Positions 1-64,000 of a DNA stretch of 64,000 nt are shown piece by piece. The notes beneath the pieces are model-generated. The model did not search any database. It was not told the origin of the DNA and saw nothing but the letters and a program-made list of their open reading frames with translations. Every line of letters starts with the position of its first letter. The stretch's first letter is position 1. Source of the DNA: Hysterangium stoloniferum (taxonomy: Eukaryota; Basidiomycota; Agaricomycetes; Hysterangiales; Hysterangiaceae); assembly GCA_015178975.1 (NCBI GenBank), contig WHVD01000081.1, forward strand, positions 124,001 to 188,000, written 5' to 3'. A program made the position numbers and the translations under genes.

Positions 1-480
1 CATCCACCATTGTCACCCTCCACCACCATATGCCAGTAAACAAGTTCCGAGGAGTCAGAGGTTGTTGGGAGGGTGGGATTATGCTGTTAGGCGATGGGAA
101 TGTAAATATGCTGAGCACACCGAGTGATGAGACGATGCTAGAGTATGCCATTAATTAGAAGACCAAAATCAAAATGAGAATGAAAACTCATTTTGTAATA
201 CCATTTCCCCCACCATTCAATACCACCAACACAAATATCGACGTCTGGTGTCTCCCTAGAACGCATATACCCACCACATATGGGGTCCACATTGCCCATT
301 TATACTCCAACAACTGTGACGATGTGGAACACCTCATGATCTTCATTGACCCCAACAACATCCTACCACATGCACCTGCAACCACAACGGCAACTGCTTC
401 GGCAAGGCCACTGCCGATATGCAGTCATACCACATAGAATACCATAGAGTCCAAAATGTCAAAATTTTTAATAGAATACA
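1..480 (+). repeat. Module X, copy 1
   Basis: Starts inside the TGG/CCA-rich stretch typical of the module, then the conserved block found again near 5640, 12400, 21000, 26000, 33540 and 40330. An open frame at 174-437 gives 87 residues rich in Thr, Asn and Pro, with a conserved core (CDDVEHLMIFIDPNN). The opposite strand is also open (188-385). Copies keep the DNA better than any one frame, so coding is doubtful. Confidence 0.55.
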
Positions 481-492
481 TGTACTGACGAC

Positions 493-1000
493 TTACTGGT
501 AACTTGCCGAAAAAAATAAAGGAACGTTCAGGGAGGAGCTATGAGCTGCCAAGAATTTAAAGGGGCATTCAGAGAGGAGCGGCGGGTGTGGGCTTTCTGA
601 AAAGAGCGGTGGACCTGCCAAGAATCTAGAGGGCCATTCAGACGGGAAGGACGGCGTTGCCAAGAATTTAAAACACCATTCAAAGAGAAGCGTCGAGCTC
701 GCCCAGATATTAAGGAGGCATTCAGAAAGAAGTATCAAGCTTGCCCAAAATTTGAGGGAGTATTCAGAGAAAAACACCGACTTTGCAAAGAATTTAGATG
801 AGCACTCAGGGAGGAACGAGATTACGAAGCATTTAGAGCAGCAGTCAAAGAGGAACGCACAGCTCGCCAATGATCTAGAGAAGCATTTAGGGAGGAACGA
901 CAAGCTTACCAAGATTTTCGATGGGAGTTCGGGGTGGTTGCAGCAGCTATTTGCGCAAGAGCTTTCCATCCTTGACCAGCAAAAGATCCACGTAGAGTAA
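493..1000 (+). repeat. Module Y, copy 1: 42-nt repeats that can encode a 14-residue coiled-coil-like motif
   Basis: About ten imperfect 42-45 nt repeats. The plus frame gives AKNLKEHSERS-type 14-mers, strongly charged and heptad-like. The best open stretch (752-1000) ends FDGSSGWLQQLFAQELSILD..., a tail also seen at 25.5 kb. A second plus frame gives CQEFKGAFREER-type repeats and the minus strand is open too (493-969), because the unit length is a multiple of three. No start codon or known family was recognised. It may be the 3' end of a gene or a minisatellite that stays open by chance. Confidence 0.5.
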
Positions 1001-1285
1001 TTTTACGAAGCCACCGCCGAAGGAAAATCGAGCTTGGTAGGTGACGCCTTGACATGCATCAGTCTGCTAGCATCTTCAATTTATAGTCGGTGTCTCTAGC
1101 CAGGAAGAATTGCCAGTGTCGTCGACACTAAGGAGAGTATTGAAGAGGAGTCACAAAATGGTGTCGTCATTAGACAAGCCAAAAAGGTAACGTGACAGAA
1201 GATCGAACGTCCAGGATCCAGCGGAATTTGGAGGATAGTTGATACTGGACTCATCGCATGTTATGAAATAAGTAAGTTGTATACC
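1001..1285. other. Conserved spacer between Y and E
   Basis: No reading frame of note. The block recurs, reverse-complemented, at about 25140-25480 and 39600-39890, so it belongs to the unit and is not unique sequence. Confidence 0.5.
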
Positions 1286-1985
1286 TTACATGCAGAGCCA
1301 TTTCAATAGCCGAGTTGATGGTGGGATGCTGAACACCACTCCAAAGTCAATTAGACCCGATGCTTTCTGAGAATTTATCTCTTTATAAAGATATTTTAAC
1401 ATCAACCGTGGATCTACAACACCTTTATCGTATAAGAACTTATTCAACAGCATAAAAAACGGATTGTCTTTCCCGATGGATTTCATTTGGAGGAATTCAA
1501 TCAGATGGTTATCAACCTGTTATCAAAACACTCATCACATCCCAACATCAAGAGAAAAAAAAGCATACAACATACCATCTCCCTCTCAATCCCACTTAAA
1601 ACGTAAAGCCATTCTCCATCACCACCTCAACGACATCCTCCTTCCTCCTGTCCTCCTCCAAGATCATCCCAACAGCCTCAGCATCCTCCTTGCCCAACAT
1701 GACTTCGTCATCCATTAACGGCTCCTCGCTCTTATCTCCAGGCGTGCTCGAGAAGGTTCTCCGAGGATGCATTCTATCATCTCCACGCTTCCTCTCCGCA
1801 GAATCGAAATATCCGACTCATCCGAGCCTGACGCCTTAGATGCCCACGCCTTTGTATCGCGTTTTCCTTCAACACAGGCCTTGCTGGCTTCTTCGCGGTG
1901 ATTGCCTTTTGAGGAGCGTGTCTAGCGGGCATGCGCCATTGCTTTTGGTTTGGGTTTGAATGCTTCAAAGAGCAGTTATTGATGA
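1286..1985 (-). pseudogene. Module E, copy 1: relic of an unrecognised acidic protein gene
   Basis: On the minus strand the order is a basic stretch (MPARHAPQKAITAKK), an acidic Ser/Asp stretch (SGSDESDISILRR), a Glu-rich stretch (SEEPLMDDEVMLGKEDAEAV), an AT-rich possible intron ending ATAACAG near 1510, and a segment ending DPRLMLKYLYK. The best copy for comparison is 38.9-39.6 kb. The parts lie in different frames, so this copy is broken or multi-exon. No domain was recognised. The gene is divergent from D. Confidence 0.4.
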
Positions 1986-2142
1986 AGCGACGGCAGCGAA
2001 ACTAAGCATCTTACATCGTTTGTTGCCTACATAACACTGACCGAGTGTTATCAGTCATCTTGGATGTAAGTTCCGAACATAAAGAATTCGATTTTAGAGA
2101 AGATTATAAGAGTGGCCAAAAAAAGGTTGCGCGGTCAAAATG

Positions 2143-2346
2143 TTAATTGTTCTTCCCACGACAGCTGATCGTGAGGGAGTAGAAGAGAACAGTCACGAGG
2201 AACACCAAGAAGACGAAAAGGAGATGGCCGGAAAGCCGGGTGCAACGCCTCTCCAGATCGCCTTTTCTAATGACGTGTATGAACGATAAACAGCAGGCGG
2301 TTCTCTCGTGAGAGTAGACCTGATGCAGAGTGGTGTACAGGTACAT
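2143..2346 (-). pseudogene. Module E 5' segment with a hydrophobic stretch, copy 1
   Basis: Minus-strand open frame of 67 residues with one predicted membrane span (HLLFVFLVFLVTVLFYSL) after a basic CTRLSG segment. Conserved copies lie at 6627-6815, 24399-24599, 29609-29845 and 38306-38530. The opposite strand is also partly open and acidic (EEHQEDEKEMAGKPG), so the coding strand is uncertain. It lies just upstream of the E relic and 0.5 kb from D on the other side. Confidence 0.35.
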
Positions 2347-2349
2347 ACT

Positions 2350-2840
2350 TAATACATGGTGGCTTTACCACAGTTACAACTTTACTTCATAAATATATCC
2401 CCAGCAAATGCATGTGGTATCAGGATATCAAATAATTGAGGTGTACGATTATACTGATTTGCCACAGATGGAAGGCAGCCAATGGCAGATGGCAGATGGC
2501 AAGGTACTATGAAATCATGAAGTGATAGGAATTTTCTATATCAAGGAAATTATTGGCACTCAAATAAGTACTTTCATCAAGTTTCTGGCTTATCTGGTAG
2601 CTGCCAGCTAATTCATAGTTGCCTGAGTTATTGTGTTCTAGAACCACAGACTCGCTAGAGTTGCTTCTCATTGAGAGCCTACGATCTTACTACATATAAT
2701 ACACCGATAATGCTGTTAATATAGTTTTTTGGGCACCCAGCACTGGTACTTGCCAAAATCTCACATGGCATCCGCGGCAAAAATTCAAGCAGCAATTGTA
2801 AAGTAACTACCTCGGGCCATGATTTCGCACACAACACTGA
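2350..2840. promoter_or_regulatory. Spacer between divergent modules E and D
   Basis: About 500 bp with no sound open frame. It holds short tandem GGCAGAT/GGAAGAT-type repeats (about 2470-2505) and is conserved in all units (for example 24100-24390 and 38050-38300). The divergent layout makes it the natural shared promoter region, but no specific motif was identified. Inference only. Confidence 0.3.
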
Positions 2841-3900
2841 CCGTAGATTTCCAGTAATATTTGGACTTACACAGATTTGGCAACACTAGGTCTGTCTACA
2901 CGAAGTCGCAGTTGTTTGCCACACTATATAGACGGGCATCTCAGTTTGGTTTAGTTGTGATACAATCTTGACTCTTCCAGCGGAAATCCAGTTCGTATGG
3001 AAGAGTAGGATCAGACTAGCATCTGTGCTGTACATCATCGCCCGATATTCACACCTACTCAAGTATATACTTGCTGCCGCCATTAACCTAAATTCAGCAG
3101 ATGTACCATTAGAGGTGTGTGGTGGGACAGGCCTGAAAATGACCCTTGACTTACAGCAGTTTATAGTGTGTGGTCCCATTTGAGCCCTCAGGTTAGTTGT
3201 TTACTGATTATCCATAGGGCATGTCATGGACTATTCCACACCTCGGCTGTTTTGGGAGCTGTAGCGGCGCTTAGTGGACACGGTAATTAATCTATTTATC
3301 ATTTACTTTCTCAAATAACTCAACCAAGATGGATGTCAGGGGTGTTACTTACAAGGGTTTACGCGATAAGCAAGGATAACGAATACCTCTTAACTCCAAT
3401 CTTGTTCACATATCTTGGAGAAGTCTCCTGCCGTGTGGTGTTAACCTATTGGCAATATATGGACGGGTATACCCATGAATGTGATAGCTTATCTTAGCCT
3501 TTGAAGATTGCATTTCTTGGACCAGCATCAAACTGTTCGTTTTACTTACGTAGATCCACGTGATTGTGTATTAACTAACATCATTAAACAGGGGTACAGA
3601 AGTCGATTGCATATATGTACCTGGAGACCTCGAGTTGACATGGTCGTTATAGAGTCAGCAACAACCGCTCTTTTAATTACGTTTGATGGGCTCATATTAT
3701 TCACCACATTGTTCCACACCATTGGCACGATTGAGCTACAAAGAGGTATAAAAGGATTGCGGAAACAATCTATAACCTATATATTTGTACAACAAGGTAA
3801 TTTACCCCGGCATTTGAGGTTACATGTTATTATGACCCTCATGATATTAATTGCAGGTGTTCTCCGATTTGCGTTAGTGCTAAATTAACGTGACTTCAGT
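2840..3900 (+). pseudogene. D1: DUF6533-like membrane protein gene, best-preserved plus-strand copy
   Basis: Family call rests on the N-terminal signature of agaricomycete DUF6533 proteins: D-T-ILTLPAEIQFVWKSRIRLASVLYIIARYS (2960-3060), then RVYAISKDNEYLLTPILFTYLGE (about 3355-3425), then TFDGLILFTTLFHTIG with a charged loop GIKGLRKQSITYIFVQQ (about 3680-3798). A likely intron runs from GTAATT at 3799 to the AG at 3856, followed by GVLRFALVLN. The family is multi-span and of unknown function. Exon pieces lie in different frames and are separated by plausible short introns. A start codon was not found, so it may be a spliced gene or a young pseudogene. Confidence 0.6.
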
Positions 3901-4233
3901 TGATGAAATGTTGATTTTTATATGTCAGCGTAATTTTCATATGGAATTCACAGCTCCTAATTATGAATAAGGTTTGGGATTATTACCGTTTTTTCCCTTT
4001 TTCACTGATACTATCACATTTTTTTAAAGTTTGCCTCAGTGAATATGTTTTATCCCCTCAGAATTCTATACCACGCACTCATCTCACATCCAAATATTTA
4101 GAGACTTGGGCGCAAACTTCGAAAGCTGGCAAGTGTTTATCGCATACACTTCGCCCAACTTCTTAATCTCAAGTGCAGCATATCCATCCTTCTCATTTGC
4201 CGCTTCTTTCTCGATCTGCGAGAATTAAACTCA
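3901..4233. other. Unit spacer downstream of D1
   Basis: AT-rich with no convincing frame. The block recurs at 7695-8045, 14935-15290, 22260-22545, 27835-28190 and 35640-35890 plus 36763-36850 and is part of the unit. Confidence 0.4.
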
Positions 4234-4610
4234 TCATGTAACACGATTAATATGACGAACAATGTTGTGCTCACTACGTTCCAGGCGACCGTACGCGGTA
4301 TCGGACATTCTTTGATTGAGGACGTTGGAGATAATTATATAGGAGATTTTATTTCGCGGGGACGTTGTGAAGGAGAAATCGCCGTCCATTCCACAGAGGG
4401 GTGTGAGGAAACCTCTGGTGGGAGACTTGAAGGCCTTGCTGCACACTAATTTAAGGGGGGTATCTGCTGAATATTATCACTGACCATGCAATGAAAGACA
4501 TTTATGACACTTGATGAAGTAAAATAAAGGGCTCCAAAAGTCATTAAATACAGTTCACATGTCGCCTAATTTTTCTATAGATGTATTTATTCAGGATATT
4601 AGTAGAGCCG
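4234..4610 (-). pseudogene. Module F, copy 1
   Basis: Conserved short module, open on both strands: minus 4234-4446 (SKAFKSPTRGFLTPLCGMDG-type) and plus 4252-4449 (LTTFQATVRGIGHSLIEDVG-type). In other units the minus-equivalent reading continues into FYFTSSSVINIFNCMVTDN, which resembles a late membrane span of DUF6533-like proteins, so F may be a fragment of a second, convergent member. That is inference. In this copy the upstream part is disrupted. Confidence 0.35.
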
Positions 4611-5445
4611 CAAGAATATTTGTATTTATTTATTTATTTATAAAGCACCCATTCACTCAAAATAGTGTGGAATCATACACATAAATGAATCTGAACCTAG
4701 TCACACCTGAGTCGAACACAGTAGACAGTCCAGAGGGTGCAAATCAGTTATTACATGTAGCACTATCCATGCCATTCGCATCATAGTAAATGTAGCGGGA
4801 GATATAATAGTTGTATCAACTGGCAGTCTTAAGCACTTCATTGAAAGGAAACTTCAGCCTCGAAGCTATGCGCTGCATATCATCTGTTCACTCAGAATGG
4901 GTAACTAGACTAGACTCCTTGGTTAGCGGGAAGTGGGAGCGTCTTCGTGACGATAGGACGACCAAAGTGAATATTCGATGTTCTTGAGGCTGAGCTCTGG
5001 CGGGATATATGTTCACAGAAACTCACCGCAGGAAATGGCTGAAGCTGTTGTGATTTTAATAGTAATTCTTTACCCGTTTATTCCCAATCGACTGATCACT
5101 GTGGCTAAATGGATACTATGCATTCTTGCAATCGGGTGGTATATTTGGTACCGGCGCCGCCACTGCGACGTCCGTCAAGGGACAGCAGTTTGAACGTGTT
5201 TCGTGAGGTCCAACGCTGTTCCACACTGTAGGAAGGTAGTGCACTTAAATGAAGCACTCTAAGCACTTTATCTAAGGTGTGAAACACTTTGTAGCATTGT
5301 TCAAAATCTGATTTAAAGCCGTTAAGCGGTTGTTGGATGATGCATTTAAGAGACTGAATGTAGGTATCACTTTTTGCGTATTTTGCACTTAATTTAAGTT
5401 CATATTACTCTTCAAAGTAGTTCCTTAAAATACGAAAGACATTGA
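4611..5445. other. Unit spacer with short open frame at 4978-5193
   Basis: The only open stretch (+, 71 residues) has a hydrophobic run (AVVILIVILYPFIP). The matching blocks in other units (13490-13760, 21890-22040, 26900-27060, 34720-34870) are not open in the same frame, so it is unlikely to be a gene. A TATT-rich microsatellite lies at 4620-4645. Confidence 0.35.
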
Positions 5446-6140
5446 GTGTCATCCACCAATACGCTGCGAAGCAGGCCACTGGGCACTTCTACCACGCTCT
5501 TATTCCACCACTCACTACCCCCATCATCCATCAATACCAACCACCATTATCCCTCCCATAATTTCCACCATTCCCATTGCGGCCTTTACTTGCATCCACC
5601 GCTGCCACCAACCACCACGATCACCCTCCACACAGTATGTCAGGAAACAGGTTCCGACGAGTCAGAGGTTGTTGGGAGGGTGGGATTATGCAGTTAGGGG
5701 ACGGAATGTAAAGGTCCTGAGCACACTGAGTGATGAGACCATGCTAAGCCATTCCATTAATTGGAAGACCAAAATGAACACGAGAATGAAAATTCATTCT
5801 GTAATAGCAGTTACCCCACCATTCGATACCACCAACATCTCTTCAGAACGCATATACCCACTTCATATGGGTCTACATTCCTCCATTTATACTGCGACAA
5901 CCGTGACGATGTGAAACACCTCATTATCTTCATTGACTTCAACAACATCCCCACCCCACCCCACCTACACCTGCAACCGCAGCTGCTTCGGCACTGCCAC
6001 TGCTGACACGCAGTCACATGCCAGATGCCACATAAAATCCTATAGAGTCCGAAATGTCAGAATTTGTAATAGAATAAATGTACTGACGACTTACTGGTTA
6101 CCAATATCCATCATGAAGCACGGTTATCAGTGCTGAGGAA
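5446..6140 (+). repeat. Module X, copy 2
   Basis: CCA/ACC-rich start (5500-5640), then the conserved block. Two overlapping open frames (5669-5914 and 5761-6006) cover the HIPTSYG...DDVKHLIIFID part in different frames, showing a frameshift relative to copy 1. Same module as 1-480. Confidence 0.55.
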
Positions 6141-6626
6141 TAGCCCGGGCTGCAGTCAAATTTGTAATATATATCAACCATGTAACACAGCATTCATTTC
6201 AGTCAACATCTGACGATCTTGAGTAGCAAAAAGTCCGTAGTCGTTCGGCGTGGTCAAGGTAGAGGGAACAGCCTGTTCCATGTTAAGCTTTAAATGACTT
6301 GTTCAAAAATCGAAAACTGCATTAGTGCACGTAAAAATCAGACGAAACAAACATTGAGATGAAGTGATGAAATGCGCTTTGTTAAAGGGCATTTTTCGGA
6401 AATTCGTGTGACAACTGCCCACTTGACTTCAGTGGGTGCCGGGGATGCGATTGTAAGTGTATTGGGCACTGAGCTAAAGTGCATTTATTTCCAACAGTGT
6501 CCATTTCAAGAAGCGTCGTTGTGGTTGTAGGAGATTCATAAGGGGGGGACGTAGGGGATGTCCAGGCGATGTCCGAGACCGTCTGCACACGTGAGAGCTG
6601 TTGCAAGAGGTGTGCCGGACAGGAGA
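6141..6626 (+). other. Segment shared with 10790-11060 (reverse), no sound gene
   Basis: Contains GGTCAAGGTAGAGGGAACAG and a TGCGCTTTGTTAAAGGGCA near-palindrome, both matched on the opposite strand at 10.79-11.06 kb. There the same block is open for 87 residues. Here it is interrupted. Confidence 0.35.
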
Positions 6627-6815
6627 TTACAAGAGTGGCGAAAAAAGGTGGCACGTAAGAAAGATTTTCTTTCCAGGTTCCGGAACCCATGCTGATTTTG
6701 ATAAGTAGAAGAGAACAGTGACGAGGATGACCAAGAAGACGAAAAAGAGATGACCGGAAAGCCGGGTGCAACGCCTCGGTAGACACCCTCTTCTAATGAC
6801 GTGTATTAACGACAA
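6627..6815 (-). pseudogene. Module E 5' segment, copy 2
   Basis: Minus-strand frame with CTRLSGHLFFVFLVILVTVLFY, matching 2143-2346. The rest of E is missing from this unit. The opposite strand reads an acidic stretch (EENSDEDDQEDEKEM). Confidence 0.35.
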
Positions 6816-7099
6816 ACATCTGACGGTTCTCTCCGTCGGATTAGACCTGATGCAGAGTGGTATACGGGTACATACTTAGTACAAGATGACTTTGCCACAG
6901 TTACATGCTATTTATTCAGGATATGTAGGCATCCTCGGTGCAGTATGTAGTATGATCGCAGGCGCTCAATGAGAAGCAACTCTAAGCGGTCTGACGCTTT
7001 GGCACATAACAACGTATGCAATTATGAATTGGAGGCACAGGTTCGCAGCTACCATCTTCCATCTTCCATCTACTGTCTTCCATGAGTGTACACGGTGAT

Positions 7100-7700
7100 T
7101 AATCTGTTTGGCATTCACTTTCTCAAATAATTCAACCAAGATGGATGTCAGCGGTAATACTTCCAATGGTTTACGCTATGAGCAGGAATAACAAATATCT
7201 CTTAATTCCGATCTCGTTCATATATCTCGGAGAATTTTGCTGCCATGTGGTGGGTTTACCTATTGGCAATGTGTGGACCGGTATACCCATAAGCGTAATA
7301 GCTTATTATCGTCCACGGAGATTTCACTTCTTGGATCAGTCCCAAACTGTTCGTTTCACTTAACTAGAACCACGTTATTGTGTATTCACATCATTAAACA
7401 GGAGTACAGAAGTCGATTGCATATGCGCGGAGACGTCGAGTTGACATGATCGTTATAGTCACAGCAGCACGGGCTCTTACAATTACATTTGATGGGCTAG
7501 TATTATTCACCACATTGTTTCACACCATCGGTATGATTAGGCTACAAAGAGGTATTAAAGAATTGCAGAAACGATCTATAACCTATCTACTTTTCCAGCA
7601 AGGTAATTCATCTCGATGTTTATGTCTATATGTTGCTATGACTTGACCATATTAATTGCAGGTGTTCTCCGATTTGCATTAATGCTAAATTACCGTGACT
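7100..7700 (+). pseudogene. D2: truncated DUF6533-like gene
   Basis: Keeps the YAMSRNNKYLLIPISFIYLGE segment (about 7165-7235) and TFDGLVLFTTLFHTIG...ELQKRSITYLLFQQ (about 7480-7600), followed by the intron-like GTAATT..TTGCAG and GVLRFALMLNYRDFS to a stop at 7709. The N-terminal DTILTLPAEIQ exon is absent, removed with about 700 bp relative to D1. It cannot make a normal family member. Confidence 0.6.
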
Positions 7701-8047
7701 TCAGTTGATGAAATTTTAATTTTGATTGTTTAGCATAATTGTCATATGGAATTTACAAGTCCTAATTGCAGATAAGGTTTGGGATCCCCCTTCCTATTTT
7801 CCTTTTTTACTGATACTATGACATTTTTTCTAAGTTTGTCCCAGTGAATATCTTTTATCCTCCGAGAATTCTATCCCACCCACTCATCTCACATCCAATT
7901 ATAACCCCTATTTAAAGACTTCGGTACAAACTTCGAACGTTGGCAAGTATTTATCATACCCCCTTCACCTAACTTCTTAATCTCAACTGCAGCATATCCA
8001 TCCTTCTCGTTTGCCGCTTCTTTCTCGATATGCGAGAAATAAACTCG

Positions 8048-8345
8048 TCATGTAACGTGATCAATACGACATACAATCTCATGCTCACTACCTTCCGAGG
8101 GGCCGCACGCAGTATTGGACATTCTTTGATCGAGGACGTCGGAGATAATTAAATAGGAGATTTTATTTCGAGGGAACATTGTGAAGGAGGCATCCCCGTC
8201 CATTCCGCAGTGGGGTGTGAGGAAACCGTTGGTGGGAGACTTGAAGGCCTTGCTGCACAGTGATGTAAGGGGTGTATGTATTTCTATGCTGAATATTATC
8301 AGTGACCATGCAATTAAAAACGTTTCTGACACATGATGGAGTCAA
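8048..8345 (-). pseudogene. Module F, copy 2
   Basis: Minus-strand frame 8048-8332 (SKAFKSPTNGFLTPHCGMDG) and a second minus frame 8163-8345 (RNVFNCMVTDNIQ), i.e. the FNCMVTDN segment and the downstream part lie in different frames here. Confidence 0.35.
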
Positions 8346-8775
8346 ATAAAGCCCCCAAAAATCCTTGGGTATAGTTCACATGTTGACTGATTTTTCTATA
8401 GATGTATTCAGGATATTAGTAGAGCCGCAAGACTATTTCTATTTATCCATTTATAAAGCACCCATTCTCTCAGTCATTACATGTATTACCATAGAATCTC
8501 CTTCGCATCACAGTAATGATAGAGGGAAAATATAATAGATGTTTCAAACTGGCAGTCTTAAGGACTTGAATGAAAGGCATTCACTGCATATGATCTGTTC
8601 ACTCAAAACGGATAACTAGACTCCTTGGTTAGGCGGGAGTGCTCACATCTCTACGAAGATCGGTGTATCAACGACAAACATCTGACGGTTCTCTATGTGG
8701 GATGAAGACCTGATGCAGAATGATATATCGGTACATACATACTTAGTACAAGATGGCTTTGCCATAGTTATGATT

Positions 8776-9327
8776 CTATTCCATCACATCCAGCTAAACT
8801 TGTGCCACTTTAATTATTTGTCGCCATAAATCATGAACAGCAGATGAGAATGAGCTTTGGGTATAATGAGAATGAGCTTTGGGTATAATGAGAATGAGCT
8901 TCAGGTATAATGCGAATGGTTTAGTAGATATGTGTGATTTTCTAAAATCGAGATCTAGGTGTAATAAAATATAAAGCATCCAGAGACCTGCTGCGCAGTG
9001 AGACTGAATTTGAGTTGTTCACATATTTGGAGGCTGCTAGTGGCCTCGAATATGAGGCATACAGGGATATATGATTGAGTTCTACAAGGTTATAGAAGCC
9101 TCATGATGGTTCGGCATTCTGGACAGGGATGGAGGGCTTTTCAAAGTACTACTAGCAGGAATCTATTACTCGCAACATGCTGTGTTTTGAGTCCTTCCTC
9201 TCCAAACGGCGGATAAGGGGAGAAAAGGAGAGAACCCATGGATCATATTTTCACCAAGCTTGAATGACTAATCTATGGAACAGGGATGTACTACTCTTCC
9301 AATACCTATCAATTTATTGCCCTAGTC
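8776..9327. other. Unrecognised sequence at the inverted junction
   Basis: Unit B similarity stops near 8770. No open frame of note follows. It includes the 22-bp tandem repeat listed separately. Confidence 0.35.
8838..8912. repeat. 22-bp tandem repeat, about three copies
   Basis: ATGAGAATGAGCTTTGGGTATA repeated head to tail, with a third, slightly diverged copy. Confidence 0.8.
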
Positions 9328-9720
9328 TGTTGTAATACGAAGCTATAACAATAATACTCAGTGTCATAGTTGTAAACAAGAACTGAGGAAAAACTTTCTA
9401 ACTCAGACTTACAGCATATATAATGCTTTTGACATCACATACATAAATGTATGTGGAAGTTGTGGACCATAGTGGACCAAAACATGTACATGACACAGAC
9501 CCATTGCACTGTATTCCAACACGCTCACTCACTGCGTATTCACAACACTCACAATCTTCTTCAAACCCATCCCAATGATCAACTTGTCTAGCTTGACTTT
9601 TACCAACCCCTTGGTGAGTGCATCTGCAACTTCATCTGTTGTTGGAACATATGACATTTTGATTTCGCCAGCTTCAACATGTTCACGTATGAAGTGGTAG
9701 CATACACCAATTTCCATCAA
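9328..9720 (-). mobile_element. Fossil Ty1/copia 3' end (RNase H tail plus probable LTR)
   Basis: Minus-strand 9529-9720 encodes the characteristic copia C-terminal block: YHFIREHVEAGEI, YVPTTDEVADALTKGL, VKLDKL. A probable LTR of about 194 bp (9328-9521, bounded TGTTG..CAACA) lies just beyond it. The rest of the element was not found, so it is a broken, old remnant at the junction between plus and minus units. The LTR limits are inferred from the TG..CA ends alone. Confidence 0.7.
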
Positions 9721-10780
9721 TATTATGTAATGTTTGGGAATATAAAAGCCAGTATGTTAAGGTATCTCTGAGAATATTTTCATTATATTAGGAAATTTAT
9801 TTGATCAGTTATAAAACATTTAATGAGAATTATCAAAACATTGGGACAGTTTTGTCACCCAGTGTATGCCTTATTTGCCACCATACACCCTTCTAATATT
9901 GTTCTTTAGTACTATACATTAGTTCCTATTGCCCCCCATCTTGTCATCACTTCCTTTTGATCCATTTGACACTTTGCTTCTCTGATTGGCCTTCCAATCA
10001 TCTGTCTCAGTGTAGTATAAAGTTCTTTTCATATATGCTACAGTTCCCTGAGTTCAAAAATCAACTCAGATTACCCTCTCTTAGTTTTTGGCCCCCTTCC
10101 CTCATCATTATACCCTTAGAAGGTGTTCTTGGCAAGCCACAACCCCTTACCTTCTGACTCTTAGTGATTTGGCCCCCCAGTCAACTCTGCTAAGTATTGA
10201 CTCTTACTTACATATATCATACTATCCACTCTGTTTAAAATACTGGAGCACCCTAACAGTTCATGTGAGGGTGCAACACATAAGTTGAATCCAAGCTCCA
10301 CCATGTTTATAGAGTCTGACCTCCCAACTAGTATGATCTCCATTGTCAGCACCCCAATTAACCCATTTCCTATAATCAGTCCTCCAACTTAGAGCATTCC
10401 CGCTTCCCATGGCTTAGATCTTAACCAGGTAGTCATTCATAAAACAAGGCTGGGAAGGCTATGTCAGAGTTGAAGGCTGAATCCACCTACCTTAAAAATC
10501 ATGTCATATTGTTTTCTGGAATTCTCTCTTCAATACAAATTGACATGATACATTATTGGCTGAATATGAACCTAGACTCTGGTGCCAGGAACAAGGATAA
10601 ATGGATCCAATGAGTACCTGCAGCCCATGTGATGACTCTCACCCTTTGAGGATCTTCCCAAACATATACAACTGTTTCAAGACCTATTGAAGCACTGATG
10701 TCATATACAGTATAGCCAAGTACCACCATTCCCTGCCATAGATGTTGACAGACTCGCAGCCCTGGCACTCATTAAAGTCA
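9721..10780. other. Unrecognised junction sequence
   Basis: About 1.06 kb with only short frames on both strands (for example 9957-10157 plus, 10553-10768 minus). No domain, repeat or unit module was recognised. It may be further decayed element DNA. Confidence 0.3.
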
Positions 10781-12870
10781 AGTGTTCAATTGTCACATAA
10801 AGTTCTGAAAAATGCACTTTAACAAAGTGCATTTCATCACTTCATATGCCTTTTCCATCTGATTTTCATGTGCACTAATCTTGTTTTCAATTTTTGAGAA
10901 AGTTACTTGAAGTTCAGCATGGAACAGGTTGTTCCTTCTGCCTCTACCATGCTGGATACCTACAGATTTTTTGCTACTGCAAAATCCCCAGATGTTGATT
11001 GATCTAAATGGTGAGTTACATGATTGATATATATTCCAAATTTGACTAACCAGCATGTTATTCTATTACAAATTCTGACATTTCGGACTCAATGGGATTT
11101 TATGTAGCATCTAGCATGTGATGGACTGTCAACAGTGGTAGCAGTGCTGAAGCAATTGTGGTTGCAAGGGTAGGTGTGCATCAGTAAAATGAGCATGTGC
11201 TCTGGAGGCTCCAGGAGGCTCCAGTGGCATCAGAGTATTCAGAGAACATCGCCCAGTTTCAAATGCTCTCAGAGCACTATAGAGATGACAATATCTCTTG
11301 CAAATATTTTTCTCTCACTACTCTCACTACTCTAGCTATATTTATAATATTTACAATAAATATTCATTTAGAAAAATAAATTTAAAAAATTCAAATACAA
11401 TTGTGATGCAGAAAGTGATTATTATTATTATCAAACATTAGTATCACTGGTTGCACAATTACAAAACAGAATAAAAAATATAAGAAAAAATGATCCAAAA
11501 TACATAAATAAATAAAAACACGCCATAAACAATGTTCACACTACAAGCAATGAAACAACCAGTATAGTTGGCTGTCATAAAGACATGTAGAGCTTGTTGT
11601 TATAAAAAATATAACCCAGTGAGAAAGACAACAGTAACAATACTGCATCTTCCAGCACAGCAAGGACAGTAATGTGACAAGCAAAAAAAACAAGAAAGAA
11701 AAGGAGAAACAGTATATTCCAAGCAGAAGTAAGGACAAGTGTGGGGGTGAGGGCCAAGATGAATCCAAAGTGTCGAGGCAGAGACAATGATGTGAAGGTG
11801 AAGGAAGAGATGCATAGAGATGAAGGCAGAGATGAGGAAACAAGTGTGGATAGTGCTAGATACACAGGCAGAGAAAGGATAGGGTCACAAAGAGGAAGGT
11901 GATGAGAGCACGAAGGGAAACTAAGCAGGGCCACACCGCTATAAGTATGTCACAGAATGTTTGAACCGTGACTGGTATCTACTGTGACTGACGCATGTTT
12001 ATCACATTATGTCACATTATTTCCCAGCAATATAGTGGCTCGGGTTCTAGCCAGCTGTATCTAAATCTATGTGAATGTATTTACTCTCTCTCAGAGCCTC
12101 TGGGAGCTAGTGCCTATCCTCTATAGCCTATTGAATAAGACAAATAAGGAAGAGATCTCAGGTTCCAAGTAATGAAACTCTGTAATATTTCTGCTTTAAA
12201 TACTCTAGAAGTGATATTGGTACATTATCTATTGTAAAATAATACATATTATTGATGTTTTGTACTTTAAGCACTCTGAGAGCCTCTGGGAGTCAGCACC
12301 TATCCTCTACAGCCAAAAAAAGGGACGGGAGCAAACCGGATCATGGCCGGCAGCTCCAGCGGCTAAACCACTTTACTGATGGGTGGGGATGTTGTTGGGA
12401 TCATTGAAGATCATGAGGTAGTCCACATTGCCACAGTTGTTGCAGTATAAAAGGAGGAATGTGGGCCCATATGAGGTGGGTATATGTGTTCTGAGGAGAC
12501 ACCAGACATGGATATTTGTGTTGGTGATATTGAATGGTGGGGTAAATGCTATTAAAGAGTGAGTTTTTCATTCTCATTTTCATTTTAGTTTTCTAATTAA
12601 TGGCCTGGCTTCATCACTCGGTATGCTCAGCACCTTTACATTCCCATTTCCTAACTGCATAATCCCACCCTTCCAACAACCTCTGACTCCTCGGAACCTG
12701 TTACATACTGTGGAGTGTGACAGTGGTGGAGGGTGGCAGCGGTGGATGGTGGCAGTGGCAGTGGTGGCAATGATGGCAGGGATAATGGCGATGGGTGGTG
12801 ATGGATGGTGGTGGTGGTTGGTGGTGGAATAAGAACGTGGTAGAAGTGGCCTGCTGTGCAGTGTATTAGT
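10780..12870 (-). repeat. Remnant of a minus-orientation unit: module X, copy 3, split by an insertion
   Basis: Reverse-complement X at 11070-11178 and 12382-12860, interrupted by the TIR element at 11179-12381. The upstream part (10793-11056, minus) is open for 87 residues (KIENKISAHENQMEKAYEVM, weak coiled coil) and matches the interrupted block at 6141-6400. The remaining modules of this unit are missing. The TGG-rich array lies at 12720-12840. Confidence 0.55.
11179..12381. mobile_element. Non-autonomous TIR DNA element, about 1.2 kb, in module X
   Basis: Starts CATCAGTAAAATGAGC and ends with the complement of CATCAGTAAAGTGG. The ends match the TIRs of the 117-bp MITE at 38541. Flanks rejoin the X sequence seen uninterrupted at 40430 and 21110, where the target reads GGTGTA/GGTGTG. 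The expected TA duplication is blurred here. It holds an internal direct repeat (CTCTGAGAGCCTCTGGGAG-type, about 12090 and 12275) and an AT-rich core. The open minus frames at 11541-11934 are low-complexity and show no transposase motif. Confidence 0.65.
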
Positions 12871-12888
12871 GGATGGTATTCAATGTGT

Positions 12889-13173
12889 TTAGTATTTTAA
12901 TGAACTGAGTTGAAGAGAAATATGAACTGAAATTAAGTGCAAAAATACGCAAAAGGTGATGCTGGTCCTACTTAGATTCCGAGTCTTAAATGCATCATCC
13001 AACAACCACTTAACGGCTTCAAATTGTCGTTTGAACACTGCTGCAAAGTGCTTCATGTTAGTAATCAAGTCTTCGCATAAACCGAAATCGGAATCGAACC
13101 TATAATGACGAGTATATGCGCATATATGCGCATATATTGAAGTGCCGTTAAAGGGGGAGTAAGTCATAATCAC
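12889..13173 (-). other. Best open copy of a conserved unit segment
   Basis: 94-residue minus frame with FEAVKWLLDDAFKTRN and a hydrophobic tail. The same DNA at 5290-5440, 21690-21760, 26720-26780 and 34250-34280 is not open in this frame, so coding is doubtful. No family recognised. Confidence 0.25.
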
Positions 13174-13899
13174 GAATCTCTCCTTAATGATGCAATCGAC
13201 TAGAAACTTCGAGCATATAAAATTTCCCCTTTTTACTCTCCTAATAACTCTCCTAAAATAATTAGAAAGTAAATAAAAAGTCGCGATATTTCGCCATATA
13301 CCTCAGTGAAGTTTACTCACTCACTCACTGAGTTTTGCAAACAGACTCAAAATCCTTCCGAATTATTGTCTCCTATTTAACACTTCACACCCTTAGACAA
13401 AGTGCCTAGAGTCCTTTATTTTAATTCAACCAACTTCCTGTAGTGTGAAGCATCGCTGGACTGCATGAAACACGTTGAAACTGCTGTCCCTTGACGGAAC
13501 CTATTAGCGGCGCCGGCACCAAATTTATTAGCAGATTGCAAGAATGCATAGCATCAATTTGCCCTCGTACTACTACAGTGATCAGTCCATTGGCATCGTC
13601 GGTTAAAGAATTACTATTGAAGTCACAAAAGGTTCAGTCATTTCCTGAGGTAGTTTGCCATGAACATATATCCTGCCAGAGCCAAACCTCACGAACCTCG
13701 AATATTCACTTCGAGGTGTCCGCCCTTCACGGAAACGCGAACGCTCCCGCTAACTAAGGAGTCTAGTCATCCATTCTGAGCGAACAGATCATATCCAGTG
13801 CATCGCTTTCGAGGCCGACGTTTCCTTTCAATGGAGTGCTTCAGATGGCCAGTTTGATACAACATGTATGTTTGCCCTCTATTATTACTGTGGTGCAAG

Positions 13900-14405
13900 T
13901 GGATTTACACTCTCTGGACCGTCACTGCATTCCTCTGAGGTTTAACTCGGTTCAGATCCATTTATTTGTACGATTTTACACGTGTTTAGGTGACCAAGTG
14001 TTTGATAAATAATTAAATGGAAATATTCATACCCTTGCGCCCTACATATCATGAATAAATAGAATAATTACTTGACATATGAACTATTCCCAATGACTTT
14101 TTTTGTGGCCTTTATAATACTTATTCGACTGTCTTCAATGCTTTTAACTGCACCCATAGTATTCGACACAGAACCCCCTTGCATTACTGTGCACCACGGC
14201 CTTCAACTCTCCCTTAAGAGGTTTCGCCACACCACTCTGCGGAATGGACGGGGAGTTCTCCTTCACAATGTGTCCTTGAAATAACATCTCCTGTATAGTT
14301 TGAATCTCCAACGTCCTCAGTCAAAGAATCTCTATTACTGTGTATCGCCACTCGGAACGTAGTGACCACGAGATTGTTCGACCTATTGATCGCGTTACAT
14401 GATGA
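13900..14405 (+). pseudogene. Module F, copy 3a (tandem duplicate)
   Basis: Plus frame 14072-14284 reads FFVAFIILIRLSSMLLTAPI then GLQLSLKRFRHTTLRNGRGVLLHNV, aligned with 14583-14783. It is followed about 500 bp later by a second copy of the same block. This copy has diverged more from the other units than 3b. Confidence 0.4.
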
Positions 14406-14930
14406 CTGATACCACCCTCTGGATAGCCTACTGTATTCTTCTCAGGTCTGGCTAGGTTTAGATTGATTTATGTATGTGTATGATTCCACACAATTTTGAG
14501 TGAGCGGGTGCTTTATAAATAAATAAATACGAATATTATTGCGGCTCTACTAATATCCTGAATACATGTATAGAAAAATGAGTTGAGATGTGAATCGTAT
14601 CCAATGATTTCTGGGGTTTTTTATTTTACTTCATGGAGTGTCATAAATATTTTTAATTGCATGGTCACTGATAATATTCAGCAGATAACCCCCTTACATT
14701 ACTGTGCAGCAAGGCCTTCAAGCCTCCCACCAGAGGTTTCCTCACATACCTCTGCGGAGTGGACGGGGCTTCCTCCTTCATAATGTCCCCTCGAAATTAA
14801 ATCTCTTATATAATTATCTCCGACGTCCTCAATGAAAGAATTTCCAATATTGCGTACGGCCCCTCGGAAGGTAGTGAGCCCGAGATTATTCGTCGTATTG
14901 ATCACGTTACATGACGAGTTGAATTCTCGC
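14406..14930 (+). pseudogene. Module F, copy 3b
   Basis: Plus frame reads GVFYFTSWSVINIFNCMVTDNIQ (hydrophobic span) at about 14610-14690. The downstream part is open on both strands (minus 14699-14905). Close to copies at 27481 and 35295. The unit continues with the EFSQFEKE...GGYAAVAIKTSG block (14925-15000), open but preceded by a stop. Confidence 0.4.
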
Positions 14931-15289
14931 AGTTCGAGAAAGAAACGGCAAACGAGAATGGTGGATATGCTGCAGTTGCCATTAAGACATCAGGTGAAAT
15001 GCATGAGATAAATACTTGCCAGCCCTCCAAGTTTGCGGTGAAGTCGGAAAATGAAGTCTGTATTCAATTTGGAATGAGTAGGTGTTATGGAATTCACAGA
15101 GGATAAAAGATATTCACTGGAGCAAACTTAGAAGAAATGTAGTATCAGCTAAAAGGGGGAAAGGAGTGGCAATCCCAAACCTTGTTTGTAATTAGGATCT
15201 CTAAATTCCAGATGAAAATTATGCTGAGAAATCAAAATCAAAATCAAAATCTTATCAACTAAAGTCACGTTAATTTAGCACTGACGCAA

Positions 15290-16290
15290 ATCGGAGAACT
15301 CCTGCGATTGATATGGTCATATAAGAACACGTAGACTCAAACGCCAAGATAGATTACCTTGCTGCATAAGTAGATAGGTTATAGATTGTTTCCTCAATTC
15401 TTTAATACCTCTTTGCAGCCTAATCGTGCTGATGGTGTGGAACAATGTCGTGAATAATATGAGCCCATCGAACGTAATTGTAAGAACGCTTGTTACTGAG
15501 GCTATAACGATCATGTCAACTCGAGGACTCCAGGCATATGCAATCGACTTCTATACTCCTGTTTAATGACGTTAATACACAGTCGCGTGGATATAGCTAA
15601 GTGAAACAAACGGTTTGAAAATGGGCCCAGAAATACAATCGTCATGGACGATGATAAGCTATCACACTGATGGGTATACCGGTCCACACATTGGCAGTAA
15701 GTAGACACACCACATGGAAGGAGACTTCTCCAAGATATGTGAACAAGATCGGAGTTAAGAGATATTTGTTAGCCCTGCTTATAGCGCAAACCCTTGCAAG
15801 TAATACCCCTGACATCCCTCTTGGTTGAGTTATTTGAGAAAGTACATGATAAATAAATTAATCACCGTGTACACTAAGTGCCGCGACAGTGTCCAGAAAC
15901 TGAAACGTGTGGAATAGTGCATTACATGCCCTATGGCTAATCAGTAAACAACTAACCTGAGGCTCAAATGGTACCACACACTATGAACTGCTGTAAGTCA
16001 AGGGACATTTTCAGTCCCATCCCATCACGCACCTCTAACGGTCCATTTTCTAAATCAATGGCGACAGAAAATATAAACTCAAGTAGGCTCGAATATCGGG
16101 CGATGATGTACAGCACAGATGCTAATCTGATCCTACTCTTCCATACGAACTGGATTTCCGCTGGAAGAGTCAACAGTGTATCATAACTAAGCAAAACTGA
16201 GAAGCCCGTCTATATAGTGTAGTAAACAACTGCGACTTTGTGTAGACAGACCTAGTGTTGCGAAATCGGCGTAAGTCTCGAGCTTACTGG
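15290..16290 (-). pseudogene. D3: DUF6533-like gene copy
   Basis: Minus-strand exons: YDTLLTLPAEIQFVWKSRIRLA...LYIIARYSSLL (16194-15964; acceptor-like CTCAG just upstream near 16200), AISRANKYLLTPILFTYLGEV (about 15800-15700) and TFDGLILFTTLFHTISTIRL...ELRKQSITYLLMQQ (15514-15360), then the terminal VLRFA exon. It belongs with D5 and D6 to a subgroup with EVRDGMG after the first span. The central segment changes frame between exons, and no start codon was found. Confidence 0.6.
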
Positions 16291-17150
16291 AAACCCACGT
16301 CAGTGTTGTGTGTGATGAAATGGCATGACGTAGTTACTGTACAGTTGCTGCTTGAATGTCTGCCACGGATGCCATGTGAGATTTTGGCAAGTACCAGTGC
16401 TGGGTACCCAAGAAACTAAATTAACAACATTCTCGGTGCAGTAGGTGACATTATATTCAGTTTGCTAATATATATCAGTTGCAAATACTCTGCTCGGTGA
16501 GAAGCATCTCTAAGCGGTCTGTCGCTTTGGCAGATGGGAACTTACACAATTATGAATTGGACCCAGGTTCGCAGCTACCAGCTTCATCAGAACCTTGATG
16601 AGAGTACTCATTTGAGTGCCAAGGAGTTCCGTCATATAGCAAATTACCACCACTTCATCATTACATAGTAAGCTGCCATCTTCCATCTTCCATCTACTGT
16701 CTTCCATGGGTGGCAAATCAGTATAATCATCCACTCACCATCAACGGTCATTCCGGAACCTGGGAAGAACAAAGCTTTCTCAACATTTTTAACGTGCCAC
16801 CTTTTTCGCCACTCTTATAATCTTCTCTCGGGCACACCTCTTGCAGCACGTCTCACGTGTACGAATGAAAAATCCTCTGGACCATCTACTGTATTCTTCT
16901 GAGGGCTGACTCGGAGAATAATTTACTTGTATGATTTTATGCGTTTTTAGCTGACCACGTATTTGACAAATAATTAAACATAAATATTCATATTAAGACT
17001 GGCGGTTTGATACAACTATTATGGTCATGTAGTCAGATTCACTTGACACTGAGTACCGTGGCCTAAAATCTTGTACCGAAGGGAATATGTTCAACCCAGC
17101 TAATATGCCCAACGATGACATCCACCTCTTTTTACAATGATCAATAAATA
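16291..17150. other. E/D spacer and upstream E region of unit C3
   Basis: Contains the CCATCTTCCATCTTCCATC repeat (16676-16700) and the block leading to E. A minus frame at 16510-16734 covers the spacer and is not conserved as protein. The E 5' membrane segment is only partly kept here. Confidence 0.35.
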
Positions 17151-17159
17151 ACGCAACAG

Positions 17160-17990
17160 CAGCTCGACACCATCATATATTCCGGGGAATCCGATGACGA
17201 CGTTGTACCATTTCCAAACACTCACGTTTCACCTTTTAGAAGAAGCGAACAGGTCGAATTGTCCGTATCACACTCGTTCTCGCAACTGGTCGTGGGCTTT
17301 CAGGCATCCACGTCCGCACCCACCCCTCTTGCCCAACTCCAGAATTTTCAAGGTCCTGTAAAATCAACCCAATCAAAAATTGGTGCGGTCGTTCCAACAC
17401 CGTCAGAACCATCTTCACAGTTAGCGAAGAAGGCTGCAAGTATTAAGCGTCACGGCCCTTCAGCACCTAAACGCGCCAGACTTCGTCCTGCAGAAGGAAA
17501 ACGTGCGGCTTATGCTCTGGATTGTGACGCCGACGATGAAAAGATCCTACTGGCGCGAATAGAGCCTTGCCATGCCATGCAGACCTCGACCCAGATACCA
17601 ATGTGTCCTTGGATGATGGCATGGATGTAGACACATGATTCACACCTCGTTCCACGATTTAGGTCCGTCATCTTCAAACGACAAAGTCTCATCAAAACCT
17701 CTGGAAATCCTCCCCAGTAAACTCGATAATGATTCAAGTGCCGTATCCAACGAGACATCCCATCTAAAGCGCGTGCAATTAGTATCATCCTTCGTATCAA
17801 GGCTAACGCGGAGATTCCGGCTGCAACGCAGGCGCAGCAGGAACGAAATCTGTCACTGTTAGGTTTAACGGATGATGGTAGTGACCTTTTTGACGTGCCG
17901 AAGATGGATAGTCCTGAATCATATGAGTCGGGTTTGGAACTTGAGTTGGATAATTGTGCAAGTGTTAGACGCTAGGTGGGTTTTCCTGTT
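17160..17990 (+). pseudogene. Module E N-terminal region, tandem copy a
   Basis: Plus frame 17259-17630: Ser/Pro-rich (APTPLAQLQNFQGPVKSTQS, VVPTPSEPSSQL), a nuclear-localisation-like KRHGPSAPKRARLRP, then DCDADDEKILLARIEP. It continues in another frame into SSKPLEILPSKLDND. A second copy lies at 18540-19440. No known domain. The basic cluster suggests a nuclear protein, which is inference. It is shorter and more eroded than copy b. Confidence 0.45.
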
Positions 17991-18189
17991 CATCTTACGA
18001 AACAAAAAGCGTGCCTTGTAACCGTGTAAAGCGCCTGTACTACAGTTGCGGACAATCAAAGTCGGCAAGTTTGATATCTCACGATCGAGAACTTTTTAGA
18101 AACTAATGTCACATTTGGATTCAGCTGGAGTCAAAACGCGTTGCGATGCGGTAATATAAATGTAATTTTAACCCCGTATCACGTGACAC

Positions 18190-18540
18190 AGTAGGTCCTG
18201 TAGTCAGATGGACTTGACACTGACCGGCCCAAGTACCATAAACTAAAATCTTTTCCCAAAAGGCATATATTCAACCTTACTAATATACCCAAGTTAATAA
18301 CAATCTTTCTTCAAAGTCAAAGTCTTCTCAATCAAAGGGAGCGAGACGTGAGATGGGGAGTAGTAGACTTTTCGCGGATCGCAAGTCTTCAATAGCAGTC
18401 TTCTCTACCCGTCGTCATCTTCGTTCTCTTCAAAAAGGCTGATATTAGAGGCCACACCACCGTCCGCCGCGCTTTTCAAGCCATCCCCAAATCCTCCAAA
18501 CAACATCCAAACCGACCACGATGACATCCACCCTCTCCAC
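18190..18540. other. Leader of E copy b
   Basis: Matches the leader of copy a (17030-17160) but has about 230 extra bases (18290-18520). No frame of note apart from a short minus ORF (18445-18630). Confidence 0.35.
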
Positions 18541-19840
18541 AATGATCAATAAAAAACGCAACAGCAGCTCGTCACCATCATATACTCCGGATAATCCCAC
18601 GGCGACGTTGTACCATTTCGAAATATTCACGTCTCACCTTTTAGAAGAAGCGAACAGTTCGAATCCTCCGTGTCATGCTCGTTCTCACGGATCGCTGCGG
18701 TCTTTCGGGAATCCACGTCCCCCGCACCCACCCCTCTTACCCAACTCCAGAATTTGCAAGGTCCTTTAAAGTCAACCCAATCAAAATTTGGTGCGGTCGT
18801 TCCAACACCGTCAGAACCATCTCCACAATTACCGAAGAAGGCTGCAAGTACTAAGCGTCACGGCCCTTCACCACCTAAACGTGCCCGACTTCGTCCTGCA
18901 GAGGCAAAACGTGCGGTGTATGCTCCCGATTATGACGCCGACGATGAAAAGATCCTCTCGGCACGAATAGAGCCTCGCCAGGCCATGCAGACCCCGACCC
19001 AGATGCCAATGTGTTCTTGGATAATGGCATGGACGTAGACACAGAATTTACACCTCGTTCCGCGATCCAGCGGCAGGGAAGAACTGGTCCATCATATTCA
19101 AACGACAACGTCTCATCAAAACCACTGGAAATCCTCTCTAGCCAAGAGGCTGAAGTGGAATTTCTTATTAACCTCAATAATGATTCAGGTGCCGCATCCG
19201 ACGAGACAAATTTCCCGCCAGCAGCCTCTGCACAGCCGTCCCCATTTAAAGCGTGTGCAATTATTATCATTGCTGGTATCAAGGCTAACACCGAGATTAA
19301 GGGTGCAATGCAGGCGCAGCAGGAATGAAATTGTCACTGTTAGGTTTAACGGATGATGCTAGTGACTTTTATGATGTGCCGAAGATGGAAAGTCCTGAGT
19401 CGGATACCATTGTCAAAGGGTTAAACGCTAGGTGAGTTTTTCTGTTCATCTTTAATAAACAAAAAGCGTGCCGATCTAACGAGCAGATCCGACACAGACT
19501 GTCGTCTCCCACATCCCCCCATACCAGCACATCCAATGAAGTATACACGACGGTCCATGCGCCATCCCCCCAACCGAGTGTGAAAGTAGAATTATTCCGT
19601 CACGACTCCCCCGGCCCATCCCTACCTAGAATCACATTCAAACCCAAACCCAATCCCAAAAGCAACGTTGCATTCCCGCTAGACATGTTCCTCGTAGATA
19701 ATCGTCGCAGAGAAGCCCGCAAGGCCGGTGTCGAAGGAAAATGCGATACAGTGGCATGGACGGCTGAGGCGTCAGGCTCGGATGGGTCGGATATTTCACT
19801 TCTGCGGAGAAAAAGTGTGGAGATGATAGAATGCATGCAA
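18521..19840 (+). pseudogene. Module E, fullest copy: unrecognised Ser/Pro-rich, NLS-bearing protein gene
   Basis: A start-like MTSTLSTMINKKRNSSSSPS at 18521 leads to PTPSEPSPQLPKKAAS, KRHGPSPPKRARLRPAEAK, DYDADDEKILSARI (18670-19038), then in the overlapping frame FLDNGMDVDTEFTPRS...EAEVEFLINLNNDSG (19011-19328). A likely intron runs 19432-19484 (GTGAGT..CTAAC..AG). After it comes VKVELFRHDSPGP...ASGSDGSDISLLRRKSVEMIEC (to about 19840), the acidic block shared with 1.7 and 39.0 kb. Frame changes near 18995 and after the intron show that it is damaged or mis-split. No family recognised. Confidence 0.45.
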
Positions 19841-19844
19841 GCTC

Positions 19845-20068
19845 GATGTTTCTCTTTGAACCGCCCTTTAAATTCTTGGCAAGGCCATTCTTCCTGCTAG
19901 ATTCTTGGCAAGTCTATTCCTCTTTTCTGAATGCTTCTTTAAATCCTTGGAAAGCCCACACCCGCCGCTCCTCTCTGAATGTTCTTTTAAATTCTTGGTA
20001 AGCTCATAGCTCCTCTCTGAACGATCCTTTATTTTCTCGGCAAGCTCGTTCCTTCCTGAGTTGAGCAC
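19845..20068 (-). repeat. Module Y, short copy 3
   Basis: About four 42-nt repeats (minus: ERSYELTKNLKEHSERSGG). It is fused directly to the E acidic block, so the intervening E C-terminus and spacer are deleted here. Confidence 0.5.
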
Positions 20069-20089
20069 AACATCTAGGTAATAGTGTGG

Positions 20090-20600
20090 TGTACCCTGAT
20101 GAGGAGTCCCGAGATGAATGATACCTTTAGTGACATCATAAATTTTCTGGAAATGGTTGAGATGGGCCTGTCAACAATATTGGCGCTATGATGTGCGATG
20201 GGATCGAGATAGCTTTTAGGAATTTCAGTATGATCCCTCCAACAGTATGTGCCGTGAAAATAATAGGTCAGTTCTATTTATGGGGTAACTCAGTACCAAT
20301 AAAAAACATGCAAGATCATGATCGCTCACTTCCTTACCAATTCTTGCAAGTGCGAGTTTTGATAATAAGCCTTTTCTGTGACCACTAGGTCTCAGAAAAC
20401 TGATTCCTGTGGTCAGTATAACTGTCGTAGCCAAAACTCAAGATCCTCCCCTGCCCTATCATAAGGCAAAACATTGCGCAGCCATATTCTGCCCTTGTGT
20501 GACAAGATTTTACTGGATGTCCATCTACGCTGTGGATGAAAATGATGCTACCGTCAGAAGTTATAACCATTTCAAATGGTGAACCGAGGTATTGCTATAC
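20090..20600 (-). pseudogene. Possible WD-repeat-type protein relic
   Basis: Minus frame 20570-20385 reads MVITSDGSIIFIHSVDGHPV...GRILSFGYDSYTD, which has the look of beta-propeller blades. It is followed in another frame by RPSGHRKGLLSKLALARIG (20434-20225), with a GTAAGG donor-like site between. Only this unit carries it. The similarity is a pattern impression. A profile search could easily reject it. Confidence 0.25.
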
Positions 20601-20990
20601 ACACTCGATATTTGATTGGTTAGGATTGGTTATCGTTAGAATGCCGAAATCTTTCAGATGAGATGTATTTGTAGTCATAGCGGGAGTTGGGCTAAAGGTG
20701 GTTCCAAAGAAAATTTATGTCTCAAGGCAAATAACATATCGAGGGTGGTGGGTGGTGGCGGGAGGGGGAGATTGACTTTCCAGATATATGCGCTCATGTA
20801 GAGTATCAGCTCCAAGAGATGAGAACTCCCTCGAGTCCGGATTTTAGATTCATCTTACTGTGACTCGTGCAGTACAGCCTTTGTGCACCATGACTTGGGC
20901 ATTATATCAGATAATGGGATTCACAATAATGACGAAGTAAGTTTTGATTGCTTATCCTGAAAATTGCAAAACCATTGTGTCCTGTGCCCG
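20600..20990. other. No gene seen
   Basis: Single-copy sequence upstream of the possible WD-type relic. Short frames only. A GGTGG-rich tract lies at 20740-20770. Confidence 0.3.
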
Positions 20991-21600
20991 CGCATCACAA
21001 TTCTGACATTTCGGACTCTATGGGATTACATGTGGCATCGACCATGTGACTGCATATCAAGAGTCAGGAGTGGCAATGCCGAAGCAGTTGCAGTTGCGGT
21101 TGCAGGTGTAGGTGTAGTGGGGATGTTGGTGTCAATGAAAATGATGAGGTGTTCCACACACCGCCACAGTTGTTGCAGTATAAATGGAGGAGTGTAGGCC
21201 CATATGAGATGGGTATATGCATTCTGGAGAGACACCAGACTTGAACATTTGTGTTGGTGGTATTCAATGGTGGGGTCAACGCTGTTACAGAGTGAGTTTT
21301 CATTTTGGTGTTCTAATAAATGGCATGGCCTCATCACTCAGTGTACTCAGCATCTGTACATTCCCATCCCCTAACTGCAAAATCCCACCCTCCCATCAAC
21401 CTCGGACTCTTCGCAACTTGTTTAGTGACATACTGTGATGGACGGTGACAGTGGTGGGTGGTGGCAGTGGCAGTGGTGGCAATGATAGCAGGGATAATTG
21501 TGATGGGTGGTGATGGATGATGATGGTGGTGGTTGGTGGTGGAATAAGCGTGCGTAGAAGTGCCCTGCTTTGCAGTGTATTAGTGGATGGAATTCAATGT
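20990..21600 (-). repeat. Module X, copy 4
   Basis: Reverse-complement X with the TGG-rich array at 21430-21545. Minus frames 21026-21337 and 21064-21303 cover the conserved block in two registers. Confidence 0.55.
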
Positions 21601-22041
21601 ATTTAATATTTTAATCAATTGGTTTGAAGAGTGATATGAGCTAGAATTATGTGCAAAAATACACAAAAATTGCCACTGGTCCTACTTAGATTCAGTGTCT
21701 TAAATGCATCATCCAACAACCACTCAACGGCTTTAAATCACGGTTTGAACACTGTTACAAAGTGTTTCTCACCCTTAGATGAAGTGCCTAGAGTGCTTCA
21801 TTGAAGTGCACACTTCTTACAGTGTGGAACATCGTTGGACTTCATGAAACAAGTTGAAACTGCTGTCCCTTGACAGATCCTAGCAGTAGCGACGCTGGCT
21901 GGCACCAAATATACTACTCGATTGCAAGAATGTATAGTATCAATTTAGCCTAGTAGTATTACAGTGATCAGTCGATTGGGAATCAACGGTTAAAGAATCA
22001 CTATTGAAATCACGACAGCTTCAGTCATTTCCTGCGGTGAT

Positions 22042-22400
22042 TTACTGTGCGGCAAGGCCTTCAAGTCTCCCACCAGAGGTTTCCTCACACCCCTCTGCGG
22101 AATGGACGGGAATTTCTCCTTCACAGCGTCCCTGCGAAATAAAATCTCCTATATAATTATCTCCAATGTCCTCAATCAAAGATAACCCGATACCGCGTAC
22201 GGTCACCCGGAAGGTAGTGAGCACAACATTGTTCGTCATATTAATCGTGTTACATGATGAGTTTAATTCTCGCAGATCGAGAAAGAACCGGCAAATGAGA
22301 AGGATGGATATGCTGCACTTGGGATTAAGAAGCTGGGCGAAGTGTATGCGATAAACACCTGCCAGCTTTCGAAGTTGGCGCCCAAGTCTCTAAATGTGGC
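22042..22400 (+). pseudogene. Module F, copy 4 (truncated)
   Basis: Keeps the downstream half (open on minus 22042-22239, and plus 22166-22354). The FYFTSSSVINIFNCMVTDN part is missing. The spacer sequence joins F directly at about 22040. Confidence 0.35.
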
Positions 22401-22544
22401 CTATGTTGGATGTGAGATGAGTACATGGTATAGAATTCTGAGGGATAAAAGATATTCACTGAGACAAACTTAAAAAAATGTGATAGTGTCATTGATAATC
22501 CCAAACCTTATTCGTAATTAGGAGCTGTAAATTCCATATGAAAA

Positions 22545-22796
22545 TGTTGAAATAAAATATAGAAGCTCCGAATGAACTATAAGAGCAGTATATAAATTCC
22601 GTTTGTGCGTATATCTTGTAGTAAGATTAGGCAAACGAATGAGTAAATACATGAACACTAGGCTACTTATATATGTCTGCTAAACAATAGAATATCAAAT
22701 GGGGCAACAAAAAGGGATTGAACAATGGGAGTAAAGAAACAAAGAACAAAGAACAAAATATGTGTTACAAACTTATGTAACGCTCGTATTCCAACA
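22545..22796 (-). mobile_element. Solo LTR, copia-like, 252 bp
   Basis: Ends TGTTGAAATA..ATTCCAACA, flanked by a perfect 5-bp duplication GAAAA (22540-22544, 22797-22801). Related units (15215, 28110, 36795) have the uninterrupted site. Read on the minus strand it starts TGTTGGAATAC like the LTR beside the copia fossil at 9328-9521, which suggests the same family. An LTR alone, with no internal part left. Confidence 0.8.
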
Positions 22797-22839
22797 GAAA
22801 ATTATGCTGGCAAATAAAAATCAACATTTCATCAACTGA

Positions 22840-23880
22840 AGTCACGTTAATTTAACACTAACGCAAATCGGAGAACACCTGCAATTAATATCATGAGGGT
22901 CATAAGAACATGTAACCGCAAACCCCGAGGTAAATTACCTTGTTGTACAAATATATAGGTTATAGATCGCTTCCGCAATGCTCTAATACCTCTTTGTAGC
23001 CCAATCGTGTCAATGGTGTAGAACAACGTGGTGAATAAGATGAGCCCGTCAAACGTAATTGTAAGAGCGGTTGTTACTGACTCTATAACGATCATGTTAA
23101 CTCGAGGTCTCGAGGTATATGCAATCGAATTTTGTACCCTGTTTAATGATGTTAGTTAATACACAATCGCGTGGATCTCCCTGAGTAAAACGAACAGTCT
23201 GATGCTGGACCAAGAAATGCAATCTTCATAGGGTAAGATAAGCTATGACACTCATGGGCATACCCGTTCACATATTGCCAATAGGTAAACATACCACACG
23301 GCAGGAGACTTCTCCAAGATATGTGAACAAGATTGGAGTTAAGAGGTATTTGTTATCCTTGCTTATCGCGTAAACCCTTGTAAGTAACACCCCTGGCATC
23401 CATCTTGGTTGAGTTATTTGAGAAAGTAAATGCTAAATGGATTAATCACCGTGTCCACTAAGCGCCGCTACAACTCCCAGAACAGCCGAGGTGCGGATAG
23501 TCCATGACATGCCCTATGGATAATCAGTAAACAACTAACCTGAGGGCCCAAACGGCACCACACACTATAAACTACTGTAAGTCAAGGGTCATTTTAAGGC
23601 CTATCCCACCACACACCTTTAATGGTACATCTGCTGAATTTAGGTTAATGGCGGCAGAAAGTACAAACTTGAATAGGTGTGAATATCGGGCGATGATGTA
23701 CAGCACAGATGCTAGTCTGATCCTACTCTTCCATACGAACTGGATTTCCTCTGGAAGAGTCAAGATTGTATCACAACTAAACCAAACTGAGATGCCCGTC
23801 TATATAGTGTGGCAAACAACTGCGACTTCGTGTAGACAGACCTAGTGTTGCCAAATCGGTGTAAGTCCAAATCTTACTGG
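22840..23880 (-). pseudogene. D4: DUF6533-like gene copy
   Basis: Minus exons: LPEEIQFVWKSRIRLASVLYIIARYSHLF (23763-23572), a middle segment AISKDNKYLLTPILFTYLGEV (about 23400-23300), TFDGLILFTTLFYTIDTIGL...ALRKRSITYIFVQQ (23095-22930) and the terminal VLRFALVLN exon (to 22847). Closest to D1. The exons fit the D1 model, so it may still be spliceable, but no start codon could be fixed. Confidence 0.6.
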
Positions 23881-24398
23881 AAACCTACGGTCAGTGTTGC
23901 GTGCGGAATCATGGCCCGAGGTAGCGACTTTAGAATTGCTGCTTGAATTTTTGCCGCGGATCCCATGTGAGATTTTGGCAAGTAGCAGTGCTGGGTCACT
24001 CTTAGCTGTCCAAGGAACTGAATTAATAGCATTCTCGGTGCATTATATGTAGTAAGATCGTAGGCTCTCAAAGAGAAGCAACTCTAGCGAGTCTGTGGTT
24101 CTCGAACACAATAACTTACGCAATTATGAATTCGCTGGCAACTACCAGATACTAGCCAGAAACTTGGTGAGAATACTTATTCGAGTGCCAATAATTTCCT
24201 TCATAAGGAAAATTCCGATCACTTCACGATTACATAGTACCTCGCCATCTTCCATCTGTCATTGGCTGCCTTCCATCTGTGGGAAATCAGTATAATCGTA
24301 TACCTCAATTATTTGATATCCTGATGTCACGTGCATTTGCTGGGGGATATATTTATGAAGTAGAGTTATAACTGTGGTAAAGCCACCTTGTATTAAGC
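23881..24398. promoter_or_regulatory. Spacer between divergent D4 and E
   Basis: Counterpart of 2350-2840, with CCATCTTCCATCTGTCATTGG-type repeats near 24245. Short frames only. No defined motif. Confidence 0.3.
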
Positions 24399-25130
24399 AT
24401 GTACCTATCACTCTGCATCAGGTCTACTCCCACGGAGAGAACCGCCCGGTGTTTATCGTTCATACACGTCATTAGAAGAGGCGATCTGGAGAATCGTTGC
24501 ACCCGGCTTTCCGGCCATCTCTTTTTCGTCGTCTTGGTGTTCCTGGTGACTGTTCTCCTCTACTCCCTCACGATCAGCAGTCGTGGGAAGAACAACTAAC
24601 ATTTTGACCGTGCAACCTTTTTTTCGCCACTCTTATAATCTTCTCTAAAATCGAATTCTCTATGTTCGTCAGTGTTATGTAGGCAACAAACGATGTAAGA
24701 TGCTTAGTTTCGCCGCAGTTGCTTCCTCAATAACTGATCTTTGAAGCATTCAAACCCAAACCAAAAGCAACGCCGCATGCCCGCTAGACACGCTCCTCAA
24801 AGGCAATCGCCGCGAAGAAGCCCCCAAGGCCTGTGTTGAAGGAAAACGCGATGATGTGATGATTGTTTTGGTCACAGGTTAATAACCATCTGATTGCATT
24901 CCTCCCAATGAAATCGATCGGGGCAGACAATCCGTTTTTTATGCTGTTGAATAGTTGTTTAGATGATAAAGGTATGTAGATTCGTGGTTGATGTTAAAAT
25001 ATTTTTATAAGCTCGTTGTATTTTATCAGAAAGCATCTACTTTAATTGACTCTGGAGTTATCTTGAGTATCTCATCATCAACTCGGCTGTTGAATGGCTC
25101 TGCATGTCAGGTATACAACTTACCTATTTC
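24399..25130 (+). pseudogene. Module E, copy 4
   Basis: Plus frame 24399-24599 is the membrane-span segment (SGHLFFVVLVFLVTVLLYSL). Then come the RRMPARHAPQRQS-like basic stretch (24775-24850) and the LIAFLPMKSIGADNPFFMLL segment (about 24890-24960), now interrupted by stops. The acidic Ser/Asp block is deleted. Confidence 0.4.
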
Positions 25131-25480
25131 ATAACATGCGAAGGCTGACGTCTTTGACAGCTTTATCTGCCTCGGAGTCCAGTATCAACTATCCTCCGAA
25201 TCCCCTTCTACGAGGCTGGATCTTGGACGTTCCATTTTCTGTCACGTTGCCATTTTGGCTTGTCTAATGACGACTCAAATTTCCTCAATATTTCGTCACT
25301 CCTCTTCAACACTCTCCTTAGTGTCGACGACACTGGCAATTTTTCCTGGCTAGAGTCACCGTCTATAAATTGAAGATACTAATAGACAGACGCATGTTAA
25401 GGTTTCACATACCAAGCTCGATTTTCTTTCGGCGGTGGCTTCGTAAAATTACTCTACGCTAATATTTTGCTGGTCAAGGA
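25130..25480. other. Conserved E/Y spacer
   Basis: Counterpart of 1001-1285 and 39600-39890. No gene seen. Confidence 0.4.
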
Positions 25481-25975
25481 TGGAAACCTCTTGCGCAAAT
25501 AGCGGCTACAACCACCCCGAACTCCCATCGAAAATCTTGGTAACCTTGTCGTTTCGCCTTAAATGCTTCTCTAGATCATTGCCGAGCTGTGCGTTCCTCT
25601 TTAAATGCTGCTCTAGATTCTTCCCAAGCTCGTTCCTCCCTGAGTGCTCCGCTAAATGTTTTGCGAGGTTGGTGTCTTCTCTGAATGCTTCCTCAAAATT
25701 TGGGCAAGCTTGAGGCTTCTTTCTGAACACCTCTAATATCTTGGCAAGCTCGACGTTTCTCTTTGAATGGCCCTTCAAATTCTTGGCAACGCCGTCCTTC
25801 CTGTCTGAATGCTCCTCTAGATTCTTGGCAGGTCCACCGCTCTTTTCTGAATACTTCTTTAAATCCTTGGCAAACCTACACCTGCCGCTCCTCTCTGAAT
25901 GGTCCTTCAAATTCTTGGCAAACTCATAGCTCCTCTCTGAATGTTCCTTTGTTTTTTTTTGGCAAGCTCATTACC
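25480..25975 (-). repeat. Module Y, copy 4 (longest open version)
   Basis: Minus frame 25910-25506 (134 residues): about nine AKNLEEHSDRKDG-type 14-mers ending KIFDGSSGWL. A plus frame is also open. The unit is tandem, so all phases tend to stay open. It is the best copy for testing whether Y is expressed protein. Confidence 0.5.
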
Positions 25976-25984
25976 AGTAAGTCG

Positions 25985-26620
25985 TCAGTACATGTATTCT
26001 ATTACCAATTCTGACATTTCGGACTCTATGTTATTCCATGTGGCATCTAGCATGTGACTGCATGTCGGAAGTGGAATCGCCGAAGCAGTTGCGGTTGTGG
26101 TTGCAGGTGTTGGTGTGGTAGGGAGGTTGTTGAGGTCAATGAAGATAATGAGGTGTTCCAAATCGTCACAGTTGGAGTATAAATGGAGGAATGATCGGGA
26201 GACACCAGACGTGGATATTTGTGTTGGTGGTATTGAATGGTGGGGTAAATGCTATTACATAGTGAATTTTCATTCTCATTTTGATTTTGGTGTTATAATT
26301 AATGGCATAGTCTAGCATCGTCTCATCACTCGGTGTGCTCAGCATAATTACATTCCCATGGCCTAACTGCATAATCCCACCCTCCCAACAACCTCTGACT
26401 GCTCAGACCTTGTTTACTGGCGTATGGTGGTGGATGGTGACAATGGTAGATGGTGGCAGCGGTGACTGCCGGTGAAGGTGGCAGTGGGAGTAGTAGCAAT
26501 GATGACGGCAATAATGGTGATGGGGGTGATGTATAATGGTAGTGGTTGGTGGTGGAATAAGAGCATGGCAGAAATGCTCAGTGACCTCCTTTGCAATGTA
26601 TTAGTGGAAAGTATTTAGTG
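25985..26620 (-). repeat. Module X, copy 5
   Basis: Reverse-complement X. The conserved block is shortened at about 26195, where the HIPTSYG part is missing. TGG-rich array 26410-26560. Confidence 0.55.
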
Positions 26621-27480
26621 TGTTTAGTATTTTAATGAATTGGTTTGAAGAGTAATATGTACTGAAATCAAGTGCAAAAATACGCAAAAAGCAACATGTG
26701 TCTTACTTAGATTCAATGCCTTAAATGCACCATCCAACAACCGCTTAACGGCTTTAATCAATATTTGAACACTGTTACAAAGTGACCGTCGATGAAGTGC
26801 TTAAAGTGCTTCATTTAAGTTCACTGACTTCCTACAGCGTGGAACATCATTGGACTTCATGAAACAAGTTGAAACTGCTGTCACTTGACGGACCCCAGAG
26901 TAGCGGCGCCGGCACCAAATATATTTGCGGATTGCAAGAATGCATAGCATCAATTTAGCCTAGTAAGTACTACTGCAGTGATCAACCGATTGGCATTGTC
27001 GGTTAAAGAATTACTATTGAAATCACAAAAGCTTCAGTCCTTTCCTCGGGTGTTGTGCTGTGAACATTATCCCGGCAGAGCTCAACCTCAAGAACCTCGA
27101 ATATTCACGTTGAGACGTCCAATTTTAATAGAGACGTGAATGCTCCCGCCTAAGGAAGGAGTCTAGTAATCCATTCTGAGTGTACAGATCATATGCAGTG
27201 AATAGCTTTCGAGGCCGAAGTTTCCTTTCAGTCTGATTCAACTATTATATTTACCCTCTACAAGTACTCTGTTGTGAATGGGATGCAATAGTACTACATG
27301 GAATGACTGATATACACCCTCTGGATAGCCTACTGTATTCTTCTCAAGTCTGGCTAGGTTCAGATTGATCTATGTGTATGATTCCACACAATTTTGAGTG
27401 AGCGGGTGCTTCTTAAATAAATAAATACAAATGTTCTTGTGGCTCTACTAATCTCCTGAATACATTTATACAAAGATGAG

Positions 27481-27835
27481 TTGAGATGTGAATTGTATCC
27501 AATGATTTCTGGGGGCATTTATTTTACTTCATCAAGTGTCATAAATATTTTTAATTGCACGGTCACTGATAATATTCAGCAGATAACCTCCTTACATTAC
27601 TGTGCAGCAAGGCCTTCAAGCCTCCCACCAGAGGTTTCTTCACGCCCCTCTGCGGAATGGACGGGGCTTCCTCCTTCATAATGTCCCCTCGAAATGAAAT
27701 CTCCTATATAATTATCTCCGACGTCCTCAATGAAGGAATGTCCAAGACTGCGTACGGCCGCTCGGAAGGTAGTGAGCCCCGAGATTATTGGACGTATTGA
27801 TCACGTTACATGACGAGTTGAATTCTCGCAGTTCG
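27481..27835 (+). pseudogene. Module F, copy 5
   Basis: Plus frame 27481-27681: GIYFTSSSVINIFNCTVTDNIQ then a Ser/Pro-rich part. The downstream half reads in another frame (SYIIISDVLNEGMSKTAYG). Nearly the same as copies 3b and 6. Confidence 0.4.
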
Positions 27836-28139
27836 AGAAAGAAGCGGCAAACGAGAATGTTGGATATGCTGCAGTTGCCATTAAGACGTCAGGTGAAATG
27901 CATGAGACAAATACTTGCCAGCCCCCCAAGTTCCTGGTGAAGTTGACAAATGAGGTCTGTTCAATTTGGAATGAGTAGGTGTTAAGGAATTCACAGAGGA
28001 TAAAAGATATTCACGGAAGCAAACTTAGAAGAAATGTAGTATCAGCTAAAAGGGGGAAAGGAACGGCAATCCCAAACCTTATTTCCAATTAGGCCCTGTA
28101 AACTCCAGATGAAAATTACGCTGAGAAATTAAAATCAAA

Positions 28140-29185
28140 ATTTTATCAACTAAAGTCACGTTAATTTAGCACTGACGCAAATTGGAGAACACCTGGGATT
28201 GATAGGGTCATATAAGAACACGTAGACTCAAATGCCGAGATAAATTACCTTGCTGCATGAGTAGATAGGTTATAGATTGTTTCCGCAATTCTTTAATACT
28301 TCTTTGCAGCATAATCGTGCCGATGGTGTGGAACAATGTGGTGAATAATATGAGCCCATCAAACGTAATTACAAGAGCCTCTATTGCTGAGCCTATGACG
28401 ATCATGTCAACTCGAGGTCTTCAGGCATACGCAATCGCCTTCTGTACTCCTGTTTAACGATGTCAATACACAGTCACATAGTTCTAGCAAAGTGAAACGA
28501 ACAGTTTGATATGAGGCTCATAAGTGCAATCTTCATAGACTAGGATAAGCTATCACACTCATGGGTATACCGGTCCACACATTGGCAGTAAGTAAACATA
28601 CCACATGGCAGGAGACTTCTCCAAGATATGTGAACAAGATTGGAGTTAAGAGATATTTGTTAGCCCTGCTTATAGCGTAAATCCTTGCAAGTAATACCCC
28701 TGACATCCCTCTTGGTTGAGTTATTTGAGAAAGTAAATGATAAATGGGTTAATCACCTTGTACACTAAGCAGAACAACAGTGTCCAGAACACGAAAGGTG
28801 TGTAATAGTGCATTACATGCTCTATGGCTACTCAGTGAACAACTAACCCGAGGCTCAAATGGGACCACACACTATCAACTGCTGTAAGTCAAGGGACATT
28901 TTCAGGCATCCCATCACGCACCTCTAACGATTCAACTCCTAAATCAATGGCGACAGAAAATATAGACTCAAGTAGGGACGAATATCGGGCGATGATGTAC
29001 AGCGCAGATGCTAGTCTGATCCTACTCTTCCATACGAACCGGATTTCCGCTGGGAAGGTCAAGATCGTATCATAAATAAACAAAACTGATATACCCGTCT
29101 ATAAATATGGTAAACAACTGCGACTTCGTGTGGACAGACCTAGTGTTGCGAAATCGATGTAAATCAGGAGCTTACTGGAAACCCA
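28140..29185 (-). pseudogene. D5: DUF6533-like gene copy
   Basis: Minus exons: YDTILTFPAEIRFVWKSRIRLASALYIIARYSSLL (29083-28889), a middle segment with AISRANKYLLTPILFTYLGE (about 28680-28610) and TFDGLILFTTLFHTIGTIML...ELRKQSITYLLMQQ (28405-28250). The end of the first exon block is shortened (DGMPENVP) relative to D3 and D6. D3/D5/D6 subgroup. Confidence 0.6.
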
Positions 29186-29608
29186 TGTCAGTGTTGTGTG
29201 TGATGAAATGGCTTAAGGTAGTTACTCTGCAGTTGCTGCTTGAATTTCTGCCATGGATGCCATGTGAGATTTTGGCAAGTACCAGTGCTGGGTACTCTTA
29301 GCTGCTCAAGAAATTAGATTATTAGCATTCTCGGTGCAGTATGTGACATTATATTCAGTTTGCTTGGACACAAGTTCGCAGCTACCAGCTCCATCAGAAC
29401 CTTGATGAGAGTACTCATTTGAGTGCCAAGGAGTCCCGTCATATAGCAAATTACCATCACTTCATCACTTCATCATTGCATAGTAAGCCGCCATCTTCCA
29501 TCTTCCATCTACTGTCTTCCATGGGTGGCAAATCAGTATAATCATGCACCTCAACTATATAGTTATGGAGTAGAGCTGTAACTGTGGTAAACCCATCTTG
29601 TACTAAGT
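29186..29608. promoter_or_regulatory. Spacer between divergent D5 and E
   Basis: Counterpart of 2350-2840. It includes CCATCTTCCATCTTCCATC at 29490-29510. No gene seen. Confidence 0.3.
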
Positions 29609-29845
29609 ATGTACCCGTATACCACTCTGCATCAGGTCAACTCCCACGGAGACGTCAGATGTTTGTCGCTCATACACGTCATTAGAAGAGGCAGTCTGCA
29701 GAAGTGTTACACCCGGCTTTCCACCAACATCTTTTTCGTCACTGTTCTCATCTACTCACTCACCATCAACAGTCATTCCGGAACCTGGGGAGAACAAATC
29801 TTTCTTAACATTTTTAATGTGCCACCTTTTTCGCCACTCTTATAA
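29609..29845 (+). pseudogene. Module E 5' segment, copy 5
   Basis: Plus frame with SLIHVIRRGSLQKC and a shortened hydrophobic part (FFVTVLIYSLTI). The opposite strand reads ENSDEKDVGGKPGV...SSNDVYERQ without a stop for longer than in other copies. The rest of E is absent. Confidence 0.35.
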
Positions 29846-30046
29846 TCTTCTTTCGGGCAGACTTCTTGCAGTACGTCTCACGTGTACGAAGGAACAATAT
29901 TCTGGACCATCTACTGTATTCTTGTGAGGTTTGACTGGGAGAATAATTTATTTGTATGATTTTATGCGTTTTTAGGTGACCACGTATTTGACAAATAATT
30001 AAATATAAGTATTCATATGAAGACTGGTGGTTTGATACAACTATTA

Positions 30047-30193
30047 TATTTTGTTAAATTTGATGATGAAACACACCTTTTTATAGGGGAAGTCCACCAA
30101 TTATTGCAACTTTTCATATGAAGATGCTAATTGTGGACCATGCATTTAGAGGCTAATGTGTGTCAGAACCACTATACACCTCCCAGACCACCA
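30047..30193. other. Small insertion relative to unit C3
   Basis: About 145 bp between CAACTATTAT and GGTCATGT that is absent at 17020-17030. No terminal repeats were recognised. Confidence 0.45.
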
Positions 30194-30349
30194 AACGGTC
30201 ATGTTGTCAGACTCACTTGACACTGACCGACCCAAGTACCGTGGGGGTTAGCATTCACTCTGCGGGCGTAGAGGCGCCTACCTACCTGTGCATCAGCTGT
30301 GCATTGCAATATATCTGTCCATCTCGAATACCGCACTTAAATTGTTGCT

Positions 30350-31241
30350 CAATTCACACTAAATTTGAATACATAGCGTGTAGTAGCAGAAGATTGTGGA
30401 GGAGTACGAGAGGAGGAGCATCGCATGTGCGATGCCCTTGGCGCGGAGCTAGCGCATTTGCCGTACTGTGCCGGAACGATGAGTCTCGACAAGCGCTTCG
30501 GGTCTCCCAAACGTTTAGGACAAATTGACGCACGAGGACACTCAGTGTCCGATACATTTTACGGATGATGAGATTCGGAATCACGAGTAAGAATTCCAGG
30601 AGTATAACAAATACCAAACATCTATTACTTCCTTGGATGACAAACTCGGTTGTGGTGGTGATGGGTGGGTGCCAGAAAAAGAGTTTTCAAGGGCAATGAC
30701 TGCGTTGAAAGAGCAAAAGATGAATTGTAATGATAGGGTAAATAACGGTTCATTCCCTTACAAAAATGGATCGTTCTCCTCCTTTCTATTTTGATAGCTT
30801 TCGAAGTACTCATGTTATATCAATCTAAGAGAAATGCATTTCGCCATCGGATATGACTGGTTCAGGTTGGAAGTCTGGAATCTTACGCGAAAAAAATTCA
30901 AGTTTGGCAAAAGTCTTTTGAGAGGTGCAAACTGGCATCGATTTTAGTCGGCCGCCGACATGACAGTACCGCTATACATTGACTACAATCACCCTCATTA
31001 TGGTCGAGACAGGTCTCTAAAATTTGTGTTTATGTCCAAGGGAAAATGTACAAAGTATACAAAAAGAACGCACGGGGCATTCGAACCGAGGTCTGACTTG
31101 TGCGTGCGGCTCAAGCGCATTGACAACAAGATCTATTACTTAACTAACGGGAGCCCACGATGTATGTTCAATTTGGGCTTTATGATACTTGAATCAACCA
31201 TGCCTACTGGACCAAATAGACGAGCTGGCATCAAGGCTTGA
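30350..31241 (+). CDS. Unrecognised intron-containing gene or relic
   Basis: Best model: exon 30600-30737 after a TTCCAG acceptor (LGCGGDGWVPEKEFSRAMT), a 60-bp intron 30738-30797 (GTAAAT..TAG, phase 0), exon 30798-30872 (LREMHFAIGYDWFRLE), a weaker 75-bp intron 30873-30947 (GTCTGG..TAG) and exon 30948-31241 (PLYIDYNHPHYGRDRSLKFV, CVRLKRIDNKIYYLTNGSPR), ending at TGA 31241. If the second intron is not real, one in-frame TAG remains. An upstream open stretch (about 30370-30545, GTMSLDKRFGSPKRLGQID) may be an earlier exon. No homologous family recognised. It lies in single-copy DNA inside unit C5. Confidence 0.4.
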
Positions 31242-31407
31242 GCTTCTTGTACTGCATGATCTCATTTGCCTCACCCGGAACACGTCCAATGTCCAAGTCA
31301 CTCAAGCGCTTCTTCGTGACACTGCGTTCCCGTCATCTGTAAACATTAAGTCACATGACGGATGACATCGTCATCTTGTCTCATACACGTTTGGGGAATG
31401 TACTGGT

Positions 31408-31674
31408 ATGTGATTTCAACGTTATTCTGGTCAGAGTGCTCATTGTGCCCTGTTGAGAAAAAGAAGAAATCACTTGATGTCGTTGAAGACTATCGAGTGG
31501 TGCTGTGCGAGCTAATCAAGATGAGGACGTGAGATGAGGAATGGAGCTATCTATGTACGTAGCGAATTAACCACTGTCACGTGCCTGGCCAGAGAAACCG
31601 AACAAAGGCATTTGTTCGATCTAACTGATGTGATTTCAACGTTATTCTGGTCAGAGTGCTCATTGTGCCCTGTT
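31408..31674. repeat. Exact 47-bp direct repeat, 220 bp apart
   Basis: 31408-31454 and 31628-31674 are identical (ATGTGATTTCAACG...GTGCCCTGTT). The 173 bp between them shows no other repeat. Perfect identity implies a recent duplication or copy event. Confidence 0.85.
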
Positions 31675-31917
31675 CGTCTCCTTGGGTAGCCCTCTTATCG
31701 AATGGGAACTGTTCACATTCATCACTCCTTGCTTTCTCTCTGCAGTTGGACGACTACTCATTGTAACAAGCATGGCTGGAAGTTTTAGGTGTATTTCGAC
31801 GCATCGATAAACATCTCTCACACTTGGCCATCCATAACGCACGGCACCTTTACGCAACATATCGCTGCCATCCAACCGAATTTCAGCCAGCCTCGCAGTT
31901 GCGTTAGCACTTATCAA
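31660..31917 (-). other. Short open frame, unrecognised
   Basis: 85-residue minus frame starting MISANATARLAEIRLDGSDM. It overlaps the second 47-bp repeat. No family, no neighbour exon. Weak evidence for coding. Confidence 0.2.
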
Positions 31918-31979
31918 AAACTACGCTGACTCTCTTTCAAGTATCACGACAGCGCCGAGACTACCACCAGCATCATGGA

Positions 31980-32420
31980 CTGTCTCCCGCACATCTCTAC
32001 AGCCTTTCGTTCTGCCCGCCTCCCCTTAAGTCTCGGCGTAATGCTGCCGCCGCAAATTCGGCTGCCCGGCTGGCCGCTGTGGAACCTTCTGCGGCTTCAC
32101 CGCCATCAGCTGCTTTTGCCCACACATTTGCGGATTCTTCGCGATTTATTGAAACATTGCCGGTACAAGAACGGGGAGGTCGATGCTGGATAATGGCTGT
32201 TCCAAACGGCGTCTGCAAGTCTTCGTGGATGCGATTGACGTGGCGGAAAGAGAAATGACAACGGGGGCCATGGAACTACATTCAACTGCGGATGTAAGTT
32301 GGGGAGAGAGGCTGGGTGCATGCATTGGCTACTTGGTGAGTCTCGTCCAGCCATATACCATTATACCACAAATTGAACGTATCGTTTTTGTTCTTGAAGT
32401 ATCATGCATTATGTAGAGCT
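31980..32420 (+). other. Possible Ala-rich exon pair, unrecognised
   Basis: A plus frame open from about 32030 to 32258 reads RNAAAANSAARLAAVEPSA, SRFIETLPVQER. The overlapping frame 32183-32416 reads QVFVDAIDVAEREMTTGAME. GC is higher than in the surrounding units. The minus strand is also open, so the evidence is weak. Confidence 0.25.
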
Positions 32421-32990
32421 CTATGGGCGAACGGATGTTATGGCTACAACACGTATATCCAACCTACACTGCTACGGCTCTTCCCAGCTCTTGATTACGC
32501 CCCTGCTATCCATCCTCTTTCTTCTTGATCCTGCTGCACCGCGTATTGTATTCTGCGTGTCAAGTTACGGCGGAGTGGGGACCCGACGACGTGCCCAAAG
32601 CTATGTCCGAATTGTTCGACAGCGGCATTCGCGCGTACACATTTACAGACTAACCCACGAGTGCGAGGCACAACACCATAGTTTTGAGCTAAGCGAAGCG
32701 GTGACAGTTACTGTCTCGATTAGCCATAGTAACGTTTCAGTTGCCCTCTGTCTTCCCTTCACGCCCTCACCTTCGCCTCGCCCTTGACTTCAACTTCGCT
32801 TTCGAGTCGCCCTCATACTTTGACCACCTTGTCCCTGCCTTTCCTTTATTTTCACTGTCACTTTTGACCAACCACCGTCTCCACCCTGAACTCTTCCTCA
32901 TCGTCATGTTATCTCCACCCTCCCTTCCAGCTCCATTCCCACGCTCTCTACAAAGATAGTTATAATTTCTTCATTATTTATTTTATATCT
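32421..32990. other. Single-copy DNA, no gene recognised
   Basis: Plus frames 32404-32787 and 32741-32959 are Ser/Pro/His-rich from a CTTC/CCTCAC-rich tract. No domain or repeat was recognised. Confidence 0.3.
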
Positions 32991-32999
32991 TGGGCTGAA

Positions 33000-33515
33000 C
33001 CCGATGTGGATGGGAAGCTCTTGCGCAAATAGCCGCTGCAAGCACCCCGAACTTCCATCGAAATTCTTGGTAAGCTTGTCGTTCCGCCTTAAATGCTTCT
33101 ATAAACCATGAGCTGTGCGCTCCTCTTTGAATACCGCTCTAAATTCTTCGCAAGTTCGTTCCTCCCTAAGTGCCCCTCTAAATTCTTTGCAAGGTCGGTG
33201 TTCTTCTCGAGCCGAATGCTTCCTCAAATATTGGGCAAGCTTGATACTTTTTTCTGAATGCCTGTAATATATCTTGGCAAGCTCGACGTTTCTCTTTGAA
33301 TGGTCCTTTAAATTCTTGGCAAGGCTGTCCTTCCTGTCTGAATGCTCCTCTGGATTTTGGCAGGTCCACCGCTCTTTTCTGAATACTTTAAATCTTTGGC
33401 AAGCCCACCCGCCGCTCCTCTCTGAATGCTCCTTTAAATTCTTGGCAAGCTCATGGCTCCTCTCTGAACATTCCTTTATTTTCTCGGCAAGCTCGTTACC
33501 AGTAAGTCGTCGGTA
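33000..33515 (-). repeat. Module Y, copy 5
   Basis: About ten 42-nt repeats. The minus frame 33369-33178 is in the CQEFKGPFKEKRRACQ register, i.e. a different open phase from copy 4. Confidence 0.5.
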
Positions 33516-33529
33516 TATATATTCTATTT

Positions 33530-34190
33530 AAAATTTTGACATTTCGGACTCTATGGTATTCCATGTGGCATCTAGCATGTGACTGCATATCGGCAGTGGC
33601 ATTGCCGAAGCAGTGGCGGTTGCGGTTTCAGGTGTAGGTGTCGTAGGATGTTGTTGGGGTCAATGAAGATCATGAGGTATTCCACATCGTCACACTGGTT
33701 GAAGTATAAATGGGGAATGTGTGCCCATATGAGGCGGGTATATGCGTTCTGGGGAGTCACCACACGTCGATATTTGTGTTGGTGGTATTCAATGGTGGGG
33801 TAAATGCTATTACATAGTGAGTTTTCATTCTCATTTTGATTTTGGTTTTCTAATTAATGGCATAGTCTGGCATCGTCTCATCACTCGGTGTGCTGAGCGT
33901 ATTCATATTCCCATCGCCTAACAGCATAATCCCACCCTCCCAACAACCTCTGACTGCTCGGAAGTTGTTTACTGGCATATGGTGGTGGAGGGTGACAATG
34001 GTGGATGGTGGCAGCGGTGGACGCCGGTGAAGGTGGCAGTGGTGACAATGATGACAGCGATAATGGCGATGGGTGGTGATATATTAGTGGTTGGTGGTGG
34101 AATAAGAGCATGGTAGAAATGCTCAGTGAATGCAATGTATTAGTGGAAAGTATTCAGTGTGATCAGTATTTTAATGAATTGGTTTGAAAA
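33530..34190 (-). repeat. Module X, copy 6
   Basis: Reverse-complement X. TGG-rich array 33975-34105. Minus frames 33572-33763 and 33881-34135, plus frame 33579-33803. Confidence 0.55.
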
Positions 34191-34288
34191 GTAATATGAA
34201 CTGAAATCAAGTGCAAAAATACGCAAAAAGTGATATCTGTCCTGCTTTTAGTCAATGCCTTAAATGCATCATCCAACAACCGCTCAAC

Positions 34289-34565
34289 TGTAAGCCTGGC
34301 GCCCCAGTCTTACGCTTTCACTCATTGTTCCTGTTACGTGTTCACTCCTTTGTTATGTGTTCACCCTTTGTTTCTTGTTTCCTTTGTTCGACTCCTTTTG
34401 TTCTGGCATGTGACCACATCATACATGTATATAGCCTAGGTACTTTTCTCTCTCTTACCTTACTGTACGTTGTAACCCACTGTATCCCGTCTCGGTTCTA
34501 GACAATACACCGTGGTCCTGTCAACTCGTGTGCCCACCAGTGATCTCATTGACAACGAGATTCCA
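34289..34565. mobile_element. Solo LTR, 277 bp
   Basis: TGTAAGCCTGG..GAGATTCCA, flanked by a perfect 5-bp duplication TCAAC (34284-34288, 34566-34570). The empty site is seen at 26735-26760 (CAACCGCTTAACGGC). It contains a TATA-like ATGTATATAGCC. Different family from 22545-22796. No internal region. Confidence 0.85.
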
Positions 34566-34570
34566 TCAAC

Positions 34571-35294
34571 GGCTTTAATCAATGTTTGAACTGTGACAAG
34601 TGGCCTTCGATGAAGTGCTTAGAGTGCTTCATTTAAGTGCACTGACTTCCTACAGCGTGGAATATCGTTGGACTTCATGAAACACGTTGAAACTGCTGTC
34701 GCTTGACGGACCCCAGTAGCGGCGCCGGCACCAAATATATTAGGGGATTGCAAGAATGCATAGCATCAATTTAGCCTAGTACTACTGCAGTGATCAATCG
34801 ATTGGCATTGTCGGTTAAAGAATTACTATTCAAATCACAAAACCTTCAGTCATTTCCTCGGGTGGTGTGTGCTGGGAACATTATCCGGGCAGAGTTCAAC
34901 CTCAAGAACCTTGAATATTCACGTTGAGACGTCCAATCTTCATGGAGATGCTAACGTTCCTGCCTAAGGAAGGAGTCAAGTCATCCATTCTGAGTATACA
35001 GATCATATGCAGTGAATAGCTTTCGAGGCCGAAGTTTCCTTTTAGTCTGATACAACTATTATATTGGTCGCCTATAATTACTGTGATGCGAATGAGATAC
35101 AATGGTAATACATGAAATGACTGATATACACCCTCTGGATAGTCCACTGTATTCTTCTTAAGTCTGGGTAGGTTCAGATTGATTTATGTGTATGATTCCA
35201 CACAATTTTGAGTGAGCGGGTGCTTTATAAATAAATAAATACAAATATTCTTGCGGCTCTACTAATATCCTGAATAAATCAATAGAAAAATGAG
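34571..35294. other. Unit spacer
   Basis: Conserved with 26760-27480. Short minus frame 34902-35147 only. No gene supported. Confidence 0.35.
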
Positions 35295-35640
35295 TTGAGA
35301 TGTGCATTGTATCCAATGATTTATGGGGGGTTTTATTTTACTTCATCAAGTGTCATAAATATTTTTAATTGCATGGTCACTGATAATATACAGCAGATAA
35401 CCCCCTTACATTATGGTGTAGCAAGGCCTTCAAGCCTCCCACCAGAGGTTTCCTCGCACCCCTCTGTGGAATGGACGGGGCTTCCTCCGTCATAATGTCC
35501 ACTCGAAATGAAATCTCCTATATAATTGTCTCCGACGTCCTTAATGAAAGAATGTCCAATACTGCGTACGGCTCCTCGGAAGGTAGTGAGCCCGAGATTA
35601 TTCGTCGTATTGATCACGTTACATGACGAGTTTAATTCTC
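35295..35640 (+). pseudogene. Module F, copy 6
   Basis: Plus frame 35295-35495 with GGFYFTSSSVINIFNCMVTD. Opposite frame 35617-35411. Very close to copies 3b and 5. Confidence 0.4.
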
Positions 35641-35895
35641 GCAGTTCGAGAAAGAAGCGGCAAACGAGAATGGTGGATATGCTGTAGTTGTCATTTAGAC
35701 GTCAGGTGAAATGCATGAGATAAATACTTGCCAGGCCTCCAAGTTTCCGGCGAAGTCGGCAAATGAGGTCTGTACTCGATTTTTAATGAGTAGGTGTTAT
35801 AGAATTCACAGCGGATAAAAGATATTCACGGAAACAAACTTAGAAGAATGGAAGTAGTATGAGCTAAAAGGAGGAAAGGAGTGGCAGTCCCAAAC

Positions 35896-36057
35896 TGTTA
35901 GATATTTTGGGAGTCTTAATGTATAAGGGCAAAGCACATTATTGTATAACGCTCACTACATGACGTTTATATACCTAAATACCTAATTCAATCTCAGAAT
36001 CAAACATCTGAGACAATACCGGAGTCTCGCAGCTTCTATGGCTCGCAGACTCCAACA
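35896..36057. repeat. TRIM left LTR
   Basis: Starts TGTTAG, ends CCAACA. Followed by TCCCCCTCGAGCC, the position of a primer-binding site, though no tRNA match was established. Confidence 0.9.
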
Positions 36058-36608
36058 CTCCCCCTCGAGCCTTAGAAGCTCGCACTACTATTCGACCATA
36101 CATAGGTCGACCAATGTCGTTCCAAACGACCGGGGAGTTATCCGAATGGTATAAGGTCATGTTTAGTGAGTCCCGCTCTCACGAACCTGCCCGGGTCCTC
36201 CTCACCCCTGAGCACTCTTCCGTAATGCACTACAGCTCCCTAAGACTCTACTAGTCATAGCATTCTCTCCGGTAGAGATTTCCTATCCCTCCGGCTCACG
36301 ATACCTGTCGGGCTGCCATCCTTGGGCTCGACGGCTCCGGAACATACATATCTTCGGCACCTCAGTCAGCCAGGTCATCGCAGCGTTATCTGGAGCATAT
36401 TCGTATGTGCAAGGGATTGCGTCAAACGACGCGAGAGGTGAGGATAATCGACAGCGTGCAACTTGGAAATCTGCTGATCTTATGCAGCTTCGCGCAGTGG
36501 CGTCGGGTGGCGATTCCGAAAAGATGCTTTCTAACCAGGGTAACCGGTGGCTCTCCGGGATGTGCTCGCATTAAGACTCCACCGCCTTCGCAGACGGGGC
36601 CCATAACC

Positions 36609-36762
36609 TGTTAGATATTTTGGGAGTCTTAATGTATAAGGGCAAAGCACATTATTGTATAACGCTCACTACATGACGTTTATATACCTAAATACCTAAT
36701 TCAATCTCAGAATCAAACATCTGAGACAATACCGGAGTCTCTATGGCTTGCAGACTCCAACA
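36609..36762. repeat. TRIM right LTR
   Basis: Same ends as the left LTR and slightly shorter. Preceded by a purine-containing AGACGGGGCCCATAACC that may include the polypurine tract. Confidence 0.9.
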
Positions 36763-36829
36763 CAAACCTTATTTGTAATTAGGATCTGTAAATTCCAGAT
36801 GAAAATTACGCTGAAAAATCAAAATCAAA

Positions 36830-37875
36830 ATTTTATCAACTGAAGTCACGTTAATTTAGCACTGACGCAAATCGGAGAACACCTGTGATTGATATGGTCA
36901 TATAAGAACACGGAGACTCAAACGCCGAGATAAATTACCTTGCTGCACAAGTAGATAGGTTATAGATTGTTTCCTCAATTCTTTAATACCTCTTCTGCAG
37001 CCTAATCGTGCCGATGGTGTGGAACAATGTGATGAATAATATGAGCCCATCGAACGTAATTGTAAGAGCGGTTGTTGCTGAGTCTATAACGATCACGTCA
37101 ACTCGAGGTCTCCAGGCATATGCGATCGACTTCTGTACACCTGTTTAATGATGTTAATACACAGTTGCGTAGTTTTAGCAATTGAAACGCGCAGTTTGAT
37201 ACTGGTCCCATAAATGCAGTCTTGATGGACTATGATAAGCTACCACAATTCATGGGTATACCGATCCACACATTGCCAGTAAGTAAACACACCACATGGA
37301 AGGAGACTTCTCCAAGATATGTGAACACTATTGGGGTTAAGATATATTTATTAGCCCTGCTTATAGCGTAAACCCTTGCAAGTAATATCCCTGACACTCC
37401 TGGTTGACTTATTTGAGAAAGTAAATGATAAATAGATTAATCACCGTGTGCACTAAGCGCCGCGAAAGTGTCCAGAACAGCCGAGGTGTGGAATAGTGCA
37501 TTACATGCTCTATGGCTAATCAGTAAACAACTAACCTGAGGCTCAAATGGTACCACACACTATCAACTGCTGTAAGTCAAGGGACATTTTCAGGCCCATC
37601 CCATCACGCACCTCTAACGGTTCATCTGGTAAATTAGTGGCGAGAGCAAATATCAACGTAAGTAGGTACGAATATCGGGCCACAATGTACAGCACAGATG
37701 CCAGTCTGATCCTACTCTTCCATACGAACTGGATTTCCGCTGGAAGAGTCAAGAATGTATCATAACTAAGCAAAACTGAGATATCCGTCTATATAGTGTG
37801 GTAAACAACTGCGACATTGTGTAGACATACCCAGTGTTGCGAAATCGGTGTAATTCCAAATCTTACTGGAAACCT
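36830..37875 (-). pseudogene. D6: DUF6533-like gene copy, frameshifted
   Basis: Minus exons: YDTFLTLPAEIQFVWKSRIRLASVLYIVARYSYLL (37773-37543), a middle segment with LLTPIVFTYLGE-like residues (about 37380-37300) and TFDGLILFITLFHTIGTIRL (about 37060-36995). An extra base near 36993 (CTCTTCTGCAG against CTCTTTGCAG in other copies) shifts the frame before the RKQSITYLL segment. The copy is therefore a pseudogene. Confidence 0.65.
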
Positions 37876-38305
37876 ACGGTCAGTGGTGCGTGCGAAATAA
37901 TGGCCCGAGGTAGTTACTTTAGAATTGCTGCTTGAAATTTTGCCGCGGATGCCATGTGAGATTTTGGCAAGTACCAGTGCTAGGTGCCCAAGAAACTAAA
38001 TTAACAGCATTCTCGGTGCATTATATGTACTAAGATCGTAGGCTCTCAATGAGAAGCAACTCAAGCGAGTCTGTGGTTCTAGAACACAATAGCTTAGGCA
38101 ATTATGAATTGGGTGGCAGGTCCAGATAAGCCAGAAACTTGATGAGAGTACTCATTTAAGTGCCAATAATTTCCTTCATATAGAAAATTCCCATCACTTC
38201 ATGATTGCATAGTACCTTGCCATCTGCCATCTGCCATTGGCTGCCTTCCATCTGTGGCAAATCAGTATAATTGTACACCTCAATTATTTGATATCCTGAT
38301 GCCAT
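37876..38305. promoter_or_regulatory. Spacer between divergent D6 and E
   Basis: Counterpart of 2350-2840 with a CCATCTGCCATCTGCCATTG repeat at 38220-38240. No gene seen. Confidence 0.3.
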
Positions 38306-38540
38306 GTGCATTTGCTGGGGATATATTTATGGAGTAGAGTTATAACTGTGGTAAAGCCACCTTGTATTAAGTATGTACCTGCACACCACTCTGGATTAGG
38401 TCTACTCCCACGGAGAGAACCGCCAGATGTTTATCGTTCATACATGTCATTAGAAGAGGCGATCTGGAGAGGCGTTGCACCCGGCTTTCCGGCCATCTCT
38501 TTTTCGTCTTCTTGGTGTTCCTCGTGACTGTTTTCTTCTA
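38306..38540 (+). pseudogene. Module E 5' segment, copy 6
   Basis: Plus frame with a different register in the membrane segment (LEEAIWRGVAPGFPAISFSSSW). The SGHLFFVFLVFLVTVFFY register is interrupted at its end by the MITE. Confidence 0.35.
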
Positions 38541-38657
38541 CATCAGTAAAATGGTATGGCTCCCCCGATTCTAGGAAGCTGCTGGGCGTTGTGGAGCGTG
38601 TGGAGCATCCCAGAATAGGGGTACCTCCTCCCAGCGTTTAATACCATTTTACTGATG
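38541..38657. mobile_element. 117-bp MITE with 17-bp TIRs and TA target duplication
   Basis: Begins CATCAGTAAAATGGTAT and ends with its reverse complement. Flanked by TA on both sides (38539-38540, 38658-38659). The empty site is seen at 24565-24575 (CTCTACTCCC). The TA duplication points to a Tc1/mariner-like mobiliser, or another TA-targeting family. The TIR matches the ends of the 1.2-kb element at 11179-12381. Confidence 0.9.
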
Positions 38658-38808
38658 TACTCCCTCACCATCAGCAGTCGTTACGGAACCTGGGAAGAAC
38701 AATCAACATTTTGACCATGCCACCTTTTTTTCGCCACTCATAATTTTCTCTAGGGGACACACGTCTCACGTGGACGAAATCAAATTCTTTATGTTAGGAA
38801 CTTACATC

Positions 38809-39620
38809 TCAAGATGACTGAAAACCTTCGGTCAGTGTTATATATGCAACAAACGATGTGAGATGCTTAGTTTCATTGCGGTTGCTTCTTAAATAACTGC
38901 TCTTTACAGCATTCAAACCCAACCCCAAAAGCCGCGTCGCATGCCCACTAGACACGCTCCTCAAAGGCAATCGTCGCGAGGAAGCCGTAAGGCCCATGTC
39001 AAAGAAAAACACGGTACAAAGCCGTGGGCGGCTGAGGCGTCAGGCTCGGATGAGTCGGATATTTCGATTCTGCGGAGAGGGAATGTGGAGATGATAGAAT
39101 GCGTGCTCGGAGAAGCTTCTCGAACACGGCTGGAGATGGGAGCGAGGAGCCGTTAATGGGTGACGAAGCTAGGAAGGCGCTGTTAGGCAAGGAGGATGCT
39201 GAGGCTGTTGGGAGGAATGAAGATGTTGTTGAGGTGGTGATGGAGAATGGCTTTATGTTTTGGAATGCGATTGAGAGCGAGATGGTATATTGTATTCTTT
39301 TTGTTGCCTTGATGTTGGGATGTGATTGTTTTGATAACAGGTTAATAACGATCTGATTGCATTCCTCCGAATGAAATTCATCGGGGAAGACACTCCGTTT
39401 TTTATGCTGTTGAATAGGTTCTTAGACGATAAGGGTGTTATGGATCCGCGGTTGATGTTAAAATATCTCTATAAAGCTCGATGTATTTTATCAGAAAGCA
39501 TCTACTTTAATGGCCTCTGGAGGTGTCTTGAGTATCTCATCATCAACTCGGCTGTTGAATGGGTCTGCATGTCAGGTATACAACGTACCTATTTCATAAC
39601 ATGCGAAGGCTGATGTCTTT
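38809..39620 (+). pseudogene. Module E, copy 6 (best C-terminal half)
   Basis: Plus frames: 38941-39156 (basic TRHAPQRQSSRGSRKAH, then ASGSDESDISILRRGNVEM), 39099-39356 (SEEPLMGDEARKALLGKEDAEAVGRNEDVVEVVMENGFMFWNAIESE), a likely AT-rich intron (about 39281-39340, ending AACAG) and 39341-39613 (NNDLIAFLRMKFIGEDTPFF, DKGVMDPRLMLKYLYK, ending EG at TGA 39613). The first two frames overlap, showing a small indel near 39100. Otherwise this is the least damaged copy. Acidic, one basic patch, no recognised domain. Confidence 0.45.
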
Positions 39621-39865
39621 GACAGCTTTATCTACCTCGGAGTCCAATATCAACTATCCTCCGAATCCCCTTCTACGAGGCTGGATCTTGGACGTTCCAT
39701 TCTCTGTAACGTTCCCTCTATGGGTTGCCTAATGGTGACTCGAATTTCGTCAGCATTTCGTGATTCATCTTCAACACTCTCCTTAGTGTCGACAACTCTC
39801 GCAATTCTTCCTGGCTAGAGACACCAATGATAAATTGAAGATACTGGTAGACTGATGCATGTCAA
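39621..39865. other. Conserved E/Y spacer
   Basis: Counterpart of 1001-1285 and 25130-25480, including TCCTTAGTGTCGACAAC. No gene seen. Confidence 0.4.
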
Positions 39866-39869
39866 GGGG

Positions 39870-40305
39870 TCACAAACCAAGCTCGATAGCTGTTGCAACC
39901 ACCCCGAACTCCCATCGAAATTCTTGGTAAGCTTGTGGTTCCTCCTTAAATGCTTCGTAAGCTCGTTCCTCCGGAATGCCCCTCTAAATTATTTGCAAAG
40001 TCGGTGTGTTTCCTCCCTCAAATATTGGGCAAGCTTGATACTTCTTTCTGAATGCCTCTTTAATATCTTGGCAAGTTCGACATTTCTCTTTGAATGGTTC
40101 TTTAAATTCTTGGCATGGCCGTCCATCCTGTCTGAATGCTCCTCTAGATTCTGGGCAGCTCCACCGCTCTTTTCTGAATACTTCTTTAAATCCTTGGCAA
40201 GCCCACACCCGCTGCTCCTCTCTGAATGCTTCTTTAAATTCTTGGCAAGCTCATAGCTCCTCTCTGAATGTTCCTTTATTTTCTCAGCAAGTTAGTTACC
40301 AGTAA
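39870..40305 (-). repeat. Module Y, copy 6
   Basis: About nine 42-nt repeats. Plus frames 39855-40256 and 40090-40305 and minus frame 40208-39984 are all open. Confidence 0.5.
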
Positions 40306-40309
40306 GTCG

Positions 40310-40786
40310 TCAGTACATGTATTCTATTACGAATTCTGACATTTCGGACTCCATGGTATTCCATGTGGCATCTACCATGTGACTGCATATCGGCATTGGC
40401 ATTGCCGAAGCAGTTGCGGTTGCGGTTGCAGGTGTAGGTGTGGTGGGGATGTTGTTGGGGTCAATGAAGATCATGGGGTGTTCCACATCGTCACAGTTGT
40501 TGGGATATAAATGGGGGACTGTGGGCCCATATGAGGTGGTTATATGCGTTCTGGGGAGAGTTGGTGGTGTGGAATGGTGGGGTAAATGCTATTACATAGT
40601 GAGTTTTCATTCTCATTTTGATTTTGGTCTTCTAATTAATGGCATAGTCTAGCATCGTCTCATCACTGGGTGTGCTCAACATATTTACATTTCCATCGCC
40701 TAACTGCATAATCCCACCCTCTCACCAACCTCTGACTGCTCAGAACTTGTTTACTGGTATATGGTGGTGGAGGGTGACAATGGTGG
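40310..40786 (-). repeat. Module X, copy 7 (truncated)
   Basis: Reverse-complement X ending at GACAATGGTGG, where copy 6 continues ATGGTGGCAGCGG. The break coincides with the start of the MULE. Confidence 0.6.
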
Positions 40787-43300
40787 GTGTCAAAGTCCAT
40801 GTTCTACATAAACAAGATTCACTTCCCAAATCTGCACAGTGTCAAGGACAACAAAAAGCTTAAATGCGGTCACTGGACATGTTTTTGGTGTAGTCAGGAT
40901 GAAGCTCATAAGAAGTGGAAGAGTTCAACAGACCCAAACATTAAGAATCGCGAGAACCCTGGAATGAAGCGGTTTCCATGCCATAGCAAGCTGGGCATTT
41001 CTTGCTGCAATGTTGATGGAGATGGGAGCATGCTCATCACAGTACGACTGGAGCATCATCATCAACACATCAATTATGTTGAGGTTTCCATGCCACTGGA
41101 AGCATTGCAGATGATTTGTGATCATCTGGAGTGGCTGACACCAACAGCTATAGTCACAAAGATTCAGGCTGTCGTTCACAATGTGACACGATTGCAGATC
41201 CATACTGCATGGTCGAAAATGAGTGAGGTATTTTGGCACTGAGATAAGGAGCAGCTTCTATCAGCAAGGAAGCTTCTTAGAGAGTTTGGTGAAGAGGTAG
41301 ATGTTTTTGACATAGTTGAAGTGCCTGATGGCATGGAAATGCTCTGTTGGGGGATGAAGAAGATAATCAAACCATTAGATGGAAATGTTGTTGAGATTGG
41401 AGTTGATGCAACCTGTGAGTGGAATAATCAGTGACAAAGATATATGAAACAATGATTCACATACCAGATAACACAAACTCGAAGCATCCTGAGCTATATA
41501 GTGTGATGGGCGAGTATGATAATGCAGGCTTTCCCCTCTCCTATTGTCTACTTTCAACATCATCAGCAGTTGACCAAGGAAAACGTATGCAAGCCCTTAC
41601 AGCCTGGGCAAACTGTCTACACAAGAAATACAGATTAAAGCCAGTGTTTACTCATGTCGATAAGGACATGGCTGAGATTGGATCCCTGAAGTCAGTATGG
41701 GATGTGAAGATCAGTATCTGTTGGTGGCATCTCCGACGAGCAGTACAGGCACGGCTGGCAAAACAAAAGTTAGCAACAACATCATACAATCCTGAGTGTG
41801 CCCACACAGAGTTGGAGTTCATTGATATTTCGTTTGTCCCACAGGTTAAGAGTGACCAGAAGGAATATGAGGGCAGCTTGCCCAACACTGGGCCATCTAC
41901 CCCAAAGCAGACTACCACCATTACACTCCCAACTGGCCTCTATATAAAAATTCCAGCACAACCTCTGGCATCTGCTGTACAAGAAGCACCCCCCACTGCC
42001 TGTGAATGGGACAAGTTGGACCAATCAACAACTGTGAAGTCAGCACATATGAGTGCATGCAAGATTCGGATACCACCACACTTACTACAAGCCAAGAAAT
42101 CCCGTGAGTACACTCCAACTGATACAATAGAAGTTATGGCACTGGAGGAACACAAAATCATTTGATGATGGTGACAAAACAACACAACGTACATTTTGCC
42201 CTGCAAAATATCGCGACCCCATCATCAACATAATGGAGAAACACTACTGCTCCCATCCCTTAATTCCTGGCTATGCATATCCCAGCCCCAAGGGCATTAA
42301 GAAGTGGGCTGTGTGACAAATGTACAACTGTTGTGTCCTAAATGATTTGCGAGAAGTATGGGCATACCTCTGGGAGAACTGGTACCGTAAAATCCGATGG
42401 GAGCTTTGGGCACGTCCAGTCCATCCTATGATCCCCATTTTGAAGACAACAATGATCCTGGAAAACCAGTGAGTCTGACATTGATTATATTATGTTCATA
42501 GCTCACCATAGTTGAAGTTGGCAGTGTATCAAACATGACTTTCTGTATCACTTCCGAATGCCACATTGTGACCTTCTTGTCTGGGTTCTGGTTGTCAAAT
42601 TAGCACCATCTTATTATTGTAAGCTTGATCGACTACTAACAGATACTGGATGCTATCGTGAGCTTCCCTCCTGGTGGAAAAGCTTCAAATGAATCTGGAG
42701 AAAGTTAGAATGGACACCCATCACTTTGCCATTAAATGATGGATACAGACCAGATGTGATCAAGTGGGTATGTAGCTGCCCATCCTTCGCCACAAGCAGA
42801 TTCCTCCTCTGCAAGCACCTTGTCCAAGGAGTCCAACGTGTGCCTGTCATCTTCTTTTTGGAGGTTAAGTGCCAACGTACAATGCCTTTTTGGAAACATC
42901 AGACCCTAAAGCCATTAGAGGGTGGAGAGGTGCCACTGGTGATACTCGAGGATGACAATTGTGAAGGGGGTAACGAGGGAACTGATGCAGAATTCAATGA
43001 TGATTTAGTGGACACACAATGGGGAGGGAGGGAAGGTGAAACCTTCGAAGAAACCATGAATAACCATATCAACACCATCCTTCAATTTGTGGAAGGCCTC
43101 CACTACCAGGTTCAGTTCCAGGATGAGTGAATGCTGCAGGTAGTAGAACGCAAGGGAGCTTCATTCCTTCGGTTTGTGAGAGCATGCATAAGCAAGGAGA
43201 GGAAGAAGACAGCAGGAACGATGTGGGACAAATCAGTGGACAGTACTATGTTTTACCGCATGAGGCCTTCCCTTTCTGATAGGAACACTGGTTGATGATC
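40787..43300 (+). pseudogene. MULE (Mutator-like) transposase, broken
   Basis: Order: an N-terminal Cys-rich DNA-binding part (CGHWTCFWCSQDEAHKKW, RFPCHSKLGISC; 40787-41100), LEHHHQHINYVEVSMP, HTAWSKMSEVFW, then the DDE core starting VEIGVDAT (about 41400), KHPELYSVMGEYDNAGFPLSY, THVDKDMAEIG (second Asp, about 41655), CWWHLRRAV, a C-terminal SWIM finger CSCPSFATSRFLLCKH (42774-42815) and an acidic tail. The layout matches basidiomycete MULE transposases. Stops or frameshifts lie near 41240, 41433, 42163, 42315, 42470 and 42690; several are TGA. No TIRs were found, and the 5' end abuts module X at once, so the element is probably truncated. Confidence 0.8.
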
Positions 43301-43456
43301 AAAAATGCTGCATAAGAAGTCATTGAGACTGGAAACTTTGTTTACATTCATTATGATATCCCCCATAACAATGTTTGAACATACACAAGAGAGTTCACGA
43401 GTGCAGAGGATCTTATCGATTATCCTATCGTATGTGTAATCATCAATCAATATATA
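43301..43456. other. MULE 3' flank up to the first Helitron
   Basis: AT-rich. A terminal inverted repeat matching the 5' side was not found. The last base before the Helitron is A, as expected for Helitron insertion. Confidence 0.35.
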
Positions 43457-43479
43457 TCATATAAAGTAAAGTTGTACGG

Positions 43480-43580
43480 TGGGTGGTGGGCGTTTTTAGG
43501 TGCCGCAGGCCCTATTTGCGAGGGTGCGGAGCGCCCGAGTTTTTCCCCAATTTGTGAGGGCGCGGAGCGCCCGAACGCTC
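43480..43580. other. U1 5' subterminal hairpins
   Basis: GGGTGCGGAGCGCCC and GGGCGCGGAGCGCCC form short GC stems. Equivalents occur in U2 (about 45195-45260), U3 (GGCGCCGAAGGCGCC and GGGCGCGGAGCGCCC, about 54085-54130) and U4 (GGGTGCAGAGCGCCC, about 57645). Position and conservation suggest element-borne structures. Confidence 0.6.
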
Positions 43581-43639
43581 AGGGGTGGGAGTGTGTGACT
43601 AAGCTAATCCTTATTACCTCAGCACGGGTGCAAATCCAG

Positions 43640-44210
43640 AGGCTTTTTCGCCTTCGCGGGAGCATTTGTGCCGCCGCGGGAGTATTGTGTGACAGGCGCG
43701 AAGGTAATTTGTGACACACGGAAGTATTTGTGCACACGCGGGAGTATTCTATCACGTGCCCGGAGGTATTTTCCAATGCCGCGGGAGTATTGTTACACGC
43801 GCGGGAGTATTTCGTCACGCTGTGGGAGTATTTCTCACAGGTGTGGCACCGTTTCACACGGCCTAATGGAGATATTTCCCATGACGGTCCAAGTAGAATT
43901 TCCCACGCCCTTCATGTCATGTCCGGCACAAGCATTTCCCGCGCCCTTCATTTCATTTCCAGCACTGTTTATGTAAGCGTTTCCCATGCTGTGTATGGGA
44001 TCATTTCCCGCGCCTTTCACATAAGCAGTTCCTGCGCCCCAGGGACACATTTCCCACGACCTTTCCGGGAGAATTTCCCACGCCCTTCATGGACCAAAGT
44101 TCACCTTTTGCGGAAGTATTTCCCGCGCCCTCTGGGACATTTCTCCCCACATTTCACGGAAGTATTTCCCACGCCCCTGTTAAGCCATTTCCCCGGTGAA
44201 CGATGTTAAA
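43640..44210. repeat. GC-rich degenerate tandem repeats in U1
   Basis: Roughly 25-30 bp repeats with the core CGGGAGTATT, passing into TTTCCCRCGCCCTTCATG-type repeats. Frames through them (43668-43976, 43730-44209) are repeat artefacts. Confidence 0.7.
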
Positions 44211-44234
44211 TCCCTGGGAGGTCTACATGGTTTT

Positions 44235-44740
44235 CCGGTTTAATTAAAATAAAATACAATAAAGAAAAATAACATAGGATAAATCAAGATAAAATACAAA
44301 TAAAATAGGATAAATCGAAATAAATACAAAAAATGAAAGTAAAATGCTTAAAAATTGAATAAAATAGAGTACACTAAAGCAAAATGTAATAAATCAAAAT
44401 AGAAAACAATAAATCAGGATAAAACAAAATAAAACAAAATAAAATGTTTAAAAATAGAATAAAACAGAATAAACCAAAGTAAAATGCATTAAATCAGACT
44501 AAAATATAATGAGTCAAAATAAACCAAAGTAAAATGCATTAAATCAGACTAAAATATAATGAGTCAAAATAAAATGGAATAAAACAAAACAAAACAAAAC
44601 AAAACAAAATAAAATAAAATAAAATACAATAAAATACAATAAATAACACTGAATCCAAATGAAGTACAACAAATTAAAGTAAAATAATAAACTAAAATAA
44701 ATTATATAAATTAAAATAAACTACAATACATGACAGTAAG
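44235..44740. repeat. AAAATA-rich tract in U1
   Basis: About 500 bp of near-simple (A)n-AAATAAAATACAATA sequence, with an exact longer duplication around 44460-44570. A matching tract lies in U3 at 56640-56800. Confidence 0.8.
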
Positions 44741-44819
44741 ATCAACTCAATGGTTGATTGAAACCATTGCTGCTTTTGAAACTATTGCACCTTTTTTAAC
44801 AGTTGCACCTTTTGTAGCT

Positions 44820-45030
44820 GTCATTTCCATTTGTCACCATTGTTTCCTTTGTAACTGTTGTTTCCTGTTGTTTCCTTTGTGACCTTTGTTTCCTTTGTGA
44901 CCTTTGTTTCCTTTGTGACCTTTGTTTCCTTTGTGACCTTTGTTTCCTTTGTGACCGTTCTTTCCTTTGTGACCGTTCTTTCCTTTGTGACCGTTCTTTC
45001 CTTTGTGACCGTTCTTTCCTTTGTGACCGA
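44820..45030. repeat. 18-bp tandem repeats in U1
   Basis: TTTGTGACCTTTGTTTCC and TTTGTGACCGTTCTTTCC units, about nine clean copies. Opposite-strand QRKERS-type frames are artefacts of the period. Confidence 0.85.
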
Positions 45031-45078
45031 GACTTTACATTTGAAAGCAATTTCCTTGACAATGAGTCTCAGAAATAC

Positions 45079-45141
45079 TTACGCTGCGGGGCGGTCACTT
45101 CGTGACCTGCCCCACAACTTCGCTGCAGGCTCCCAGGCTTG
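45079..45141 (+). other. U1 3' terminal hairpin and end
   Basis: GGGGCGGTCAC-TTC-GTGACCTGCCCC stem, then CCCAGGCTTG. The arms are swapped relative to U3 (GGGGCAGGTCGC..GCGACTGCCCC), i.e. the hairpin is inverted in U1. Confidence 0.65.
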
Positions 45142-45479
45142 TCATATAAAGTAAAGTTGTACGGTGGGTGGTGGGCATTTTTAGGCGCCGCAGGCCATAT
45201 TTGCGAGGGCGCGGAGTGCCCGAGTTTTTCCCCAATTTGTGAGGGTGCGGAGTGCCCGAACCCTCTGCGTGGGAGTGTGTGGCTAAGCTAATCCTTATTA
45301 CCTCAGCACGGGAGCAAATCCGGAGGCTTTTTGGCCTTTGCAGGAGCATTTGTGCCACCGCAGGAGTATTTTCGTGCCGTGGGAGCATTGTGTGACATGC
45401 GCGGGAGCTTTTCCGTGACATTGGTGATGTGTGGGAACATTTTCGGCCATAGCCGCGGGATGCCTGGAAGCCTGCTGTA

Positions 45480-46475
45480 AAGCCTTGAGGCTGCCACACC
45501 TTCTCCCTTCCCCTCTCCCTCCCCTGGCTCCTTAGATTGTGAGGGGCTGTTCTTTGGAATATTTCTCAAGGGATTTGGACCCATACCAAGGTGTGTTGAA
45601 GCCTCTATTTAATTGTATTAAATTTCGCTTTTTTAATAGTTAAATATATTATTCTGCAGGTACAGTCTGGCTATCCACTGGCCCTGGCCACCCCGTATTG
45701 AACATTTATCTTCTTTGAAGCATTCCCCAAGTCCTCAGGCAATACAAAAGGTGTGGTGAGGTCCTACCAATTATTAATTAATTTTCGCTTTTTTAAATGA
45801 ATAAATAATTTATTTGCAGTGGAATCACCCTTTCCTGGGTGTTATTCTCATTCATAAACACAGTCTGAAGACTATTCCATAATCTCAGGTATGTTTTGGG
45901 CTTTCTCATGCTGTTTTAATATATTTATGCATTATTTTTCCCAGTTTTGGCCTATTTTAGACCTATTTGTCTCAATTTCTCTTCCCTTGGACTCTCCACT
46001 GCTTTTCTGAGTCCTCTCTGTGAGTATAAGTGGAGTATTGAAGGTGAGTCCTGTCCCTGTAATTAACCTTAGCTTTTTTTGCTCAAATATTATTCACACA
46101 GTGAAATTGACTCTCTATTCTGTGTCTTTTTGCCTTGATTTCTGTTTCTATTCTTGCTGGAAGATATAACATACCTCCAGGTTAGTATTGGTACCTTGCC
46201 TCATTCTGTTAAAAATTATTTATGCATTATTTTTCGCGTTTTTGGGCTATTTTGGACCTATTTGTCTGAATTTCTTTTCCCTGGCATTCTCTACAGCCTT
46301 TGTGACCATTTTCTATAAGTATAAGTGGAGTATTGAAAGTGAGTCCTTTTCCTGTAATTTACTTTGGCTTATTTTAGCCTAATTCACTCCAACTCTCTGC
46401 CCCTCCTCTCTTCCCCCTCTCTTGCAGGGTTTCTGTCTCTGCTGCTGCTACTGCTGCTGTGATTGCTATATCATT
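45480..46475 (+). other. U2 leader with repeated intron-like blocks
   Basis: Two copies (about 45920-46075 and 46205-46350) of a block TTATGCATTATTTTTC...AAGTGGAGTATTGAAGGTGAGTCC, about 285 bp apart. The block resembles exon ends with GTGAGT donors. A strong pyrimidine tract and CTCTTGCAG (46428) precede ORF1, with an equivalent in U4 (TTTGACAG, 59009). A spliced 5' leader is inferred. Confidence 0.5.
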
Positions 46476-48680
46476 ATGGATCGAACACCTGAGTGTGATC
46501 GAGAGGAGGAGCGAAGGCAGCATAGGGCACAATTGCAAATGACATCTCCATCTGATCGTCATTGGCGTTTAGCTGTGAATTCTAATATACCACCCCCTGC
46601 TCAACCATTCCGAGATCTTCATCTTCCTGTTAGTAGAGGTCAATCTGACAATCCATTTTTGGTTGCTCAGCCAGGTGGCTCTGCTGCAAGTGGCTCTGCT
46701 GCAAGTGGCTCTGCTGCAAGTGGCTCTGCTGCAAGTGGCTCTGCTGCAAGTGGCTCTGTTGCAAGTGGCCCTGCTGCAAGTGGCTCTGATATAGTTGGCT
46801 CTGATGCAGTGGCTGCTTTGCAAAGGCAGTATCTGGCTTTGCCACCATTAAAAAAACCTATTAGGCGGGGGCAGGGTCATGGACAAGGAAATGCAGCTGC
46901 ACATATACAGCAGGATCATCAACCAGCAAATATACCTGTTCAGCCACAGGGACCAGGTCGTACACAAGGCAATGTAGCTGTTCAACAGCAGCAACCAATT
47001 GAAGCTGTCCAGCCTGCAATTGGCTCTGCTGCAGTAGCTGCTCTGTATGCTCAGTATAATGCTTTACCACCATTAGACCAACCTGCTCAACTACAGCCAC
47101 CAATTTTTCAATCAGCACCACATCCACAGCATAGTCATCAACCAGGAAATCAACCAGGAAATGTACCTGCACCAGTACAGCAAAGTCATTCATCTGCTCC
47201 ACTACAACATAGTCATGCATCATTTAATGCAGTTCCCCAAGTCCAGGCACAGCTACCCATTTTACAGTTAGCACCACTACAGAATCACCATCCAGCTCCA
47301 CAACAACAACCATCTATTTTGCAGTGGGCACCACCACAGCTTCACCATCCACCTGGAAATCCAGCCCCACAACTGCACTATGGCCATTTACCTATTAATG
47401 CCATTCCACAACTCCAGGCACAGGTACCCATTTTGGAATTAGCACCACCACAGCATCATCATCTACCTGGAAATCCAGCTCCACAACAACAACAAGCTCC
47501 TATTTTGCAGTGGGCACCACCACAGCTTCATCATCCACCTGAAGATCCAGTTCCACAGCAGCAACAGCAACAGCAACTACAGTTAGCCCCACTTCCAGCT
47601 ATTCCCCCACCTCCAGCTATCCCCCCACCTCCAGCCATTTTACAGCCTGCAGCTATGCCTCCACCTCCCATTCCACAATTACCCATTGGACGGCAACCAG
47701 TTGTGGAGGACAGGTTTCAAAGACATGACTTGGGAGGTATGGACATACAGTGTTCAGACTGTGGAGCTTTGCACTGGATGGGTGAGCGTATCTCAAATAG
47801 CTCTAAGACACAGCCAAAATTTGGCAAGTGTTGCAAGCGAGGAAAGGTGGCCCTTCCAATACTTGAGCCAGTCCCTCACACTTTAAGGTCTCTCCTGGAG
47901 GATAATACAGACAATAGCAGAGAATTTCTCAAGAATATTCGTGCCTATAATAATGCATTTGCATTTACATCACTGGGGGTCAATTTGGATGAGTCTGTCT
48001 TGCAAGGTGGTGGTGGCCCATATGTCTTCAAAATTCATGGTGAATTGTATCACCAGCATGGTGCCTTGATTCCTTACACAGAAGGTGTATCACGTAGTTA
48101 TGCTCAGCTTTACATCCATGATCCTGCATTGGTACAGGAGGATGGACTGAGGCAGGCATTGCAGCAGAGGCAGAATCACAGGGCAAATAGAAACCTAAAT
48201 AACCAAACTTTTTCTGACTTGCAGGATATGATAGAGCAATATAATCCCTTTATACAACTCTATCGCCAGGCACATGAGCGATTGAGGACACAGGCAGAGA
48301 CTCCAAGGCTACATGTCAGGCTGAGCTACAAAGCTTTTAATGATCCCAGACGGTACAATCTTCCAACCGGTGATGAACTTGTAGTCATTCTCCCTGGAGA
48401 TGGTGATACAGGTCATGGTGGCCCAAGGGATATTATTGTTCAGAGGAGAGGGGGCCAGTTCCATCATGTCCATGATGCACAAGCCATTTATACACCCCTT
48501 CATTATGTTATGCTCTTTCCCAGGGGTGAGCGTGGTTGGTCATGGGACATTCCCTATGCCAATCAAAATTGGCAGCCCCAGCCTGGACAGCAGGATGAAG
48601 AAGGTGAAGATGAAGATAAAAGTCAGAAGGTGACCCAATGTGAATATTATGCCTATTTCCCAGAGCATACGAAGCCATGA
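46476..48680 (+). CDS. U2 ORF1: N-terminal part of Helitron replicase
   Basis: 734 codons from ATG 46476 (MDRTPECDREEERR). Order: a GSAASGS tract from 15-bp repeats (residues about 65-105), Pro/Gln/His-rich repeats (WAPPQLHHPPGNPAPQ; about 200-410), a zinc-finger-like CSDCGALHW...KFGKCCKRGKV (about 425-460) typical of Helitron N-termini, then the conserved NIRAYNNAFAFTSLGV, GPYVFKIHGELYH and YAQLYIHDP blocks. It ends EYYAY then a frameshift; in U4 the frame continues YRLFLSQ. In intact relatives this is one protein with the Rep and helicase parts downstream. Confidence 0.75.
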   Translation: MDRTPECDREEERRQHRAQLQMTSPSDRHWRLAVNSNIPPPAQPFRDLHLPVSRGQSDNPFLVAQPGGSAASGSAASGSAASGSAASGSAASGSVASGPAASGSDIVGSDAVAALQRQYLALPPLKKPIRRGQGHGQGNAAAHIQQDHQPANIPVQPQGPGRTQGNVAVQQQQPIEAVQPAIGSAAVAALYAQYNALPPLDQPAQLQPPIFQSAPHPQHSHQPGNQPGNVPAPVQQSHSSAPLQHSHASFNAVPQVQAQLPILQLAPLQNHHPAPQQQPSILQWAPPQLHHPPGNPAPQLHYGHLPINAIPQLQAQVPILELAPPQHHHLPGNPAPQQQQAPILQWAPPQLHHPPEDPVPQQQQQQQLQLAPLPAIPPPPAIPPPPAILQPAAMPPPPIPQLPIGRQPVVEDRFQRHDLGGMDIQCSDCGALHWMGERISNSSKTQPKFGKCCKRGKVALPILEPVPHTLRSLLEDNTDNSREFLKNIRAYNNAFAFTSLGVNLDESVLQGGGGPYVFKIHGELYHQHGALIPYTEGVSRSYAQLYIHDPALVQEDGLRQALQQRQNHRANRNLNNQTFSDLQDMIEQYNPFIQLYRQAHERLRTQAETPRLHVRLSYKAFNDPRRYNLPTGDELVVILPGDGDTGHGGPRDIIVQRRGGQFHHVHDAQAIYTPLHYVMLFPRGERGWSWDIPYANQNWQPQPGQQDEEGEDEDKSQKVTQCEYYAYFPEHTKP

Positions 48681-50565
48681 CCCTTTTTTATGCACAAAAG
48701 CTATTCCAACAGTATATTGTCAATGCCTGGGCAGTAACAGAGCAGCACAGATTGAGATTTCTCAGAGATAATCAACCAAGGTTACGTGCAGAACTCTACA
48801 ACCAGGTGGTCGATGCTTTACACGTGAGGATGTCAACACAGATGCCAATAGTATTGGTCAGAGGGTCATACTCCCTTCTACATTTACTGGCAGTTCAAGG
48901 GATATGAGACAAAGTTTGCAAAATTCATTTGCAATTGCACGAAAGTATGGCAATGCCAGCTGCTTCATCACCATGACAGCCAATCCCAAGTGGAAGGAGG
49001 TTACTGATGAATTGCTTCCTGGCCAGACTCCAGCTGATCGTCCTGATTTAGTCTCCAGGGTCTTTGCTGCCAAAAAAGGCTAAGTTGCTCAAGATGATCA
49101 CAGAGGACCACATCTTTGGTAGAACAGTAGCCCATATCCATGTCATTGAATTCCAAAAGCGGGGTCTTCCACACATGCACTGCCTCATATGGTTTGATGA
49201 CCAGAATAAGCCAAGGACACCAGAAGATGTCGACTCCATGGTTTCTGCCTGTTTTCCAGATCCTGAAACACATCCCAGACTGTTTAATTTAGTAGGACAA
49301 CTCATGACCCATGGTCCCTGTGGAACTAATCATCCAAATGCTGCCTGTATGGTAGATAAGGAATGCAGTAAACACTATCCAAAGGATTGGTGTGAAGCTA
49401 CCATTGTCAATGAGGAAGGCTATCCAACATGCCGTCGCCCCAACAATGGAAGGGTTTATCAAACTCCCAAGTTTACATATGACAACAAACATGTTGTCCC
49501 TTACTCCCCCATTTTGATTCTCACCTTTGAATGCCACATCAATGTAGAGTTGACCTTTACCAATAGTTCAATGAAGTACATGCATAAATACTGTTACAAG
49601 GGCCATGATCGTACAACTATGGAATTTGGAAAGACACCAGATGAGATTCAACAGTACCTCAATGCCCATTATGTCAGTGCACATGAATCTGTCTGGCGAT
49701 TAATGCATAATGAACTCCACACCCAGGTTCCTGCAGTAATGGCACTTGGGGTCCATCTTCCTGGGGAAAACACTGTACTTTTTGATGGTGACCAAGGTCC
49801 TGCTGAGGCTTTACAAAGGGAAGAGCGTTCAGGGACAACTCTCATGGCCTATTTTGAAGCTAATGCTAAGGGTCTTATTGGTTATAATGGACAGCATGCC
49901 CAGGACACATTTTATATGGACTTTCCTGAGTATTTCACAATGTCCCCAAGAAGAAATCATGGAAGCCACGTCAAAGTGGTTTTTCCATAGGGCGCATTCA
50001 TTTTGTCAATATTGCCAGTGGGGAAAGGTTCCACCTCCATACTTTGCTCACTGTTGTCAAAGGTGCCACCTGATTTGAACAGCTCAGGACTTTTCAGGGT
50101 GAGACTTATCCCACATTTCAGCAAACCTGTGTTGCACGTGGTTTGCTTGAAGATGACCGCCAGTGGCACCTGTGCCTCACAGAAGCCAGTCGCATAGAGT
50201 CTGGGTTTCAACTTCGCAGGTTGTTTGCCATCATTTTGACCATGTCCTCCCCTGCACAACCCCATGAACTCTGGGATGACTTCAAAGCATTTCTTTGTGA
50301 TGATTTGAAGTTCATACTTCAGCAAAAACATGGCATTGTCAATCCATCACCAGACAGGATTTATGACTTTGGTCTCTATGTGATTGATAAGATCCTCCGC
50401 TATTCTGGAAAGTCCCTCTCACACTATCCAACCATGCCAAACTGCACTGATGGTTGGGATGGGATTGTTGGCAACCGTCTCATTAGGGAGCAGTCAGATT
50501 ATGATGTTGATATTGAGCATGCCAGTGCCCAAGCCAATCTTGAAAAGTGTAATCCTGAACAATGA
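48677..50565 (+). pseudogene. U2 Rep (HUH, Y2) region, broken
   Basis: Continues the replicase in pieces: FQQYIVNAWAVTEQ (48677-48907), DMRQSLQNSFAIARKYGNAS (to 49080), then the catalytic block at 49064-49990: the HUH motif GLPHMHCLIWF (His at residues 37 and 39) and the two-tyrosine motif MKYMHKYCYK (Tyr at 172 and 176; codons about 49577-49591). It continues with CHINVEL, HESVWRLMHNELH and, in another frame from 50143, EDDRQWHLCLTEASRI...HEHASAQANLEK. Frame breaks lie near 48830, 49080, 49990 and 50080. The key catalytic residues are still present. Confidence 0.8.
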
Positions 50566-51927
50566 GCTGCCTTTGAGACTATAATGAAAGCAGTGGATGA
50601 CCAGCAGGGCAAATTGTTTTTTGTGAATGGTCCAGGTGGCACTGGCAAGTCCTTTGTATGGAATACTCTGGCACATGCATCCAGGGCCAAGGGCTACATT
50701 GTACTTTGTGTGGCATCTTCTGGAATTGCATCAATGATTCTCAAGGGTGGTCGCACTTCTCACAGCACATTTTCAATCCCTGTTCCCTGTGAGAAGGATG
50801 CTCTATGTCATATCAAAAAGGGTTCAGAAAAAGCAGAGCTCATGAAGAAGGTCTGACTAATTATCTGGGATGAAGTTCCCATGCAGTCACGTTTCACAAG
50901 TGAGGCAGTTGACAGAACCCTGAGGGATTTATTAGACAAGGAGGAGCTTCCCTTTGGAGGGATTCCTGTGGCTTGGGGAGGTGACTTCCAGCAGACTTTG
51001 CCTGTTGTACCAAAGGGTTCAAAGGAACAGATCATTGGACAATGTATCCAGAAATCAGAACTCTGGAAGCATATCAAGGTACTCTTCTTGAAAAAGAATA
51101 TGCGGGTGGACCAGGATGATCCAGACAGTCAACAGTTTGCTCAGTGGCTATTGGATATAGGCCATGGAAAGGATTTACCTTTGGATCATACAATGGATAT
51201 CCCTCCTCATATGATCTGTGGTCCAGAAATGTATGATCTAATTGCTGAGATATATCCAGACATCCATGTGGATAGAGACCAAAGGGATTGGCAAGATGAA
51301 GACTCCTTAGACCGGGCAATTCTGTGTCCAAGGAATTCAGAAGCAGATGAGATTAATTCAGAACTTCTGAATAAATTCCCTGGAGAGAGTCGTATGTACC
51401 ACAGTGCTGATACTGCAGAGGGAGACAGTGAGACAGAGATGTATCCTGTAGAGTATTTGAATGGCCTGAATTTTGGTGGAATCTCACCGAGTCGACTTGA
51501 GGTGAAGCCAGGAGTACCTTTGATGCTGTTACGGAACATAGATCCACAGAGAGGGCTTTTCAATGGAACACGATTGCGACTGGTGAAAATGGAAAATCAT
51601 TTGCTTCAAGTACAGATTCTAACTGGACCATGTACTGGAAAAATGGCATTTCTTTCACGGATCAAAATAATTACAAATGATGATCAACTGCCATTTAAAC
51701 TGCATCGTATTCAGTTTCCAGTGCAGTTAGCATTTGCAATGACAATTAACAAGTCACAGGGACAGTCTTTGAAAGTGGTAGGAATAGATTTGAGAATGCC
51801 AGTGTTTGGACATGGGCAATTGTATGTTGGACTTTCAAGGGGAAGAAGTTGGAATAGGATAAAAATACTATTAAAAGAGACAAAGAGAACAGCAAATATA
51901 GTATACAAAGATGTATTATTAGATTGA
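50566..51927 (+). pseudogene. U2 PIF1-type helicase domain
   Basis: Walker A GPGGTGKSF (about 50629-50655), Walker B IIWDEVP (about 50861-50880), motif III GGDFQQTLP (about 50977), then CPRNSEADEIN, a C-terminal MTINKSQGQS (about 51740-51768) and YVGLSRGRS (about 51824-51850). Stop codons TGA at 50563-50565 and 50854-50856 separate it from Rep and split motif I from II. The remaining 348-codon stretch 50881-51927 is clean to its own stop, so this is the best preserved part of the element. Confidence 0.85.
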
Positions 51928-52108
51928 AGTTTTAATGTATTTATTGAAATTGTTTTGACTGATTTTTTCTAACAGTGATTGTGATACATATGTAAATACT
52001 TAGAAATGCTCAGAAATACTTAGAAGTGCTGAGAAATACTTAAGAGTCATGGACACGGGGGGGTTTGGGGGGCTTTGCCTCCCAACAAGCCGGAGCCCGC
52101 AGCAAAGT
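51928..52108 (+). other. U2 3' flank and G-rich hairpin
   Basis: CTCAGAAATACTTAG-type repeats, then GGGGGGTTTGGGGGGCTTTGCCTCCC, matched in U3 by a perfect GGGGGGCTTCGCCCCCC hairpin (57484-57500). Shared with the 3' region of U3 and, in part, U1. Confidence 0.65.
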
Positions 52109-53987
52109 TGTTATGTATTTATAGGTTTTTCCCGATTTTTAACCAATCTCCCCCTAACAAATTGTGAAAACGAAATTTAAATGTAATTATATTGTGATGA
52201 CAAAATTGTACAATATTCTCTTGATTTATCTTGAATTTATACAATTTATCTTGTATTTCTATCTTATAAATTGAGCAAGATATTGAATTTCTAATGTTTA
52301 TTCTTTTTTGATTAATATGTCGGCGGCTCAGTGCTTATTCACAATGCGGGAGTAATCATGTGACATTCACATGACATTTCAAACTCCGACGCCGACAAAA
52401 TGCGATGTGAATAATTGCGCATAATCAAGACAATATATATTTTTATATTATTATAATAAAATATTATATTTATAACTAGCTCAAAATAAATATAATAAAT
52501 ATATAATAATACAAAACCGGCCACTGTGTTTATTACACGGCGCGTGGGAAAATTGTCACAAAGGCGCGCAACGGTCACAAAGGCGCGCAACGGTCACAAA
52601 GGCGCGCAACGGTCACAAAGGCGCGCAACGGTCACAAAGGCGCGCAACGGTCACAAAGGCGCGCAACGGTCACAAAGGCGCGCTCCTGTCACAAAGGCGT
52701 GTGACTGTCACAAAGGCGCGCTCCTGTCACAAAGGCGTGTGACTGTCACAAAGGCGCGCTCCTGTCACAAAGGCGCGCTCCTGTCACAAAAGAGCGCGAC
52801 GGTCACACAGGCGCGCAGGTGCGCGACTGTCACAACACATGACAGTCACAAGACACGAAGGGCACGCACAGGTGCGAGAGCATTATGTCATCATATATGC
52901 TACTACAGCAAAAACCGGAAATCTCTGGAATATTCCAGTGGCTTCCAATGGAATAATAGATAATATGTACTGATAATAAATATAATATTGTAGAATATTC
53001 TATAAGATTCCAGAAAGTTCTATTATGCCAAGAATATTCTATAGTGTCTTAGAAGTAGTTAGAACCTTCCACAATGCTCTAGAAAATTCTAGAAAATTCT
53101 AAATGACATCATTCCTTCCAGAATGACATCATTCAAGCTTCTAGAATCTTCTAAATGTCTCAGACTAAAATGTATATAAGGAGCTCTGCTCCAGCCATGA
53201 AATATAACTCATTTTATCAACCCATTTATAACACATCAGTGTGTCACTGCAGCAAGCAGTTTATTGCCACCTCTTAGTTGAGCATCTGGCACCTAGGATT
53301 CCCTGTCACCTCTTGTTGAGTAATTTGACTGATTATTACATTGCAAATAATCCTTGTTACATTTCTTGTTATTTGTAATCTAAAACTTCAGTCACCTCTT
53401 GTTGAGTAATTTGACTGATTATTACATTACAAATAATCCCTGTTCCCTTGCTCATTTATTGTGAATCAGTAAAGCATATTCACATAAATAAATACTGAGA
53501 ATATCCTTGCAAGATCCTAAGACTACATTAAGATCCTGATAAGTTAGTATCACAGTAAACCCTGTAGGTTAGTGTAAATAAAGCATATATTAACCAAATA
53601 GTGTTTTATTCTATATCTAATCTTTTGACCTGTTTATAAATATTTTTACTGTTTGATAAATAGTATAATATATATATAAACTAGCTAGCATTGAAGTTAA
53701 ATCTAGCTTTGGAATCAGTAAATTGTTATTCTTATTTTAGTAGTTGTTATCACAGAAAAAGAACAAGCTTGCACAAGCAGCTCTCAAAACCTTCTTTGCG
53801 AAATAGGGTGCATATATTCAAGTAAACTCTTGACTTCAGGGGTTCTAAGTCTATCAAGGCTGCCACTGATTAATATCAAATATTTAAATTATTTTACCTT
53901 GCAGTGAATTGAGTATTTGCACATTTTGATTGAGCATTGGACTCCTTTTTCAGAAAATAAGTATTAAAATAAGGCTAATACATTACA
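52109..53987. mobile_element. LTR-like insertion in the U2 3' end (possible long solo LTR), 1879 bp
   Basis: TGTTATGTATT..CATTACA, flanked by AAAGT (52104-52108) and GAAGT (53988-53992). U3 shows the uninterrupted site (GCAGTGAAGTTGTGGGG). It contains a TATA-like TGTATATAAGGAGC (53170), a 19-bp tandem array (52553-52815) and a near-exact 48-bp direct repeat (53304 and 53391). No coding was recognised. TG..CA ends and a 5-bp duplication fit a solo LTR. The length is large for one, so the class is tentative. Confidence 0.6.
52553..52860. repeat. 19-bp tandem repeats inside the LTR-like insertion
   Basis: GGTCACAAAGGCGCGCAAC and variants (CTCCTGTCACAAAGGCG, GTGTGACTGTCACAAAGG), about 14 copies. 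The 145-codon frame across it is a repeat artefact. Confidence 0.85.
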
Positions 53988-53992
53988 GAAGT

Positions 53993-54042
53993 TGTGGGGC
54001 AGGTCACGAAGCCCCGCAGTGTAGCAAGGGTTCCCAGGCTTG
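53993..54042 (+). other. U2 3' terminal hairpin and end
   Basis: TGGGGCAGGTCACGAAGCCCCGC (shortened stem), GTAGCAAGGGTTCCCAGGCTTG, then the TC start of U3. Confidence 0.65.
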
Positions 54043-54374
54043 TCAATATATAGTAAAGTTGCTTGGTGGGTGGTGGGCGTTTTTAGGCGCCGAAGGCGCC
54101 CTAATTCGTGAGGGCGCGGAGCGCCCGAACCTGGAGGTGTGGGAGAGTCTGACTAATATTGACACCCAAAGGTCCTTATTACTCAGTGCGGGAGCAAATG
54201 TGGAGGCTTTTTGCCATTCGCGGGAGCATTTCTGCATTCGCAGGACTATTTTTAGTGCCACAGGAGTATTTGTGACTAACGTGGAAGTATTTATACAAGT
54301 GCGGAGGTATTTTTACATGCGCGGGAGTATTATATCAGGTGCGCGGAGGTATTTTGCAATGCTGTGGGAGTATT

Positions 54375-54650
54375 GTTATACTGCATCCACCGTGCACCCA
54401 TCCACCCGCACCCATCCACGGCACACCTGCTCCCATCCACGGTGCACCCATCCGCCCGCACCCATCCAAGGCGCACCTGCTTCCATCCACCGTGCACCCA
54501 TCCACCCGCACCCATCCACAGCGCACCCATCCACCCGCACCCATCCACAGCGCACCCATCCACCCGCACCCATCCACCCGCACCCATCCATGGCATACCC
54601 ATCCACCCACACCCATCCACTGCGCACCCACTCCCATTCACGGCGCAACC
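54375..54650. repeat. CCCATCCACCCGCA tandem array
   Basis: About nine copies of a roughly 29-bp unit. Open frames in several phases (His/Pro/Thr-rich) are artefacts. Confidence 0.8.
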
Positions 54651-54739
54651 TCTCCGTTTGCCAACGTGCGCACGCGCCGCACCTGTTCGCAACGCGCTGT
54701 GCCCATTTGTGCCCAATTGGGCGTGCACCCTGCTCTGAT

Positions 54740-56640
54740 CGGCCCTCCAGTTGGTGCGTGTCCGCTTTCCTTCTCTCTTCATCCTCCTCTGATCGTCCTC
54801 ATCTCTTTCCCCCAGGATATGTGTCCCCTTTTCTTCTCTCTTCGTCTGTCTGTCTTTCCTCCAGTTGGTGTGTGTCCCCTTTTCTTCTCTCTTCGTCCTC
54901 CTCTGATCGCCTCCTCTCTCTTTCCTCCAGGATGTGTGTGTACCCTTACCTTCTCTCTTCATCCTCCTCTGACTGTCCTCCTCCCACTTTTCTCCAGGAG
55001 GTGCGGGCACCCTTTCTTTCTCTCTTTGTCCTCAACTCATGGGCCTCCTCTCTTTCCTCCAGGAAGTGCATGTACCCTTTCCTTCTCTCTTCGTCCTCCT
55101 CTGATGGCCTCCTCTCTTTCCTCCAGCAAATGTGTGTCCCCTTTCCTCCTCTCTTTGCCCTCCTCTTATCGTCCTCCTCTCCCTTTCCTCCAGTGAGTGT
55201 GTGTACCCTTCCCCTCTCCCTTTTTTCTCCAGGAGGTGCGTGTACCCTGTCTTTCTCTCTGTCTTCTTCTGATCGTCCTCCTCTCTCTTTCCTCCAGGAG
55301 TTGCATCTAGCCTGTCTTTCTCCCTTTGTCCTCCTCTCTTTCCTTCAGGCGGTGGGTGTACAGTTTCCTTCTCTCTTCATCCTCCTCTGATTGGCCTCCT
55401 CTCTCTTTCCTCCAGCCAGTGTGCATTCCCTTTCCTGCTCTCTCTGTCCTCCTCTAATCAGCCTCCTCACTCTTTCCTCCAGGAGGTGCGTGTCCCCTTT
55501 CCTTCTCTCTTCAGCCTCTTCTCATTGTCTTCCTCTCTTTCCTCCAGGGATGTGTGTCCCCTTTCCTTCTCTCCTTGCCCCCCTCTGTCTTTCCCCCAGA
55601 TGGTATGTGTCTCCTTTCCTTCTCTCTCCATCCTTCTCTGATTGGCCTCCTCTCTTTCCCCCAGCCAGTGCGTGTTTCCTTTCCCTCTCTCTCTGTTCTC
55701 TTCTGATTGGCCCCCTCTCTTTCTTCAAGCCGGTGCGTGTTCCCTTTCCCACTATATCCTCCTCTGATCGGCCTCCTCTTTCCTCCAGCCAGTGCGTGTT
55801 CCTTTTCCCCCTCTCTCTGTCCTCCTCTGATTGGCCCCCCTCTCTTTCCTCTAGCCGGTGTGTGTTCCCTTTCCTTCTCTCTCTGTCCTCCTCTGACTGG
55901 CCTCCTCTCTCTCTTTCCTCCAGTGTGTGCATGTACTGTTTCCCTCTTCCTCTCGCCTCTGACTGGCCCTCTCTCTCTTTCCTCCAGCCAGTGTATGTAC
56001 AGTTTCCTTCTCTTTCCATCTTCCTCTGACTGGCCTCCTCTCTCTTTCCTCCAGCCGGTGTGTCTACCATATCCTTCTTCCTCCGTCCTCCTCTGATCAC
56101 TGATTGGCCCCCCCTCTCTCTCTCCTTCAGCCAGTCTGTGTTCTGTTTCCTTCTTCCTCTGTCCTCCTCTGATCAGCCTCCTCTTTCTTTCCTCCAACGA
56201 GTATGTGTATCATTTCCTTCACCTTTGTCCTCCTCTGTGATTGTCCTCCTCTCTTTCCTTCAGCCAGTGTGTGTACCATTTCCTTCACTCTCCATCCTGC
56301 TCTGAATGGGCCCCTCTCTCTTTCCTCCAGATGGTGCGTGTACCATTTCTTTCTCTCTCCATCCTGCTCTGATTGGCCTCTCTTTCCTCCAGGTGGTGCA
56401 TGTACCATTTCCTTCTTCCTCCATCCTGCTCTGATCAGCCCCATCTCTCTTTCTTCCAGGGTGCCTGTGCTGTTTCCTTCTCTCTTCATTCTCTGATTGA
56501 CCTCCTCTCTCTTTCCTCCAATGAGTGTGTGTACTGTTTCCTTCTCTCTTCCTCCCCATCTGATTGGTCTCCAGTCTGTCCTCCCAGAGGTGTGTGTCCC
56601 CTTTCCTTGTCTTTTTGTCCTCTGATCACAGCAATCCTAA
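54740..56640. repeat. Long pyrimidine-rich minisatellite
   Basis: About 25-30 diverged copies of a 65-75 bp unit with the core TTTCCTCCAG..GTGTGT, CCTTTCCTTCTCTCT, GTCCTCCTCTGATTGGCC. Both strands are open over long distances (plus 53930-55390 and 55391-56029; minus 55511-56197, EERERGGQSEEDRERRKG-like) because many units are multiples of three. No start or family signal. Confidence 0.85.
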
Positions 56641-56810
56641 AATAAAAATAATATACATCAAATAAAAATACAATGGAATAAATTAAAATAAAATGCAGTA
56701 AATTAAAGTGAAATTCAATAAATTAGAATAAATTAAATTAACCTAAAATAAAATACATGAATCACAATGAAATAAGTAAATCAAAATAAATAAATCAGCT
56801 GACCACATTA
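56640..56810. repeat. AAATAAAATACA tract in U3
   Basis: Counterpart of 44235-44740, shorter. Confidence 0.7.
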
Positions 56811-56839
56811 ATTAGTTGACTGTCAATTCAACCATTGGA

Positions 56840-57440
56840 ACCATTCTTCCTTTGGTAACCATTGTTCCATTTGTGACCATTCTTCCTTTGGTAACCATTT
56901 TGCCTTTTGTAATGATTCATCCTTTTATACATTGTTCCCTTTGTAACTGTTCGTTTTTTTATAAGTGTTGTTTACTTTGTAACCATTGATTCCTTTGTAA
57001 CATTGATCCATTTGTAACCATTGATCCATTTGTAACCATTGATCCATTTGTAACCATTGACCCATTTGACAGTTTCCATTCTTTACACAGTTTCCTTTCT
57101 TTACACAGTTTCCTTTCTTTACACAGTTTCCACAATTTTGTTCTCTAAACACTTTCTTTTCTTTATATGGTTTCCACGTTTTCTGTCCTCTGAACACTTT
57201 CTGTTGTCTGAACACCTTCTGTTGTCTGAACACCTTCTGTTCCCCAAACACTTTCCATTCTCTGAACACTTTCTGTTCTACAAACACTTTCTGTTTTACA
57301 CACACTTTCCGTTCTACAAACACTTTCCATTCTACAAACACTTTCCGTTCCACAAACACTTTCCATTCCACAAACACCTTCCATTCCCCAAACACCTTCC
57401 ATTCCCCAAACACTTTCCGTTCTCTGAACACTTTCCCAAT
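56840..57440. repeat. 18-bp tandem repeats in U3
   Basis: Three successive sub-families with an 18-bp period: TTTGTAACCATTGATCCA, TTTACACAGTTTCCTTTC and CACAAACACTTTCCATTC. Counterpart of 44820-45030. The 332-codon minus frame (57923-56925) is an artefact of the period. Confidence 0.85.
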
Positions 57441-57463
57441 GAGTCTCAGAAATACATAAAAGT

Positions 57464-57580
57464 TGTGGACGCGGGGGGGTTTGGGGGGCTTCGCCCCCCA
57501 ACAAGCTGGAGCCCGCAGTGAAGTTGTGGGGCAGGTCGCGAAGCGACTGCCCCGCAGCGTAGCAAGGGTTCCTAAGCTTG
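57464..57580 (+). other. U3 3' hairpins and end (best-formed copy)
   Basis: GGGGGGCTTCGCCCCCC perfect hairpin, then the GGGGCAGGTCGC-GAA-GCGACTGCCCC stem (one bulged G), then GTAGCAAGGGTTCCTAAGCTTG. Immediately followed by TCAAATAAG of U4. Confidence 0.75.
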
Positions 57581-57859
57581 TCAAATAAGTGAAAGGAGCA
57601 TGGTGAGTCCGTGGGCATTCTTGGGTGCCACAGGCCGCATGCGTGAGGGTGCAGAGCGCCCAAACCCTCTTATTAGTCAGCACGGGAGCATTTTTGGACT
57701 TGCGGGAGTATTTCATGCTGCCGCGGGAGCTTTTGTGCAGTCGCAGGAGTATTTCTTTAGCACCGTGGGAGTTTTTTGTCACAAACATGGAAGTACTTTT
57801 GTGACTGTAATGGCATGGGAGTTCTTCAATGCCATGGGAGCATTCCCTTTGCCGGCACG

Positions 57860-59110
57860 AGAACACAGGAAGCCCATGGTCAAGCCTCAAGGCTGCCACT
57901 CTTATCTCCCTTCCCCCTCTCACCCAGCCGTCTTCTCCTCAAAGTTGCCACCTGCAATTATTTCTCAAGATATTAAGCCTTTGTCAAGGTGTGTTAAGAC
58001 TCTATTCAATCCCATTTAATGTTGCTTCTTCTAATTAATATTTATTTATTATCATGTTATCCTGCAGACAGAATCTGCCTCCCTTCTGGCCCTCTCCTCC
58101 CCATATTATAGGGGGACCTTCTCTGAGGTATTTCTGGACTTTTGAGGCCATATCAAAGGTGTGGTGAGCTTCTACCTATTTTTGCTGTTTTTACTGAGAA
58201 AACTACTGATTAAATAATGTATTTGTAGTCAAATTGCCCTTTCCCAGCAGTTCTTCTCATTCATAATTTTCCCATACACAGTCTGAAGGCTACTCTATAA
58301 TTTCAGGTGTGTTTTGTGCTTTCTTATGTTGTTTTAAATTATTTATGCTTTATTCTTTGCATTTCTGGGCTATTTTAGACCCAATTGTCTGAACTATTTT
58401 TCTCTCACACTCTCTACTGCTGTTGTGAGTGCTCCCTGTGAGTATAGGTGGAGTGTTGAAGGTAAATCATGTCCCTGGGATTAATCTCACCTTTTTTTTG
58501 CTTAAAGATAATTTATATAGTTGGCATTGATTTCCATTCTCTGGCTTTGTGGCTTTGGTATTGTTTATTCCTTCTGGGAGATGTAGGACATCTCCAGGTT
58601 AGTATTGATACTCTCTCCTATGTTGTTAAAAATATTTATGCATTATTGTTTGCATTTCTGGATGATTTTAGATCCATTTGTCTAATTTGGTTTGCCCTGA
58701 CACTCTCCACTGTTTTTGTGAGTAGAGTGGAGTATTGAAGGTAGGTCCTATCCCTGTGTTTAATTTCACCTTTTCTTGCTTAATGATTATTCATATAGTG
58801 GACTTTGACTCTTATTGTGTGGCTTCTTTGCTTTGTTGCTGTTTCTATTTCTATTCCCCCTGGATATTAGAAATTCCTCAAGGTTAGTATTGATACCTTC
58901 CCTCATTCTGTGAAAAATTATTTATGCTTTATTTTTCACATTGTTGACTTATTTTAGCTTAATTCATTTCAACTCACTCACTCACTCCTCTCCCCCTTTC
59001 TTTGACAGGTTTTCTGTGTCTGCTACTGCTGTTTGGTTATAGATAAGCCATATAGCTCCCTTGGTGATACTGCATTGGCTTTTGTCTCTTGAGTGGATCT
59101 CTCCATTATT
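57860..59110 (+). other. U4 leader with repeated blocks
   Basis: Three blocks of the TTATGC(T/A)TTATT..GGAGTRTTGAAGGT type (about 58340-58465, 58635-58745, 58920) and a pyrimidine tract before CTTTGACAG (59009). No coding. Counterpart of the U2 leader. Confidence 0.5.
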
Positions 59111-59611
59111 ATGAATCGAACACCTGAGCATGATCAGGAGGAGGAGCGAATGCAGCATAGGGCACAGTTGCAAATGGCATCTCCATCTAATCATCATCGG
59201 CGTTTAGTTGTGAATTCTAATATACCACTCCCTCCTCGACCATTTGGAGATCTCCCTGTTGGTAGAGGTCAACCTGATAATCCATTTTTGGTTGCTCAGC
59301 CAGGTGGCTCTGCTGCAGGTGGCTCTGCTGCAAGTGGCTCTACTGCACGTCATTCCACTGCAAGTGGCTCTACTGCACGTCATTCCACTGCAAGTGGCTC
59401 TACTGCAAGTCGTTCCACTGCAAGTCGTTCCACTGCAAGTCGTTCCACTGCAAGTGGCTCTACTGCAAGTCGTTCCACTGCAGATGGCTCTGCTGCAAGT
59501 GGCTCTACTGTAGGTGGCTCTGATATAGTTGGGTCTGATGCAATGGCTCTCTTGCATAGGCAGTATGAAGATTTGCCACCATTACGACCTCTTAGGCGGG
59601 GTCGTGGATGA
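59111..59611 (+). pseudogene. U4 ORF1, N-terminal piece
   Basis: MNRTPEHDQEEERMQ start as in U2, then 15-bp repeats now mixing GSTARHSTASGS and SRSTAS units, ending RRGRG and a TGA at 59609. The Pro/Gln/His-rich part (PQLHHGHPPVNAMPQLQAQV) follows in another frame at 59648-59890 with a stop at 59888. Confidence 0.7.
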
Positions 59612-59936
59612 GGAAATCCAGCACCAATCCAGCATGGTCATCCACCTGTGAATGCCGTGCCACACCTCCAGGCACAGGTACCCATTTTTCAGTTAGCCCC
59701 ACCACAGCATCACCATCGATCTGGAAATCCAGCTGTACAACTACCACCACAACCAATTTTGCAGTGGGCACCACCACAGCTGCACCATGGTCATCCACCT
59801 GTGAATGCCATGCCACAACTCCAAGCACAGGTACCCATTTTGCAGTTAGCCCCACCACAGCATCACCATCCACCTGGAAATCCAGCTTAACAACAACAGG
59901 TACCCATGTTGCAGTTAGCACCACTACAGCATCACC

Positions 59937-61133
59937 ATGCTCCTGTTTATCCAGCAGCAAATGCACAGCAACAGCTACAGTTGGCCCTACCCCCAGCTAT
60001 TCCTCCATCTCCAGTTATTGTCCCACTTGCCCCACCCCCAGCTATTGCCCCACCTGCAGCCAATGCGCCACCCCTCCGCCATTCCACATCCTGCAGCCAT
60101 CCCTCTACTTCCACTTCCTGTTGCACAATTACCCATTGGACGGCAGCCTGTTGTGGAGGCCAGGTTTCCAAGACATGATGTGGGACATATGAAAGTCCCT
60201 CATACCTTAAAGTCTCTTCTCGAGGATAATACAGACAATGCCAAGGAATTTCGCAAAAATATTTGTGCATATAATAATGCATTTGCATTTATATCACTTG
60301 GTGTCAAATTGGATGAGTCTGTCTTACAAGGTGGTCAGGGCCCATATGTCTTTAAAATACATGGTGGATTGTATCATGAGCATGGTTCCTTAATCCCATA
60401 CAGAGAAGATGTATCACCCAGTTATGCTCAGCTTTACATTCATGATCCTGCACTGGCACATGATCCTGCACTGGGGAATGTATTGCAGATAAGGCAGAAT
60501 CACAGGGCAAATCAAAACCTAAACAATCAAACCTTTTCTGACTTGCAGGATATGATGGAGCAATATAATCCCTTTATAGCACTCTATCGCCAGGCACATA
60601 AGCGATTGAGGACACAGGCAGAGACTCCAAGGTTACATGTTAGACTGAGCTACAAGGCTTTTACTGATCCCCGACGGTACAACCTTCCAACTGGTGACGA
60701 ACTTGCAGTCATTGTGCCTGGCGATGGTGATACAGGTCAGGGTGACCCAAGGGATATTATTGTTCAGAGAAGGGGGGGGCTCTTCCATCAATTGCATAAA
60801 GGACAAGCCATTTGTACACCCCTTCATTATGTCATGCTCTTTCCCAGGGGTGAGCGTGGTTGGTCATGGGACATTCCCTATGCAAATAACAATTGGCAGC
60901 CCCAGGCTGCACAACAGCATGAACAAGCTGAAGAAGAAGACAAAAGGCGTAGGGTGACCCAGCGTGAATATTATGCCTATCGCCTATTTCTTAGCCAAAA
61001 CCATTTTTTATGCACAAAAGCTGTTCCAGCAGTACATTGTCGATGCCTGGGCAGTCACAGAACAGAGCGGATTGAAGTTTCTGAGTCAAAATCAACCAAG
61101 GATACGTGCAGAACTCTACAACCAGGTCGTTGA
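59937..61133 (+). pseudogene. U4 replicase N-terminal domain without the Cys motif
   Basis: Reads ARFPRHDVGHMKVPHTLKSLL: compared with U2 about 36 residues containing CSDCGALHW..CCKRGK are missing cleanly and in frame (at about 60190). It continues AYNNAFAFISLGVKLDES, GPYVFKIHGGLYHEHG, YAQLYIHDP (an AHDP duplication near 60455), EYYAYRLFLSQ and then leaves the frame near 61000. The conserved FQQYIVDAWAVTEQ part is in the frame at 60964-61296. Confidence 0.7.
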
Positions 61134-62014
61134 TGCTTTTTCAAATGATGATATCAATCCCAATAGTATTGGTCAGAGGGTCATACTCCCTTCTTTATTT
61201 ACTGGTGGTTCAAGGGATATGAGGCAAAGTCTGCAAAATTCTTTTGCAATCGCATGCAAGTATGGCAATGCCAGCTGCTTCATCACCAACTGCTAATCCC
61301 AATTGGGAGGAGGTCACCCGTGAATTGCTTCTAGGCCAGACCCCTGCTGATCGCCCTGATTTGGTCTCATGTGTCTTTGCTATGAAAAAGGCTAAGATGC
61401 TGAAAATGATTACAGAGGGCCATATCTTTGGTAAAACAGTAGCACATATCCATGTCATTGAATTCCAAAAGCAGGGTCTTCCACACATGGACTGTCTTAT
61501 ATGGTTTGAGGAGCAGGATAAGCCAAGGACACCTGCAGATGTCGATTCAATTATTTCTGCCTGTTTTCCAGATCCTGAATCACATCCCAGACTATTTAAT
61601 TTAGTAGGTCAACTCATGACCCATGGCCCCTGTGGTCTTCATCATCCAAATGCTGCCTGTATGGCCAATGGTACATGTGGTAAATTCTTCCCAAAGGATT
61701 GGTGTGAAGCCACCATTGTCAATCAGGAAGGCTATCCATTCTACCTTCGTCCCAACAATGGGAGGGTTTATGTAACTCCCAAGTTTACATATGACAACAG
61801 ATATGTTGTTCCTTACTCTCCTATTCTGCTTCTCACCTTTGAGTGCCATATCAATGTTGAGTTGGTCTTTACCAATAGATCAATGAAGTATATGCATAAA
61901 TACTGTTACAAAGGCCCCGATCGCACAACTATGGAGGTTGGAAAGACACCAGATGAGATTAAAAGTATCTTGATGCATGATATGTTAGTGCACATGAGTC
62001 TGTCTGGCGATTAA
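60964..62014 (+). pseudogene. U4 Rep region with an altered HUH motif
   Basis: 60964-61296 carries FQQYIVDAWAVTEQSGLKFL, RDMRQSLQNSFAIACKYGNAS. 61244-62014 carries EFQKQGLPHMDCLIWF, where the second His of HUH is Asp (codon GAC at about 61492; U2 has CAC), then the intact two-tyrosine motif MKYMHKYCYK (about 61887-61916). The loss of one metal-binding His should abolish nickase activity. Frame breaks near 61280 and 61965. Confidence 0.75.
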
Positions 62015-63165
62015 TGCACAATGAACTTCACACTCAGGTTCCTGCAGTAATGGCACTTCGTGTCCACCTCCCTGGGGAAACCACTGTCATTTTTGATGCT
62101 GATCAGGGTCCTGCTGAGGCTTTACAAAGGGCAGAGTGTACTGGCACAACTTTAATGGCTTATTTTGAAGCTAATGCCAAGGATCTCATTGGCTACAATG
62201 GTCACCGTGCCAGGGACACATTGTATATGGATTTTCCCGAGTATTTTACATTTGTAGCTAGGACTAAATCATGGAAGCCACATCAAAGTGGTTTTTCCAT
62301 AGGACACATCCATTTTGTCAATGCTGCCTGTGGTGAAAGATTCCACCTCCGTACATTGCTCACTGTTGTCCAAGGTGCCACCTCATTTGAAAATCTAAGG
62401 ACCTTTCAGGGTGAGACCCATCCCACATTTCAACAAGCCTGTGTTGCATGTGGTTTGCTTGAAGATGATCACCAGTGGAACATATGCCTCAGAGAAGCCA
62501 GTCGCATACAGCCTGGCCTTCAACTTCGCAGGTTGTTCATCATCATTTTGACCATGTCCTCCCCTGCACAACCTCAAGAACTCTGGGATGAGTTCAAAGA
62601 ATTTATCTGTGATGATTTGGACTGGATCCTGAGGGTTACATATAACATTGACAATGCAGCACCTCACACAATTTATGACGTTGGTCTCTATCAGATTGAT
62701 AAAATCATCCACTGTTCTGGAAAGTCTCTTTCACTCTATCCAACCATGCCACAAATCACTGAGAATTGGGATCAGTTCATTGGCAATCGTCTCATTAGGG
62801 AGCAGAAGAATTATAATCTTGATCATGAGCATGCCAGTGCCCAAGCCAATCTTGAAACATTCAATCCTGAACAACAAGTGGCTTTTGACACTATCATCAA
62901 GGCAGTTGATGAGAAGCAGGAGGGCAAAATGTTCTTTGTAAATGGCCCAGGTGGCACTGGCAAGTCCTTTGTATGGAATACTCTTGCACATGCATGTCAT
63001 GCCAAAGGCTACATTGTCCTTTGTGTCGCCTCATCTGGAATTGCATCCATGATTCTGAAAGGTGATTGCACCTCTCATAGCATGTTTGCAATTCCTGTTC
63101 CCTGTGAGAAGAACTCCTCATGTCACATCAAAAAGGGCTCAGAAAAGGCAGAGCTCATGAAGTAA
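62014..63165 (+). CDS. U4 Rep C-terminal part and helicase motif I
   Basis: 383 codons without a break: NELHTQVPAVMALRVHLPGE, SGFSIGHIHFVNAACGERFH, LLEDDHQWNICLREASRI, HEHASAQANLETFNPEQQVA and Walker A GPGGTGKSF (about 62945). It ends at TAA just before the RLIIWDEVP block (63160-63190). Longest clean stretch of U4, and it bridges a region broken in U2. Confidence 0.75.
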   Translation: MHNELHTQVPAVMALRVHLPGETTVIFDADQGPAEALQRAECTGTTLMAYFEANAKDLIGYNGHRARDTLYMDFPEYFTFVARTKSWKPHQSGFSIGHIHFVNAACGERFHLRTLLTVVQGATSFENLRTFQGETHPTFQQACVACGLLEDDHQWNICLREASRIQPGLQLRRLFIIILTMSSPAQPQELWDEFKEFICDDLDWILRVTYNIDNAAPHTIYDVGLYQIDKIIHCSGKSLSLYPTMPQITENWDQFIGNRLIREQKNYNLDHEHASAQANLETFNPEQQVAFDTIIKAVDEKQEGKMFFVNGPGGTGKSFVWNTLAHACHAKGYIVLCVASSGIASMILKGDCTSHSMFAIPVPCEKNSSCHIKKGSEKAELMK

Positions 63166-64000
63166 GTACGCCTCATCATCTGGGATGAAGTTCCAATGCA
63201 GTCGCATTTCATATGTGAGGCAGTCGACAGAACTCTAAGGGATGTATTAGACAAAGATGCTCTCCCCTTTGGAGGCAATCCTGTTGCCTGGGGAGGTGAC
63301 TTCCAGCAGACTTTGCCTGTTGTACAGCATGCCTCTAAAGAACAGATTATTGGTGAATATATTCAAAAATCTCAACTCTGGAACCATGTCAAGGTAATTT
63401 TCTTGAAAAAGAATATGCGGGTTTGATCAGCATGATCCGCACAGTGATCAGTTTGCTCAGTGGCTCTTAGATGTAGGCCATGGAAAGGATTTGCCTTTGG
63501 ATCATACAATGGATATCCCTCCTCATATGATCTATGGTCCAGAAATGTCTGATCTAATTGCTGAGATATATCCAGACATCCATGTGGATGGAGACCAAAG
63601 AGATTGGCAAGATGGAGACTTCTTAGACCATGCTATTCTGTGTCCTAGGAATTCAGATGTGGAAGAAATTAATTCAGAACTTCTGAATAGATTCCCTGGA
63701 GTGAGTCGTGTCTACCACAGTGCTGACACTTCAGAGGGTGACATGGAGGCAGAAGTCTATCCTGTGGAATATTTAAATAGTCTCAACTTTGGTGGAATTT
63801 CACCAAGTCGACTTGAGATGAAGCCAGGAGTACCTTTAATGCTACTACAGAACATAGATCCACAGATGGGACTTTTCAATGGTACAAAATTGCAACTACT
63901 CAAAATGGAAAATCATTTGCTTTTGGTGCGGATCTTAACTGGACCATGTGCTGGGGAAGAGGCATTTATTTCAAGGATTAAAATCATTACAAATGATGAT
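63166..64000 (+). pseudogene. U4 PIF1 helicase continuation (runs off the window)
   Basis: LIIWDEVPMQS (63172), GGDFQQTLPVVQ (about 63293), NMRV to a stop at 63426 after one extra T relative to U2, then in the next frame FAQWLLDVGHGKDLPLDHTM, CPRNSDVEEINSELL, FGGISPSRLEMKPGVPLML to the last base. Motifs V and VI would lie beyond the window. Confidence 0.8.

Follow-up and report, generated by a model that had tools for sequence, protein, structure and literature searches.

Helitrons lying head-to-tail have been described in several organisms. In maize a pair was found in which the 3' end of one Helitron is followed directly by the TC of a different Helitron, forming a G/T junction (Du et al., 2008, PMC2267711). 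Head-to-tail Helitrons were also found in Myotis bats and in silkworm, where they were explained by bypassed termination (cited in PMC4067079, PMC2267711), and distantly related Helitrons are reported to be directly adjacent in bat and maize (PMC4067079). Helraiser/Helibat elements insert at A|T (the bar marks the point of insertion) in AT-rich sequence, and in Myotis some copies have been noted to abut the end of another Helitron (PMC4778049, PMC5876387). Helraiser favors AT-rich sequence around the target, most of it on the side of the transposon 3' end (PMC4778049). In fungi, one FoHeli4 copy was found inserted 2 bp upstream of the 5' end of another (Chellapan et al., 2016, PMC5148889), while Metarhizium acridum carries three Helitron copies in tandem (PMC5148889).

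The elements analyzed here, from the basidiomycete Hysterangium stoloniferum, are most easily compared to the HELPO2 Helitrons of Pleurotus ostreatus (Castanera et al., 2014, PMC4289320). The AT target, a T[C/G] 5' end, the CTTG 3' end, the subterminal hairpin, RepHel and AT-rich flanks are common to both, a likeness drawn from described features. In the HELPO2 paper (PMC4289320) the word "tandem" occurs 0 times, while clusters are mentioned. Helraiser/Helibat shares the A|T target but ends in CTAG instead of CTTG, and the accessible parts of the two papers report no arrays of the size found here (PMC4778049, PMC5876387). The maize case is one pair with a CTAG end (PMC2267711), compared to 231 junctions and chains of many units in the present genome. 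In contrast to the bat and silkworm arrays ascribed to bypassed termination, neighboring units differ here (PMC4067079, PMC2267711). The FoHeli and Metarhizium cases are isolated, and these elements differ from those described below in their target sites and in their non-canonical ends, which bear inverted repeats (PMC5148889).

Tandem Helitrons are thus already known, and have been regarded as oddities, often read as a failure to stop at the 3' end. What is new is the scale and a reading by one rule. Here 231 of 380 recognizable 3' ends run into another Helitron, either directly or across a short spacer, and the neighbors are mostly different elements. We found no report of a genome in which most Helitron 3' ends meet another Helitron; this carries little weight for the literature at large, as subscription papers mostly fell outside the scope of the search.

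The Helitron array of the window

The window is the 64,000-nucleotide stretch that was analyzed, bases 124001-188000 of contig C535 in the 111-Mb assembly of H. stoloniferum. An earlier note on this DNA had proposed that its last part holds a head-to-tail array of Helitrons with seamless TC junctions. This was borne out at base level, since all three junctions were found exactly where proposed, each with CTTG followed by TC. The units and junctions are as follows.

43437..43456, + strand: TCA/TA-rich tract preceding U1, read as the target tract, taatcatcaatcaatatata
43457..45141, + strand: U1, 1,685 bp, short non-autonomous Helitron; a host A, then TCATATAAAG; end ..CCCAGGCTTG
45138..45143, + strand: junction U1-U2, CTTG-TC, break at 45141/45142
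45142..54042, + strand: U2, 8,901 bp, Helitron with a RepHel coding region, frame broken
54039..54044, + strand: junction U2-U3, CTTG-TC, break at 54042/54043
54043..57580, + strand: U3, 3,538 bp, non-autonomous; start TCAATATATAG, end ..CCTAAGCTTG
57577..57582, + strand: junction U3-U4, CTTG-TC, break at 57580/57581
57581..64000 in the window and on to 64452 outside it, + strand: U4, 6,872 bp, RepHel-bearing Helitron; start TCAAATAAGTGAAAG

The earlier note had also given A as the outer 5' flank and described short and coding units as alternating; the base preceding U1 is indeed an A, and the alternation was seen in the array. Reading on past position 64000, as the note had advised, showed that U4 ends in ..TTCCTAAGCTTG, with its CTTG at 64452, and that the TC of a further unit, U5, is directly next at 64453. 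The array therefore has at least five units. U5 is similar to U3 over about 1.5 kb, after which the likeness stops, and no 3' end was found in the 7.9 kb following its start when up to four substitutions were allowed before an exact CTTG.

All of U1-U5 begin with TC and a conserved AT-rich stretch; the AT content of the first 17 nt is 71-82% in U1-U4. This stretch is followed by GTGGGTGGTGGG in U1, U2, U3, and U5, and by the variant GTGAGTCCGTGGG in U4. The 3' ends of U1-U4 read CCAGGCTTG or CTAAGCTTG. The direct similarity between U1 and U2 is limited to the first ~230 bp (92%).

The following coding parts and hairpins were found in the units.

45088..45113, + strand: U1 3' subterminal hairpin GGGGCGGTCAC..GTGACC.GCCCC, 28 nt before the U1 end; DNA fold z = -2.84
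46383..48680, + strand: N-terminal open frame of U2, 765 aa, ending at a stop; no Pfam match
49052..49990, + strand: Rep part of U2, Helitron_like_N 5.4e-11; GLPHMHCLIW and YMHKYCYKGH found by eye
50857..51927, + strand: PIF1-type helicase part of U2, PIF1 1.9e-33, Pif1_2B 2.4e-13
57523..57558, + strand: U3 3' subterminal hairpin; DNA fold z = -3.76
61223..62014, + strand: Rep part of U4, Helitron_like_N 1.4e-19
61981..63165, + strand: PIF1 helicase part of U4, first piece, PIF1 8.3e-29

Both U2 and U4 thus carry the canonical RepHel combination of Helitron_like_N and PIF1 by Pfam, and the reading frame of U2 is split into several pieces. We take GLPHMHCLIW and YMHKYCYKGH of the U2 Rep to be the HUH motif and the two-tyrosine motif, respectively. 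The Rep region gave no match in a plasmid search. The 3' hairpin, for which 18 ends were also aligned, is clear in U1 and U3 and weak in U2 (z = -0.94). Its distance to the end in U1 and U3, 22-28 nt, is above the ~12 nt given in the HELPO2 paper (PMC4289320). The units end in CTTG and not in the textbook CTRR, which fits the fungal variant described for HELPO2.

Genome-wide, 116 helicase matches were scored (114 of 658 candidates scored), of which at least 11 have an open frame of at least 1,800 aa without a stop inside the match. The RepHel copies fall into roughly three groups, ~90-97, 83-87, and 60-64% identical to U2, with a few intermediates. Pfam searches with ten ORFs from the left part of the window gave one sub-threshold match. 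The genome also contains 116 matches to PF17667, a family of fungal kinases; these are stretches of sequence and do not represent gene counts. PF17667 was above the cut-off in two of 14 control genomes as well. Taken by themselves, these matches and the CTTG end, known from a basidiomycete, suggest a fungal host, probably of that phylum.

Frequency of stacking and identity of the neighbors

The 3' motif GGYTCCYARGCTTG occurs in 380 exact copies in the 111-Mb genome. A Helitron 5' core was found 10-40 bp after 231 of these (109 with one core form and 122 with the other), while control patterns read backward gave 0 matches. The stacking is not a chance pattern, and since exact motifs were required the figure of 231 is likely a lower bound. 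Places were obtained for 200 of the 231 junctions (100 of 109 and 100 of 122), all at distinct 3' ends; judged by length, 147 of the 200 are seamless, 41 exceed this by at least two bases and 12 fall short of it. Going through the contigs in order and taking the first 30 3' ends regardless of what comes next, we found 22 to be followed by a 5' end, six by unrelated sequence starting with T, and two (L053 and L057) by a shared sequence of 930 bp. Conversely, the exact 3' motif precedes 45 of the first 100 first-family 5' cores among those listed (of 158). Contig C28 carries 13 consecutive 3' ends, all on one strand, in a stretch of 44 kb; 11 of them were seen as junctions. Seamless end-to-end Helitrons are therefore confirmed as a real, genome-wide observation. 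Repeats are where assemblies fail, and the junctions are known from the assembly only, so that false joins would be one way to produce them. However, 231 junctions follow the same base-level logic on many contigs, one of which exceeds 4 Mb, and assembly joins are hardly credible as their source.

We compared the neighbors at 52 junction loci, taken from the 88 loci that had been oriented in a set of 92 (L027 and L092 were not oriented, and L031 and L032 come from the contig of the window itself); nine repeated-place or segmental-copy loci were excluded, as were loci without a junction or with a deviating 5' core. Among the 52 loci, seven pairs share both sides whereas 235 share one side (193 upstream only and 42 downstream only). 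Downstream of one cluster of upstream ends, comprising 20 loci, 14 different units were found; upstream of one cluster of downstream starts, comprising 11 loci, there were six. On contig C2 all three RepHel groups occur in one array, as judged from positions compared by eye.

The earlier note had offered a missed 3' end signal, a rolling-circle concatemer or a stable composite as the origin of the array. If one element were copied repeatedly because its 3' signal was missed, successive units should be copies of one element, and tandem arrays in bat and silkworm have been ascribed to such bypassed termination signals (PMC4067079). Here neighboring units are mostly different elements, and the arrays are therefore not concatemers: U1-U5 differ in length and body, locus pairs sharing a single side far outnumber those sharing both, and the spacing of successive listed junctions ranges from 135 to 14425 bp (n = 75). 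We consider read-through of this kind very improbable. Some arrays might instead move as blocks of two or more units, using the first 5' end together with a later 3' end. The seven locus pairs with both sides in common agree with this, as do L053 and L057, which share a 3' end as well as the 930 bp downstream. Such blocks would account for a minority of junctions only, and L010-L012, which are alike on both sides, have the appearance of segmental copies (98-99% over 3 kb). A single stable composite thus lacks support as the general case, and block movement is an improbable explanation of the stacks, if less so than read-through.

Target site and types of junction

The termini were compared to empty paralogous sites in four cases, each with one end compared (three 5' ends and one 3' end). 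L009, L019, and L025 are each inserted in a copy of the same hairpin-like repeat of the host, and an empty copy of this repeat within L019 reads ..GTGCTCTATCATA|TATAG (also given as ..CTCTATCATA|TATAG). L009 and L019 were found inserted at the A|T of this empty copy and L025 five bases earlier, likewise at A|T. The 3' end of L061, CTTG|T, aligns with an empty related copy ..CATGTA|TATATT, the 3' flank starting with T. Within these four cases, the comparisons identify TC and CTTG as the ends, in agreement with the earlier note, and A|T as the target, which is used without target duplication.

The base preceding the exact first-family start TCAWATAAAGTAAAGTTG was A or G in all 93 genomic copies and C or T in none. 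We read the A as probable host or spacer sequence and the G as the probable end of a preceding CTTG, with the individual bases read at a minority of these places. At the outer 5' ends the preceding base was A in 12 of 12 examined, at loci picked by likeness to U1. The 20 bp preceding these 12 ends contain 2.08 TCA on average, whereas A|T sites of the same flanks gave 0.42 per 20 bp (p = 1e-5).

We find it reasonably probable that the stacks arose by separate, ordinary A|T insertions of several related Helitron families at the 5' ends of resident copies. The preferred A|T would be made up of the A that borders a resident copy on its left and the first base of the resident's TC start (the A|TCAWATAAAGTAAAG type). 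The resident starts TCAWATAAAGTAAAGTTG, TCAAATAAGTGAAAG, and TCATATAAGTTAATTC are AT-rich, as would be expected for the 3' side of a Helitron target. The CTTG of the newcomer would then abut the old TC without a spacer, and its own TC would again lie beside an A; being the same A, the target would be recreated by every insertion. If the newcomer landed in the TCA tract, a few bases upstream of this site, a TCA-like spacer ending in A would be left, while insertion just inside the resident tip (TCA|TATAAG) would give a CTTG|TATAAG junction. A single rule, A|T in or beside the resident AT-rich start or TCA tract, would in this way cover seamless, spacer and split-tip junctions alike.

The junctions were inspected for these types. 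Among 100 listed junction strings of the first core form, 86 start with TC, eight with TA, three with TT, and three with CC. The majority of the TA starts agree with a split at TCA|TATAAG; another TA start was seen at L026. Such junctions are best read as newcomers landing in the resident 5' tip, and we infer that they are split tips, although a deletion or another 5' end could alternatively produce a TA start. The 14 listed spacers before a full TC start (nine of the first core form and five of the other) all begin with T and end with A; they read TCA, TCAA, TCCAA, TCATA, TCATCA, and TCATATA, plus one longer. In 14 of 42 chains the first listed junction has a spacer, compared to seven of 75 later junctions (p = 0.002); for the first family only, the figures are 14 of 31 first listed junctions and three of 34 later ones (p = 0.0014). 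Both tests draw on the 200 junctions with known places and count all 13 first-form junctions of spacer length, of which nine have a full TC start, those on C4 and C356 are TA tracts and those on C143 and C441 look like inner insertions.

Possible polarity of growth

With an A|T rule and a target recreated each time, new units would be added to a stack at the 5' edge or, where a TCA tract has been trapped, directly 3' of that tract. Such 5'-edge growth is favored but not proven, and we infer that of two seamlessly joined units the upstream one is the younger. A more tentative proposal, which we rate as possible but somewhat short of even, is that the stacks are self-regenerating and time-ordered: each 5' end would be the best landing site for the next element, from any of about three RepHel lineages, so that the newest unit lies at the 5' edge and unit order records the order of transposition. 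The stacks would then gain units at one edge, much like a CRISPR array, in which new spacers enter at one end. Polar growth would turn them into ordered transposition records and offer numerous natural tests of how Helitrons choose their targets. Through stacking, many insertions would also be kept to sites that are already occupied.

Alternatively, the resident 3' end could be the target. The transposase would nick CTTG|T as if it were its own end and join the incoming TC to it, giving 3'-ward growth at a non-canonical G|T site. The seamless G|TC junctions follow directly from this, and Du et al. (2008, PMC2267711) offered it as one of two interpretations of their single pair, the two orders considered there being those of 5'-edge growth and of 3'-end targeting. 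The latter calls for another target rule in addition to A|T and, taken alone, does not account for the TA-start junctions or for spacers ending in A, and we regard it as unlikely. The nearest-relative test also leans the opposite way: the closer relative belonged to the upstream unit in 26 and to the downstream unit in 13 of 40 junctions (p = 0.053; Wilcoxon p = 0.027, n = 25). This test, decided at 39 junctions, used 40 oriented junction loci of L033-L092 and set 3' halves against 5' halves, which are possibly conserved differently. For insertion at the resident 5' end, the order in the window itself counts as a point against, since U5, a first-family unit, is located downstream of the second-family unit U4.

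Further tests of polarity gave no significant result. If split tips leave remnants, a spacer is expected upstream in the same chain; this was the case for four of five split-tip junctions compared to 30 of 70 others, which is the right direction but not significant (p = 0.13), and no upstream spacer was found in C124. Outer and inner 5' units did not differ in nearest-relative distance when compared by hand (medians about 0.91, n = 11, and 0.92, n = 12), and the length of the open RepHel frame showed no order along arrays such as C234, C153, and C550.

The order of families along the chains was also considered. F3 (the third family, TTAATTC type) comes last, with 14 transitions from F1 to F3, eight from F2 to F3 and 0 in reverse. 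We dropped this order as evidence of age because it is confounded, F3 seeming to have a different 3' end that the motif does not detect. By eye, for none of 13 F3 junctions on contigs C1-C68 do the next 15 kb downstream contain an exact 3' motif in the same orientation, and chains can therefore not continue past them. The F3 units need not be old, since several of them, when paired with RepHel by position and by eye, carry RepHel copies ~60-64% identical to U2, some with long open frames.

A host repeat as Helitron target

Four separate Helitrons of the same genome (L009, L019, L025, and L061) were found in members of a single hairpin-like host repeat family. When the 5' ends of L009, L019, and L025 and the 3' end of L061 were compared with empty copies of the repeat, all four insertion points fell on one shared A|T or close to it. 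This A|T is a natural hot spot for Helitrons.

Nested, inverted and neighboring Helitron loci

Two further Helitron junctions, L059 (C5:7567, + strand) and L060 (C5:12536, - strand; C5 being a contig of the same assembly), point toward each other with approximately 5 kb between them. Comparison of the two loci gave 99.7% identity over 2.1 kb, and they represent a large inverted duplication.

The 5' flank of the Helitron at L017 matches, in reverse, the interior of U2, the 8.9-kb second unit of the array (window 52449-53817), and L017 is a nested insertion. At L009 (oriented 1-1500) approximately 1 kb of other sequence separates the array of that locus from the 5' end of an oppositely running Helitron, and two stacks thus diverge from one island. 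The same 930-bp sequence (98%) follows the Helitron 3' ends of both L053 and L057; it may reflect read-through at the 3' end or be a unit of a third type.

Tandem repeats in the window

Tandem repeats were located as follows:

44867-45029, 18-bp tandem repeat in U1, the short non-autonomous first unit
52555-52817, 19-bp tandem repeat in U2
19967, 25759, 33304, and 40021 (four places, left part of the window), similar-looking 42-bp tandem repeats

Over 124 bp, the 18-bp repeat matches the inverted 19-bp repeat at 79%.
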